From Lepidurus packardi (lineage: Eukaryota; Arthropoda; Branchiopoda; Notostraca; Triopsidae): a stretch of 64,000 bases of DNA. The notes beneath the pieces are model-generated. The model was given only the letters and a program-made list of their open reading frames with translations, ran no database searches and was not told the origin of the DNA. The stretch is from positions 1 to 64,000 of the forward strand of contig JAKZAN010000188.1 in the NCBI GenBank assembly GCA_023053545.1, written 5' to 3'. This document shows positions 1 to 64,000 of the stretch, piece after piece. A program made the position numbers and the translations under genes. The stretch's first letter is position 1. Each line of letters begins with the position of its first letter.

Positions 1-1343
1 CTTGTTTTCTATCAGATCGACACCTTCAGATCCCAGAATCTCGGTGTTGTTATACCCAGCCTCTTCCTTATCGTCAGACAACTATTATTAACTCTGTTGT
101 ATTTCGTCTTCAACATGTTGTCCAGGACATCCTAACTCTTTCAATACTGAATCATCCCTTTCTTCCTTGACCTCGCTTGCCTGCTTCCTCGACTTATGGT
201 TGAAAATGGACAGTTTACTCGGTACTGTGGTCGGTCTACCGCCGACAAAGTCTTCATCTTATGTCTAGATTATTATGGTACCTGTTGGGATTATCTCAAT
301 GTACTCCTAAGCATTCCACGATTGAGGTGTGATATATTTCGTTAGCTGGGTTAACGTGCTTCCTGATTCGTTACCGCCAGGAGATTACATGCATGTTGTC
401 ATTTTTTTAAGCTTGTGTATCCTGGTTGATACGACCTGATCGGTATTTTCGTGTGGCTTTTTATTCTTATTTTTTGTAGCGGGTAGTTCTTGCTTAGCAA
501 GTGAGTGCTGGTCTAGAATGTCTGCAGAGCCAGTGAAGAGAAGGTCGTCCTTCTTCCTGGGCAGTTTACTAATACGAATATTCTTGTTAAAATTGTGAAT
601 GTCTTCGAAGAAGCTTTGAAACTGTTATCGGTCTGATTGGTTTACAGTCTTGTCATGTTGTGAATATTAAAGGAGCCTTTTCTTGATGGATTCGCAGAGT
701 TTTATATCGGAGGGGGTGGCAAGACAAGGGATCTTCTAGGAACAAGTCGAGAAGCGTTCCTCGCAAACGGCTAGAATTTTGGAGAGAGTAATCGCGTTGA
801 TTTATTGATGAGAGAGTTTGTTTTCGGCAATGTATCTATTGAGTCTGCGCACAGCCTTCCTGAGACGGGAGTAGAAGTGGTTCTTGATTGAGTTGTCAGT
901 CCTGAGTTAAAGCATACAATACCAAGAAAAGAGAGTATTTAAAGGAAAATGGTTGGAATACCTGCCGTGGAAATGCTTGGAAATCTTGGCCCAGCGATTG
1001 CCCAGTCGCTCATGTAGTTCAAAAAGTAGGTTTTCTTCTGCAGGTTCCCACTTGTCAGTTTTTATATTCGGGTTCAATTGGTTGTGCCATCTGTCCTGTT
1101 TTTTATTTTATTCTATTCATGAAAGACTCGATGTTTTTGTCACCTTTCACGACACTGTTTTCCTGTACGGTCGTCAATATGAAACTCGTCTGTCAGGATC
1201 TGGACAACTGTACTCCATTTAGTGATTTGACGGTCGAATATGATTTGGGTGAGTGCTTGGTCTTCCTAGTAGGGTATTTGAATAACATAGATGAAGAGAT
1301 GTGAGTTTGTTACCCGTTTGGTCCAAAGTCGTCGTTCTGTCAT
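1..1343 (-). CDS. R2R3-Myb transcription factor, 3' end beyond window
   Basis: Sequence-specific DNA-binding protein of the c-Myb type. Two Myb repeats start almost at the N terminus. The first contains QCRERWHNQLNP and the second contains GNRWAKISKHFHGRTDNSIK, followed by a basic helix (KNHFYSRLRKA), the classic third helix of repeat 3. Reading needs three GT-AG introns at 1266-1313, 1091-1143 and 902-961; all junctions keep the frame and fall inside the repeats. About 394 codons lie in the window, with a Glu/Gln-rich acidic tail running off the left edge. UAA and UAG occur in frame in the tail and are read as Glu. The start ATG at 1341-1343 is the first in frame. Nuclear role in transcription is inferred from the family. 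Confidence 0.85.
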
Positions 1344-2431
1344 GTTGATCTTGCTATTTGATTAGTTTTAAAAGTGAAGAAAGTATTATTGGGATTTTAG
1401 TGATAGGAATGGTAGAGAGATGTGGAAGTATGATCCTTGCCTAGACAATCAAGTATTATCGAAATTATGATATTAATGATGTTGATTGATAATTCGGTAT
1501 TTTCTATTTGATTTTAGGTTGTCTAGAGCTTTCAGTACAAGTGTTTTATGGTTTGAATATGGTTCGGCGTCATGTGGATTGTTTAAATGTATTGCTTAAA
1601 TTATCATAATAACACTCTGGCTGGTTAAGCTAATAGTCAATGAGCAATTAAATGTGGGTTCAGCGAGAGCAGTGCCGAAATTGCTAGTTGTTCTTCATCC
1701 GGGTCTCCTTGTGTCTCGGCTGATCTTGTTCAATTCAGGAAAATACAAAAGCAACAAGAACAATAAAAAACAATAGCACTTATCTCTGCGTATATTGTTG
1801 ACATTATTGCTATTATTACTGTTATCATCATTCTGGGTTTTGCACTTCTGGAAGCCAGAATACTAAGTTGAACTATCAGAAAATTCTGCTAAGTTTTGGC
1901 GTCATCACATATGCAATAAAAACAGCAGTCAGTTACGGAAGGACTACCCTACACAAAATGTCGAAGGAAAGGAGAGGACTAGGGCTATAGCTGTATTTTT
2001 GAAAGAGTGATCAGAGGATAACAGGCAATAAGAGAGAAGTATATATTTGAGGTGTGTGTTGTTGTGTGAGACCATCATAAAATCAATCTATATAATGAAT
2101 TATTGCTATTCCGATGGTGACAATATGTATATCAGTCGAATTTAATGAGGTTTTTCGTTGTTTTAGTGCGCATCATAATCCTACTCTATTTCATTCAGTA
2201 GGCTCAGATTAATACCCATTGACTATCAGATATCAAATTATTACTATCCAATGGGTATATACTCCCACTAATTTCATAGGGGTAGCGACTCCATGGGCTC
2301 TTGCTGGCCATGCCGACCATACCTTGCACTAAGTTGCTTCCATTACCATATATTGTTTGTCTTTATATTATTCATTAATTATGCTGATAGGCATATAATG
2401 GATGCATTTCTGTATCCCATAAACCACACCC
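1344..2431. other. Intergenic, about 1.1 kb, AT-rich
   Basis: 5' flank of the Myb gene and 3' flank of the next minus-strand gene. All frames are cut often by UGA and I see no convincing coding stretch. The segment 2290-2431 may hold a last exon of the neighbour (see that entry). It contains a perfect 10-bp inverted repeat at 2212-2258. Confidence 0.5.
2212..2258. repeat. Perfect 10-bp inverted repeat, possible hairpin
   Basis: The arm ATACCCATTG at 2212-2221 is followed after 27 nt by its exact reverse complement at 2249-2258. It lies in AT-rich intergenic DNA near the 3' end of a minus-strand gene. It could be a transcript hairpin, but nothing in the sequence assigns a role. Confidence 0.5.
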
Positions 2432-3322
2432 TCACACCAGATACGGCCTCAATGCTTACAGGTAGTTGTACTTTCTCTTCGGGTTCTTGCTCCCACCGTC
2501 CCATACTCCTAACCTTGTCGTCCTTCGACCCACACTGCAGTTGCTCTTTCTTACAGATTTCTTCACAGTTGAACCCTCTTCTATCATCACTTCTGCGATG
2601 GGCGAAAACTGTTGCTTCAGCAATAGAGCCTTCTTCTTGTCTTCATGCACCTTTCTCTCTTCGTCCTCCTCATCGCAGAAAAGATTCATGGTGTCGATCT
2701 TTGCAGGAGCGTGGACAGTTGCGACATGGTGTGTTTATGGTGACTACTATTCATCTTAACAATAGACAAAGCAGCAGGGAACTGGTTGTACCCTTGCTGT
2801 CTATGATATCTGGTCTGGTGAAAGGTATCGAGTGTGATTTTTAGCCATCTGGCCCTTGTTCTGATCTCCCTTATGATTAGCACCAGCATTATACGAAAAG
2901 CAATTACTATTTTCTCTGTCATCATTGCCGACATTTGCCATATTTTGATGTGAAAGCGACTCGCGGTAATTCTCGATAACCTCTACGAGAGGGAGCACAG
3001 GCTCGTATGCGATAGCATCATGTATGGCTTGCTTGGCACTCAGGTTATTAGGAGTCGAGAACAGGGACCCTGAACGACAACCGCTAGACGCGATGTTCTC
3101 CTGGGAATGGGCGGTTCTCAGATCTCCGATTTATTTGGTGAGTTCGCAGATTGTCTATTCTTTTGCATAGAGCTAGCGCTGGAGGTGAGCTAGTTTGTGG
3201 GTGGTTTGGGCGATATATTGTTGGACTTGCTAGATATAGAGACACTGTTGGGAAGTAGCTGTAGCACGTAACTCTTCGAGTTTGAGAAGATAGCTGGTGG
3301 AGTGTGAGGATGAGGCGTCCAT
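2432..3322 (-). CDS. Hypothetical protein with N-terminal coiled coil (~296 aa)
   Basis: I do not recognise a family. One frame is open from ATG 3320-3322 to UGA 2432-2434 with in-frame UAA/UAG read as Glu. The first ~100 residues are Leu/Gln/Glu-rich with heptad-like spacing (for example QVQQYIAQTTHKLAHLQR), followed by a Ser/Asn-rich linker and a charged segment (CDEEDEERKVHEDKKKALLL). A good donor (GTAAGC) lies just before the stop, at about 2459. An alternative last exon ending near 2290 is therefore possible and the C terminus is uncertain. A structural or scaffold role is only a guess from composition. Confidence 0.65.
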
Positions 3323-3565
3323 GGTTAGTTGTTTCTGGAGCAGATAATACCTGATGCAAAAGAGGGATAGGTCTGGGAGATGGCTGAAAAAGGTATTTAT
3401 TATTAGTTTTGTGTTTAATTTTAAAAACTAACCGTCTAAACCCAGGACATCCAAAATAATAAAAATAAATTCTCAGACGATCCCAGCCAAAATGCATTAT
3501 CCTCCATTTACAATTCACAAAAACCAACATTCCAACTCAACGCAGTTCACGCTTCACACTTATCA

Positions 3566-3991
3566 TCACCACTTGAACATACTATCCTTCAGATCCTTGT
3601 TCACTATTTTGTCATTATAGAACTTCAGGGGTCTCTTGTTACGCTCTTACACCCGCAACGGGCTGATATACGGTCTATACTCTCCCATCTCCACTCTCGC
3701 ACTTTGTTTTTTTGTGACCAGCACAGCAGGGGCTTTTTGGCAGCACCAGAAAGAAGACCAACAGCCTTAAGATTCAGGTAGTGCTGGGGCATCGTCGAGT
3801 ATGTAGTTTATTTGGGCAGGATTATGGGGAGAGGGCTGGAACGGGAGGTTGGACACTGGCTGGGGGACCTAGAGCATCTGCTCCTGTATTCTAAACTTGA
3901 GATGAGTATGAGGGTCTTCATGGATGTATTATGTTGTGTTAAGTAGCCTCTCACCAGGTCTAAAAGGCTGGACGTTGGACTCCTAAATCAT
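3566..3991 (-). CDS. Hypothetical 141-aa protein with Cys/Trp cluster
   Basis: Single open frame from ATG 3989-3991 to UGA 3566-3568, using UAG/UAA as Glu at several places. It is Pro-rich in the middle, with an unusual cluster EGCWSSFWCCQK near residue 80 that could be a lipidation or metal-binding patch. The C terminus is basic and aromatic (RPLKFYNDKIV). No family was recognised. It lies between two other genes with only ~240 bp on either side. It would be invisible under the standard code. Composition and frame length support a real gene; the function is unknown. Confidence 0.6.
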
Positions 3992-4236
3992 ATGACTAGC
4001 TCTCTCTATGTTTACTTTAATTATGAATACTTTATGAAAACAACCGAATGCCCATGAAGGTCAGGAACAAGGGAGTGTCTGAGGGATAGACAGTCCCGAA
4101 TAATAAAAAACTTAGCCTTCTGATACTAAAAATTATTCATACACATACTTATAAAATTTACATTTTTTCTAAGACTATAAATATATATCTAGAGAATACC
4201 TTACACTTTATCTTGACCAACTAGACACTTTCCCGC

Positions 4237-5214
4237 ATGCTGCGTAGCACAGTCAGTAATGACTTCTCCGATGACTCTCGCATGTCCCGAGTCAAGTACA
4301 TGTCTCTCGTCAAAAAAATGGCAGAGTTCGAAATAAGATAGGGCAAATACATTGAAAAAATACACTATCTTGAGGCGGTGAATGCTCGCCTCGCCTCTGA
4401 ACAGCGGGAACACCTAGGAATCCTCAACAAAGTACCCACTGCTGAAGTATAGCAACTCATTAAGGAGCTCCAACAGGAAATCAAGGTACTCCAAAGCAAA
4501 CAGTCCAAAGAACAACATGATGTCAGCCAGGCCATTGGTGGTCTTTTGAAGGAGAGAGACCTCATCTTACAGAAAGTGCAGCAGCAACTCGATGCAGAAC
4601 GAGAGAAGAGGTTGGAATTAGAATATGAAAACAAGTACTTAAAGAGTAACTTTAAATGGGAAACTCCCAATAACAGCAACAGCAAAGCAGGCACCGACTA
4701 TCAGGCTGAGATCGATAAGCTCAAAGAAGAAAACGAAGTGTTGAGGAATGAGAATGATAGTTTGAAGAGAAAGAAGGCAGAATTAGAACAGAAACACTAC
4801 AAATTGCAGACCCAAATTGAGCAGAAATTCGCCTATCTTGAGTAGCAGATCACCCTCTACGAACAGGAAAAAGCCGAAAACCTTGACAAAATACGAATGC
4901 TAAGAGAGGAACTCGCAATAAGGGAGTCTAAACACTATTTCTCTTTCTCTAACAAGCAAAGCGATGTCAACAGCACTCCTGGAACTAACCATGCCAATCA
5001 AGATGAAGACTTCGAAATCAAGCAGACCGAGAGCCAGTATGATATGGATATGAACGTTTACCGATCCAGCATAGAAAGCCTGATTCAAGAAAACTCTCGT
5101 TTAAAGAAATCGATCGACTTGCTGCAAACGATTGTAGAGGCAGCAGGCTTAGAGCTACCTGCAGATCTTCAGCTGTAGAGGAAGTTGAGCCAGTCGCGAG
5201 GCTCACAGATGTGA
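4237..5214 (+). CDS. Coiled-coil protein (325 aa)
   Basis: Open from ATG 4237 to UGA 5212-5214 with no intron. Nearly the whole protein is predicted alpha-helical coiled coil, rich in Glu, Gln, Lys and Leu (for example EIDKLKEENEVLRNENDSLK near the middle). Several UAG codons are read as Glu within the heptads. An upstream in-frame UGA at about 4213 limits the start. The C-terminal ~100 residues break into a Ser/Asn-rich linker and a second short coil. It resembles centrosomal or ciliary scaffold proteins only in general character; no orthologue is named. Confidence 0.75.
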
Positions 5215-5328
5215 TGGTTCAGCCCACAATTTATCTCACCAATTATGTTCTCGCTTCTGTTTCTCTCTAATCCATATAATTGTTATAAGTAGGGGTCGAA
5301 AAATATCAGTTGAATTATGGTTGTGTGT

Positions 5329-7952
5329 TCAGGCCTTCTTTTTTGGAGGCTTTTTCTCATCAGAAGTTGGGTTTTTCTTCTTTTCTCTCCTTGCCTTGAG
5401 CCCCGTGATTTGGTCAGTGAACTATTTAAACTTCTCGTACTCCTGAGAATACGTGCAGTAAGTGTTGGATAGTGGACCTATGAATTCGGCCAAACGCAGA
5501 GGATCATCGTTCAGTCGCTTCAGCCTTGATTCGTTGAGTACTTTATCGATGCACATTTTGAACTATACCGTACGGAAAAAGGGGTAAATAATAAAATTAT
5601 TAACATTTTTGTACGCTTCCTCCAGTGAACCCCTCTGTTACGTGGGCGATCGTGCTGAAAGGGAAATTGTCCGGCAACTTGCCGTTAGTCTTTTGCCTTA
5701 TCATGTTCTGGAAAATGAGTTTCCTGGTAGCATAGTTGGGATATGGGAAGTAGAACTTCTTGTCGAAGATCTTGTTCATGTCCTTGAGGTTGGCTTCGTA
5801 GGGCTTGTAGCTGCAGCCGATAACAACAATTTGATCTGTTTTCGACCAAAGCTTATTCTTCTTCAGGTCGGTGATAGATTTTTTCATTTTTGGGCCGAAG
5901 TTGCTGCCTCCTCCTGCTTCTTTGCCTTTCTTCTTCTTGGAGCCAGGGAATATAGCCTCGAAGTCATCTATCATCACGATGCTGGGCTGGAAGGCTTTTG
6001 CAGCGATTGCCACCATCCAGATAAGCTTCTTGATGAGTGACTTATCTGCGAAATGTTCTTAGATGTTCGAGGGAGACAGATCGAACACGATTGCATTACA
6101 TTCAGTCTGCAGTGCACGTATGGCTACTGTTTTACCAGTACCCATCGGGCCGTAGAACAAAAACCAGCCATTTTTCTCCAGCCTTTCCTTTGCGAAAGAG
6201 GACCCCAAAGGCATTGCGATGTTTTCGATGATTACTTGTCGTAATTGAGCTACCGAGGGATCAGGCATGATCTAAGATTGTCTTTCCTGGATGGATCCAA
6301 GGGGATTGTGTTCTCCCAAGAGTTCAGTCAGCTTGGCAGGCTTGATGATTTTGGCAACCTTAACTTCTACAAGTTCAGATAAAATATCCTTGGGATCTTT
6401 CTTTCCGAGCCCCATGGGTATTTTGGGTTTTTTCTCTTTCTTGGCTTTCTTCTTGGTCTTCTTCTCTTTCTTCTTCTTGAGTCCATACTTGATTCGCATG
6501 TTGTCAAGTTCAAGGGCGATCATTTCGTCTACACTCAGCTTGATTTATTCTTCTACTTCTGGCCTGATGACATTTCTCGCCATGTCAATATCGTATTTCT
6601 GCTCCAGATTGTCGCTTTCGTCTCTGCAAGACCACTGCTGCGTGTGTTCTTCGATGTTTTTCTGCAAAGAAATCACCAATTCTGAAGGTCCTTTCTTTTC
6701 GTGTTCGTCTAAGAACTTCTCAAGATCATTCTTTTTCCCTTTGCCCCCTTTTCCGTCTTTCTTCTCATCTTTTTTAGGTTTTCCATTTTCTTTGTTGGCT
6801 TCGTCTCCCTCGATAGCGTCTTTGTCCTGTTTATAGAAATCCTGCACCTTCTTTGGCAGATCTGAAAACTCATGCATTTCGAGGTATTTCTGGATCCACT
6901 TCCTCCTCTCATCCAGCATGTTTGTCTTGATGTTGTATTTCTCTGTGGTCATCACGTCTTTCTTCAGTTTTTCGTGGTCCCCCTTGAAGTTATTCTCGTG
7001 GTCAATCTGCACCAGTTTCAGCCGTGTGCGTTGTCTATTCACCATTTCAGCAATGGAGGGAGGAATAGGCTCTTTTTCCATTCCCAAAAACTTCATCTCA
7101 TCCTCTCGTAGCTCGGCCATCATCCTTCTGCTGGCAAAGGCTCTCCAGTACTTCTGGATGATCATAACTCTTTGGGAATCTTCCTCGTCACCATTCATCT
7201 CAGTAATGGGGGCATTCTTCTCCTTGCTAAATCGGTTACGCAACTTACAGGCGTCGAGTCCTCGCATGATTCCCTGACGGCCTCTTTCCAACTTCTGAAT
7301 AATTCTGATAGCGGTCTCGAGATTGGTGTCAAGAGTAAAACTGTCATCGATGATTTCTTCCTCGGGTTCAGTTGTCCCATGGAATTATTCCATGTACTGC
7401 AGCATCAACTGGTCTCTCTCGTCTACCTTTTCCTTTTTGTCCTCACGGAAGTAACGAGGGATGGGAATTTCGAGGGCTTTGGGAGTCAGCTTTAAATCCA
7501 TTACGATTTCGTCAAGATTCACAAAATCAGACTGTATGATCAGAGTGTGGGTGCTGTAGCGCACGATATTCTGCTTGACCTCACACATCCTGACCATTGC
7601 ATTGTCTAGCATCTGACGAAGGAGGATCCTTTTCTGAGGATGGACGAGCTGATCATAGCAATCCTCCAGTCTGCGATAGATGTCGACATATTTGATGTAG
7701 AGCCCCGAGTAGTAGTTGAACCATTCGAGGTCAGTGCGTTTGTAGGTGATCTAAATGGGCAAGTAAAAATGTATCGTATTTTGGTTGGCATAATTTTTGG
7801 TTTGATACCCCCTTCTAATTCTTGTTTTATTCTAATGGCAAGTTCTCCTCCTCAACCTGTTCGAGAAGGTCGTTGATGGCTTCTTCCCATTTTTGGTTGT
7901 AGTAGCTACGGATGTGGGGATGTGTGAGGGTGATTTTTTACATGTTGCTCAT
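5329..7952 (-). CDS. DRC11: Dynein regulatory complex subunit 11 (IQ/AAA protein, IQCA1 family)
   Basis: Axonemal nexin-dynein regulatory complex subunit. The N terminus matches the family (LEWFNYYSGLYIKYVDIY, then HPQKRILLRQML). The middle carries an IQ-like helix (RVMIIQKYWRAFASRR) and a Lys-rich stretch (KKKKEKKTKKKAKKEKK). The C-terminal AAA module has Walker A GPMGTGKT and a degenerate Walker B with Asp-Asp (IVMIDDFEAIFPG) instead of Asp-Glu, as is common in this family. Two introns, 7751-7808 and 5563-5614, give 837 aa. The start at 7952 is followed by a Glu-rich first exon using UAA/UAG. The weak Walker B suggests a structural role more than robust ATPase activity, which is an inference from the family. 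Confidence 0.9.
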
Positions 7953-8369
7953 GAGATGCTCGTGCTGAACGGATGATGCTTATTTAGGTTGATTAGTTTT
8001 TCTATAAGTGATTACGGATCAGTGTTTATATGATTTGGAATATCGAAGATGATGCTAGAATATTTGGAGTTTTCCTTAACCAAACAACAATAGGCAAGTA
8101 GATACAATGTGGAAGTATATAATCCAGGCTGTATTTTGACACTCGACATACATAAACATAGACGGATGTTAATATGTCAACACATCTTTTTATGATCGCT
8201 ATTTCTTCGCACTTCCTCTTCTACTCTTCTATTGCCAATACTGGCTCATACATCTCATTATTTGCTTAGTCGACCCACAATAAATATGTTCTGTCCCAAA
8301 ACATCTAGTCATCTATTCACACTAATCAATCATTCTTCTCCCGTGTTCGTCGCACACTACTTATCATTC
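7953..8369. other. Intergenic 417 bp
   Basis: Upstream flank of DRC11 and downstream flank of the RNA polymerase I gene. It is AT-rich with frequent UGA in all frames. No gene or RNA was recognised. Confidence 0.5.
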
Positions 8370-11300
8370 TCATTCGCTAAGTCTCATCGATAGTTTGATG
8401 TTCATTGCTGCCAGCTAGTTAGCCAAGTACTTAAACACGTAAGGGATTGCGACTTTGCTACAGCTTGAACCCTTGCAAGATGAGCATACCGGTACTCTTT
8501 TGTAAACCTCCTGCATCGACTCTCCTGAGAGTTTCTCCACCTTCAGGTAGCAACCGATCAATGACCCGCATTTGTTGCATACGAATGCTTCTGAGTAATC
8601 AGAACTCTTGAACAACCTCTCGTTCAGAATTTGTGACAATCCATGAGAAAGCATAGCGTCTCTCTCCATCTCGCCCATTCTGATACCTCCTCCCTTCTTC
8701 CTGCCTTTCAGAGGTTGTTGGGTCAAGATATCGACAGGTCCTGTGGATCTGGCTTGGCTCTTGTCGCTGACCATATGCCTGAGTCTCTGGTAGTACACGC
8801 AACCCAGGTAGATATCGACGTTCATCTGCGTACCATAGATACCGGAGTGCATGACTTCATTGCCATAGTAGTTATAGCCTTGCTGAAGTAGCTTTGTCCC
8901 AAAGTAGTTCAGGACACTATCGCCTTCGTAGACTTAGAAGGGGTCGAATTACCTGGGCTTACCTTCGAGTGCAGCAGTTTTTCCGACCATCGCCTCTATA
9001 AGCATACCAATCGTCATACGACTCGGGAAGGCGTTAGGGTTGATAATAACATCTGGGGTAATTCCTGATTCAGTGAAGGGCATATCGATTTGAGGCCAAA
9101 GGGTTGATAGAACACCCTTCTGGCCATGACGAGAAGAGAATTTGTCTCCAATCACTGGCCTTCTATCAAAGCGAAGCTTAACACATATTTTCTCAGGCAG
9201 ATTGGAGCCTTCTAGACTGCTAAGGATAATACCATCAACGTGACAAGGCTCTGACTCTTTGTTCTTGAACTACTTGAATTGTGATTTTGTGATATCCCAT
9301 ACTACTAGTATAACGGATGTTTTCTTGAGTTTCGCACCTACCTTGACCAGCCCATCGTTATCTACCCCTTCAGGGAGAGTATACTCCCTCTTCTTATCGT
9401 TAGGGGCGTCTTTGAAGAGCTTGAACTTTACTCTTTTCTTTTCTTCCTCTTTATTGAGTGTATACTCCACTGTTTTATAGACGATACCATGTCCGAAACC
9501 TCTTTCGAACGTAGATTTATTGATGATCATAGCGTCTTCCATATCGTATCCTGTGTAAGAGATCACGGCCACCACAGCATTGCAACCTGAGTTGTATAGA
9601 TGGAAACCGAAGTCCTCGTATATTCTAGACTTAACTAGTGGAACCTGGCTGTTAATGATTCGATAGAGCTTATTATCATAGCGATAATCCCAGTTCAGAA
9701 CGGCAGTCCCCATAGTCTGCTTGGCCATTTGGCACTGATACATATTACGTGGGGACTGGTTGAAGTTCATAAACGGAATGTGTTGGGGCAGGATGGAAAG
9801 GATAGTCGATGCAGACAACTCGTTATGAATAGAGTTGGGTGTTTCAATGTCAAGGAATAGCTGCTCAAGAGGAGAAATCCATTCGATTTTGTTTAAGGGT
9901 AGGTATTTGACTGGGCGTAAAAGCCGAGCAGGAGCGTAGGAGAGGAAAACCATGGGATAGGCAGTATTTTTAGGCGAGGCCTTCTTCAGCCAGGCGACCT
10001 CTGTTTCTTTAGGAATTTATTCAGATATTTTCTTGAGTCTGATGGTGTTAACAAAGGCTTCTACTTGGTCATCAGGAAGGTATCCTATAAGCTTACCGTC
10101 TATTAAGACAGGATACACGCTATTAGTGCTAATGTAGTTCAAGCTCGAGATATCAATGACACCTGAGTCGCAACAAAGTCTGTCCAGATCTTTAAATTTA
10201 TCTTCCGCATAGACCTCTAGAGCCTGTGGCATGCAGTTCATAGTGATGTGATTTAGAAGACCGCAAGGTCCACCGTCGGGAGTATGCACAGGACAGAGAA
10301 AACCCCAGTTTTCAGGTAAAAGTTTTCGAACCGTTGTTGTTTTCATTTCTGCAAAATAAGCACCACGATGGACAGATCGGAAGTGTGAGAGGAAACGCAT
10401 GTTATTCAATTTATCTGCGATAACAGTGAAGCCTTTGTCTTGCATCAGATCCAGTCCTGTTTTAGACCGAAGATTTCCTGTTGATAGGAAACTCTAAATC
10501 TGCTTAGCCACTGCACCAGACTCCATAATCTTTTTGAGATAGTCCGATTCGCGTACTTTCCGGGTGTCGAAATCTTTACCCTTTTTGGTATCTGCTTGAT
10601 GGCAGTCCTTAACGATCCTCATTCGTACAATACTAAGAACATCCTCCAGCTTTTCTCTGAGAATCATAAGGTAGAGATGTCCAGGAAGCAATACCTCATG
10701 GTTGCACAATGCATCTAGGTTATCGGGTTAGATCTGCTCGTTGACAAGGCAGTACAGTTTATCGATCATCATACAGATGATGTTGAATTTTTATTGGCTT
10801 TTGTTCAGATGCACACAAATATTTTACTGGAGGAAAATCTCGCCGGCTTGTCTGTCTGAATAGCTTAGTCCAACGTTCAACAGGAATCTGAAACTGTTTC
10901 CCAGGTAGCTCAGGCATTGTTATTTGGTGGTGTAACCCATGGTTTTGGCGGTCTTGATAAGCACTTCGATCTTGTCGCTTTTGGCTGAATCTTCGAAGTC
11001 TCCACCCATTAGCTTTGTGTAGATCTATCTATCTGCGAAATCGCCTAGGGCTTTGAGGATAATGATAATCGGAATGAGAAATTCCTGTTTCTTGTAAAGC
11101 AGCCTAAGGTAGATGTTGCCATCGCTGATATAGTGCAGAGTGAAGGTTTTAGCGTAGAAGTCCTCGCGCACACATCTCATCTGAACAGCGTATTGAGTAT
11201 AGCCTGCTCCTCTGTTGGTGTAACTAGGCCTAATGAAGGCTACGGGGAAGTTTCTCTTCTGGATGATGAGCATTCTAATCATCTTCTCGTTACCGTTGAT

Positions 11301-11810
11301 GATGAAATAGCCTCCGTACTCATAGGGATCTTCATTAGCCTTTACGAGTTGTTAGGAAGTCAGACTATGCAGATGACAGTTTTTGCTCATGACCATTATG
11401 GGTAGGTCGCCTAAAGTAACTGTGAAGGACTCACGCGAATCATCAATCTCTTTGGTAACTTCGCAGATTATAGGAGCAGAATAAGTTCTGCCTTGAAGTC
11501 TGCAGTCTCCGGGGTATATTTACTGAGTGGCAGCAGTAGGGTCATTGGAGCGGAAGGGCTTGCCGATATGGACCTGAGAGAAGGACAGCTTCATTTTGTT
11601 GAAGGGTAGTTGGACTCCTTTGCCCTCGATAAGAACCTCTTTGTTGAGTAGCTCCATGGGGGCGAGGTATTCAACAACTTTTTGTAGGCCAGTGTCATAG
11701 ATGTAGTTAAAGGATTGGATGTGGTGGTTAGCAGCGAGCTTGAGTTTGAGAGCAGGAGTCTCCAGATGGGCCCTATTGATGAATTTGGTGCGTTCTTCTT
11801 CTGAATTCAT
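8370..11810 (-). CDS. POLR1B: RNA polymerase I second-largest subunit (RPA135/POLR1B)
   Basis: Catalytic-core subunit of Pol I, which transcribes rRNA in the nucleolus. The frame is continuous for 1146 aa, close to the family length (1135-1203), with no intron. Family landmarks in order are HIQSFN near the N terminus, the lobe motif [96 protein letters not shown] and a C-terminal zinc ribbon (CNKCGSLIG and VCSSCKG). The C terminus is [12 protein letters not shown]. The Glu of ELAAMNI is a UAG at 8415-8417. [10 protein letters not shown] and the C-terminal motif favour Pol I over Pol II or Pol III. The start at 11808-11810 was chosen because residues further upstream look non-coding. Confidence 0.93.
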
Positions 11811-12115
11811 CTTGAGTTGTATGATGAATATATTTCGATGATATAAATGAGTATGAACGTGATTAATTTTGTTGCCAAGGTGCAGAAATATTAAAAAAGG
11901 GAACAACGACTTTCTATAATCCCATTGTTGAGATGCTTCAAATAAAGGTTTAATATAGGTTCAATAGAGTGCTTAGACATTTGATGCAAAAAATTGCAAA
12001 GACATACAGTATCGCATAGACTACATGCTATTACATCAGCAGGCAGTCGGTCGACCCTCAACTAATACAAAAAATTAGTAAAACAAAAACAACAGTCGAT
12101 TGTAAGGTTTAACGC
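11811..12115. other. Intergenic 305 bp
   Basis: Upstream flank of the Pol I subunit and downstream flank of NF-YB. Nothing further was recognised. Confidence 0.5.
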
Positions 12116-12580
12116 TCATCCACTTTCTTCTTTTGCTTCTTTTTCATCGTCACTATCATCTTCGTCAGAGTCTTCGTCTTGTTTGAGACCTTTCTCCATG
12201 TCTTCAGGTTTCTCTGTAGCTTTTACACTCTCCCGGTATTTGCTGAGGTAGAGTTTGAGAATATCGACATATCCTTCAAAGCCCAATGTATTGATGCTCC
12301 AGAGTAAGTCCTCGCCATTTATGGTTTTACGCTTTTCGTTCTTGCATTTTTCACAGGCTTCGCTGGTGATGAAGGAGATGAACTCGGATACACACTACTG
12401 TACAGTCTCCTTAGCATCCTTGGCGATTTTAGCATTTTCAGGGAGTGCCTTCTTCATGATTCTGCTAATGTTGGCGATGGGGAGGAATCGGGAATAGTTG
12501 GGTCCGGTTCTGTGAATAATTGGAAAAGAGGGTGTATATGATTATTGAGGAGGAGAGTACTCTTTATCTTCGGGATCCAT
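12116..12580 (-). CDS. NFYB: NF-YB / HAP3 CCAAT-binding histone-fold subunit
   Basis: Histone-fold partner of NF-YC in the CCAAT-binding factor. Residues ~26-115 carry the conserved core: [58 protein letters not shown] and [20 protein letters not shown]. The acidic C-terminal tail is Asp/Glu-rich. The invariant Glu in VQECVSEF is encoded by UAG (12395-12397), which helps fix the code. The 154 aa, intronless frame runs from ATG 12578-12580 to UGA 12116-12118. It is transcribed divergently from the SANT gene at 12993. Confidence 0.95.
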
Positions 12581-12992
12581 GATGAGGGAATGGGGGATGA
12601 CCTGAAAAATGACGAAGTGTCAGGGTTTTGTATTCGGGTTAATTATTAGATTATAAAGAGGGTTGCCTATAATTATTGTGGTATTAAGATATTTTGATCT
12701 ATCTTCGCACGTCCCCGAGGGTCGGCATTCCTTCTACCGCGTGAATGGGAGGGCTATTCTTTTTATTCATAGACATGTACCCTAGCTACCCTAACCCCTA
12801 TGATCTGGCAGAAGCGACCTCACAGATTCTATCAACTTGCTTGTTTGTGACCTATTTGTGCTCTATTCCTGTCAAGTCTCTGCTTTTAACTTGAACTATC
12901 CTTAATTCGTATGTTTTAGCGGCAAATCCCTCGTTAATAATATATAATTACTTGTTCCCTAATTCTCCATCCCTTCTGACTGTTCTAAGATA
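12581..12992. promoter_or_regulatory. Divergent intergenic promoter region
   Basis: 412 bp between NF-YB (minus) and a SANT gene (plus). Both 5' ends face it, so it should hold both promoters. No specific element could be assigned. Confidence 0.4.
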
Positions 12993-13423
12993 ATGCACAA
13001 AGTCGATCCCGTGAAGTATGCCCAGAACATGCGCGCAGCACTCTCTGGCCCTGATATCTATAAGTCAGACCTCACACTCAATCACGAATATTTCAATACC
13101 AAAAAGGGATACTACTGGTCGCATGAAAACATTTTGGCCCTGGCACGCGGACTCAAGGAATTCGGAGTCGGAGAGTGGAAAAAAATTAACCAAGAACACT
13201 TCGCAGGAACAGTACCAACCATAACCCTAGCATAATATATTCCCCAACAATTCTTTATGGATTGGCTTAGAAAACATAAATTGAACTGGAATTGCGAACG
13301 TGCATTATGCTGGGGTGCACAGATTTGAATGAGTACACAGGCCAGAAGATAGATCTGGCAACAGGCGACAACAAAGGCAAGTTCGTCCAGGGGGCTGCAA
13401 AAAAGAAAGTCAAGAAAATATGA
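12993..13423 (+). CDS. Short SANT/Myb-like domain protein (123 aa)
   Basis: A single SANT/Myb-type repeat: YYWSHENILALARGLKEFG, then VGEWKKINQEHFAGT, completed after the intron by KTEIELELRTCIMLGC. The intron is 13212-13270 (59 nt) and splices the third helix in frame. The ending after a Lys-rich stretch (AAKKKVKKI) looks like a nuclear localisation signal. Short single-SANT proteins with this ELELRTC helix are familiar in ciliates, but the target is unknown. UAA within the third helix is read as Glu. Both exon lengths (219 and 153 nt) are whole codons. Confidence 0.8.
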
Positions 13424-13633
13424 TAGTCGCCAACCTTGCACACTCTTTCTCATCCTACCAAGAGTGCTTTGGGAGTGAAGTTTTACGAATAAATTATACG
13501 AGTCCCGTTAATATATTGGATAGGAGTTCTACTGTTGATGGCTTATCGAGAGATTCTTTTTTGCATCCCTTATCAAACCCTGATCACGATTCTCTCAATG
13601 CATCGCCAATCCTGGACCGCTTCGGCCTCCTCG

Positions 13634-14027
13634 TCACTCTCGCCGCATGTTCTTTTCGATTTTCTTATTGCTGGGCTTCTTCTCCTCGACCTGGGTGTAC
13701 TCGATGGGTTCCGGAGATTCCTTTTTGGGTTTCTTAGGTTTGCCATTAGAGTACTTGACTATTCCCTCGGGATCGTTGTCCTCTTCGGGTTCAGGCTATT
13801 CTGGAGTGAGGTTCTGGTTCTTTCGCTTCTCGGTTATTTCGGCCCTTCGCGCAGCCTATTTTTTGTTCCATCTCTTGCCATCATATCCGCGCTCTTTGAG
13901 GTTTCTGGTATCCTTGCCGCTGGCGAGGATGGTATCGAAGTCGTCGTCTTAGTACATGGTAAACGGGAGGTCTATCTCTGTCAACCTTGGTTTTAGTATG
14001 TTTTGGGTAGTATAGAAGCTTTTTCTG
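13634..14027 (-). CDS. Hypothetical basic/acidic nuclear-type protein, first exon not resolved
   Basis: The coding frame runs from a splice acceptor (ACTAG, 14028-14032 on this strand) to UGA 13634-13636, giving 131 codons. Recognisable pieces are LTEIDLPFTMYEDDDFDTIL, GYDGKRWNKKEAARRAEITE and a Lys/Pro/Glu-rich C terminus. An ATG lies at 13955-13957 in frame, but the frame upstream of it also looks coding. An upstream exon is therefore likely; MREYMAEDGITLWSG near 14170 is one candidate, but its splice phase does not fit cleanly. No family was recognised. The charged tail suggests a nuclear or chromatin-associated protein. Confidence 0.55.
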
Positions 14028-14251
14028 CTAGTTTTCAAATTTAATTTACTTCTGCCGAGTTAATCAAGTGCATGCTTCAATGACAACCGTACCCTACCCA
14101 CTGGACTAGTCAAAGCTGTTCTCAATAACCAGCAACTAAATACCCCACTCCACAGAGTAATCCCATCCTCTGCCATGTACTCTCGCATATTGTTTAAACA
14201 TGATTCTTCAAAATCAACCAAAATAATTTATCAACCAGATCCCAATACGGC

Positions 14252-14911
14252 TCATTCCTCGTAGTCCTCGCTGCTCTCCATGTATTGGGCCTGTTCTCTC
14301 TGCAGTTGCCAATACCCACCCAAATCATCCTAGTACTTTTGGGCCATCGGCATGTTGGCTGGGTCACTGAAGTTAGGGTCGTACCACAAAGACTCTATCT
14401 CTTGCATCAGTTGTTGGACGGAGCTGCGCTTTTTTTCCCAATTCTTAGGATTAAGCAGGAAATGGCAAACCTCTCCTGTCGCATACACATTCACACTTTT
14501 AAACATCTCACTGTTGCCGGGAAGCGGATCTATGAATAATTTGGGTGGATTTTCGGGCCAGGAGTCATCAAACTCCAATCTTCCCTTAATCACACGACCT
14601 TGATATACTGATTCATTAGGTTCTTTAGACCTTCGTCCGATCCAGATCGCTGTAAGTTTCTGCGGGATTTCCACACCGTCCTATTCATAAGGAAGTATAA
14701 GGGTGCGCTTCATTGCGTCGTCGGATTCGCGCACTTTTTCATACTGAGCGATCTATGACTGAAGCTTATCTAGATTTCTGCCTGTAAAAGAGCGAGTATT
14801 CTTAATAATCTTGATTTTTGATTTGGGTGCGGCAGGCGGCAGAGGGGTCTAGACCTACATGGCTGATGATGAAGCTTTGATGATCTTGATTGGTTTTCGG
14901 ACTGGCTCCAT
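14252..14911 (-). CDS. Ubiquitin-conjugating-like E2, Ubc9/UBE2I-like
   Basis: UBC-fold E2 of 219 aa. Recognisable stretches are FDDSWPENPPKLFIDPLP, the active-site region NVYATGEVCHFLLNPKNWEK with the catalytic Cys, and SVQQLMQEIESLWYDPNFSD followed by PANM. The spacing (NVY-x-x-G-x-VC, long W-containing loop, DPA) matches Ubc9, the SUMO E2, better than ubiquitin E2s, although the sequence is divergent. The first ~70 residues form a non-E2 extension rich in Ile/Lys/Pro. The C-terminal tail is acidic (MESSEDYEE). No intron is needed. SUMO conjugation is inferred, and a Ubc12-like role cannot be excluded. Confidence 0.75.
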
Positions 14912-15340
14912 AATGCTGAGCTATAGTATATCAACTATACTTTTCTGTAATTAATCATTGATTTGGAGCCGTCATCATGTTTTTTGTAGGCTCGCGCATA
15001 TTGTGATATTAGAGGAGGTGCCTTCTACCATTATCAAAATCTAAATGCAGAGTTTAATTCATCAGCCGGTTGACAGGCAAGAGTCAATACCTTACAATCA
15101 TCTCGTGCCTCACAAGACGTTTGTCCCACACTAAATCCAATTGGATCATTTAAGCAGTCCAAAAGGATCAGAGTAATCAGGGGCAGAGACATGCCATGCA
15201 ATCGTGGTTATTTGAGTTGGGTGTATGGTTTGTATGGAGTGTCAATATTTTATTATTTTAAACAAATAAGGTGAATGCGGACGCATTTTTAGAGCCCCAG
15301 AGCTGATAACCTGCCTCGACGGGACTCTTCTGTCTTTGAT
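14912..15340. promoter_or_regulatory. Divergent intergenic region 429 bp
   Basis: Lies between the 5' ends of the E2 gene (minus) and a SANT gene (plus). No specific element or additional gene was recognised. Confidence 0.4.
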
Positions 15341-16060
15341 ATGTCTCCCGACTACGAAGCTAAGTCATTCACTTCTGGCGAGTCTGAGGGAAAACACACC
15401 AACCAAAACTCTCCCAGATCCCCTGTGAAGCGGCAAAAGAGGATCAATCGTACGGTTCCTTCCACGCCAAGTACGCCCGTGTCTGCTAGCAAGAAGATGG
15501 GTCATTGGAGTGTTGAAGAGAAACAGAGATATCATTGGTTCCTTGAACTTTACCATAGTCACTTCGAGCATAAGCAAAAAAGGCGAATGGATAAGATCTT
15601 TAAGACGATGGCTGACTTCATCGGGACGCGTGCTCCGGATCAATGCCGCAGCCACCACCAAAAGATGGAGAAGAAATGTGGCGCGTTCTATCAAATCTTG
15701 CACACACTCAGAATCATGCACAATGATACCGCCTCTACCTCTGTTTTACAAGATTTAATCCTAGCCGAATTGTCAAATATCGTGTTCCCAGAGCCTCTTC
15801 TCGACGAGTCCACAATACTTGAAGGAGTGGGCTCTTCAGTCACTCAAGTCGCAAGGATTAATACTGAGGAGAACAAGGAGAAGGATGAAGAAGCAGTGGT
15901 CCATGAGCATGTGCCCCAAATATCCCGTCGATTCTCGTTAGAAGAGGACAGTGGTAACTTCTTTGAAGAGGAGCGAGTATGTCGATTCGAGCATCAATTG
16001 CACTTCGCGGACGAGAACTTTTCATTCGACGAGCAGATCTTCTGCGGGAGTTCAACGTGA
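15341..16060 (+). CDS. Ciliate-type SANT/Myb-like protein (239 aa)
   Basis: Intronless frame from ATG 15341 to UGA 16058-16060. The single SANT-like domain at residues ~53-105 reads MGHWSVEEKQRYHWFLELY, then MDKIFKTMADFIGTRAPDQC, then RSHHQKMEKKCG. The CRSHHQKMEKK helix is a recurrent signature of expanded SANT families in ciliates. The N terminus is Ser/Pro/Thr-rich with a basic cluster (SPVKRQKRINR), a likely nuclear signal. The C-terminal third is acidic. DNA-binding or chromatin function is inferred from the domain; the partner and target are unknown. Confidence 0.8.
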   Translation: MSPDYEAKSFTSGESEGKHTNQNSPRSPVKRQKRINRTVPSTPSTPVSASKKMGHWSVEEKQRYHWFLELYHSHFEHKQKRRMDKIFKTMADFIGTRAPDQCRSHHQKMEKKCGAFYQILHTLRIMHNDTASTSVLQDLILAELSNIVFPEPLLDESTILEGVGSSVTQVARINTEENKEKDEEAVVHEHVPQISRRFSLEEDSGNFFEEERVCRFEHQLHFADENFSFDEQIFCGSST

Positions 16061-16393
16061 AAAAGACACAATTTCAATATTGAAGGAGCACAAGCTAAGA
16101 ATGAAAAATAAAGAACGTTCACCTATGAATTGCATAGCCAAGGTTGGTTCCAAAATTATAAAAAAAAGACCTTTCCAAGCCTGAAGAAAAACAATCGATT
16201 TAACTTCCCTCCCTTTCTTCTTCTTGCTGACCATAACTTATGTATCTGTATGATCAAATAACCTGCTGCGTCGAACCCAGCTCTTATTGACACTTGCCAC
16301 ATTATTATACTCTTGAATCATATATCTAGAACACGCCCAATAAAATTATACCTCAATCGATACCTTATATATCCAAAACATTACTCAATACTA
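16061..16393. other. Intergenic 333 bp
   Basis: Between two plus-strand genes, AT-rich towards the kinesin start. No further gene was seen. Confidence 0.45.
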
Positions 16394-18601
16394 ATGAAGA
16401 AGAGCGAAGCAGTCCGAGTAGCGATAAGGGTCAGACCCCGCAATCAGCGATAAATTGACCTCAATAGTCCAGTTTGTGTCCAGGTCACGGAAAATACAGT
16501 CTCTGTTGCCAAAAACTAGAAAGAATCTAAAGATTTTACTTATGACTATGTCTTTCCGAGTGACGGCCAGCAACGCTAGATCTATGATGCCACAGCCTTC
16601 GGACTTGTGGAAAATGTGGCTGAAGGCTATAATGGTACTATTTTTGCATACGGGCAGACAGGTGCCGGAAAGACATTCACGATGGTCGGAATAACTGGAG
16701 ATGAGAATCTGAAAGGAATAATTCCGCGCACGTTCTCGCATCTACTATCGATTACGCAGTCCGGAGAAGCGCAACAATATCTGATGAGGGTTAGCTTCAT
16801 CGAGATCTACAACTAATAAATACGAGATCTATTGATGTAGAAGAAGAAGAATGAAAAGGATGGTTTTAACAAAAAGGACCTAAAGGAAAATGCTGACAAG
16901 GGAGTCGGCGTGAAGGATCTCTTGATCCTCCCTGTTAAGACAATTAGCGAAATGGAGAGGCTCTTGGAAATTGGAAACAAAAATAGAACTGTTTTTGCCA
17001 CGGCTATGAATGCGACCTCTTCCCGTTCCCATTCCATTTTCACAGTATATTTCGAGACCTCAACCGAACAGGGCGGTAAATCCACAGTAAGAGCTGGGAA
17101 ACTTAATCTGGTCGACTTGGCTGGTTCTGAGAGGGCTGGAAAGACATAAGCTGTAGGCGATAGACTTAAGGAGGGTACTAAAATCAATCTCTCCCTGAGT
17201 GCCCTGGGAAACGTCATCAACGCTTTGGCTGAGGGAAAAGCTGGAGCTCACATCCCCTATCGTGACTCAAAACTGACGAGGCTGCTACAGGATTCATTAG
17301 GTGGAAACACCAAGACAATTATGATTGCAAGTGTTTCGCCGGCTGCTGATAACTATGACTAAACCTTAGGTACCCTTAGATATGCAGCAAGGACAAAAAA
17401 TATTAAAAACGCACCCAAAATCAACGAAGATCCCAAGGATGCGATGATACGAGAATATGCTGATGAGATCAAGAAACTCAGGGCACAGCTTGAACAGAAA
17501 GGTGATATAAGTATAGAATCTGTCCGGGTTGATGAAGATGCACTGCGCAGAGAAATAGAGGCCAAATTAAAGGCAGAAGGTGATGAGGAAAAAAGGAAAA
17601 TTCTCGAAGAACAAAGGAGAAACATAGCTCAGTCAGAAGAAGAAAAGGCTGAGCTGCTCTAAAAACTCAAGCAGATGGAGCAGGCGTTGTTGAAGTCCAA
17701 CTAGACCTTCAAGCCATCCCAGACGCAAGAGATAGCAGTTAAGGAGAGGAAGTCCAAAAAGCGAGCCTTGAAGAAGCAGGAGTAATTGGTACTTGACAAG
17801 GTACAACAAGGTCTGTAAGAGAATAAGAATATCCTTGAAGCAGACTTCTAGAAGTATAATTCCCATGTGGAATAGATCGCAGGTCTGAAAGAACTTGTAA
17901 AAAAACTGAGGAATAAGTGCAAGTCGGCACAGAACGAAGTGGTGGATCTGCAGAGATAGTTCCAGACTGAACGTGAACTACTCTAAGAATCGGTAAGAGT
18001 GGTAGAATCTCATTTATCTTTCTACAAGAACATTGCCAGCATGCTTCTCACTGAAAAGGAGATCGAGGCCATCAAATAAAAATCAAGATATATCGAAGAA
18101 GCCCGTGAGTACGTCGTGCCTCCATTTCAGCTGCGAGAAGATAAAGCACACTTCCCCAAGATGCTCACTAATCAGCAAGCCCAGGACATGATATCTGAGT
18201 ACAAGAACAGAAGGAAAATCGATTGGGCTACTGTGTCGCTTCCAGAAGAAGAAAACATCGAAGAAAGAGCTGATAAGTTTCTGGCTAAGAAAGTGTTGTA
18301 TAAAATTCCTGACTACACCAGCAACAAATACGAAGGAAAGAACTACGAGAAAATGGCACAGGAAATGCTTGAATAGGATCCGTTCGCGTAGACTTCGCGA
18401 GGCAACCGATTTACGGCAACGCAAGGACAGTTCAGAAGGAGAGACATATCAGTTTCCAATTAGAGCGGCAAAAAGAAACTAGCCCCATTGAATATTGGGA
18501 TTGCCAGCGGGAATAAATTGCAGACTCCTGCAGAGGTTCATAGGCCAACATCGAGATCAAGATAAAAACTGATTCCGCTCCCCAAGAGAGAACAGCATTG
18601 A
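16394..18601 (+). CDS. Kinesin-2 family motor
   Basis: N-terminal microtubule motor for anterograde transport, most like the kinesin-2 (KIF3/KIF17) group. Landmarks are [11 protein letters not shown] at the N terminus, P-loop GQTGAGKT near residue 90, EIYNEEIRDLL, switch [12 protein letters not shown], switch [49 protein letters not shown] and [19 protein letters not shown]. The segment [20 protein letters not shown] after the motor is typical of kinesin-2. A ~250-residue coiled coil and a basic tail follow; total 735 aa, no introns. The two Glu in EIYNEEI (16814-16819) and the Glu in YDET (17360-17362) are UAA codons. Whether it is homodimeric (KIF17-like) or heterotrimeric cannot be told. 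Confidence 0.93.
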
Positions 18602-18680
18602 TCCGAGTCGTAATTCTTAGAGGAAACTAAATTAAGTTAGATTTTTGATGCAACAGATAGGGTATATTCGTATTTTATTA

Positions 18681-19256
18681 TCAGATCGCGCTAGGAATTT
18701 ACTTTCTTAGCTTCTGACGAAGCCGATAATGAAGGAGAGAGAGGATCACACTCGCATCCAATGTGTTTGGAGGGGTTCCTTGGGGAGCCAATACAAGTTA
18801 GTGTTGCTCGGATTCTCTCATCAGTATGCTCTGCTCAGTGGAAGCGTCTATTGCCGGTGCAAACCCTATATTCTTTTTAATTTTTCTCGCTTCCTTTTTC
18901 TTGAGGCGCTTTTTCCTTAGTCTCTAAGCTAGGGACTACTCTCTAGTCAGGCCGAACCCACACTGTCTTTTTTATTTTAGTTGCTATTCTTCTTCGACGC
19001 AGACTCGGCCTTCAGATCGAATGATCTAGCAACCAATGGCCGTAGTTGGAGTGATAGTGACTAAGTCTTACAAAAGATTTTTCTAGTCAGACGGGAGATA
19101 GTAATCCTCAAAGCTGAGATTAGCAACTGTGAAATTAGTCTTATCGAGTCGATAGGTTTAGAGGATAGCTATCTTCAACTCTCCAATGGTCGGAGACAAG
19201 ACGCGCACAACAACAGAACAAGCGCTAATGTTGGAGTTTACAGCGATTTACGGCAT
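18681..19256 (-). CDS. Hypothetical protein (191 aa)
   Basis: Continuous frame from ATG 19254-19256 to UGA 18681-18683, readable only with UAA/UAG as Glu. The N half has alternating hydrophobic strands (NISACSVVVRVLSPTIGELK, then FTVANLSFEDYYLP), and the C half is a Glu/Lys/Arg helix (EEEELKEKR, REESLAERLRKKRLKKKEAR). No family was recognised. It sits tail-to-tail with the kinesin, with 79 bp between their stops. The even codon use and lack of UGA over 191 codons support a real gene. Confidence 0.65.
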
Positions 19257-19398
19257 TATAATGAATGTTTATCTCTGTTTACAATACTTTATTACCTCAA
19301 TTAACAAGACAATTTTTGCGCCTAAATAGCCTCGTTTATGATAGCCGCATAGCTAAAAAACACCTCGAATAAAAAATAATCGTAAATCTGGTTTGTGA

Positions 19399-20623
19399 TC
19401 ATGATTTCGAGCTTGCCCACTTAAAGCCTAGTACAATCGCACATGCTACGATCAATAACAGCAGTGCTCTGATGCATCGATCTGCAGTGGGGCTATTCGC
19501 ATGTTAATGGGCTTTTTCTAAGTATACCACTGCCGACTTGGTATGCTTTACTGTTTGATCGATGTTATAGTCGATCTGGTCGATCAGCGAACCCTGGTCG
19601 ATAACCAGCTGGTTCAGCTCTTTGTAGATAGAAGAGAGTTTGTTAATTGAACTGACCAACTGGTTGATTTCCTCGTCACGTTCTTTAGAGAGAATCTCTT
19701 CGTATTGCATTTCATCTGCCCAGTGTTATTCACTCTGGAACTGTTACTTCTGCTGGGGTGTGAGCTCTATGGCCATGTTGACTGCACCCTGCTGGTACCC
19801 TTTGACCTTGCTGAAGTAGTCTTTCTGCTGATTACGGAGGCATTTGGCAGCCTCTCGGATCTATTGTGTGAGAGAGATCTCTAGATTCTTGAGGACTTTA
19901 TTCAATTTTAATCAAAAGAGAGAATGCGTAGGTGGACTTATCGATATTTTTTTACATTTCTGTTCCAAATAGGAGATTTATGTGTCTTCTACTTTCCTCT
20001 TGATATGACTCAGTTTCTTCTCGGCGGCCATCACGTGCTGAGCTCGGAGTTAATCATACGAAGAGATAGTGGGAGTTATTATTATCAGGATACCTCCATG
20101 GCTTCAGCAGTCAGCTCATTTATAGATTTGTCAAGTTGCTTGATTTCAGATTACTTGAAGCTCTTCAGCCTACACTTTGTTAATGCCGCTATTTTGGTTT
20201 CTAAGATTGTCATTATGCTAGTCGAACCCTTCCGTACCTACGAGGAGTACGGTCAAGGAGATTACAGTTGGATACAGCATAGTGATTTGTTTACGAATAT
20301 TCGCGATTTTGGCAAGACTCTCTTTAGCTATGTTATAATCGTCGTTGGAGGGATGTTCGGAAGAAGACATTTCCTTCACAGAGGCGCTGGAGGTGGAGTT
20401 CTGGGCAGTCGAGAGGAGAGATCTCGTATATTCTTCCTATTCCTTCCTGAAGGAAATGGAGTTGGCCTCCTTGAGTTCATGTTCATCCTTGCCGATATTT
20501 TGGAACCTAAAATGAATAAAAGAATGAAGAATACCTTTTCTTCTTTTTGTTGAGATTGAGTTTGGCATCGGCCAGGGCTTGAAGCTTGTTGCGGACGATT
20601 CCCTTCGAGTTCTTCTTGAGCAT
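19399..20623 (-). CDS. Qa-SNARE, syntaxin-16/Tlg2-like
   Basis: Tail-anchored t-SNARE for endosome/TGN membrane fusion. The SNARE motif (about 19504-19710) includes KERDEEINQLVSSINKLSSI and KELNQLVIDQGSLIDQIDYN with the central Gln (LVIDQG) of Qa-SNAREs. It is followed by a C-terminal membrane anchor (ALLLLIVACAIVLGFKW). IDQGSLIDQIDYNIDQT is closest to syntaxin-16. The N-terminal part is assembled from short exons with introns at 20507-20534 (28 nt), 20218-20265, 20038-20093 and 19896-19955. One more removes either 20139-20154 (16 nt) or 20115-20154 (40 nt). This yields ~330-338 aa. The exact N-terminal splicing is uncertain; the SNARE and anchor are secure. Confidence 0.82.
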
Positions 20624-20886
20624 TCAACGAGCAATATGAAACAAGACTTACTATCTTTTCTTATGAAATCTCAATTTTTAATTCTTTATGCGATATGAGC
20701 GTCAGCAGCAATGAGGTTGAGTCTTTTTCTTTTCACGATCTCTACCCTCGTGAATAGCCAATAAAACTAATGAACTAAATTATAATACTATAATCACAAT
20801 AATCGCAAACTTCTCACCTTCTCAGACGATACCCTCACACCATCACCAGCATTCTCAATTATAAACACCCACCATTATAAACCGAA

Positions 20887-22011
20887 ATGGAGTACCTCCT
20901 TATGCAGAACGACACAGAGGAGGACCTCATCAAGTTCGCTAACCTGACTTCCCAGGAACGCATCGAACAAATCGACCTTTCTCTCAAACTGATCAGACTC
21001 TCGCCTTTCGAATAATTACCCAAAAATAAGAAAAAAAGGAAAAACAACTCCGCACCTACTCTAAAAGAACTCACCCCTCTCAACCTCAGCGACGAATAGA
21101 AGAAATTCGCAGATTCGTCCTACTCCGTGGACCCTATATTCACCTATAAAGAGGGCCTCGCTACGCCCCATAACCTTTACCAGAACCTGGACACTTCTCT
21201 CCAGGATCTCGCTATCAAGATACTTTCTACCTTCAAATAACACCATCTCCACAATCGATAATTAATAATTGCAGAACCCCTCCTAACTGAGGAAGAAGTC
21301 GTGGCTTAGTTCCACCAGTACCTGCAGATCTACAACTTGACTGACGTGGAGTTGTAGTTCGAAGAGCATTGCGTAACCCGCACACGAGTCAAATATGTGG
21401 GTTCCAAAAAGGCAGTCGTAGTCATGCGCAGACCGTTGTAGTATCAGAAGAGAGTATTGCAGGGCGTGCTCAACCACGAACTCGGCACCCATGTTCTTAG
21501 GCGTCGCAATGAACAGAATCAAGTATTCTTCAATCGCAGATAGGAATTTAACCTGTCTAAGTAATGCCTCGTTGTAGAAGAAGGACTGGCTTCGATTCAC
21601 CAGATCATAAAAAATGATGAAAATGGCCTCTCATTATTTATACCGGCTTTGCGCTACTATAGCTGTGTCATGGCCTCCCAGACCTCCTTTGTGGACCTCT
21701 TCAACTGGCTGAAGTAATGGCTGGGAGGAGATGTGAAGGAGAGTTGGAGAGAAGCGGTGCGGGTGAAACGAGGAATGACCGTTACAAACTTACCAGGCGG
21801 TTTGTATAAAGACCAGGTATATCTGAAAGGTGCATATGAGATCCTAAAGAACAGGAAGCACAAGAACTTCAAGAATATATTTTTCGGCAAGTTCGACTTC
21901 GAAGACGTAGAGAAAGAGGTGGAGATCAAGGCTGGGATGCTGCCTCTGTTTTATGATGAGAACTACATGAAGATATTGGATCGGATAGCCGCGCTGAACT
22001 ACATCGACTGA
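20887..22011 (+). CDS. Microtubule tyrosine carboxypeptidase, MATCAP / DUF1704 family
   Basis: Zinc metallopeptidase-like protein of the KIAA0895/MATCAP family, whose animal members remove the C-terminal Tyr of alpha-tubulin. The core motif is NHELGTHVLRRRNEQN (HExGTHxxR; His and Glu for zinc and catalysis), followed by LVVEEGLASIHQ, the family's EEGLA motif carrying the third zinc ligand region. Length is 374 aa, intronless, from ATG 20887 to UGA 22009-22011. UAA/UAG occur at Glu positions. Downstream are FNWLKEWLGGD and a conserved GGLYKDQVYLKGAYEIL. Substrate specificity is inferred from animals; bacterial DUF1704 proteins have other names, so the tubulin role here is likely but unproven. 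Confidence 0.85.
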
Positions 22012-22233
22012 TGGTATAATAGATATAGTAATACTCTGTAATTGCACATGCATATGATGTCTTCGTCTTTATGTTTCTTTACTTCTTTTACTTTCTATTG
22101 GCAAATCTTAGTGTGTATCTCTATATCATCTAAATGGAGTGAGGAGAAGAGATTGCCTGGCCGATCCTCAAAGTTTTATATTATAGTTTTTTATTCCTTT
22201 ACGAGTTGCGCACCCTCCGTCAAAATAAAATTA

Positions 22234-23298
22234 ATGGATCAGAAACTACTCGAACATCAACCATTCATCTCCAAGTTTCTCATGGACAAGATGGAACTCA
22301 ACCGTAGAGCCAAGTCCAGTCTCAGCGACCCCAATAATGCTACTCAGGATCGATTCCGCAATGCCAGGATACCCACCCCTATCCATCCTTTTCGACAACC
22401 CAAACCTCCCAGGAATTAGCAAGAGACTGTCGATGATGTCTACAAGGAGACCAAAGAGTTCATCAACAACCTCGACCAGAACATCACCAAGTGCAGACGG
22501 TTTAATTAGTTGAAGACTTACCGAAAGTATGAAGTGATCATGAAAGACATGTAGCTATAAATAGCCAAGCTCAAGGATAAACTCCAGATGGAGGAGCAAA
22601 TGCGCAGTCCCACCAAGAACTACGTTAATGAGATTCTCAGCAAATTAGTAGAGTATCGTGAAGAAAACCATCGGCTGCAGGCTGAGCTGGTGACTGCCAA
22701 TCAGACCATAGCCACACAAGCCGAGGAGATATTTACCCAAAGGACGGGGCTGAATAAAATGCAGAATACCCTGAAGACGCGTATCGAAAAGTTGCCCATC
22801 GTAGTGACACCATCTACATCCACATTAGTTACATCAAACAAAGTTGAAGAAGCTGTCAAAATCTATTTGGACTTCAAACAGGCGCAAAATAAATTATACG
22901 GACTATCCGAATCCGTCCTTTAATCTCTACTAAGGCAAGAGAAAGAACATCTGTGGAATTGGGACCTGCAAAAACTCTTAGGACGAATCGACAAATGGGC
23001 TGAAGGATTGGAAGCATCAGCCCCTGTGGAAATGTGGAAAATCCGGAGAGGACTCAGCAAAAAACTATCCGATCATTTGGATGTGAGTACTTTGAGCAAG
23101 ACGAAAGGTACCGCGAATGGACAATCTGAGACTATCAAGGTCAAGAAAAGAACCAACATAACGATAGATCCGAACACAGGGTAGCCGTATTTAGCAGAAC
23201 TGGCGACGAATCGGAGTCTGATGACGTGTGAAAATTCTCAGGTCGATACGTCTTTCATGGATAAGATGAAGAGCATGACTCCTCGGCCAGGGATATGA
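22234..23298 (+). CDS. Coiled-coil protein (354 aa)
   Basis: Open from ATG 22234 to UGA 23296-23298 without introns. A Pro-rich N terminus (RIPTPIHPFRQPKPPRN) is followed by a long coiled coil (MKDMELEIAKLKDKLQMEEQ and later heptads) and a more globular C-terminal half with LWNWDLQKLLGRIDKWAEGL. No family was recognised. It follows MATCAP on the same strand by 222 bp. A cytoskeletal role is a guess. Confidence 0.7.
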
Positions 23299-23495
23299 TG
23301 TATACTTTGAGCCCTGGAATAGTGACAGCCGTGGCCTGCTTGCTGCAATATTTTAGGAAATGAATACCTTATTATTTGGAAAGATAGCAGTAGCCACGTC
23401 TGATCGAACATAAGACCTAGCTCCACAACACCTATCATTAGCAAATCTTTTTATTCTGAGTTGTTTGACTAAATATCTTAGTAACCACAACCACT

Positions 23496-24890
23496 ATGAA
23501 GAAGGTATTCGAAGATATCTTTACTCGCAACCCTAACTACGCCAAAACCCCGCTCTGGCCCTCCCATATCATCGAACCCCTCGGATACGACTCCCTTCAG
23601 TCCTACAAAAAATAATCATCCGCCAAACCAGCCCGCAATGTCTCCCTCAAATAGGAAATATTCCGATTCCAAGAAGACTTCTTTCCGACCAGTATCATCA
23701 ATCGCAAAGGACTTGAGGCCGAAGACATGCTCGAAGTTGAGGATAATCCCGGAAAAAAGACATATGCCGGAGGAGATAATATTAGCTACTTCCACCGGCA
23801 TCAGCATCTCATTAAGGAGCAGAAAAAGCGACTCCATTGGTTCCCCAATCACGAGAAGTACGGCAACACTAAAGTACTGAAACTTGTCGAACTCCTGGCC
23901 TCTGTAGATACCCTTTACGATATTAAGGACTATTCCCTGACATACTATTGTTACTACTTGGAGTGCAGCAACCCTGTCTACCGGAGTTATCTGTTCGATA
24001 TCTTAAATGAAGAGTTCGTGAACTACAAGCTCAGCGAGATATGTACTGTGCCTTCAAATCACGCCAGCTCATCCAATCAGCCTAAAACGCAAGATAGTGT
24101 GGAACTGCCTTCGTCGGATGTCTAGGATGTGGAGGAAGTCGTGAAACGGATCGCCCAGATCCACTTCATCAACAAACAGAAAGACCCATTATATGGAGGA
24201 CTACACTTGTATATGGGGATCAGCAAACCCTAAATCAAATAATCGATAGCAGACAAAGAACAAAGCTACCTGAAATACCTGCAATACCATATAGTTATGC
24301 TGAGCGGGACACTTGCCTAAGGACAGACCGCGATCATCAAAATATACTCGAACCTGCGACACAAAACCAATGATTACCTCTTCCTGCTGAAAACCATGTT
24401 CTACAAAACCATATTGGTGAAACCTCAGCTTTCCTCGATGTTTTCGAATGAAAAGTTCGTGATCTGCGAAGGCTACAAAAACCATGTGGGAGGTATCATC
24501 CACAAACATCTATTGGCCAATTATCACCTGCTCAAGCAATACGGCGAGGAGAAGTCTTTGGTGAAGAGTAAAGTGATTTTCAGATCTGATTTTGTGAAGA
24601 ACGTGGAGTACTTCAATGACCGTCTCATCAACAAGTGTTACAAGGTGCTCTACGAGCAGATCAAGAAGAACCCCAACACAGTGTACATCCCTAACTTAGA
24701 AATCCTACTGAAGAAACTGTAATCGAGCAAGAGCAACTTGCCAGTTAGAGAAATAGTGACGGATCTGTTCAACCGTGGTGCTTCAGAGTTGACGAGATCC
24801 AAAAACAAGCAAGAACACAGCCACGTGCCCCCGAGTCATCTCAACAAACAGCCCAGCTAAGTAGAAGCAGGTTAGATGCTCGCAGATTGA
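23496..24890 (+). CDS. FtsJ-like 2'-O-methyltransferase-type protein, divergent
   Basis: 464 aa, intronless. The C-terminal half resembles the second half of an FtsJ/RrmJ Rossmann fold: GTLAEGQTAIIKIYSNLRHK carries the Lys of the K-D-K-E tetrad, and LVKPQLSSMFSNEKFVICEG matches the KPxxSR-x-NSE-x(3)-C-x-G ending with its Glu. The usual SAM-binding G-x-G loop and catalytic Asp are not obvious in the N-terminal half, which has YYCYYLECSNPVYRSYLFDI. It may be a cap-type (CMTR-like) or other RNA 2'-O-methyltransferase, or a degenerate relative. Identification rests on the C-terminal motif only. Confidence 0.5.
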
Positions 24891-25054
24891 ATATCGAATA
24901 GAATATCATCATCTACTGTTATTCTGGAAAGCTGTGAATAGATGCATGCACCTTTTCTCATTTATTTCTTTGTTAATCTTATTGGCTTGGACCAATCGAA
25001 ATATACCCTTCATAACTTATAACATCGGCCCGTGTCTGACCTTCAGAGCCCGAA

Positions 25055-25282
25055 ATGCAAAACATCATCAGACAAATGCCCGACTTGACCAGTATCTCTG
25101 GCATCGTGTTCTACAGCATGCTTGCCTACGTCTTCACTTTCGCCTATTCCTGGATCCGCACCAAACTCATCAACGACAATGTTGATTTCGGCAAGTCTGC
25201 ACGCGAGGCCATCATCAAAAAACGAACTGAAAAAGAAGCTGCAGCTAAAGGACTGCTTGAGGCCATGAAGTGCAAATCATGA
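25055..25282 (+). CDS. Small single-pass membrane protein (75 aa)
   Basis: Frame from ATG 25055 to UGA 25280-25282. It has one hydrophobic segment (GIVFYSMLAYVFTFAYSWI) and a charged Lys/Glu-rich C terminus (IIKKRTEKEAAAKGLLEAMK), so probably a type II or hairpin anchor with a cytosolic tail. No family was recognised. It is short, but the composition and compact placement between neighbours support it. Confidence 0.6.
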   Translation: MQNIIRQMPDLTSISGIVFYSMLAYVFTFAYSWIRTKLINDNVDFGKSAREAIIKKRTEKEAAAKGLLEAMKCKS

Positions 25283-25447
25283 TTCGGATACATAATTTGG
25301 CGGCATTTTATCTAGAACTTTCTCGCTGCGACCCTCTGCCCTTTTCGACAAAATATATCTATGAGTCATACTCTTTCTAGTCATCAGCCGATCAAATAAT
25401 TTCTCTAGGCAAATCATTAAATCTATCTCAGAAACACTTATCAGTCA

Positions 25448-26497
25448 TCAGATAAGGCAGTTGAAGTTCGGGTACGCTGCCACCTCTTTTACCTCTGCTA
25501 GAACAACGTACAGGCTATCAGGACTCAAGCTTGTACCTCCTTGGCCCAACACCCGAACCACCTCTGATCCTTTCATCAAAATCTAGAATATATTCGACAG
25601 CAACGAAGGTTCCTGTGTGCGCTTGATTATCTGCGGCACGCTGCAGAGTAGGATGTCATGGTTGCCCAGTTCATAGCCATTTGAAGTCATCAGTTGCCTA
25701 TGCTAGGATCTCAGACTGTTTTTGTGACCCATGTATATTCTTTGTGGGCTTGTGTATTCTTCATACTACTTCAAACATGTACTTACAGAACGATAATTCT
25801 GCATGGGCACCAGATGCGATTGGAACTTCTATGCGTGATGGGTGGGGACTTCTTCCAAAAGCCTGCCGGGCACGGCCAGAGCGCCTGTAATGCCAGCTCT
25901 CTCTGTTGTTGGTTCTGTGCCTCCTGTAAGAACTCCAATCATGACCATGCACACCAGGAGAAGCATGGATATCTTTCCTGTACTTTCTTCTTCGACGATT
26001 CGCTGGTAACGAGCCTAATCAGAGCTATCACTCTCGAGGTCGAAGTAGTTCATGATCGGTTCGTTCTAGATTTATCGAGTAGACGGTTAAGTGAAGCTTG
26101 AGGCACGCCCGTCCACCGGGATGCTCAAGAGCATCGACCTACACCTATGACATACTTTGGAATTCCTGAGCTCTTCGAGTTCCTTGAGAAGACAGGCTGT
26201 TTCATGCAATAATTGTTGGTTTTCTGCTTCGATGTTCTAGACGTAGACCTTCTTGATGTCTCGTGATCGCTGGGCCGACTCCCTATTCTTGATTTTCTGA
26301 AGCTCAGCCCGCTGTTCTTTAGTGAGCTTGAGTTTGTCAGTGTGGGATTCCAGATTGGGGGAGCAGGGTGGATCAGGTAGAACTTTGCTTTTGCGTATGA
26401 GTACATTTTTCTTGATACGCTATTTGCGAGCATGGGAAGTATCAGTGTGGGGGGATGCGCTTTCCGAAGAAGAATCAGCGGGTTGGACTTACTTCAT
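25448..26497 (-). CDS. Membrane-anchored bZIP transcription factor, ATF6/CREB3-like architecture
   Basis: The 321-aa product joins a bZIP to a transmembrane helix. The basic region at residues ~67-83 reads LQKIKNRESAQRSRDIKK (signature N-x3-A-x2-SR), followed by a leucine zipper (VYVENIEAENQQLLHETACL). A hydrophobic segment at ~176-193 (ISMLLLVCMVMIGVLTGG) separates it from a ~130-residue C-terminal domain. This is the layout of ER-tethered factors such as ATF6, CREB3 and plant bZIP28, released by proteolysis during stress. One intron (25703-25786, 84 nt) lies in the C-terminal part. The start at 26495-26497 and continuous frame to the intron are clear. No unambiguous site-1-protease motif was found; regulated cleavage is inference. 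Confidence 0.8.
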
Positions 26498-27200
26498 AAG
26501 GGAGGAATAGTAAAAAGAGAGAGTGATTTAGGATTATATTTATCAATGACAGGAAGAATTGTATGTAGATAAATGGGTGATGCGTTGGTTAATATGTGTA
26601 AATCAAGGATTAACCAAATAGGCCAGACAAGGCTGCCTCCAAATTGTATCTATATGTATTGCTACACAAAATAGGGTCCGTAATACGGTCGCGTCTCGCG
26701 AACTATCCAAAATGCCTCCAATTAAAGCACACCAGCACAAACGTACAAATCCCAGTAAGTCCTTGGCTTCTTCCATGCCACCTACTCCACGGATTCGTAC
26801 TTTCATTTATCACAAAATGACCCAATGCCCGTTTACTTGCCAATCCAACGATGTTATACCCCCCCCTTATTAAACCCTAAATATTCGACATAAAATAGAA
26901 ATACAACTTCAAACATGAGCAAGCCCAACGTGCATAATTTTCAGTTTCACACGTGTGGAGATTCCCATTTTTTGACAGACATCGTCAGAATTCAACATAA
27001 CTCTTCATCATTTGCTGTCTAATTAAACTCAAACAATCGGAAAAGAGGAAATCTTATGTACCAATAAAAATATGTATGTTTAGGGATTATCAATACCTCT
27101 CCTTATTTCTTTATCGAACTGCTTCTGATTGTTTTGGCTGCCGGTTGGGTCTGCTCTCTCCTTAATGTATAGCTGTGAGATGCCCGTCATTGTATGATCT
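26498..27200. other. 703 bp without a confident gene; upstream flank of the bZIP gene
   Basis: Two overlapping short frames are open under UGA-only stops: plus 26719-26934 (MPPIKAHQHKRTNPSKSL at its start, basic N terminus) and minus 26603-26806. Neither has a recognisable domain and at most one could be real. A further plus frame from 26935 (MSKPNVHNFQFHTCGDSHFL at its start) is similarly unsupported. I therefore leave the stretch unassigned. Confidence 0.35.
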
Positions 27201-27537
27201 TCAAGAATTGTCCAGCTCTTTTATCCGTTACTATTTGGTTTTCTGCAGCTTCTCATACTTCAGGATTTTCTGCGCTGCGAACTCGAACACGTTATTCACG
27301 GGCAACCCCTACTCCACTGCTTGTCTTAAGAAGACTATAAGTTTAAGGTATATTTGCACACTCCCATTACTATTTACATTTGTAAGCATTCAATATCCCT
27401 GACTCCTCCAATGCGTTCACTGTTACCACTGCCTCCTCCTGCCTGCGCATGGCCTCAAGTTCTTCTGGCGTGGGTCCTTTCTTCTTGCGATCAGGAGACT
27501 TATCCTTCTTCTTTGGACTCTGCTTTCTCAATCTCAT
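27201..27537 (-). CDS. Small hypothetical basic protein (97 aa)
   Basis: Two exons split by an intron at 27335-27377 (43 nt). The first reads MRLRKQSPKKKDKSPDRKKK and then GPTPEELEAMRRQEEAVVTV. After splicing it continues GILNAYKFLRQAVEQGLPVN, then a helical Lys/Glu-rich end and UGA 27201-27203. It lies 99 bp downstream of the C2/coiled-coil gene on the same strand. It could alternatively be terminal exons of that gene, but no intron phase connected them. No family was recognised; the basic N terminus suggests a nuclear or microtubule-associated protein. Confidence 0.55.
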
Positions 27538-27636
27538 CTCCCTATAAGTGTATTAGTTTCTAATTGTATAATCTGAATCTAAATTTCACAATACAAAAAT
27601 AACCATATCTGGAAGCTATCGAAATTAAAACCACAT

Positions 27637-30123
27637 TCAGATACCAATACTGAAACCATCTAATAAAGCTTGTTTCTCGGCGATCATCAGCTTGTACTTC
27701 GCCATCTCTTTTGCATAGTTCCTTGCATTGTTCGTGATCTCTTCTTCTAATGCAGATACCCTCGCCTATGCTTTATGCAGTCTAAATTCGATTTCAGTTC
27801 TATCGCTGTCTTCTCCGTTAGATTGTTGCCGGATCGCACTATCCCGCATGTTGGATTGCAGTGATGCGATGATCCTGTGCAGACGCTGGATTTCTTCAGA
27901 CTCACGACCCCCGGTCACTCGTACGGCAGAGACATTCGTATTACTATTTCTATTGTTCCCTTTCTCTGGTTCATCGCGTGCCTGGTTCAGCATCTTCTTC
28001 TTCAATTCTTCAAGTTCGAGTCTGTCACTTCGGGCTCTCTTGATGTCTTTCATAGCATCCGTCGCTACTTTTTCAAGTCTTTCGATGACTTTTTCCTGTT
28101 TCTTTATCGTCTATTTGTAGACAGTGATTCTCTCGATATCCTTCTTAGCCACTAGCAGTTTGTTGGTAAGAACTTGGACGTGGTTGTTGAGGGTTGATAT
28201 TGTGGAATTGAGCTGCATCGTGTTGGCTACTTGCGGTTCTAAGGTCTTGAGTGTATTTTCGAGACTCTTGACCTTGACCCGCTCGCTTTTGTACATGCTT
28301 GATATTTTAATTAGTTTCTACTTGAGCTCCTCAACCCCCATCGTCTCCATCTCTCTGGAGACCATCTCTCTGATATCGTCATCTACTCTTTCAGTGTCTC
28401 TCCTCAGGATATTGTTTTCTGATTGCAACAACTTGATCTGTTTTCTGAGGTCTACGATTTCGGCTGCCGATATCTTAAGGGATTCTGTCTTGTCATCGAT
28501 TTATTTGAGCAGTCTGCTCAACAGTGTGTTATTCTCCAGCATCTGCTTCCCGTTGAACATGCCCGCATTCCCCCCCATAAGACTAGGATTATTGTTTATA
28601 TTCTGTTCAGGTAGACTCAGACCCATGTGCTGTCCTCCGATTTGCGAGTGATTGCTAATATTATTACTATTCTCCTGGTTCTTCGGTTCGTTGCTCAGGG
28701 ATCCGATTTAGATTTGACATTTAGATTTATTCATGGTTAGCGGGTTTTCGACTGTCTTGTAGTAGTTGAGCTGGCTGAACACCCTTTTCTTGGACTTGTC
28801 TGCACACAATTTTATCAGTTACTAGTCCAATACGATAGTCTACCCTACAAGCATGTTGGGCAGATAGATGTTGATTAGATTGGAGAGGCTCTGTGTTCCT
28901 CTAGTCAGACTGTTTATTGCGACATAAAATTTGAGTTTTTGGGTCAGCATTCGCTCGGGCACTGTGAAAAAAGTTATGGCTCTATGGGCTTTTCGCGACT
29001 TCAAGGGAGGCAGACGCATGACCTGGGACATCGTATACAGGAATTACTTTGTGTCATCGAATTCGAGAATACGCTAGATCGAGTCCTCCTTTTCATCGAC
29101 GGTGTAGAAGTTGAGACTAGGGTCATTATCACCAGTCGCCATAACAAGTGCGATTTGTGAGACTTCTCTGCTCGGAAGGGGATCAAACACAATATCCTGG
29201 ATGAGGATGTCATACACATTCTAGTTGTGGTTTTTTGCTTCAAGAGTGAGCGATACGTAGATTCCGAATTTTGAAGGAGAGTTATATTTTAGGTGAAGGT
29301 TGTAAGTTACAAAGGGAGTCATAGACTCCACGGGTATGTAGCTCTGGGCCAGATCCTCGAGCACATTTTTATCCTTCAGGATGATCGCCACGAAACCTTT
29401 GCGGTCTTCGACTGGATTTAGAATCAGGAAAGAGGCATTCCAGAGAGGGTTTGGACTATTCACGATTTTTGTTCTGAAGACGCGTTGTTCTTGAGGCGAA
29501 GTGTTCCTATACTCACTCCATCCAGTCTCCACAAGTGCCTGTGGGGTCATATCATTAGCAGTCGGAATTTCTTCGGCATTTCTCATTTCTACGCGTACCC
29601 TCCATGCGTAATTCTAATCGCGATCGGGCAGCTCATCATACACTTCATTTGCTGGATCCAGCTTTTTAAACTCAGGTTGACTTTCTTGCATAATAGTGGA
29701 GCCTGGTAGTTGCTAGGCTACTACTTTAAAGGTAGCGATGAATCTACCGACCACCACTTCTCGACCTTCCTTCATTCTGCTAAACTTCATTTGCTGCCGA
29801 ATGGGAGGCGTGTAGACTTCGGAGGCTTGCAGACCATAGGGAGACAAATCAATGATTGCCTCACCGAGTATTTTGGACTCCCCTTTGCCAGTGGGGTCTG
29901 GCTATTCGAGTACGAGGCAAGCAGTAAAGGTAACAGTCTCCGATAGTATCCCAGTACCTTGTTTAATCGGAAACAAGAAGGAATTAGTGGTGAAAACGGG
30001 GTTTCTAGCAACAGCAGAGAGGTCAGTACGCTTCTTATCAGAAGCGAATTGGAGGGTAACAAAGTATTGGTAATCCTTTGCGAACTCAACTTCCTGGATG
30101 CTGACAAGTAGGTTATTAGTCAT
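27637..30123 (-). CDS. Tandem C2-domain plus coiled-coil protein (828 aa), possible centriole/basal-body protein
   Basis: Unbroken frame from ATG 30121-30123 to UGA 27637-27639. The N-terminal ~450 residues contain two to three C2-like beta-sandwich segments (FVTLQFASDKKRTDLSAVAR, later YAWRVRVEMRNAEEIPTAND and FGIYVSLTLEAKNHN). The second half is an Asn/Ser linker and a long coiled coil (IVDLRKQIKLLQSENNILRR and others). C2-plus-coiled-coil order recalls CEP120 and related centriolar proteins, but no single signature proves orthology. UAA/UAG are frequent at Glu in the coil. Localisation to basal bodies is a hypothesis from architecture. Confidence 0.72.
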
Positions 30124-30380
30124 GCTAATTGTGTGTTTGTCTTTAATCAGTTCTTAGTAATTCAAAGATGTTTGGATGAGGTTTCGACAATGTATATCTA
30201 TTAGTATGGGGTTCCTTTGTGGCAAGTTGATAGTAGTGAGAAATTGAGAGAGCGAGCTAACTTTTCAGATAAAATCAAATCTTATAAATCCAACTACTGA
30301 TTCACACTCTGCCTCATCCCATCTGGACTGCAAATTATAACACAAAATAATTGAAATCGGTCATCCTGACCATCATCCAT

Positions 30381-31193
30381 ATGAAAGGATACGAAATACC
30401 CCGTCATAAGTGCCAGCTTTGCTATCGCAACATCGGACGTTTCATCCTCGACTGCTACTGTGTTGTTTGCTAAGAATGCTACGAACCAATCTCCCAGCCC
30501 CACTGCCCTTTCTGCCAGAAACCTACCAAAGGCAAAAAACTTGATACCAAAGACAAACAGACCTTCGACAAGGTCGGCCATCTATTTTCGCGTCCTGATA
30601 GTAGTCTGGCCAAGACGGTGGAACTCATCAACTTCCAGTTCAACGTGGCTAACCGCTACGCCTTCCATCTCGAGAACATAATAAAATCCTACGAAAGCGC
30701 AGTCAAATAGTTAATCATGAGCAACCCCAAACTCTAGGCATTTTTTCTGAAACGCATCCCAAATTTCCATGTGGCTATCGAGGTTCCCAACCAAAATGAC
30801 AAGTCGAGACCTGTAGATAATAATTTGGGTTCTCGTCGGGGAACTACAAATATGTAGATGCGATCCATCAGAAAGAAGAAGGGGGATAAGACGGGAAGCG
30901 GGTCCCTACCCAATCGGAACGGCTATGAATAGGAAGAGTACGGGACCAAGGACTACAACAATATGAAGCCGAGGCATCGTAGCTCAGACATGATGGAAGG
31001 GCTAGAAGACCCAGTAAAGTACAGCAGACTGCAGGCTAACGATGTGAGTCTAATGAGCAGGTAGCAAAGACGAAATAAAGGAGCCCTAAATATGCCGAAT
31101 ATCAACCTAATGACAGCATACAAGAGCAGCAAGCGACCATCAAAACAGAAACCAGTACTGGATAAGGACTACCGTAAATACCGAAAAGATTGA
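30381..31193 (+). CDS. RING-type protein, Zip3/HEI10/RNF212-like
   Basis: 270 aa, intronless. The N-terminal RING-like module has CQLCYRNIGRFILDCYC, then VVCEECYEPISQPHCPFC, close to the compact RING of meiotic crossover E3 ligases (Zip3, HEI10, RNF212, ZHP-3). A helical middle (TVELINFQFNVANRYAFHLE) and a long Ser/Lys/Arg-rich tail follow, matching that family's layout. E3 activity for SUMO or ubiquitin and a meiotic role are inferred from architecture. Other small RING proteins remain possible. Start ATG 30381, stop UGA 31191-31193. Confidence 0.65.
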
Positions 31194-31534
31194 GGGACAA
31201 ATATAAAAGTAGAGAGTATTGAAGAATTCTAAACATAGTTTTGGCTGAAGAATAATGATGGTGCGTGCGCATAACAATAATTATAGTCATAAATTTAATG
31301 GTGCCCGGAAGATTGTATTGACTAATAGTCATTACTTCTAACGATAGCAACGAAGGGAATCTACCCTATTGGTGCTCATCAGAAAATGGAGTGTTTGTTC
31401 AATACTTTGTAAGAAAGGTGTTTTGTTTGCGAAACTCCTCAAAACTTACACTTATTTATTACTATTATCATTATATTATATCGTCACTCCTGCCTTGATA
31501 TACTTCCTCTAACTATTGCTCTCGCCACTATTTT
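31194..31534. other. Intergenic 341 bp
   Basis: AT-rich spacer between two plus-strand genes. No gene was recognised. Confidence 0.45.
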
Positions 31535-34500
31535 ATGACCAATATCCAGGACGAGTCTGAGTTTTGCTCCGATCCCTATCCCCTCGTCGAAATCCAAGAC
31601 CTATACCCCGCCAACACCCTCTACGCGCAACTCCCCAAGTAGACCCCAGTCGAGGAGACTCCCAAACTCAAAATATAAATAATAAAACAGTAGTTGCGCA
31701 CGCCTAAACTCAATGCCAGGCCTCAATTCAAAGTAATTCCACCTTTTCGAAAACAAAAAACTCCCAAGCCCAAATTACACTCTGGCAGCACGCCTGAGCA
31801 ACGCACATATTGCGATATTTCGGCAAGTTTAGAAGTAAGAACCCGAATAATAATAGTAAGAAGAGCCTGAGGTCAAAGTGTACCGCACGCCCTTCGACAA
31901 GCAGTATCAAGGCAAGAAGTGTCTCTTCAGCAAGTTCGATAACAAATAATACAACTCTCTCAGGGATGTCGAGTACTATGCTAGTGTATTTGTGGACCGT
32001 CGTCTCCTCAAATAAAACAAATGTATCAAAACCCTCTCTAATCTTTCTTCATTATAACTAATGATGCTATAGAGGAGCTGACATCCATGAAAATGATGTA
32101 TAGGGAGATCCTGGATGTCAACTAGCCTTCACCAACGAATTTAGATAGTAGTAGGGCACATAAGGCAGAAATCAAGTTCGACTCTAGTTTTGAGTCTGGC
32201 AATTTATTCTCAGTCTTCAGAGTACCACATTAACCACCACACTTTATGTCTCTTGTCTCATTGAACATCCCTTTGCTAGAAAAGTTATGCGGAATTCGAC
32301 TTAGTCCTGCAGAATGATACCAACAGCAAAGGAAACACTCAGTGGTTCTATTTTACGGTGTCTAATTTACCCAAAGATGTTGAGTTTACGTTTAACATCG
32401 TAAATCTCATGAAATGTGACTCTCTCTTCAATTATGGGATGCTCCCTGCAGTCCTTTCAGAAACCAAACTCAAGAAAACAGGGCAAGGTTGGTAACGGAC
32501 TGGTAAGGCGGTGTCTTATGAACGAAATTAAATGCGTAGGGAAAAGTCAAAAAGAAATTACTACACTCTCAGCTTCAAACAGAGTACCAAGTATGCCAAC
32601 GATGTTCTGCACATGGCACACTGTTATCCTTATACTCTTGCTATGCTTAAACAATATCTGGACTCTATATTTAAAGTCAATGGATCGTCGAGAAAGTTCC
32701 AGCTGCAACGTTCAATCATCAGCCGAACCATAGCGAACCACCCAATCGAAGTCATCACGATCACAGACCCGTTCGTCCCTTCAGCAGGTAATCGGAAGGA
32801 AAGGGATAGTCGAAAATACTTAATCGTGATGGCTCGACAGCATCCTGGCTAGTCGCAAGGATCTTATGTTTGTGAGGGGTTCATGAACTTCATTATTTCA
32901 AAGAACAAAGAAGCAGAATTTTTGAGGAAGAACTTCATCATCAAGGTGATCCCAATGGTTAATCCTGATGGAGTGGTATTCGGAAACTATAGAACCAACC
33001 TGATGGGCTTTGACCTCAACAGAAAATGGGACCTAGTCTATGATAAGGCAGACAACTGTCCGGAAGTTATGGCCATCAAAAACTACATTTCGGATCTCAA
33101 CAAAGACAAGAGAGTCAGATTTATCTTGGATCTTCACGGACATAGTAAAAAGCTCAACAGTTTTTTCTATGGTAACCCGTTTCCTCAACAGCCAGAACTC
33201 GTGCGTGCATTTCCCTACACCTGTTCCAAACTGAATCCCCATATCAGCTACGAGGACTGTACCTTCACCATTGAATAGGAAAAACGTAAGGCAGCCAGAG
33301 TGTATCTGTCCCTGTCGCACCATCTCACAAATGTGTATACCTTCTAGTCCAGTTTCTACGGCTACCTGACTAAAGATAATAAGAAGGTTGCTTATACCAT
33401 AGAAGATTTTCGAGGTTTGGGCAACACACTAGGTATGGGGTTATACTGGATGCTTGAATATGAGAGTTATGGGGAGAAAAGTGACAGAGGAAACACATTC
33501 TTTAATAAATTTCTTGTCGAGCTGAGGGAAAACCCTAATCTCTTGCTATCAGGCCAGAACCCATAAAGTGGATCTGAGTCGAAGCCTTAGGAGAATGAAA
33601 TGGCCGATACAGAAATAGAGAGCGTCCAGCGCCAGTATGAATAAAAATTCTTATAAAGAACTCAAAACATTGAAGTTCCTCCTTAATAAGCTCCATCAAC
33701 TGCTGCTCTTGTAACACATGAAACTCCCTCAGAAAAATAAAAAAAAGATAAACCTAGTAGTATTGGGAGTATGGGCAGTAAGTCCTAGTCTCGCAAAGAC
33801 AAAAGGGAGCAGCGAGAAATCAAGAACACAAGACAGCTCAAGGTCATGGAGATTAGTCGGGTTAACTCCATACTGCCGGATAAGTATCAACTAGCATTAG
33901 AGCCTGCCTTTAAGGAAGAAGACGTGATGGAAAAGAACAAGAGAATTACGATACGGAAAAGTATCAAAGACTTGAAACTCGTAAGCACCCATGCGCAGAC
34001 TCTACCGATTGCGTAGTAAGATTGGCAGGAGCTCAAGCAGATAAGCATCGAGAGCTGTCTTCGATCAGACACTTCGCGTCCTAGTTCTGCTTCACGGAGA
34101 GATGGCTTCGAAATCAAATATGTTTCTCTTACAGATACGAAATGCAAAAAGAACATGGTACTGAAACTCGACTTCGCCGGGAATACCCACTCGGTCATGA
34201 ACCAAACCAACAGCATCAGTAATCTTAGACAAAGAAATACTTACTCTCAAACAATCCTGTCATCTGTTGGCCCGCGTGGTCGATACGAAAAGTTTAAATC
34301 TATCACCCATCTCCCACAAGTCGAGAATGATAGCAACATGAGTACCCCCTCGAAGAGCCAGTATCCCACTGTCAATACATCGAGCATGAATAACCCGTTT
34401 CCCTTTGTAGACCTACCATCGTCAGAACCCAAAATTAAGTTGTTCAGGACGACCCGACTGAGCCACAGAAGAGACAACCAAGATTTTCTGAACGATATGG

Positions 34501-34742
34501 TAAAGAAGTACTTGATTGACTTGAAAGATAAAAATACACATCAATCACATCTGAGCCAGAACATGAGCAAAGCGCGACCATTAATTTCCCACGAAGATAG
34601 GATTTTCTGCGAGAGGAGCCTGCCACCACGGTTCTAGGAGATGTCGGAAAAGCCTTTGAGTATAAAGAAGAAAGAAATATTTATCCAGAAGAAACAGCCT
34701 GGACAGCTACTAAGTGTACGTCGAGGAGCAATGAATCCTTGA
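31535..34742 (+). CDS. Cytosolic carboxypeptidase (CCP/AGBL, M14 family), tubulin deglutamylase-type
   Basis: Peptidase M14 of the Nna1/AGBL group, which trims polyglutamate or related tails from tubulin. Introns at 31835-31856 (22 nt), 32023-32072, 32248-32284 give 1032 aa. The N-domain signature is FESGNLFSVF then FDLVLQNDTN and QWFYFTVSN. Catalytic motifs are MARQHPGESQGSYVCEGF (HxxE zinc ligands), NPDGVVFGNYRTNLMGFDLN, LDLHGHSKKLNSFFYGN (third zinc His) and YTFESSFYG (general-base Glu). The zinc-ligand Glu (32850-32852) and the catalytic Glu (33345-33347) are both UAG, so Gln decoding would make a dead enzyme. A ~400-residue Ser/Lys-rich tail follows. The N-terminal extension is low complexity and its splicing is the least certain part. 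Confidence 0.88.
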
Positions 34743-34987
34743 GTATGTATCAATAAAGTTATGTTAAAGCAATGAGTCACTTTAAAAAAAGGGGAAAGTT
34801 ATAAGCTAAATAATAGATAGTTGCTAATCCAATAACAGGATCCTGGGTATAGGAATAAAACATCAGTTCCTCTGAACACAGGCTTTTTGATTGTATATAT
34901 CATTTTTAGACTGGCCTGGGATTTAAACATTTTTTAAATTTCAGAGCAATTCATAGTCACCCAGACGCACATTTCTCCCCATACACA

Positions 34988-36450
34988 ATGGAAGTCGAAA
35001 AGGAAGCATCCCCCCAGCCCCAGCCCCAGCCCGAGGAGTCACAGCCTACTCTCCACACTCTCCTCTACGGTACTATCACTCATCCAAACCATCCCTTCAT
35101 TTTACAGATATCAAGCAGACCATCCTCCAACTAGACAAGGCAATCGCTGGCAAAGAGTCACGTCAGATTTACAGGTTAACAAAACAGGTCCGTCGATACA
35201 AATCCGTGATCCAGGCCCACCATCTCGAGAAGGTCTTCAACGTAATTATCCCGGACCACGGAATTAACTTCTCGGGATATCCTAACTACAACCGTGAATT
35301 CACTGAGACGTTCTAACTGCCCAGGAACATTCTTAGCAGGATTCCCAAAATCTCTGAACTAGAAATTTACCCTAAGATGCTCCTCATCATCTTCCTAATG
35401 CGTGAAAAGCTCAACGAGCAAGCTCTGGCTTTTATCAAACCCCTTCTTACTAAAATACACGAACTCAATCGCCGTGGTCTTGACTCTTTCAACGCCAACC
35501 TCTACTACTATTATACTCGTATTCACGAACACGCAGGCACTGATCTCACCATCCGCCAGGAACTCCTAGAAGCCTTCAACCGCGCATGTCTAAAAAATGA
35601 TGAAATCGGTCAGGCAACTCTATTGAACCTGGTTCTACGCAACTATGTCAACCATAATCACATTGAGGCTGCTCAAAACTTTATGGAGAAAACCAAATTC
35701 CCTGAGGCCAAATCCAACAATGAGTACTGCAAGTACTTGTTTTATGTTGGCAAGGTTAAGGCTATCAGAAGAAACTACCAAGAAGCTCTTGGCTCTTTGA
35801 ATGAAGCTATCAGAAAGGCTCCTGACAGAGCATATGGTTTCAAGATCCAGTGTCAGCGCTATGCCATTGTTGTCTAGTTGCTCCTTGGGGATATCCCCAA
35901 TAGAGAGATTTTTTCTTAAGAAATGATCTTCAAGCACACTTATTCTTACTACAAAGTAATTCAAGCAGTACTTAACGGTAACCTGTCAGTGTTCAACGAG
36001 GTTGTTGCAAAGTATAAAGACCGATTCACCCAGGACAAACTCTATACCCTTATTATGAGACTTAATCAGATTGTCATTAGAGTCGGACTCAGAAAGATCA
36101 ACTCCTCCTACTCGCGAATCAGTCTGGAGGATATTGCCGACAAGCTCAAAATCGACAAGCAGGATGTCGAGTTCGTGGTAGCCAAAGCCATCAGAGATGG
36201 AGTGTTGATGGGAGAAATCAACCATGAGACTCGAATCGTTGTGATAAACGAACAGAGGCACGTTTATATGACAAATGAGCCACAGGTGGCACTTAACAAG
36301 AGAATCGGGTATTGCCTGAAACTGTACCAGAGCATCCAGAAAGCAATCACATACCCCGATACGAAGCATGAGCTTGAACGCAACGAGAACGATATCGACA
36401 TTGATCCCAATGAACTTGTCTAGATGTACGATTTTGAAGATGACATGTGA
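34988..36450 (+). CDS. PSMD3: 26S proteasome regulatory subunit Rpn3/PSMD3
   Basis: PCI-domain lid subunit of the 19S particle. Family stretches are LYYYYTRIHEHAG, RACLKNDEIGQATLLNLVLR, NYVNHNHIEAAQNFMEKTKF, YLFYVGKVKAIRRNYQEALG, YAIVVELLLGDIPNREIF and the PCI winged-helix SRISLEDIADKLKIDKQDVE then VVAKAIRDGV. The Glu of VVELLLG is UAG (35875-35877). A 38-nt intron (35070-35107) interrupts the start; 474 aa in total, slightly shorter than the human protein at the N terminus. The N-terminal ~20 residues are Pro/Gln/Glu-rich. Confidence 0.94.
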
Positions 36451-36592
36451 TAACCCTCAGAAGCAAAGGATCATATGCTTTTGATGCCTAATTTGTGTCC
36501 TGTGAACCAGATCAAAAAACCCCTATCTTAAACTGTTTTCTTTAAAAATATACAATTATTAGGACTATTAAACTACAAAAACAAAGAAGGAG

Positions 36593-38080
36593 TCATCCGA
36601 ACAACTCGGAGATCTTTGAGCGTGACACCGTGATTCTATCGAATAGCTTTTTTCTTTAGGTACTAGCTTTTCTGGTGTATCTTGAATGGAAGTCCATTGA
36701 TGTGCAGCTTTTAGGCTGTCCTTACACATCTTACTATATGAAAGATTTGGAACCACGTTGTTGGTTCTTGTTCTCTAACAACATTTGATACGAGTTTAGG
36801 CCTTTTAAAATTTTAGAATCGGAGTTTTCAGAGGCATTCTTCTTCTGGTTAGACATAAAGAAAGACCTGAATCTTTTTTGCTAGATATCGCTAAGAAATT
36901 GAGTCCTATTGATCCTGATGAGGTCGGTTGGACCCATTTGCGATCCCAAGTTGCTATCGGGTTCATTGATTTGGACACCCTTGTTGAGCTAAATCACCGG
37001 GATGCTGCTGGTCTGACGACAGTTACTGTTATTGAAAATCTAATTACGCAAGAAATCGCTGCCAGTCTCGCGCTTACCGAGATCTTTCATATCAATCAGA
37101 GAGATATTGAGCAAAGATTTGAAGATATCTCCATTCAAAGCGTCACTTTTTATCTGGTTCTTCTCCGATCTTTGGGTGTCTTCTGCAGGATTCTTACGCT
37201 TTTTCAGATTGAGAACTCGTCCTCTGTAATAATGGATTAGTAATATGAAATAGGGAGTGAGTGGTCTTGGATACCTAACTTCCGTGAGCAGCGAATCCAC
37301 CCTAAAGTTCTGTAGTCTATTAAGAGGCGTACATAGGAGAATATTGCCCTCCAAATCATAGGTGTACTGCATGCTCTTTTTCTCAACTTCGTCTTTGTAC
37401 TTGCGCAACCGTTCAAGTCCAGTCTCATCGAGCTTTCTTTTGATTTACTCGTTCAGGTCTGCTTCTCGCTGTATATTGTCCACGTACGCTCTTCTCTTAC
37501 GATACCTCTCTGCGAACTCCTCATGCAACCGTTCTTCCTCTGATGATGACTATTTCCGGGGGTATAGGGGCACTACTTGGGGTTTTGGGATGTTGATGAT
37601 GTATCTGTTGCGGGGGTTTTAAAGCTTGATTAGGCTGCCTGGAGTTGCACTATCTTTTTTTTTATTGCTATTGCTAATTTTGTTATTAATTTTCCGCTAG
37701 CCTGCAGCGGGAGTCCCCACCAACTCAAAACCAGTAGATGCCGATTCTCTAAATTTCGTGGAGTGGTGGTCACGGGCACTTCGCTTGGTTGATTTCTAAC
37801 GTTTAGTTGATCTGGTCACGCTGACTGAACGAGGAGCCATGTTATCTTGGCTCAGATTTTATGTTTAGGGATCATAGATTATTCCAGACTATTTCTCGGC
37901 AGGCCGCACACCCTCCCGGACGAAGTGTTCTACGAAGTGGAGGACATTACTGTTGGAGTGGATAGGTAGTTTCTTATGGACGTATGAATCATATAGGAGG
38001 CCGGCTCCCTAGTCGAGGATCTTCTGGACTGCCGAATGGGCCTCTAGACTGGCGTGTTCTGGCAAGAATTTAGATTTCAT
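36593..38080 (-). CDS. Hypothetical 495-aa protein, possibly ciliary
   Basis: Continuous frame from ATG 38078-38080 to UGA 36593-36595. A conserved-looking start (PEHASLEAHSAVQKILDEGA, then HFVEHFVREGVRPAEK) is followed by a basic Ser-rich linker, a Pro-rich strand (YIINIPKPQVVPLYPRKE), a helical Glu/Arg region (ERLHEEFAERYRKRRAYV) and a YDLEGNILLCTPLNR beta segment of a type seen in several cilium-associated proteins. The C-terminal third is polar. No named family could be assigned; many UAA/UAG codons are read as Glu. Confidence 0.65.
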
Positions 38081-38512
38081 GATATTTGTGAGTCAACTCG
38101 ACCCTTTTTTGCAAGCTATAAAAATATTGATAATTTTATTTTGGGTTTCCGATTTCAGAAGGATAAACACGATAGGGAATGGGTTGATTGAGGGATGCTT
38201 TGTTTGATTCTAATTGAGCAATCAGGAGTGGTAGCAGAAGTCGTACTGGCAGTGAAATCTAAAGAATTGTCATTAAGAAAGAGTTGTTTGTTATCAACTA
38301 TACCAATAATCCATAGACATTCAGATAACCAAAGCCATCTTATTTTTACTAACAAATATATCAACTAGCGCGTTCAGGTGTTTCTGAATATACATATCCT
38401 TTAAAACAAACACAATTTTAGATATGGATATCGGATTAAAAAGTAGTGTCTGACGTCAGTAGATCTTGTTATAGTTACTCTAATTTCTTGGAGTTTCCTT
38501 TATCTTCACTCA
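38081..38512. other. Intergenic 432 bp
   Basis: Upstream flank of the minus-strand gene ending at 36593 and downstream flank of the next minus-strand gene. AT-rich; nothing recognised. Confidence 0.45.
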
Positions 38513-39686
38513 TCATGAAACTTCTGTAAGCTCGCCTGACTCACTTTCGAATTCTTCTACTATGTACATGTCTCCAGATAGGGCACTAGCAGTACTATAG
38601 ACTCCTTAAATTTTGGTTTCGGCTATGTGGTAGTCTACTTTCGTATCGGACTCTTGACATTATTGCTACTCTTGCTCGTTCTTTGCGTCTTTCAAGGGTA
38701 CTGCTTACTCTGGGATTTCCGTGTTATCTCCATCCAAAGAAACTGCTATTTAGCTGCTACTGCTCATCATAGGCCTTTCGGGTTCGACTGTACTAAGTTT
38801 GCTTTCTATTTCATCATCGAAGAAGACCTGGGGGTCATAATAAACATTCCTGCTATCATCAACTTTCACACTTTTGTTGGATTTTCTTGGCCTTGTGGAA
38901 GATGTACTATGCGAACCATCTGTTATGCTGACATTAGTCCAGGTGTTGCGGAGTGTTAGTTCCATAAGTTCAGCTTCCTAGCGGGTGAGTGTAGGCACAA
39001 CCTCGATGTTAGCATTAACGTAGCGTTTGGTGATGCGGTCTTTAGTTGTGGGCTTCTGGTAATGGTACATGACTATCTCGACTACGCGATAGCATACAAA
39101 GAGTGAGAAAATAAGACGGAGGAAGTAGAGGAAATCGATCTAGAGAGTATGGGTTTGAGGAGAAGACTGTTGTGGAATAGTATCAAGATTCATGGGGACG
39201 TGGTTAGGAGCAGAAGAGTAAGTGTGTGCTTGTACAAGGACGTATAGTACCAATAAGGAGAGAATGATTATATAGAGTATAAGATTTCCTAGTTGTAAAA
39301 AACTGGAAAGGCTGCAAGACACATTTTACATTATTACTGTACCTACACATTAAAAAAAGGAAAATGGCTAGGGCCTCCTGTTAATCCTCTTCTTCCCCTT
39401 CTTAGTTGACGGAGTTTATAAGCCTTTATTGCAGAGACTGCTATGATTCGAACTGAGTCTATTCAGCAAGAACTCTATGGGAAGACAACTGCTTTGGAAT
39501 TCCGGAAGATATGCGGATAGATGTAGAGTATTTGTATTAAGGTTGGTATGGGATATGGGTATTTGGAGAGGAATGCTTTTGGTTCAGGATAAGAAAGTTT
39601 GGATAAAACCCTCTGGTTGAAACATAAGAAATAGTAGATTGAAAGATATTGAAAAGATGAATAGAATGGTAAGTGGAGGATATCAT
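38513..39686 (-). CDS. Hypothetical membrane protein (~380 aa, start uncertain)
   Basis: A 272-272 codon core from about 39311 down to UGA 38513-38515 contains two hydrophobic helices (NLILYIIILSLLVLYVLVQA and DFLYFLRLIFSLFVCYRVVE) followed by a long acidic/Ser-rich cytosolic tail. A 31-nt intron (39312-39342) with good GT and TTGCAG signals joins it in frame to an upstream acidic segment (LAEETQFESEQSLQERLINS, then VNEEGEEEDEQEALAIF). The first plausible ATG for that reading is 39684-39686. The alternative is a start at 39329-39331 inside the proposed intron. No family was recognised. Topology suggests a two-pass protein with both termini cytosolic. Confidence 0.55.
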
Positions 39687-39896
39687 TATGATTCTTTGAT
39701 CATTCTTGGTTAGATTACGTTTAAAACACCCAAGAACATAGGAATGAATCATTGTGTTTCCCTCTTTCTCTTGCAGACATCCCTTAATTAACAATACATG
39801 TATATTCTATAATCTCCGTGAGACATTATTTACACAAAAACTCATTCCCGATATTGATTCCTACACCCATACAGTAGATTCCAGAACCTAATATTC

Positions 39897-41345
39897 ATGT
39901 CCAATCTCCATAAGTGCTTAGAAACTCTTCGCCAGTGCAGACACCTAGAAGAACGCGAAGTCAACTTCATCTGCAAAAAGGTACAACAATACCAATCAAG
40001 TTATCATTTATAATCACTCTCACTCCCGACCAATGCCTCTACAACCCCAACACTCATAATCACCACACCCCAACAACCTACAACACACCTCTGCAAATCT
40101 ATAACCAACCTGTCACCCAGAATCTTGTAGAGATACAAATGAGTTGCAGCACAGAGTAAAAGCACTGTACATGCTAAATGAACACAATGCTGAATTTCAA
40201 GCAGACGTATGGTACGTGTATGTGTGAGGTTGCTGTTGTGGATCTTGTCATGGATATTTATCTGGGGAGTGGGATATTGCGCATCAATTAATTCCATGCC
40301 TCAATCAATCAATCATGTTGGGTAATTATTTGGACAGGTGATAGAAATATTGGCTGAAGAGTCCAACGTCCGCGAAGTCAAAGCTCCAGTCACGGTATGC
40401 GGAGACATACATGGCCAGTTCTACGATCTCCTAGAAATATTCGAAATCGGTGGGGAACTCCCTGTAAAATACAATATCAACATTATTTACCCGCTACACG
40501 GACCAACAAAAGATTTACTCTTATATTTTGTTGGTACGTTTCACGGATTTTAAACTATCACTTCTCCTCCCCCGTAACCTCATCTCATAACCATCAGCAT
40601 ACCAACTACTTATTCATGGGGGACTACGTCGACAGAGGTTTCAACAGCGTGGAGACTCTTAGCTACGTTCTCATCCTCAAAATACTCCACAAAGACCGTA
40701 TCACTCTATTGCGTGGTAACCATGAGAACGGTGAGATCAACAAACTCTACGGTTTTTACTAATAGTGTATCAAGAAGTATGGCAATGAAAGTATCTGGAA
40801 ATCCTTTACTGAGGTATTCTTTTACCTTCCTCTTGCCGCAACCATCTAAGGACAAGTACTTTGTACTTATTTCATGATGATCCTTTTTAATGGTATAGTA
40901 TTTTTGTTTACATGGAGGATTATCTCCTTCTGTCCAGCTCATAGACCAGATTAAACATATCGATCGCAAGCAGGACATCCCCCATTAGGGTGTCATGTGC
41001 GATCTTTTATGGTCTGACCCTGAAGAAGGTCGCAGTGGTTTCGGGCCCTCTCCTCGACAAGCGGGGTATACCTGGGGAGCCGATGAGACTGACAAGTTCC
41101 TACATAACAATAGCCTGCGTATGGTGTGTAGAGCCCATCAACTAGTGATGGAGGGATTCAATTAAGTCCATCATAAAAAATGTGTGACTGTGTTTTCAGC
41201 GCCAAACTACTGTTACAGATGCAACAACAAGGCATCTATAATGGAAATAGACGACAAACTAAATCCTCACTATCAACAATACGAGCCTGCCCCGAGGGAA
41301 TCCTAACCACACACTGTAAAGAGGGTACCTGCATATTTTTTGTGA
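39897..41345 (+). CDS. PPP2C: Protein phosphatase 2A catalytic subunit
   Basis: Ser/Thr phosphatase of the PPP family, 304 aa from four exons. Introns are 39981-40337 (357 nt), 40464-40597 (134 nt) and 40856-40898 (43 nt). Metal-site and catalytic motifs are present: [75 protein letters not shown] and [15 protein letters not shown]. The C terminus RVPAYFL keeps the YFL methylation/assembly tail of PP2A. Glu in PHEG (40986-40988) and in the final EPH (41304-41306) are UAG and UAA. HEN-GEI replaces the usual HES-RQI, a mild divergence near the active site. The very large first intron is unusual for this window. Confidence 0.92.
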
Positions 41346-41511
41346 AAGAAAAAGAACTGAGTTTGGAAGCATCGACATTAAAGGGATTTTTTGCTGATGT
41401 TACTTGTGATATATGATGATGTGAGGGTTTGTGTTTTTTATAATAAAACTGATGATGTCATGTTGAGGGATGTGGTATATTGGTTGTTTTGTATGGGGTA
41501 CAGACTGGGCA

Positions 41512-41724
41512 TCAGTTTTCTTTGAAGAAGGTGCGGATTCCATTGCCGACGCCACTGAGCATATCATAAAACTCTTCCTGAGTGTTAAACTTGTTCCAGT
41601 CGTTGAGGTTGTTATTGTAGTTTCTGATGTGTCTCCAGATCTTCTGGTCGATGCGTTGGCGGACAGGAGGGATCACATAGCACACCGAGGCGAGGCCGGC
41701 GAATCCTAAGAACAGGTTTGACAT
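41512..41724 (-). CDS. Small protein with N-terminal membrane helix (70 aa)
   Basis: ATG 41722-41724 to UGA 41512-41514. N terminus MSNLFLGFAGLASVCYVIPP is hydrophobic, followed by a basic/Asn-rich helix (VRQRIDQKIWRHIRNYNNNL) and an amphipathic end. It is short with no recognised family; mitochondrial or ER tail-type small membrane proteins look like this. The frame ends at a true UGA and has normal composition. Confidence 0.55.
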   Translation of the reverse strand: MSNLFLGFAGLASVCYVIPPVRQRIDQKIWRHIRNYNNNLNDWNKFNTQEEFYDMLSGVGNGIRTFFKEN

Positions 41725-42120
41725 CTACAAATAACAGGATGTAGGAGGTGGTTGGTACTCGAGATTAATGGGGATGGGATTTCCGTATTCAATTACGATG
41801 ACTAAAATATTACAAGCATCGATGCAGGTAACTCATGCGTGTGATTAGGGATCTTGAATAGATTTGGTCTAATTCAATCGGTGTCCTCGACTGAAGTTTT
41901 GTATTTTGTCTGTCCTTTTCTAAACTCTCTCTCTCTCTCTCGGTCTGTTGCTGGATCTGCACCTAGTTCTCCTTACCACTACCAATACATGGTTTTCCCT
42001 AACTTAAATATTTCCAACCAAATATCTCTATTTTATTTCATCCATTATCCTCCACTCGCAAAAGACTTAATTTTCCTAAAGAAATTATTCAATCGCCTCA
42101 GAAATATTAGCTAGGTCGAT
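41725..42120. other. Intergenic 396 bp with a CT tract
   Basis: 5' flank of the small membrane-protein gene and 3' flank of the coiled-coil gene. No coding stretch was seen. It contains a (CT)8 run. Confidence 0.45.
41925..41941. repeat. CT dinucleotide microsatellite
   Basis: About eight CT units in a row in intergenic DNA. The mirrored GA tract would lie on the transcribed strand upstream of the small minus-strand gene. Confidence 0.8.
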
Positions 42121-43189
42121 TCAAATATCGTAGTTGTCCTGCTGACTCCGAACATGTAAGTAGTTGTCCTACTTGCTCACCATGTGGCTCTGCGGTTGGT
42201 TCTTTTTAGCTGAATACAGTTCATTGAATGAATGGTTCGGGTTCAACTGTTTCCTATGTTTCTTTGCTCCATTACCTAATAAGGCTTTTCTGTTGGCTAA
42301 TAATGGGGATTTCGTAGTTTTGCGAGTTGCGGTATCTTGGCCGGTCTCAGTGTAGACACGTGCAGTCTCATTAGGATTAAGCATATTATTATGGTTTGAG
42401 AGTTCAGCGGCAGAGATGTTGTTTGCCTCGCGGTGCGACTGTAATTTGTTGGAATGGTGCATGTAAGGAGATTTGTTAAAAATGTGGAGGTTATAAGAAT
42501 TGCTGTTGTTAGGCCTTCCGAGTAAATAACTGCTGTTTTTCTTGGTGGAAGCTTCGAGTTCGAGAGTTGCGCTGGCCTTCTCCTTCGAGGCCATACGACT
42601 ATTGATAAGGAACAGATGCTGGGATGTGGATTATCGGCTGGGCAGATGCTGTGATCGCTGTGCTAAACTAGAAGTCCCCGTTTTATCTTTCTTCAATTTC
42701 AGGATAACTGATTTCGCTTCTTCTGATTCCTTGGTTAGATTCGCGATTTTCTATTCATCCTGTCTCTTGCGGACAAGAAACTCCTCGATTTGCTGCTGCA
42801 GGGACTAGGTGTAGAGTTTAAGCTGCTGTTCTAACTGTGGTCACTTTCAAGCCATCAAAACTAAAAGTTAGAGGAAGTCAGGGTTGAAACTCGAAGGGGA
42901 GATTACTGCGACATGCCTTCGGATCTCCTGCTCATGTTTTTGGAGATGTGCCTCCAGTTTCTTATACTCTTCCGATATCCTGCAGAGTCGTTACTGTAAA
43001 AGATCAAGCTTACCCTCTATTAGAAATAATCCATCGTTTGACCTCATCCAATATGAGCAGGCTCCAACCGATAGCATTATCTGGTAGTTCTCGGGGTCTG
43101 AGTGTTTCGACCTGGAGATCGCACTCCTTGGCGATATGCTTGACTTTATCGTAGAGACGCTGGCCCAGATTTTCTTGTGTTTAGTTCAT
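42121..43189 (-). CDS. Coiled-coil protein (320 aa)
   Basis: Three exons; introns 42980-43013 (34 nt) and 42835-42906 (72 nt) both preserve frame. The N-terminal ~60 residues look conserved and globular (LGQRLYDKVKHIAKECDLQV, then LRPRELPDNAIGWSLLILDE). A coiled coil (EAHLQKHEQEIRRHVA, LEQQLKLYTESLQQQIEEFL) and an Asn/Ser/His-rich tail follow. No family was identified, but the N-terminal block followed by a coil is typical of flagellar or centrosomal proteins. It is divergent from the coiled-coil gene at 43261, with 71 bp between starts. Confidence 0.65.
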
Positions 43190-43260
43190 GTGTCGGTAAC
43201 GAAGTGGTAGAAATACTAGACTTTCAATAAAACTACTGCATACTCTCTATACTCACCTTG

Positions 43261-44763
43261 ATGATCCTATTTCGCGATCCGAAAAAAACAGTAAGCAGGT
43301 AAAATTATTTAGCACTAAATCCTTACTAATAAAATCCTGCCATTTTAAGTTTACTGCATGAAATCCAGCAGGTTTTCAATCGCTCTCGCAAATCCTACTC
43401 TATAGAGCCCACCCTCCGCCTCATCAAATAAAAATAATAAGCCACCAATAGAGTAGGTCAGTATCTCACATCCAAAAAACTTGGCTACATCCAACCTGAA
43501 CACTCCAAGGAGCTACTGCAACTGCGCAAGTATAATGAAGGTGCTACTTCTGCTCAACACACTGCTACTATGGTCAAACAGCTGAAAAAAGATATTGATG
43601 AGGTTAACACATCCCTTCGCTAACTCCTTCAGGAAGCTGACAAACTGAAACTCAGGCTGAAACTGACACGTTAAAAGGTAGGCTACCTCTCAGACACGAA
43701 TAGATTTACATAAGAAGCCCTTAAATCTAAATCCGAAGAGTGGCAACGGGTTTCAACTCAGACCCAGCTCGTGATATTTCAGAACTAGGTATATAGCCAT
43801 ATAATCGAGAGAAACAAAGCGGACAATGTGTTTTGGAAGACTAATGTTAACAAAAGTAGGCAGAAGGCCAAGGTGGCTGCAAACACTCTTGGGCTAGCCG
43901 AAAAAAGCTGTGTCATCAGGGAATAACAACTAGTAGGCGAAGGGTTAGCGGCGGGAGACTACCTAGAAAAGGTACAAATGAGTTCATTACAGCTAGAGGG
44001 CAGCATTGTGCTCGCGAAAGAAACAATTTAATCGAAATCCATAATCATGAGGTCGATCGAAGACAATCTCAGTATTCGGGACAACGCAGCTCGAGAGTTC
44101 GAGCTCAAAGCCAATAATGATGTAAGTAAAACTCAATCAATACAACAACCATTTTTTAAAACTTCTCAGGCTAATTTGCGCGGAGGCATCCGAACGAATG
44201 TCCTACTTGACAGTATACTGGATAGTAAATTCGCTCGTCTGGAGCAAAATAACTATCCTATTACGGCTTCGTTCAGCTTCATAACCACCCGTACAGCTAT
44301 TAAGGACCCTACACTCTTCGTTAAGTCTTACTTCGAGTCTTTCGAAACCAAGAAGGAACTTATCCAGAAATCTAAAGAACTTGAGTCCAAAGAGGAAGAA
44401 GTGTCTAATAGAAACAAGAAGTTGCTGATAATTTATAAACAGTTAGAATCCGGCCAGGGAGACACTGCAAGTCATTCTACCATCAAGTCCAGAACAGACC
44501 TACAGAAGGAAGCCATGCCCTTGAGCCTGGATCACTTCCAATAGACACGTATTAAATGTTCGCAGGATACTCTTTCAAAGATCCAGCTATGGTGTGTGCG
44601 AATGCAGCATCGATTGCAGCCATACATAAGGAAGAAAATTTAGATTGAAGAAGGGTAGAGTAAGATCTAGATTCTGCTCAAGGCCTATTTTGAGGTGATC
44701 CAGAAACTGCTAAAAAGAGTCTAGGGACCAAAAACAGTGAATAAATAAATATAGAAAGAATGA
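43261..44763 (+). CDS. Coiled-coil protein (~500 aa or slightly less)
   Basis: The frame from ATG 43261 to UGA 44761-44763 is open throughout (501 codons). Two internal stretches look like introns yet are multiples of three without UGA: 43292-43369 (78 nt, GTAAGC to ATCCAG) and 44123-44170 (48 nt, GTAAGT to TTCTCAG). Removing both would give ~458 aa. The protein is mostly helical and Lys/Glu/Leu-rich (LKKDIDEVNTSLRELLQEAD and others). It resembles axonemal coiled-coil proteins in composition only. Confidence 0.65.
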
Positions 44764-45178
44764 AAGGGAGGTTTGGGTGGAAACTCCGTCTATATATGGT
44801 TCTTTGTATTCGTGAGGAGGCTGAGTGGTATAGAAATATTGACAGTGAACATATAGGGAGTTCGTGTTGTGTTGGCTAGGAAGAAATGTATCGCCGTTCA
44901 GGCTATTCGGAATGGCATATGTAGTTTGAACAAAATAATAACTGCGGAATCGTATTCTATAGTTATTAGAATTGTATACCCTTCATCAAAGATAACCAGA
45001 TCCCTTTTGCCGATGCGATCAGTATGCTGTATTATACCGTCGATGAATGAGTGCAGAAGTTACATATCAATAAACCTAAGAGACTCATTCATGCCTCCAC
45101 ATAATCCACACGACAAATTTAGGAAATAAGCTCATAAATAATAGTAACTCCAACCCATCCTACCTCCCTACAATTCCA
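44764..45178. other. Intergenic 415 bp
   Basis: Spacer between two plus-strand genes; an open but unremarkable frame at 44869-45129 shows no motif and is not called. Confidence 0.4.
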
Positions 45179-46359
45179 ATGAGTGTTTCTCTCCAAGACT
45201 TCACCTTACTCTCAGTCATCGGCAAGGGCACCTACGCCAAGGTGCTCCTCGTCCGTTACAATAAAGACGATCAAATTTATGCTATGAAGGTGCTCAAGAA
45301 AAAGTACATCGCCGAACTCAATTTGCAAGAGAAGATCATGACGGAAAGGCAGGTTCTGGTGAACATTGACTACCCGTTCCTGGTGAAGCTGTATTTCTGC
45401 TTCCAAGACCCAGTCAAACTCTACTTCGTGCTGGAGTACTGCCCAGGAGGAGAATTGTATGGTCTCCTTCAGGTCAAAAACTATCTGAGCGAAGAGCAGA
45501 CAAAGTTCTATGTCTCGCAAATGCTGCTAGCACTCGAACACCTGCACTCTAAAAAGATAATTTACCGGGAGTACTCCTTCTCATATATACTGGTCAACCC
45601 AATATTTTTAGTCTCAAACCCGAAAACATCCTGCTTGATCGTAAAGGCTACCTGAAGCTCACGGACTTCGGACTCAGCAAAATCATCCGTAGGCCTTAAT
45701 AGAAAACATAGACCATCTGCGGGACACCTGAGTACCTGGCCCCGTAGATCCTGAACCAGTAAGGACACAGTTTCGGGGTGGACTGGTGGTGCCTGGGGTG
45801 TATCATCTACGAAATGATAGCAGGCCTGCCGCCATTCTCGAGCCAGAACCGGAACGAGTTATTCGAGAGTATTCGTTTCGGGGAGGTGTAGTTCCCGCCA
45901 GGGGTAAGCCACTCTATTTCTGAATTCCTATTGTTGGGTGTTTTATCTGCCCACCGCACCACATTTGTTATCATTGTTTCGTTGCTCGTATTACTATCTA
46001 GATCTATGACTTCCCTGCTCAAGATACAACATTGTATTAAATTATATCATCAATCCGATGTATAGGTTTCCGACAAACTCAAGGATTTACTCACCGCGTT
46101 ACTCCACAAGAACCCTGCTCTCAGGCTTGGCGCCAATGGTGCTCAATAGATAAAAAAACACCCCTGGTTTGATAAAATACACTGGCCCACCCTCGAACAG
46201 AGGACCATCAAGGCTCCCTTCCTCCCCGTCATCAAGAATGAACTCGATCTGACTAATTTCGATGTGACGTTCACAAGTTGCGAGGTGGAGTCACAGCAAG
46301 ACCCTAACGAGGTGGCAGAGTGTGAAGACTACCAGGGCTTCACTTTCGAAGATATCTGA
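45179..46359 (+). CDS. AGC-family Ser/Thr protein kinase
   Basis: Three exons, introns 45571-45611 (41 nt, inside the catalytic loop codon for HRD-type Asp) and 45904-46065 (162 nt); 325 aa. Motifs are [11 protein letters not shown] (Gly loop), [11 protein letters not shown] (VAIK Lys), [34 protein letters not shown] (DFG), [14 protein letters not shown] (activation loop and APE), [20 protein letters not shown] and [20 protein letters not shown]. The C-terminal tail has a hydrophobic-motif-like GFTFED. The Glu of APE is UAG (45745-45747). It is closest to the SGK/S6K/Akt group but has no PH domain. RD-type active site is intact. Confidence 0.92.
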
Positions 46360-46870
46360 CCCTCTTTCTATTTGCTACCTTGTTAATTTTGAATACCGTT
46401 TAAGTACTGATATTTAATGCTGACAGTAGAATTGGTTAGATGGTGAACTGATTTTTGATGAGAGATTTAAATTGGGTAATATTACTGCAGAGGGGATGGG
46501 GATTGTAAGTTTAGGGAGACAAAGTGTGATGTTGAAATGTCGGAGGGGTGATGGAGAGTTGGAGTGTTGTAAAGACAATAATAGATGAAGAAATAGGGCA
46601 TGCTGGGTGCTGCTAGGATAAGTAAGATGATGACAAAAGTATGCCTGTTGTTATGGGACAGATAACCACATTTGTTATGGAATTAAAACCAAATTAATCG
46701 ATGTTCTAATAAAATAAAAAGAAAGTAATGTAAAAATGTCCAGGTGGCTAATTGGTGCTTTATTTCCGGCATAAGTTTGGTATACTTATTGACATATCAA
46801 TAACACCCCAATAACAAATAGATCTTAACCCAATAATTCTATTATCTTAATACGCTACAAGCCATATTAA
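46360..46870. other. AT-rich spacer, about 510 bp
   Basis: Downstream of the kinase and upstream of the next coding material. No confident gene. The 5' exon of the following gene may begin here. Confidence 0.35.
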
Positions 46871-48074
46871 CAATATTTTCCGACTCCTTCAGCCTATCAT
46901 ACATTCCCAAAATCAACTATTTACTCAGCCATCCTATCATACTCACTCCAGATACTCTCTGCCCACCCTCCGTTCAGTCCCAATTCACTCTTTGCTTCGC
47001 CTCAAGTCGGCTCATTCCCAAGGCCCCCTTAGCCAGTCCGTGGCAACTAACCCTTTAGCCCACCTATAGTCGACGATAGACGCGACTAACCTGTAGAACC
47101 CCTTACTGATGAATAAATTCCTCAGCGGAGTCCACAAGTGGAGTGCACATTCCAAACAACTTGACAGAGCCAAGACCAAGATCTAAACTGAAGAATTAAT
47201 CAGCCATGACAATGAGAAGGTTCGGTTGTATGTCACCCGCAATCAATCCGTCATATCTGCTACAAAGTAGCCCAATAAATAAATAAAACAAATTCCAACT
47301 TCAGGGACCAAGTAAACAATTTCACGTCAAGACCTCTAAAGTATATACTTCGACATACTAAAGGCTACCGTACTGAAAAGTTCCGAAAGGACAAATCCTT
47401 CACCTGCCCGCTAAGGGTGATTGGCGGGAGTTGCTAGGAGCAATTGACCAGAAGAACTAAAAAGGTAAAATAGTCTGTACGGTGGTGGATGATAATAGCC
47501 AAAAGGTGAAGAGTTGTCTGGTGATTATTTTGGTGACATGGACGAATTCATGGCGAAGCTGGAATCTAACAAGATGTCACTGGGGAACAAGATATTAATA
47601 ACAAAGCACATGTGGAAGTTCTAGAAGTTGGTTGTCCAGAAAGCTTCTGGACTCTTCAAGAAAGGCATGAACAAAATCAGACCACAGCGAGAGACTCATA
47701 TACTAGTCGAGTTTTATATATTATTAATTGATATACAATTTTTTTGAAATTTAACGGTCTCTCAAAATTGTATATCCGGCGATACCCTCCGTCATGTGGA
47801 ACGCTATCTTTATCTCTATCTTTATCGTCGGGAAACTGCGACCGCAGATAACAAGACTATCTCTATCAGAGCCCCAGAGGCTAAAAGCGCGAGCTCCATC
47901 GTGATATATATATATTATTAATTTATAATCTGTGTTTTACAGAAAAAAAGTGGATCTCAAGATATGTGTATAGGTTAGAGACTCCGACAACCATATCCAT
48001 TAAAAAGTTCAGATAAAATACTGGCATATTGGACCTCAGTGCAGTCTAGATTTGAATTGGTCACTCAATGTTGA
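46871..48074 (+). pseudogene. Gene with unresolved or broken reading frame
   Basis: Coding-like text is clear but changes frame. Segment one (to about 47265) reads MNKFLSGVHKWSAHSKELDR and IETEELISHDNEKVRLYVTR. A 38-nt intron at 47267-47304 leads to DQVNNFTSRPLKYILRHTKG and YRTEKFRKDKSFTCP. The frame then jumps at a short G run (47415-47417) to GDWRELLGAIDQKNEKGK and at an A run (47501-47504) to GEELSGDYFGDMDEFMAKLE and LFKKGMNKIRPQRE, meets an in-frame UGA near 47743, and resumes with DTLRHVERYLYLYLYRRETA and a clean intron (47900-47940). Either homopolymer base-count errors or true decay could explain this. No family was recognised and the 5' start is unknown. Confidence 0.5.
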
Positions 48075-48306
48075 TGTTGATGTGGATCCCGAACGGTACG
48101 ACTGGCACCCACTCAATAGATGAGTGGAGGTGTGCGAGTATTAGATTTGGGATATCGTGGATGGCCTCTTCTAGTTCTAGGTGGATATTTCTGATATAAA
48201 ATATTTAAAAGTGATATTTATTGAATGGGCCGTTGATAGAAAAATATGAGCTTGAGTGATTATTCAATGGATTTTTTAATCAGAAGATTTATCACCTGCT
48301 ACACCC

Positions 48307-49185
48307 ATGAAACACTCTTCTCTAAATATAATTACCAAGCACATTATCCTCCCTAACTCATCTCCACCAAACTCCAACTCTCTCCATACTCACTTGTCCC
48401 CTATTCGCCAACTCCTCACCACCCATCGCAACCACTAATCTGCCCACAAGTCCAAGAACTACATGAAAGGAGTCCCTTTCCAGTTCTATGGCATCCCCAG
48501 CCCTACTCTAAAAAACACTATCTTCCGCAATACCTATCAGCCCAACTAGCCATTCTATGTGAAGTTAATGCTTGTACATTCACTCCTCGAGTCTAATATT
48601 TTCTAAGAGAAACTGTACGCACTAGAAATTCTCGAAAAGAGTTATAAATAGGTCGATATCCTTACCCTCGACTACCTCAAGACCTTTATCTAGGCATAAC
48701 ATATTCAAGGCTGGGCCCTTACCGATAAATTCGCCAAAATTCTCAGACTTTCTTGCTCTCACAAAGGCTAAGTTTTTGATGACTATATCATCAAGTGGTC
48801 TGAAAATAAATAGCATATTTGGTTACGTCGTGCGTGTTGTGTGAGTTTTGTCGCACGCGCCAGACACGGGGACAATCCTCCTATAAACTATCAAGGCTTC
48901 ATGAAAAAACTCTTCAGAGTGTGTAACAGTTGTCTGGTGTTCCAAGATAGGTTCACACAATTAGGTGTTGGATGGTTATTGAGGGAGATGAGCTTGGCAG
49001 ACTTGTCGAATACAGTTTGCTTCATCCAGACCAACCACCATTTATTCATTCGAGAAGGTCTCAGATATGCGATATAGAAACTGGATGAAGAGATGAGAAA
49101 AGAACTTCTGCATTTCAAAGAGGGTAAAAGTATAGAAAAACGACCATAAAAGAGAAGGGGGAGTGTGCCTCTAGTGGACCGATGA
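48307..49185 (+). CDS. DNA alkylation-repair (AlkD/AlkC-like HEAT) protein
   Basis: 292 aa, intronless. The family layout of AlkD-type DNA glycosylases is visible: YMKGVPFQFYGIPSPTLKNT at the start of the HEAT array, then FEEKLYALEILEKSYKE, LKTFIEAEHIQGWALTDKFA and the diagnostic WSENKEHIWLRRACCVSFVA (W-x-x-S-x-N-x-W-x-R-R-A). A later NTVCFIQTNHHLFIREGLRY region follows. A ~45-residue Asn/Ser/His-rich N-terminal extension precedes the domain, possibly a targeting sequence. AlkD enzymes excise alkylated bases; the substrate here is not known. Start ATG 48307, stop UGA 49183-49185. Confidence 0.78.
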
Positions 49186-49248
49186 ATTCTTATGATGTAC
49201 ACAATATATGTAAATAACTGATGGTCCAGACGGAGTGGGTAGTGTGCC

Positions 49249-49793
49249 TCAGAAAGTATTGACACTTGAGTAGGTAACGTATAGGAATCCGTCCTCGTCC
49301 TTGTATTTGGCGTAGATCTACTTCATCTTGCATTCTAAGGTCAGGTTATTAGACGATAGGGGATTATTAAAGGAAGGGTGGCGTACAGATGCTTTATAGC
49401 CGCATTTGGTCTTTGCTTCCGAAGAACAAATAAAGTCCTTCTTCGGGTTTTTGCTGAATGTAGTTGCGCTGTATGAGAGCTTTGAATTGCATGAGCTGCA
49501 TCTCTTCTGATACGAAGTATTTCTATTTCTTGAGTCCTGGGAGGCTATTATCGCTACTAGAAGCTCGTTGTAGAATGATCGGGATCATGTTCTTGTATCT
49601 AGCAAAGGGGTAAATGGATTCTGGGAAACAAGCAGAAAATAATAGGGATTGGTATGGAATCCCTCGTGAAGAAGAACACAAAAAGGTCGAAGATTGATAT
49701 GTACCTTTCCTGTAAATTACGATGCATTTATTTCCTTTCTGCGAGACTATACCTCTTGTCGAAAGGGAGGTTGTCGTGGGTCTTCGTGGTCAT
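49249..49793 (-). CDS. ATG8: Atg8/GABARAP-family protein lacking the C-terminal glycine
   Basis: Ubiquitin-like autophagy protein, 130 aa from three exons with introns 49621-49720 (100 nt) and 49335-49386 (52 nt). Family features are LPFDKRYSLAERKEMHQSIY, YPFARYKNMIPIILERA, KYFVSEEMQLMQFKALIQRN, GLYLFFGSKDQM and DEDGFLYVTYSSVNTF. The chain ends at ...VNTF with UGA, so the Gly needed for Atg4 processing and lipidation is absent; most Atg8s end NTFG or continue past it. A Gly codon (GGC) follows immediately after the stop on the DNA. It may be a non-lipidatable paralogue, a start from Phe-terminal processing being impossible. Divergent from typical Atg8 in the middle. Confidence 0.85.
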
Positions 49794-49823
49794 TGTTTTA
49801 ATTATGTTAGTATATAAATGTTT

Positions 49824-50010
49824 ATGAGTAGCAGTACTACGATTGTTAAGAATACGGCTGTTCCCGACTATGAGTACCAGTTCCTATAAATCCAATAGCA
49901 TGCCTGTCTTCCCTTGTGCCAACAGCATTGATGAGTGTACGGTGGTCTTGACAGCATCTTTTAAAAGATTCAGAATATATAGACAACTTGAGAACTAAAA
50001 TAGAAAGTGA
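49824..50010 (+). CDS. Candidate 53-aa protein (two exons)
   Basis: Exon one 49824-49873 and exon two 49899-50010 join in frame across a 25-nt GT-AG intron, giving MSSSTTIVKNTAVPDYDMPV then FPCANSIDECTVVLTASFKR and RFRIYRQLENENRK, ending at UGA 50008-50010. The start is 31 bp from the divergent Atg8 start. No family. Normal composition and a good intron support it, but its length keeps confidence low. Confidence 0.4.
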
Positions 50011-50322
50011 GTGTTATCTCTGTTGCTTCAAGGCCATTAAGGATCAGAATTTGATGGGATAGTATTGGTGATTAAGTTAAATTTGGGGCAGCCACCCATT
50101 TTGATATAGCATGGTCTCTACGAGTTGTTATTTATTTGGTCATAATTACACTACTGCGAGGACCATGAAAATGTTAGGGAAGTTGAAGACATCCCAGTCT
50201 ATTTACTATTCAGAAGCTAGCATCCACCCTTTTCTCTTAATGTACAGGAAATCTAATCATTATAACCTCCGAACTACTCCTGTTATAATCATTAACTATT
50301 GGAGATATCTATTCCTCATCTT
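50011..50322. other. 312 bp spacer or possible 5' coding extension
   Basis: The frame of the following gene stays open upstream of its first obvious ATG and includes plausible residues (HYCEDHENVREVEDIPVYLL). An upstream exon or start for that gene may therefore lie here. No decisive splice pair was found. Confidence 0.35.
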
Positions 50323-51423
50323 ATGCTGCTCGAAACCGAAGATCATATCAAATTAGAGAGGCCCCCCAGATTCCTCGAAGGTGCCACTCTCTTCAGCAAG
50401 GGAGACCGCAACCATGCTATGCTTGTCACCCAGACCGTCGATAATTCCTTTCTCCAGCTCTACGACGTGAAGACATCTAAAATCCTAAAGGAATGGAAAC
50501 ATGATGACGAGGTTGTTGCTTACGGGGCATTGAATCGCGACACTTTCGTCTACTTGCACGTCAAAGAAGGCAAGATATACACTATCGATGTGGATAAGCT
50601 CGAGCAGAAAGCCCATGATTTCAAATTCATACTCACAGAATTTGCCACACCCTCGAAGTTGGCTTTCTTCCCTGAGTCCAAGCTCTTCTGTATTTACGAA
50701 ATTGGGAGCCCCGACAAAACCGACTGCATGTTCTCCTTCTTCGACCATAACATTAGCCTCGTTTGGAAACATTAAGCTTCCAATCTGTATAGCCAGGTCA
50801 TTCATCCCGCCAACAGTACAGGCAAGATGGTATACTTTGAAGGCAAGCCCACCAAACAACTCAAGTTTACTGTTGTCGATGCTATCCAAAAGAAGTCAGA
50901 GCCCTTCACAATAGACATGACTAGCGATGTGGCCATCAAGAAGATCCACTAATTAAGTAATGGTGAATACTACCTGTCTATTGACACCTCGGAAACCAAG
51001 TACAAGCACATCGTGTACGCCCAAGCAAATGAAACTCAAAGGGATCTAAAGGTTCCAATGCCTGACAAGATATTCGACAGCTACCTCGTTGGAGACTTCG
51101 TTTATGTCTTATGTTATAATATTGGTGAAGACGGCAGCAATAAAGAAGGACCCATGCTTGTCTTCAACAGGAAGAAGGAGGAAAAGTTCTATGAATCCAC
51201 ATGTCACATTATTCATGGAGTGGACTATTTAGTAAGCACTCTGGGTGATAACGCCATTATGAAAATCAATAACACCTACCACAATCCCACAGAACTGAGG
51301 ATAAGGTACAGTCGCCCTGTGAATCAGAAGGAGCTATTGATACGCTTATTAAAGAAAGGTCAAGGACTGGGATTGAACAACCTAGAAATCGAACAGGTGC
51401 TAAGTGCGGTGGAATACAACTGA
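50323..51423 (+). CDS. Hypothetical beta-rich protein (366 aa), possible propeller
   Basis: Open from ATG 50323 to UGA 51421-51423. Repeating short beta-strand segments (HAMLVTQTVDNSFLQLYDVK, KEGKIYTIDVDKL, YYLSIDTSETKYKHIVYA, DYLVSTLGDNAIMKINN) suggest a WD40-like or other propeller, without clear WD dipeptides. It ends in a helical stretch with a Leu-rich LLIRLLKKGQGLGLNN. No family is assigned. The N terminus may be extended upstream (see the preceding spacer). Confidence 0.6.
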
Positions 51424-51645
51424 AGAAAGACTGATGTTTTTTTGCAAATGTATGCTGAAACATAGGATTAGCCACACAGATGAGATTATTGTTTTTTGTC
51501 GATATAGAGTTTTCTGTCCAGGCGGGGTATATAAACCTTTACTGGCCGCCTGAATCAATATGCACAACTACAAAGCTAATAAACGTATAAGTTGACATAT
51601 TCGTTATTGGCCTGTTAAGAACACGATCAGTTAGAATACGCCTAA

Positions 51646-53697
51646 ATGCTGAAGAACAGCCTCTCATTTGCAAACTTTAGCCAAAAGATATCTCTTCTTA
51701 CATCGAGGCCCAGTCCTCAATCCCAGACAGGATCTACTTAGTTGGCGAAGAAGAAGAAGAAATCAGAAGGTGTTCATCAAACTCCCTGGTCATCTTCTGA
51801 GTCCAGCAAAATACCCTAGACAGTGTCCTCGATTAACTAATCCCAGAAGATGCACAGACCACCTGCAGTCTAATAGCTAACATAACATGAAATCATAGAC
51901 CAGATTCAGGCACTTTAGAACATCAAGAAGCAAGCTCTAAAAAAGGATAATTATCAACCAATAGTCAAAGTCCACTCAGAACTACTCCGACAGTATGACG
52001 ACATCTGCAGCCAGTGTGAAGAGACTCTCGTCAAAATATCACAGTTATAAGGGCAAATGCGTGAACACAAGGAACGATAACTGATGGCTGTAGAAGACCG
52101 TAATTCTCGAGAAATGGAGAGGCTTCAGGATTTAGTTTAGAAAGAAGACTGCGAGCAATTACTGTCGTTATACAGAGAACAGTACGCTGCAGAGTGTAGG
52201 CTTGATGACTAACTCTTGAAAATAGACGAATAAGCAGAACATATTAGAGCCAAGTTGGATAGAGTTGACAAAAGAATATATGCGCACGACTCGAAGTGTG
52301 CCTAATGGCAAAAGAAATCGAACTTAGCGATACAAACCGAAAAGAATCGCCAATAGATCAGCAAACTACGGCTGGCCCTCTTCGAAAAAGAAGAAGCGAT
52401 CAGCCGAAGTCTTAAAGAATGGCCTGGCGCCAAGAAAGTAAGAGAGCTCATGAGTATGTTTGTCGATAAACAGTTTGCCAAGAAAGTCAAAATCTCGGAA
52501 CAAAACAAAACCGAACTTTGGGTCTGTTAACAGTAACTTGTGAGCGAGTTCCGATAGTTCTGTTGGCAGCAGCTCTCTCAAATTCTCTCAGTCCAGTCAA
52601 ACCTGAACCCATAACTGACTAGGTCTCTATAATAGTATTTCCAAATGATGAAGCAGCTGGAAACCATATCCAAAAATGGTCTTGCAAGTTTAGTGTATAC
52701 TCAGCATTGCAGATTTATCAAAGATAGCGAAAGCTTACGCGAAGAGGCTACTCAGTTGCAGCAATAACTTGATGGATTACTAGCACAGAAAGCTGAGTTT
52801 AATGCTCAATTAGAGATTACGTTGGCCGAAGAAATGGAACTATATCTGAACAAGATACAATCGGGTAACCCTAACTCCAACCATATCTACCAGCTCAAAC
52901 AGATCAGCAGGGTTCAACACGACAGGCTGCAGCATATGCGCAGGACTAAACAAAAACTCAAGTCGATAATATCCTCTGGCACCAGAAACTTTGCATATAT
53001 GCAGGAGAAAAAAGGATGTGAAATTCAGAAACAGCCTTCGTTGAATTCAGATCTTTCTCAGTTGAAAAAGGTCCTGAGGTAAAAAAGACTCGATTTTGAG
53101 AAGCTAAACAAAGGAAAGAAATAGCTTGAGGCAAAGCTGACGAATGCACTTTCTAAATACAAGAAAAAAGAAAACAGAATCTATAATAATGCTCTCCAGC
53201 AACTGTATTTAAGATTAGGATAGGCACACGCGAGGAACAGTGAATGCAGCAAGCCTAAAACAGCCTTCAGTTGTCATGAAAACCAGATCCTGCAACCTAG
53301 TCGGAGCTTCAGACCCCTATAATGTCTCAAGAAGTCCACGGTTCCGAGTCATGAATTCCGAGCGTATACCAAAAGAAACCCTTAGAACTCAATCATGGCT
53401 GAATCTCTGACAATAACAAGTTCGTTGGCATCTACCCAGAGAGACGCCCTCACGGTCAGTACGAATAGAGAACTCATCCGTCAAACCAGCAGAACAAAAC
53501 TGGGTGTTTCAGCTTCGTACTCAATATCTATGCCTGTGACTACATACAGAGTATCATCCTCATCAGGGAATCTAAAGAAGGAGTCACGACCAACATAGAG
53601 TGGACAGAAACAGAGCATCAGCACACAACCAAGCTCTGTGATCCCAAAAACAAAACTCAGTTAATTTCTGATGCGTAAAATAAAGAGCCGCAAATGA
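51646..53697 (+). CDS. Large coiled-coil protein (683 aa)
   Basis: A single uninterrupted frame from ATG 51646 to UGA 53695-53697 with dozens of UAA/UAG read as Glu; under other codes it shatters. A basic Ser-rich head, a long coiled coil of ~450 residues (for example ELLKIDEEAEHIRAKLDRVD and KNRQEISKLRLALFEKEEAI), and a Ser/Thr-rich tail (SYSISMPVTTYRVSSSSGNL) can be seen. Head-coil-tail layout suggests a filament or centriolar/axonemal scaffold. No orthologue is named. Confidence 0.75.
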
Positions 53698-53841
53698 CAA
53701 CTAACTGATTCCAGTAGTATTTTTTATTTACTTTAAGATGATATACCTAATATATTTCTGCATACGTATTTTTTACGCGAAAGTGTTTAGACTTGGAAAA
53801 ATCGAAAGACTTTTATTCACTTTTGACTTAGGTATTCTTCT

Positions 53842-54756
53842 TCACATTTTCTTGTGGTTCACTATTTTGGGTTCATTAATGACTGCCATCTGATGGTATC
53901 GCATTAGTTTTGAGTAGTTCTTTGGTTTTTCAGGAGCGAGGAGCTTCTACTTTTTAGGGACTGAGAAGTTGCTGGTTGCTGCCATTTTTCTACTTCCAGG
54001 TACGATCATTGGGCCTTTACTGGTGACCATTCTACTACTCATATCAGAAATCTTCGACTGGGTGTTAGTATGCTTAGAGATTACACTACTGTGTGTCCTT
54101 CGGCTTTCTTCTTAGTTCAGGAACTTTCGAACAACTTTCTACTCACGCTAAAGTTCAATCTTAGCTTTGATCATAGCTTCTTCGAGCTTGACAAGTTTAG
54201 CAAAGAAACCAGGGTTGGGATAGATAACTGATCGCTTCGTCTTGACATAGTTTAGAGCTTTATCCAGGGTCCATTTGTGAAGTTTCATTAAATACATTAT
54301 GGCAATTGTGGCAGACTAATATTTATTATTGGAAGATGGTCATATTAGGGAGGATAAGTACTCTTGAGACGCCAGCAGCGCAGTGAACAAGTATGTTACC
54401 CTTATTGAGACCTGTGAAGGAGAAAAGATGGTGTGAGTGATGATGTTTTTAGGGATACTATCGTTGAGGAAGTTGTAGGCAGAGTCGAAGTGCTGGCTAA
54501 GGTCATAGCTGGGGTGGTCGTATGCTTAGATTTTGAGTTGGGTGACGCCAGTCTGGGAGGAGTACTTGACATCGAGAGCAGCAGCAGTATAGACTAAAGA
54601 AGAGATGGTGGTGAAGGGGTAGTTAGTACCATATCGTATATTTCTGGAGGCAAGTAGATCTAGGTCAGTGGCAGCGCCGAGGTCCCCCAGCCACAGCTCA
54701 TTACCCCTAGGGTTGGTGTAGATGAGGTTCATATTTTTGTAGTTATGGACGTACAT
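53842..54756 (-). CDS. Dual-specificity protein phosphatase
   Basis: DUSP catalytic domain near the N terminus: NELWLGDLGAATDLDLLAS, then YTAAALDVKYSS, EAYDHPSYDLSQHFDSAYNF, the signature VHCAAGVSRSATIAIMYLMK (HCx5R) and YVKTKRSVIYPNPGFFAKLV. Introns are 54594-54629 (36 nt), 54412-54458 (47 nt) and 54316-54361 (46 nt). The last splits the active-site signature between Arg and Ser (GVSR|SATIA). A ~110-residue Glu/Lys-rich and Ser-rich C-terminal extension follows; total 261 aa. The atypical DUSP group lacking a MAPK-binding domain fits best. Substrate unknown. Confidence 0.9.
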
Positions 54757-55069
54757 GAGTACCCTTTGAATATGGGTAGTTACTATAAAGTATTTGGATG
54801 TATGTTAGTTTATTTTCTTATAATTTTTAAGGGAATACCAACCAAAAAAGAAAGAGATTTTATTTGTGATGAACTCTTTTAATTTTGGCTTGTCTGAAGT
54901 TCTGCCACAGCATTATTAGAGATAACGTTTATCTATTTTTTCTATTATTCTAGCCTTTAATCCTCGCACAAAATGCACCAATACATCATCTACTCTGTGT
55001 AATATGCTCATACCCAATCCTCTCTTATAATTTTGTAATTCAAAAATATACTTCAAAAATACTAATCAC
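54757..55069. promoter_or_regulatory. Divergent intergenic region 313 bp
   Basis: Between the 5' ends of the phosphatase (minus) and the CCCH gene (plus). No specific element was assigned. Confidence 0.4.
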
Positions 55070-56594
55070 ATGGCTCACCCAACCAAACCAAACCCATATG
55101 ATACACTCCCAAATCTCAACCCCCGATAGGCCAAACAAGCTCTCGGAGGTCTGTATTACGAACCTGGTGCTGATAATGCGTCCTCAGCTGGAAGCTAGTC
55201 CAATTCCCAGTAGAAGGCCCGATCAAGGAGTAGAGACAAAACAGCCCGAAAGAAAAATAACAGAAAAGGCAATGGCAAGAAGAACAGGAGATCCAAAAGC
55301 CACAACAGTAAAAATATCTGTATTTTCATTCGTTGTTCTCCAGAAAAGGGTAATCCTTCGGGATGTTGAATCTTTTTGCAGATAAGCAAAACAAAGATGC
55401 GACATACTATAAAACCAAGATGTGCCCCAACATGAAGAATGGCAGTTGTCTCAAGGGTAACAAGTGTAACTTCGCACATTCTTCGACCGAACTTCGCGAC
55501 CCTCCCAACTTCAAGAAAACCAAACTCTGCATACCTTACACCCAAGGCCGGTGCCCACACCCGAGCAAATAATGCAAATATGCACATGGTGATACTGAGC
55601 TCAAAGCAGCAAATGATGCTAGCCATCAAGAGCATAATGATTTCCAGTCCCGATAAAATAAGCATAGGTCTCATAACAGCTAAAAGAATAACAATAACAA
55701 TTACAAGAGCCACAATGACTAAGATAGGCACCGTCCAAGAAGAGAACACGAACGCTCTTAAAGACTACACGATGATAAGGTATCAAGAAGACAACATAGG
55801 GATCGGCATCAACACAACAACCATCGACATGAGACGGGTTCAGCCCAAGCATCACTCAACTACAGTAAGCTTAAACCTCAATTATCATCATGTTTTAGAT
55901 GCTGCTTACGTGATTTCCCAACCGCAGTTTCCCATGGCTCCTCCAATGGTGAATTCTACTCCCATGAACTACGTAAGCCTGACATCTATTCGAATTTTTT
56001 ATACACAAAACCCCGCCGTTCCTATCTTCTTTTGGGGACAAGAGCTCCTGTGTTTTCTGTCTAGGGGCCTAAGAAAGTGTGTTTGTTTCACTTATTTCTT
56101 GCTTTCAAAAAATCTTGGACACTGTTCTCTTCTCTGTTTTTTGACTGTTCCTAGATTGGTAATCCCAATAGTATGCTTCATGCGGGTTTTGATCGGACCG
56201 GCTCCTGGAGCAACTCTGTTGGTCTCCCTCCCCATACTATGCTTCCAAGTCCCGCATCACTTATGGCTCCAGTTCAGCCCAATATTGGTCTAGGGGCTCA
56301 TATGGGCCCTGCTATGCATCTAGGAGCAATTTCTGGACCTGGATCAGTACTACCTCCTAGCCAAAGCTCCGGTACTTTTGACAGTAGTCAATTTTATTAT
56401 GGAAATTCGCATTTGTCACATCCGATGATGAACAACATCCAAAGCAACAGCGGGAATACGTCCTTTGGGGTGGGTCCTTATTACAGCCATATCGGCCACG
56501 CAGTAACATACCATCTTTTCTGAATCTGCGCGTCTATCGGACCTTCTTTTTTTGTTAGAATATGAATAATATGGGCCCTCCACACCCTTTTTGA
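55070..56594 (+). CDS. CCCH zinc-finger RNA-binding-type protein
   Basis: Five exons; introns 55308-55381, 55865-55898, 55973-56154 (182 nt) and 56503-56558; 392 aa. Two CCCH fingers lie in exon two: KMCPNMKNGSCLKGNKCNFA-H (C-x7-C-x5-C-x3-H), then KLCIPYTQGRCPHPSKECKY-A-H (C-x7-C-x6-C-x3-H), separated by a short basic linker as in TIS11/nucleoporin-like proteins. The N terminus is Lys/Arg/Ser-rich (ARSRSRDKTARKKNNRKG), and the C-terminal half is Gly/Met/Pro/Ser low complexity. The Glu in the second finger is a UAA codon. mRNA binding or turnover is inferred from the finger pair. Confidence 0.85.
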
Positions 56595-56872
56595 AGCCCT
56601 GCGAGCTCCGGAACGATTTGGTACGAGAAAGAGAGGTAGTTAACACGGAAGACTACATACGGCTTTGAATTTTAATTTTATGGAACTCTTTCTAAAATAT
56701 GTGATAAGCTGGTCACCTATTTGTTCTGGATTTTTTATGAGAAATCATTGTCCAAAGGAATGTTTAGAATATCTTTTGGATAATATGAAACTTAAATCTC
56801 ATTATAAAAAGTATATAAAGCTTTTATTATTCAATACTCGAAGTAACTCACAGAACAACACCTTAATACAGA

Positions 56873-57953
56873 ATGTCTGATTAACCCCAAGATCCCGAAG
56901 CTAATCCCGAACCCGTCGAGGTTGAAGACCCTGAATTCCAGATCGAGTAGCATATTCTTCTCAAACGTAGGGATGAGATCAACAGAGCCCACTTTGAAAC
57001 TCTTCTCTCCCAGAACCTCAGCCAGCTATCCAAAATATTCGATGGCTCCACCTATGCCTTCGTCAAACTCACTCTCGTCAATAAAGGCCTCACAAACATA
57101 CCTAAGACCATTATTAAGTATCCCCACCTGCGCTACATCACTCTCAATAATAACCTGCTGACTAACGTTAACTCCCTCGTCCCTCTGAAGTATGTGGTCG
57201 ATCTCAGTCTTAGCAAGAATTTCATCGAAGACATTAACTGTCTGGCCAACGATTAAAACTTCCCCTACCTTGAAACTCTCAATGTCTCTGGCAACAAACT
57301 AAAAAGACTCACATCGGTGTACCTTAAGAAAATCAGACACCTCAATGCCAATAATAATATTATTGAGGATATTACCGACTTTGACGGCAGCAAGACCATG
57401 GAGACACTCGAACTCCGGGGCAACAAAATAGAGGATGTGTCGAGACTTGCACACCTTCCAAAGCTAAAAAATCTCTATCTCGCTGACAACAAAATCATTG
57501 ATTTCTCGGGCATCCGGCTACTTGACAGTCTCGTCAAGCTGCACCTCCGCAAAAATAAGGTCTTCAACATCGAAAACTTCCCGCAACTGCCTTGCCTGAC
57601 CTATCTAAACCTCAGAGAGAATCCACTCACGAAGTTGGACAGTCTAAAAGGCATAAGTCAGACAGTGAAAATACTTAACATAAATACTACCCCCCTTTCC
57701 GAAGAGTTAGGTGACAATGCGAAGAAAGAAATCTGGATGTTGTATCGCCAGTTCTAAAAAATCAATAAGCAGGAAGTAACAGCCGAAGAAAAACAGGACT
57801 TCGATAAAGAATACAAAGAACGACTTGCGGAAAAAGAGTAAACTATTTCCAATTTTATCATGGGTGATTAATTGCTTTAGACGCTAACGCCTAGAGAAAG
57901 AGGCTGCTTAAAGATAAGCCGCAGAGGCTGCCAAGAGCCAAATAGCGGAATGA
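56873..57953 (+). CDS. LRRC23: LRRC23-like radial-spoke leucine-rich repeat protein
   Basis: 345 aa; a 43-nt intron (57838-57880) near the end. An acidic head is followed by seven or so LRRs: LRYITLNNNLLTNVNSLVPL, FPYLETLNVSGNKLKRLTSV, METLELRGNKIEDVSRLAHL, PKLKNLYLADNKIIDFSGIR, LVKLHLRKNKVFNIENFPQL and LTYLNLRENPLTKLDSL. The order and spacing and the AFVKLTLVNKGL start match LRRC23 (radial spoke RS3/RSP15). The C terminus is a Glu/Lys/Ala helix (ERLEKEAAEREAAEAAKSQI). Axonemal localisation is inferred from the family. Confidence 0.85.
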
Positions 57954-58610
57954 CAATAGTGGAGCTGTGCATCACTCAAGAAGGGTGGCCGATGCTTCAT
58001 ACATTATCTATCTTATCCTCTTCCAACCTTTAGCTCCCTGATTGTATTGGTTTGTTTAAGACTGCAATTTATGTATATTTTTATTGTATGACTGTTCGCT
58101 CCGAATATCGATTGGTTGATTTCAGATGAGGTAGTAGCTTCTTCCATAAATCTATCTGTAAACTGACTCCATTTTCTCAATACTAAATAACTACACTTAA
58201 AAGGTCCCCGACTCCACCTACCCTGAGATACCTGAATGTCATCCGGAAATTATCGAGATGCCACGATGGATGTAGTAATTGAAAAGATGCCTCCCTTTTT
58301 GTGAGGCACCGATTCCCTGCTGGAACTAAAGTTGCAAGTACAAAAAAACAAAGAAATATATATATGTATTTCGATAAAAACAATTAGTAGATTTGCGTTT
58401 GTTTCAATTTTTAAACTGATTCTTCATTCCTATTCATTGGAGGTCTCCTTATGCATTGCACTTCATACACAACGTTATCATTACTCCTATTATTTGCCAG
58501 ACGATCCCCCATCTTTCCTCCCTTCTAAGTAAAGCCAATAGACATAGTCCCCATAAATAACATACAAACACTATTCCTTTACTCGACCATCGAATCTATA
58601 ACCTCCCATA
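57954..58610. other. Intergenic 657 bp
   Basis: Between two plus-strand genes. AT-rich with no coding stretch. A short inverted repeat (TGCCTC at 58289-58294 with GAGGCA at 58303-58308) could form a 6-bp hairpin. Confidence 0.45.
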
Positions 58611-61600
58611 ATGTCCAAATAAGAACCCATCATTGACGGCTTCTCCAGCGATGAGGAGCTTCGTTAAGAAGAGATCTTCATCCAGAGTTGTAAGGATGAA
58701 AAAGAACATACCCCTCGCCACCGATAATAACAACTCCGTCTCCTCATACCCCCTGCACATGAAATTCAGCAGAAACAGTATCCCCTCTACCCGGACATTG
58801 CCACAGGGTATTACTCCTTCTTTTCATAAAACTATATTCACAATAACCCAATCAGATGGATGCCCCGCATACTCCTCCCAAATCCTATACCTGTAATTTA
58901 TGAAAACGCAGTCGCCGATACCCTAATAAAAGGCTTCCTGACTAACACCAGTGAATACCCCTACCAGCTCGTCTACCTCGGGCCTCGATACTAAAATACC
59001 TTCTACATGCACTATGGCAAGCCTTACACATTCCCATATTCGCATATCCGCCCACCTGAATCCATAAAATTTACGACAAGACCGTTCCTAGGCATGAACC
59101 CCCAATATGAAAACAGTTGCAAATACCAGTTCGAGAGTCGTTTTGAGTCTGGGAATCTAGATTGTGCAATCAGGGTATAAAAAAGCATCTAACCTTATAA
59201 ATCATCCATAATGTTTGTGTAGATTAGTGAATCCGAATACGATCTGTTTATCGAGGTGGACACAAACACCAAGGGGGACACATGCAGTGGTATAATTTCA
59301 AAGTATCTGGCAGCATAAAAAAGAACGACAAGATCAAAATCAACATCTGCAATTTCCAGAAGAACAAGAGTCTGTATTCCCGAGGCATGAAACCGTATGT
59401 GCACTCCAGGCGCAAGAACGAAAATGTTGGCAAGAACTCATCTCCTGCAGGGTGGGAACAGGTAGGCGAGAACCTTAAGTACGACAAAAAGATATTCCGC
59501 TATAAATCAATTTCAGACGTAAAGACAGACCCTCAGCATAACGAATTTTTGTTTTAATCCCTGTGTCTTAAATATTAGGCTTTCAGCGATTGTATTGTCT
59601 TTCTTTCGAATACATTTTTGAGTTCGACTCTGATGAGGTTCAGTTCGCATACTGCATCCCTTACGAGTATACTGCCCTCAACCAGCTTCTCGATGAGCTT
59701 AATGCCAAGAGTGTGAGAAGCTCGACACCATTTCTAAAGATTACTAAGCTTGCGACTTCTCTAGGGGGTTTAGAGGTGCCACTAATCACAATAAATGAAC
59801 AGGAAAATGCAATGACTGCAGAAACAGCCACTATTGAAAAGAAAACAGCTAGCGAAAAGAATCAGCAGACGATTTATACAAATCAAAGCAACCAGACCGT
59901 GCCACTAGGACCAACTAGAAAGTGTGTACTTATTTCAGGAAGAGCCCACCCAGGCGAGTCTAATGGATCGTTCATGATGCATGGTTTCCTGGAGTTCTTA
60001 TGTGGGCTGTCGCCTTTGGCTTCGTTTTTGCGAAAAAACATCGTGTTTAAAATTGTGCCTATGCTGAATCCTGACGGAGTGGTGGCAGGGAATTACAGAA
60101 CAGGATTGAGTGGTAAGGATTTTAACAGGGAGTTCCTGAACCCTGACAGGTTCGTATTCCCATAAATCCATGCTATGAAGGAATTAGTGGCAGAGTGTAA
60201 GCGTGAGTTCAAAAACAATCTGTTAATGTTCTTGGATTTCCATGGCCACTCCATCAAGAAGAATGTATTCATGTATGGACCAGAGTTCGCAATTACCGAA
60301 AGATACTATTACGAATCCAAAATTCTACCCAAACTCCTCGGCCGCAACACACCGATGTTTCGATACTATAGCTGTATCTTTCGAGTTTCGACCTTCAAAG
60401 AGACGACTGCTAGAGCCATATTGCTGAAAAAAATGAATATTCCTTTTTCCTACACGATCGAAGCATCCAATGGATCCTTTTACGACAAATCCGAAATGAA
60501 AGACATTCAGTTTAATGCTAAACTGTGGAAGGAAATGGTAATTACCTGATTTATCTAATGTGTATCAACTCATCTAGGGTCAAGAAATAGGATTCGCTAT
60601 CCATGAGTACTGCTCTGTTTTACTTGCCGCAGAGGAGGCAAAACTCGACAAACTACGCGAACGCCAGAACTTCCTCAATAATAAAAAAGGTCAACTCGAG
60701 ACCAAGCGCACTATTAAATATATAGGAAGGTCACCCGTTCGTCGACATAGTTCTGACCATCTCAAAAAAGACGTTAGAAATGTTCATATTCTGGAGTCGG
60801 GCTTTTCGGATTTGATGGATGAGCTCAAAAAGGAAGATCATGAAGACCGCAAGCAAGAGGATAGACTAAGCGACGATGCTCTAAGTGAAGGTAGCTCTGA
60901 CCAGGAAAAGGCAGAGGATGATCTATCGCCAAACAAGATTAAAAAGCTTTACAAAATGATTAATGATAAAAACTTCAAGGGCTTGGAAAACTGCCGAGTG
61001 GCAACACCCCCTCAGAAGGCGGGGTTCCGTGCAGGCTCTCCGAAACAAAACACCAGCAAGGAAACCCCTCCCAACGAAAGCAACAAGTTTTTAGAGGACT
61101 GCGACGACGACTAAGAGCTGCCAGTGATAAGTCAGGTGTTCACGAACCGAGGCCGAGTAAGCATGAAACAGAAGATATTGGTGATCAAGCAGAGACCTGT
61201 GGCCATTTAATCAGTCCGTGAAGCTTTAAAATGTCGGCAAACTGCGAAAGTCAGCAACATTTCATTCTTTAATCCTTTCAATCCCGACGATCGAATGGCT
61301 ATAAACACTGCTGCTGATTCACGCAGAAACTAACACGCCTATAGTTTCAACACAGTAGCTAGCCAGACCAACTATCCTCAGTACAACAATAACGGCTCAA
61401 GTCTCAACAATACGAGGAGTGTCTCCAAGAACAAATGGGTGGATATTGGGAGTCAGAATACCGACAGGCAGGAAGTATCTTATAATGGAGTAGTTGAGTC
61501 AATAAAGAAAACTTACAACATGTTCAAAGAAAGGTAATCTATAATGGGGCTGGGTAACAACCACATGACGCAGCAACAGTCAAACATAATGTACCGCGTG

Positions 61601-61696
61601 CACCGGAGCAAGGGGAGCTGTGAAGACGGAAGGATGCGTCGACAAATACCCCCGAATGCAGCATACTACAACTCTATTCTACACCCGAATAAGTGA
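58611..61696 (+). CDS. Second cytosolic carboxypeptidase (CCP/AGBL, M14), one apparent frameshift
   Basis: Paralogue of the CCP at 31535. Introns 58808-58855, 59175-59222, 59519-59586 and 60538-60577. Signatures are FESRFESGNLDCAIR, YDLFIEVDTNTKG, QWYNFKVSGS, RAHPGESNGSFMMHGF (zinc HxxE), NPDGVVAGNYRTGLSGKDFN, LDFHGHSIKKNVFMYGPEF (third zinc His) and FSYTIEASNGSFY (catalytic Glu, here GAA). A long Lys/Glu/Ser-rich tail follows; ~960 aa if one base is added. The frame slips by one within exon three between TNTKG and QWYNF, at a five-G run (59273-59277); a sixth G restores it. Sequencing error or minus-one frameshifting are alternatives. Both conserved N-domain halves are intact. Confidence 0.85.
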
Positions 61697-61864
61697 GAGA
61701 TAAGTTGATGAATTTATGAGAATATTTGTATTTTTCTGTTTCTGTATACTATTTCAAAATATTTTTGGGGATTCCTCCAAATATGATGGAGGCAGTCTTA
61801 TTTGGTATTGTTATTTTATATATAGTAACATTCATTATTTATTAACACATACCCTAAACAGCAC

Positions 61865-62767
61865 ATGTATCGCACCCTCGGTGACCTCAAGAAGGAAGAC
61901 GAAAAGGATCCAAAGAAAAAGACCACCTCATACGCTGGTGGCGAGAAAAGGTATCCATCACGCTCTCTTAACACTCTATTCAATATCTAACTCTAGTGGC
62001 ATGGCAGTCGAAAACCCTGATGAAAAAGATGACCTCAAGAAGATTATCTAAAAAGCTAAACAGTAATCCATCCATTTTCAAGACTCAATTCAAACGTAGG
62101 GAGGGATCATCAGGTCGACCATCAGGGACTGGCCCCAAAATCAAAATCACCCTCTATAGAAACGGTTTCTCGATTGATGATGGTGAATTCAGAAGTTTTG
62201 ACAAACCCTAAAATAAGAAATTCCTTGCTGAACTCAAAGAGGGGTAAGATTTCCTCCATTTTAATCCGATCCGTTCTTTTATGAACTAATGATTTCGCAG
62301 CGTCCTTCCGAGTGAATTGAGCCAGAAGTACAAAGGACAGGATCTTGATGCTTCTCTTGAAGACAAGAGTTCAGAGGACTACAAAGCCCCACCTCCTCCT
62401 TCTTATGTTGCCTTCTCAGGTGCCGGACAGGCCATGGGCGGAGCGTCGTCAGTCAGCAACGCCGTCAACTTGAATGCTGAGGGTTTCAGCATTGATAGTT
62501 CCAAACCTACAACCACTCTGACGTTCAGGTTTCATAACGGTTCCACAACCCAAGTTACTGTAAACACTAGCGAAAGAACTGCTCTTGTTTATGCTTACGT
62601 GCAAAGGTACCCTGCTTATGTTTGACTGAGTATATTTATGTTACTGCAGAGTTTGTCCTGGAAAATTCGAGTTGGTGGCTGGATTCCCCCCGAAACCAGT
62701 CAGTCGGGATTTGACAGTATAGGAAGCCGATCTTTGCGATTCGAGAATTACCCAAAAGCCTCTTTGA
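61865..62767 (+). CDS. p47/NSFL1C-type Cdc48 cofactor (SEP + UBX domains)
   Basis: Five exons with introns 61951-61996, 62063-62099, 62244-62300 and 62607-62649; 239 aa. TLGDL and YAGGEKSGMAVENP at the N terminus resemble the p47/Shp1 front region. The SEP domain includes KIKITLYRNGFSIDDGEFRS, then FDKPENKKFLAELKEG and LPSELSQKYKGQDLDASLED. The UBX domain ends with FELVAGFPPKPVSRDLTVEE, then DLCDSRITQKPL, containing the FPP loop that binds Cdc48/p97. The UBA domain of metazoan p47 is missing, as in some protists. Membrane fusion or protein-degradation adaptor roles follow from the family. Confidence 0.88.
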
Positions 62768-62929
62768 TTATCCCACCACTATCTGTTTCGGCAGAAGCTG
62801 ATAGTGCAACATCTATAATCTGCAGAAGGAGCCTTTTAGAAATCTCAACTTTTTTATTTTTTGCAATTAACACTTAATTTTCAACATGAGAACTGATATT
62901 GTCCGATAATCATCATAGAAAAATCAGAG
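62768..62929. other. Convergent intergenic 162 bp
   Basis: Separates the stops of p47 and the nucleoside hydrolase; should hold both 3' ends. No terminator or poly(A) motif could be assigned with confidence. Confidence 0.4.
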
Positions 62930-64000
62930 TCATTTTTGAACATGTTCTTCATGGTCTTTGTGTGAGGTTTCTGAGGGTTCCGTAGTGGTATCCATATCAG
63001 AAATTATAACTTTAGCTGGTGCATTAGCTGCGCTATGATGCGCGAAGGAAGGATGCATATTGACATGTGTGGCAGGGTGGCTGTGTACGTTTGTTTCCAC
63101 CGAATATTTGCTCTTGTGATCACTATTTTAGTATATAAGTACATTATCTTTGTGGATTATTGTGTGTTTTTGGTCGCTGTGCTGACTGGAGACATTATCG
63201 TGGTTGTTCGAGCTGTGAGCACAGTGTTTATGGGAGCTATCCACGCGGTGGCGTGTACTATCTGGTCTGGGAGGTTCAACATGGTCTGTAACCATGCTGT
63301 AATCAGCGTGCTAAAGGGACTCAGCTAGTTCGGCTAGCATCTTCTTGGCCTCCATATCGGCAATGATTCTAAGATTAGGAGTATTTGCCCCGAACCTAGG
63401 TTTCTGGAGCCATTCAATAGCCAAATATCCTTCAGTCCTAGCACCCCCCGATTTCTAGCTACGCATACACATGGTACATTTTGCTGACAATTTCTGGGAT
63501 GCAGCCAGGGAAGATAGTCAGCGGGTCACAAATTAATGGGTGTTTGTTTTCGAAAAGATCCTTGATAAGTTTGGCCTTCGGGGTATGTTCGCTGTTGAAC
63601 AAGAGATTTTCCTACTCCTTTCTCACTTATAAATCAAAGGCATACTCGAGTGTGATTAAGTGGATGTTCTTGAAGTTTTTGATAACGATGTGCGCGGCGA
63701 GGGGGTCCATGTGAAAGTTGAACTCAGAACTGAAGGCTTAGTTTAGCCCCACTCCACTCAAAGCTCCTCCCATTACGCTCAAATTGCCGATTTGGTGCGC
63801 AATTTCTGGGTTGATATAAAAAGCAGTGGCCAGATTAGTCAGTGGGGCCAGACAGATCAGGGACAGATCTTGTCCATGGGTCATTATGCTTTCGACCAAG
63901 AATTTATAGGCACTCTTATCCTGAACCATTTTCCAGTCCTACTCCGTCAATAGTTTTTTGTACTATTCCTGTTTATGGTTGAATCCATCAGATCCGAAAT
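62930..64000 (-). CDS. Inosine-uridine nucleoside hydrolase, N terminus beyond window, His-rich tail
   Basis: Purine/pyrimidine nucleoside hydrolase (IUNH fold) in salvage. Visible pieces are SLICLAPLTNLATAFYINPE, IGNLSVMGGALSGVG, EFNFHMDPLAAHIVIKNF, NIHLITLEYAFDLEVR, HPLICDPLTIFPGC and RTEGYLAIEWLQKPRFGAN. The start lies beyond 64000. The frame shifts by one at a C6 run on the plus strand (63444-63449); five bases would keep it open. After the enzyme core an unusual ~130-residue tail rich in His, Ser and Asn (SSHKHCAHSSNNHDNV and similar) runs to UGA 62930-62932. The tail is not part of the family and may be a localisation or metal-binding extension. Confidence 0.82.

Follow-up and report, generated by a model that had tools for sequence, protein, structure and literature searches.

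UAA and UAG as glutamate codons and UGA as stop in a 64,000-nucleotide contig window

Sanchez-Silva et al. reportedly described UAA as a glutamate codon, a reading said to have been in print since 2003. The genus Tetrahymena, together with Paramecium, uses a code (table 6) that shares sense UAA and UAG codons (together, UAR) and a UGA stop with the window, defined here as the whole 64,000-nucleotide stretch of contig JAKZAN010000188.1, but assigns UAR to glutamine. The peritrich nuclear code, NCBI translation table 30, is described for Campanella umbellaria and Carchesium polypinum in the consulted parts of PMC4967479 and PMC10553269; as described there, it agrees with the window in reading UAA and UAG as glutamate and UGA as stop, and no difference was detected. 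The code of Oligohymenophorea sp. PL0344 (consulted part of PMC10553269) has UAG as glutamate and UGA as stop in common with the window, whereas UAA is lysine there and glutamate here. Glutamate at UAR is likewise found in the nonstop code of Blastocrithidia, in which, however, UGA is tryptophan and UAA also terminates (as given in the consulted part of PMC12153298), while UGA stops in the window. The variant code in the window is real, yet already well known and no new kind of code: table 30 is almost certainly in use, and the window is almost certainly nuclear DNA of a eukaryote, probably macronuclear.

UAR codons inside coding frames

UAR codons occur inside coding frames more often than by chance. 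Eight family-matched frames hold 78 among 4,624 codons, and five matched domains alone hold 33. The kinesin motor domain contains five UAA and three UAG, the RPA2 frame 13 in-frame UAR codons (UGA stop at 8370-8372), and the cytosolic carboxypeptidase-like M14 gene 16 in 820 codons (Table 1). The gene names proposed in an earlier note on this DNA were right, as judged by Pfam matches and, for PP2A, by a solved homologue. It also expected the standard code to fragment nearly every gene. Of 36 coding stretches delineated from codon usage, 33 contain at least one UAR; the standard code would cut these stretches, and any annotation of the window must therefore use table 30.

Table 1. Genes, UAR codons and introns located in the window
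Feature	Position	Strand	Evidence or remark
RNA polymerase I second-largest subunit (RPA2/RPA135)	8370..11810	-	PF00562 (Rpb2 domain 6) 405 bits; RPA2-specific PF06883
RPA2 UAG, N-E-LAAMNIK	8415-8417 TAG	-	E in 5/5 alignments listed
NF-YB	12116..12580	-	PF00808 95 bits
NF-YB UAG, VQ-E-CVSEF	12395-12397 TAG	-	E in 5/5 alignments listed
Ubiquitin-conjugating enzyme	14252..14911	-	PF00179 53 bits; 5 UAG in 219 codons
Kinesin-2/OSM-3-like motor	16394..18601	+	PF00225 362 bits
Kinesin site EIYN-EE	16814-16819 TAATAA	+	adjacent UAAUAA
Kinesin UAA, NYD-E-TL	17360-17362 TAA	+	alignment
MATCAP-like tyrosine carboxypeptidase	20695..22011	+	PF08014 60 bits; 4 UAA and 4 UAG in domain
Cytosolic carboxypeptidase-like M14 gene, 5' boundary undefined	32265..34742	+	PF00246 57 bits; PF18027
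Rpn3/PSMD3 proteasome subunit, 5' boundary undefined	34891..36450	+	PF25573 219 bits; PF01399; PF08375
Rpn3 UAG, VV-E-LLLG	35875-35877 TAG	+	E in 5/5 alignments listed, all PSMD3
PP2A catalytic subunit with introns, start approximate	40310..41345	+	solved homologue E=4e-60; PDB alignments
PP2A UAAUAG, GFY-DE-C	40760-40765	+	PDB alignments
PP2A UAA, V-D-GQ	40847	+	PDB alignments
PP2A UAG, PH-E-G	40986-40988 TAG	+	Glu in solved homologues listed
PP2A UAA, E-PH	41304-41306 TAA	+	Glu in solved homologues listed; 13 codons before stop
AGC-type protein kinase with introns	45179..46359	+	PF00069 103 and 114 bits in two exons
Kinase UAG, AP-E	45745-45747 TAG	+	PKA and S6K alignments
Kinase introns	GT..AG 45904-46065; another near 45583-45610	+	splice sites by eye
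AlkD-like DNA alkylation repair protein	48256..49185	+	PF08713 101.5 bits; 4 UAA and 5 UAG in domain

Just 17 ORFs of at least 150 aa are listed when the standard code is applied, a yield that would also suit standard decoding of genes disrupted as pseudogenes or by assembly errors. The probability of this explanation is negligible: family matches in a single frame span many UAR codons (the 33 in five domains and the 13 in RPA2), nearly the whole profile is covered in kinesin, Rpb2 domain 6, AlkD and NF-YB, and UAR falls preferentially on one amino acid. Coding signal also runs on beyond in-frame UAA and UAG and stops after UGA; in this codon-usage continuity test, which supports the sense reading of UAR without proving it because it was trained on some of the frames later scored, the mean coding score over the next 30 codons was +0.05 past UAA (29), +0.07 past UAG (34) and -0.21 past UGA (15). 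Six sense-codon controls ranged from +0.07 to +0.16 by the same score, placing the UAR values at the low edge.

Glutamate as the meaning of both codons

The amino-acid meaning of both UAA and UAG in the window is glutamate. Nine such codons, in eight coordinate ranges, had been put forward in the earlier note as lying on invariant glutamate positions; all nine are in frame, on the strand and in the genes named there, and each aligns to Glu in every solved homologue among the matches listed, with none of the nine on a Gln column. For instance, the three kinesin codons in this set align to E in all four distinct homologues among the matches listed. Likewise, all six UAR columns for which at least two different homologous proteins were listed and agreed are Glu. 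Other UAR codons align to other residues. In PP2A, a UAA stands on a W column (41163) and two stand on D columns in the alignments with solved homologues; in kinesin, the column of the UAA at 17147 is G in three of four kinesins among the matches listed. One Rpn3 UAA (35917) aligns to Q in PSMD3 and another to R, and the column of the RPA2 UAG at aa 489 is Q in two of the four proteins among the matches listed.

Each amino acid was put in place of UAA, and separately of UAG, and scored against Pfam, ten residues being covered on pooled domains and the remaining ten on a single domain (kinesin for UAA, the kinase for UAG). With this coverage, Glu was the best of 20 residues for each codon. Summed over 15 UAA codons in four families, the bit scores were E 653.0, Q 643.3, K 640.7, D 639.6, S 634.7, R 633.3, A 631.8, Y 619.0, L 612.8 and W 608.9, placing Glu 9.7 bits ahead of Gln and 12.3 ahead of Lys. 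Over 17 UAG codons in six families, they were E 589.2, K 582.4, Q 580.9, D 574.9, R 574.9, S 571.7, A 565.7, Y 556.5, W 555.8 and L 551.7, with Glu leading Lys by 6.8 bits and Gln by 8.3. Against the other ten residues, Glu scored 376.2 for UAA in the kinesin domain only (next N 370.5, F 357.2) and 121.3 for UAG in the kinase domain only (next N 117.0, F 106.5). RPA2, with eight residues tried for UAA, pointed weakly in the same direction (E 616.8, K 615.8, Q 615.6).

Single domains vary. Domain 6 of RPA2 alone prefers D by 1.4 bits; for UAA, Pkinase alone places Q 1.2 and K 0.9 bits above E; for UAG, MATCAP alone places K 1.7, Q 1.4, S 0.8 and R 0.8 bits above E, and AlkD alone K 0.4 bits above E. 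As a control in the kinesin domain, GAA, a known Glu codon, cost 0.0 bits when scored as Gln and 1.1 as Lys (10 codons), without separating E from Q, and these GAA sites seem to lie at variable positions. The Pfam test depends on site conservation, and therefore only its pooled scores are usable.

Glutamine for both codons, as in table 6, draws some support from its second rank for UAA and third for UAG, from its lead over Glu in Pkinase and MATCAP, and from the Q columns in Rpn3 and RPA2. It is nevertheless exceedingly improbable, as the earlier note had held, given its pooled deficits for both codons and the six of six agreeing columns with Glu; for scale, seven CAG codons of the kinesin domain, which truly encode Gln, lose 5.3 bits when scored as Glu. 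A split code of the PL0344 type, with lysine at UAA and glutamate at UAG, is no more credible. The pooled Lys deficit at UAA, the kinesin score of 371.9 under the split code versus 378.6 with both codons as E (Q at both, 373.9; Y at both, 360.5; masked, 365.3), and the three kinesin UAA and one PP2A UAA on Glu columns all count against it, even though its UAG assignment agrees with the window and Lys ranks third for UAA, at most 1.0 bit behind Glu in RPA2. Both codes are excluded for the window, and table 30 fits.

UGA at gene ends

UGA is the stop at conserved gene ends in the window: in PP2A it comes immediately after the conserved C-terminal YFL, and in RPA2 it lies a few residues past the conserved LAAMNIK. 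Fourteen gene ends were examined; since each frame was taken to run up to a UGA, all 14 end in that codon. The statement in the earlier note that genes end only at UGA is thus supported at the two anchored ends; the other ends are anchored less tightly. Seven of the 14 ends have a sense UAR 5 to 15 codons upstream of UGA, most ends being without a tight homology anchor; in Rpn3, a UAG lies 9 codons upstream. A back-up UGA within 6 codons downstream, of the kind reported for other ciliates in the parts of the literature drawn on here, was seen at two of 14 ends, too few to judge.

A context-dependent code, in which UAR is glutamate within genes yet also terminates some of them (compare UAA in Blastocrithidia and the stop codons in Condylostoma), is very unlikely, in view of the UAR codons shortly before UGA at half of the ends and of the UGA that closes PP2A and RPA2 at their conserved C-terminal ends. 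It gains from the way the frames were drawn, since a gene ending at UAR would escape notice in UGA-delimited frames, and from the fact that only two ends are tightly anchored by homology. A Blastocrithidia-type code was rejected on the UGA right after the PP2A YFL, with a Glu-column UAA 13 codons upstream of that stop. Trypanosomatids have almost no introns, and the introns in window genes argue against a trypanosomatid-type code.

Decoding and source of the window

With UAA and UAG as glutamate, known biology suggests that the two codons would be read by tRNA-Glu species carrying UUA and CUA anticodons, that eRF1 would no longer recognize them, and that the organism would be a peritrich ciliate. 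A tRNA scan of the window found no tRNA, and an Rfam scan gave no match and hence no rRNA in the window. A telomere-like C4A4 pattern had two one-mismatch matches (23540 and 37579; 0.09 expected), which were rejected as telomere because neither lies at a window end.

Judging from the published distribution of the UAR = Glu code, as covered in the consulted parts of PMC10553269 and PMC11687900, a peritrich ciliate is the most likely source of the window. A non-peritrich ciliate or protist with independent UAR = Glu, or use of UAR as stop in a minority of genes, is unlikely. Biologically, the window adds a further instance of an established code and excludes the split Lys/Glu code that a relative uses.

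Frames reading through UAA and UAG

When the sequence was checked, all nine codons that the earlier note had placed on glutamate proved to be TAA or TAG at the claimed positions and strands. Their frames gave strong matches to the kinesin motor, RNA polymerase I second subunit (RPA2), NF-YB, Rpn3, and protein kinase families, with the family identity of the PP2A catalytic subunit frame coming from homologue alignments to solved structures. A codon-usage scan of the window with UGA as sole stop yielded 36 coding stretches, 33 of which contain at least one UAA or UAG (UAR); the Pfam search covered 30 frames of these stretches. The ORF list for the window, at a minimum length of 150 aa, has 17 entries under the standard code and 140, many overlapping, under NCBI table 30 (UAA/UAG = Glu, UGA = stop). 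Eight family-matched frames (4,624 codons) hold 42 TAA, 36 TAG, 199 GAA, and 140 GAG, and UAR codons thus make up 78 of 417 table-30 Glu codons (19%; 9%-26% by gene). An in-frame TAG within the kinase intron was excluded from the UAR counts. The absence of UGA inside the eight frames holds by construction and carries no evidential weight.

Aligned residues and substitution scores

Query frames carried X at UAA and UAG, thereby favoring no residue, and were searched against solved structures, with residues read by eye. At all nine codons, each homologue aligned among the matches listed (a small set, one to five independent homologues per gene, with parts of some RPA2 alignments lying beyond the listing) has Glu, as the earlier note had proposed: kinesin aa 252, 253, and 434 in OSM-3, KIF3B, KIF3C, and kinesin-2 (2vvg); the NF-YB UAG in five homologues; the Rpn3 UAG in five, each PSMD3; the PP2A PHEG and EPH codons in five, each PP2A alpha; the kinase APE UAG in PKA and S6K entries; and the RPA2 C-terminal UAG in five different polymerase subunits.

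The aligned parts include 38 UAR (kinesin 8, RPA2 13, Rpn3 3, PP2A 6, kinase 7, NF-YB 1). In a tally of these columns, Glu occupies all six in which at least two different listed proteins agree (three in kinesin, NF-YB, kinase APE, and the RPA2 C terminus). Eleven columns with one protein listed comprise four Glu (Rpn3 aa 329; PP2A PHEG, EPH, and the second of GFY-DE), three Asp (PP2A GFY-D and V-D-GQ; RPA2 aa 1004), and one each of Arg (Rpn3 aa 142, adjoining a gap), Gln (Rpn3 aa 343), Trp (PP2A 41163), and Ile (RPA2 aa 1009). If the PP2A UAA facing Trp is Glu, an aromatic residue has been exchanged for an acidic one there, which is unusual. In the remaining 21 columns the residue differs among the listed proteins, with Glu in some and Gln in some; among the homologues listed, RPA2 aa 312 is Glu in three of four, RPA2 aa 489 is Gln in two of four, and kinesin aa 363 is Gly in three of four.

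Positions of features in the window
Feature	Position	Observation
UAAUAA, kinesin EIYN-EE	16814-16819	Adjacent former stops as sense codons at a conserved acidic pair
UAAUAG, PP2A GFY-DE	40760-40765	Adjacent former stops as sense codons at a conserved acidic pair
UAA, PP2A GFN-UAA-VHH	41163-41165	Aligns to PP2A alpha Trp
Kinase intron	45904-46065	GT..AG
AlkD-like gene	48256-49185	PF08713
MATCAP-like tyrosine carboxypeptidase	20695-22011	Candidate tubulin-tail processing
Cytosolic carboxypeptidase-like M14 enzyme	32265-34742	Candidate tubulin-tail processing

Concatenated domain segments were also scored against Pfam, with all UAA set to one residue and UAG masked, and vice versa; pooled sums exclude overlapping kinase, kinesin, and histone families. 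For UAA (15 codons; Kinesin, Pkinase, DNA_alkylation, and MATCAP, with NF-YB omitted because its segment lacks UAA), pooled bits were E 653.0, Q 643.3, K 640.7, D 639.6, S 634.7, R 633.3, A 631.8, Y 619.0, L 612.8, and W 608.9. For UAG (17 codons; TPR_PSMD3_N, Pkinase, DNA_alkylation, CBFD_NFYB_HMF, RNA_pol_Rpb2_7, and MATCAP), they were E 589.2, K 582.4, Q 580.9, D 574.9, R 574.9, S 571.7, A 565.7, Y 556.5, W 555.8, and L 551.7. The other ten residues were scored on a single domain each, and the best of them, N in both cases, reached 370.5 versus 376.2 for E (kinesin, UAA) and 117.0 versus 121.3 (kinase, UAG). RPA2 UAA, scored separately, gave E a weak lead (E 616.8, K 615.8, Q 615.6, D 611.9, R 611.1, S 610.8, A 607.8, Y 604.0). 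Several domains taken alone leaned away from Glu: Pkinase UAA (Q +1.2 and K +0.9 bits over E), MATCAP UAG (K +1.7, Q +1.4, S +0.8, R +0.8), AlkD UAG (K +0.4), and Rpb2 domain 6 UAA (D +1.4). As controls in the kinesin domain, reading CAG as Glu cost 5.3 bits, indicating that true Gln codons are distinguishable from Glu, and reading GAA as Gln cost nothing, making that control uninformative.

Stops and gene ends

The mean coding score over the next 30 codons was +0.05 after in-frame UAA (n=29), +0.07 after UAG (n=34), and -0.21 after UGA (n=15). Six sense-codon controls ranged from +0.07 to +0.16, which puts the UAA and UAG values at the lower margin of the controls; the training set included part of the frames scored. 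If stop and sense were separated by nearness to the transcript end, UAR close to gene ends should be rare; PMC4967479 describes how 'stop' codons become fewer upstream of the poly(A). Here, 7 of 14 gene ends have UAR sense codons at most 15 codons before UGA (RPA2 15, AAA gene at 5504 13, kinesin 12, Rpn3 9, PP2A 13, AlkD 12, and the ORF at 23469 10 and 5), with tight homology anchoring for RPA2 and PP2A only. A second in-frame UGA follows within six codons in only 2 of the 14, a sample too small for a verdict on the UGA back-up stops reported for other ciliates.

Neighboring genes and known codes

AlkD-like DNA alkylation repair proteins are mostly bacterial. Nine UAR codons lie inside the domain of the AlkD-like gene, so the gene follows the code of the host and is no bacterial contaminant; an old transfer is possible.

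UAA and UAG are given as Glu in peritrichs in PMC11687900, and PMC4967479 predicted the codes of the peritrichs Campanella umbellaria and Carchesium polypinum; NCBI translation table 30 is named the peritrich code. Blastocrithidia differs, with UAR = Glu, UGA = Trp, and UAA also a stop (PMC12153298). Within the portions of the open-access literature searched, no eukaryotes other than peritrichs were found to combine UAR = Glu with a UGA stop. Given the published peritrich reports and table 30, the code of the window is one already known.
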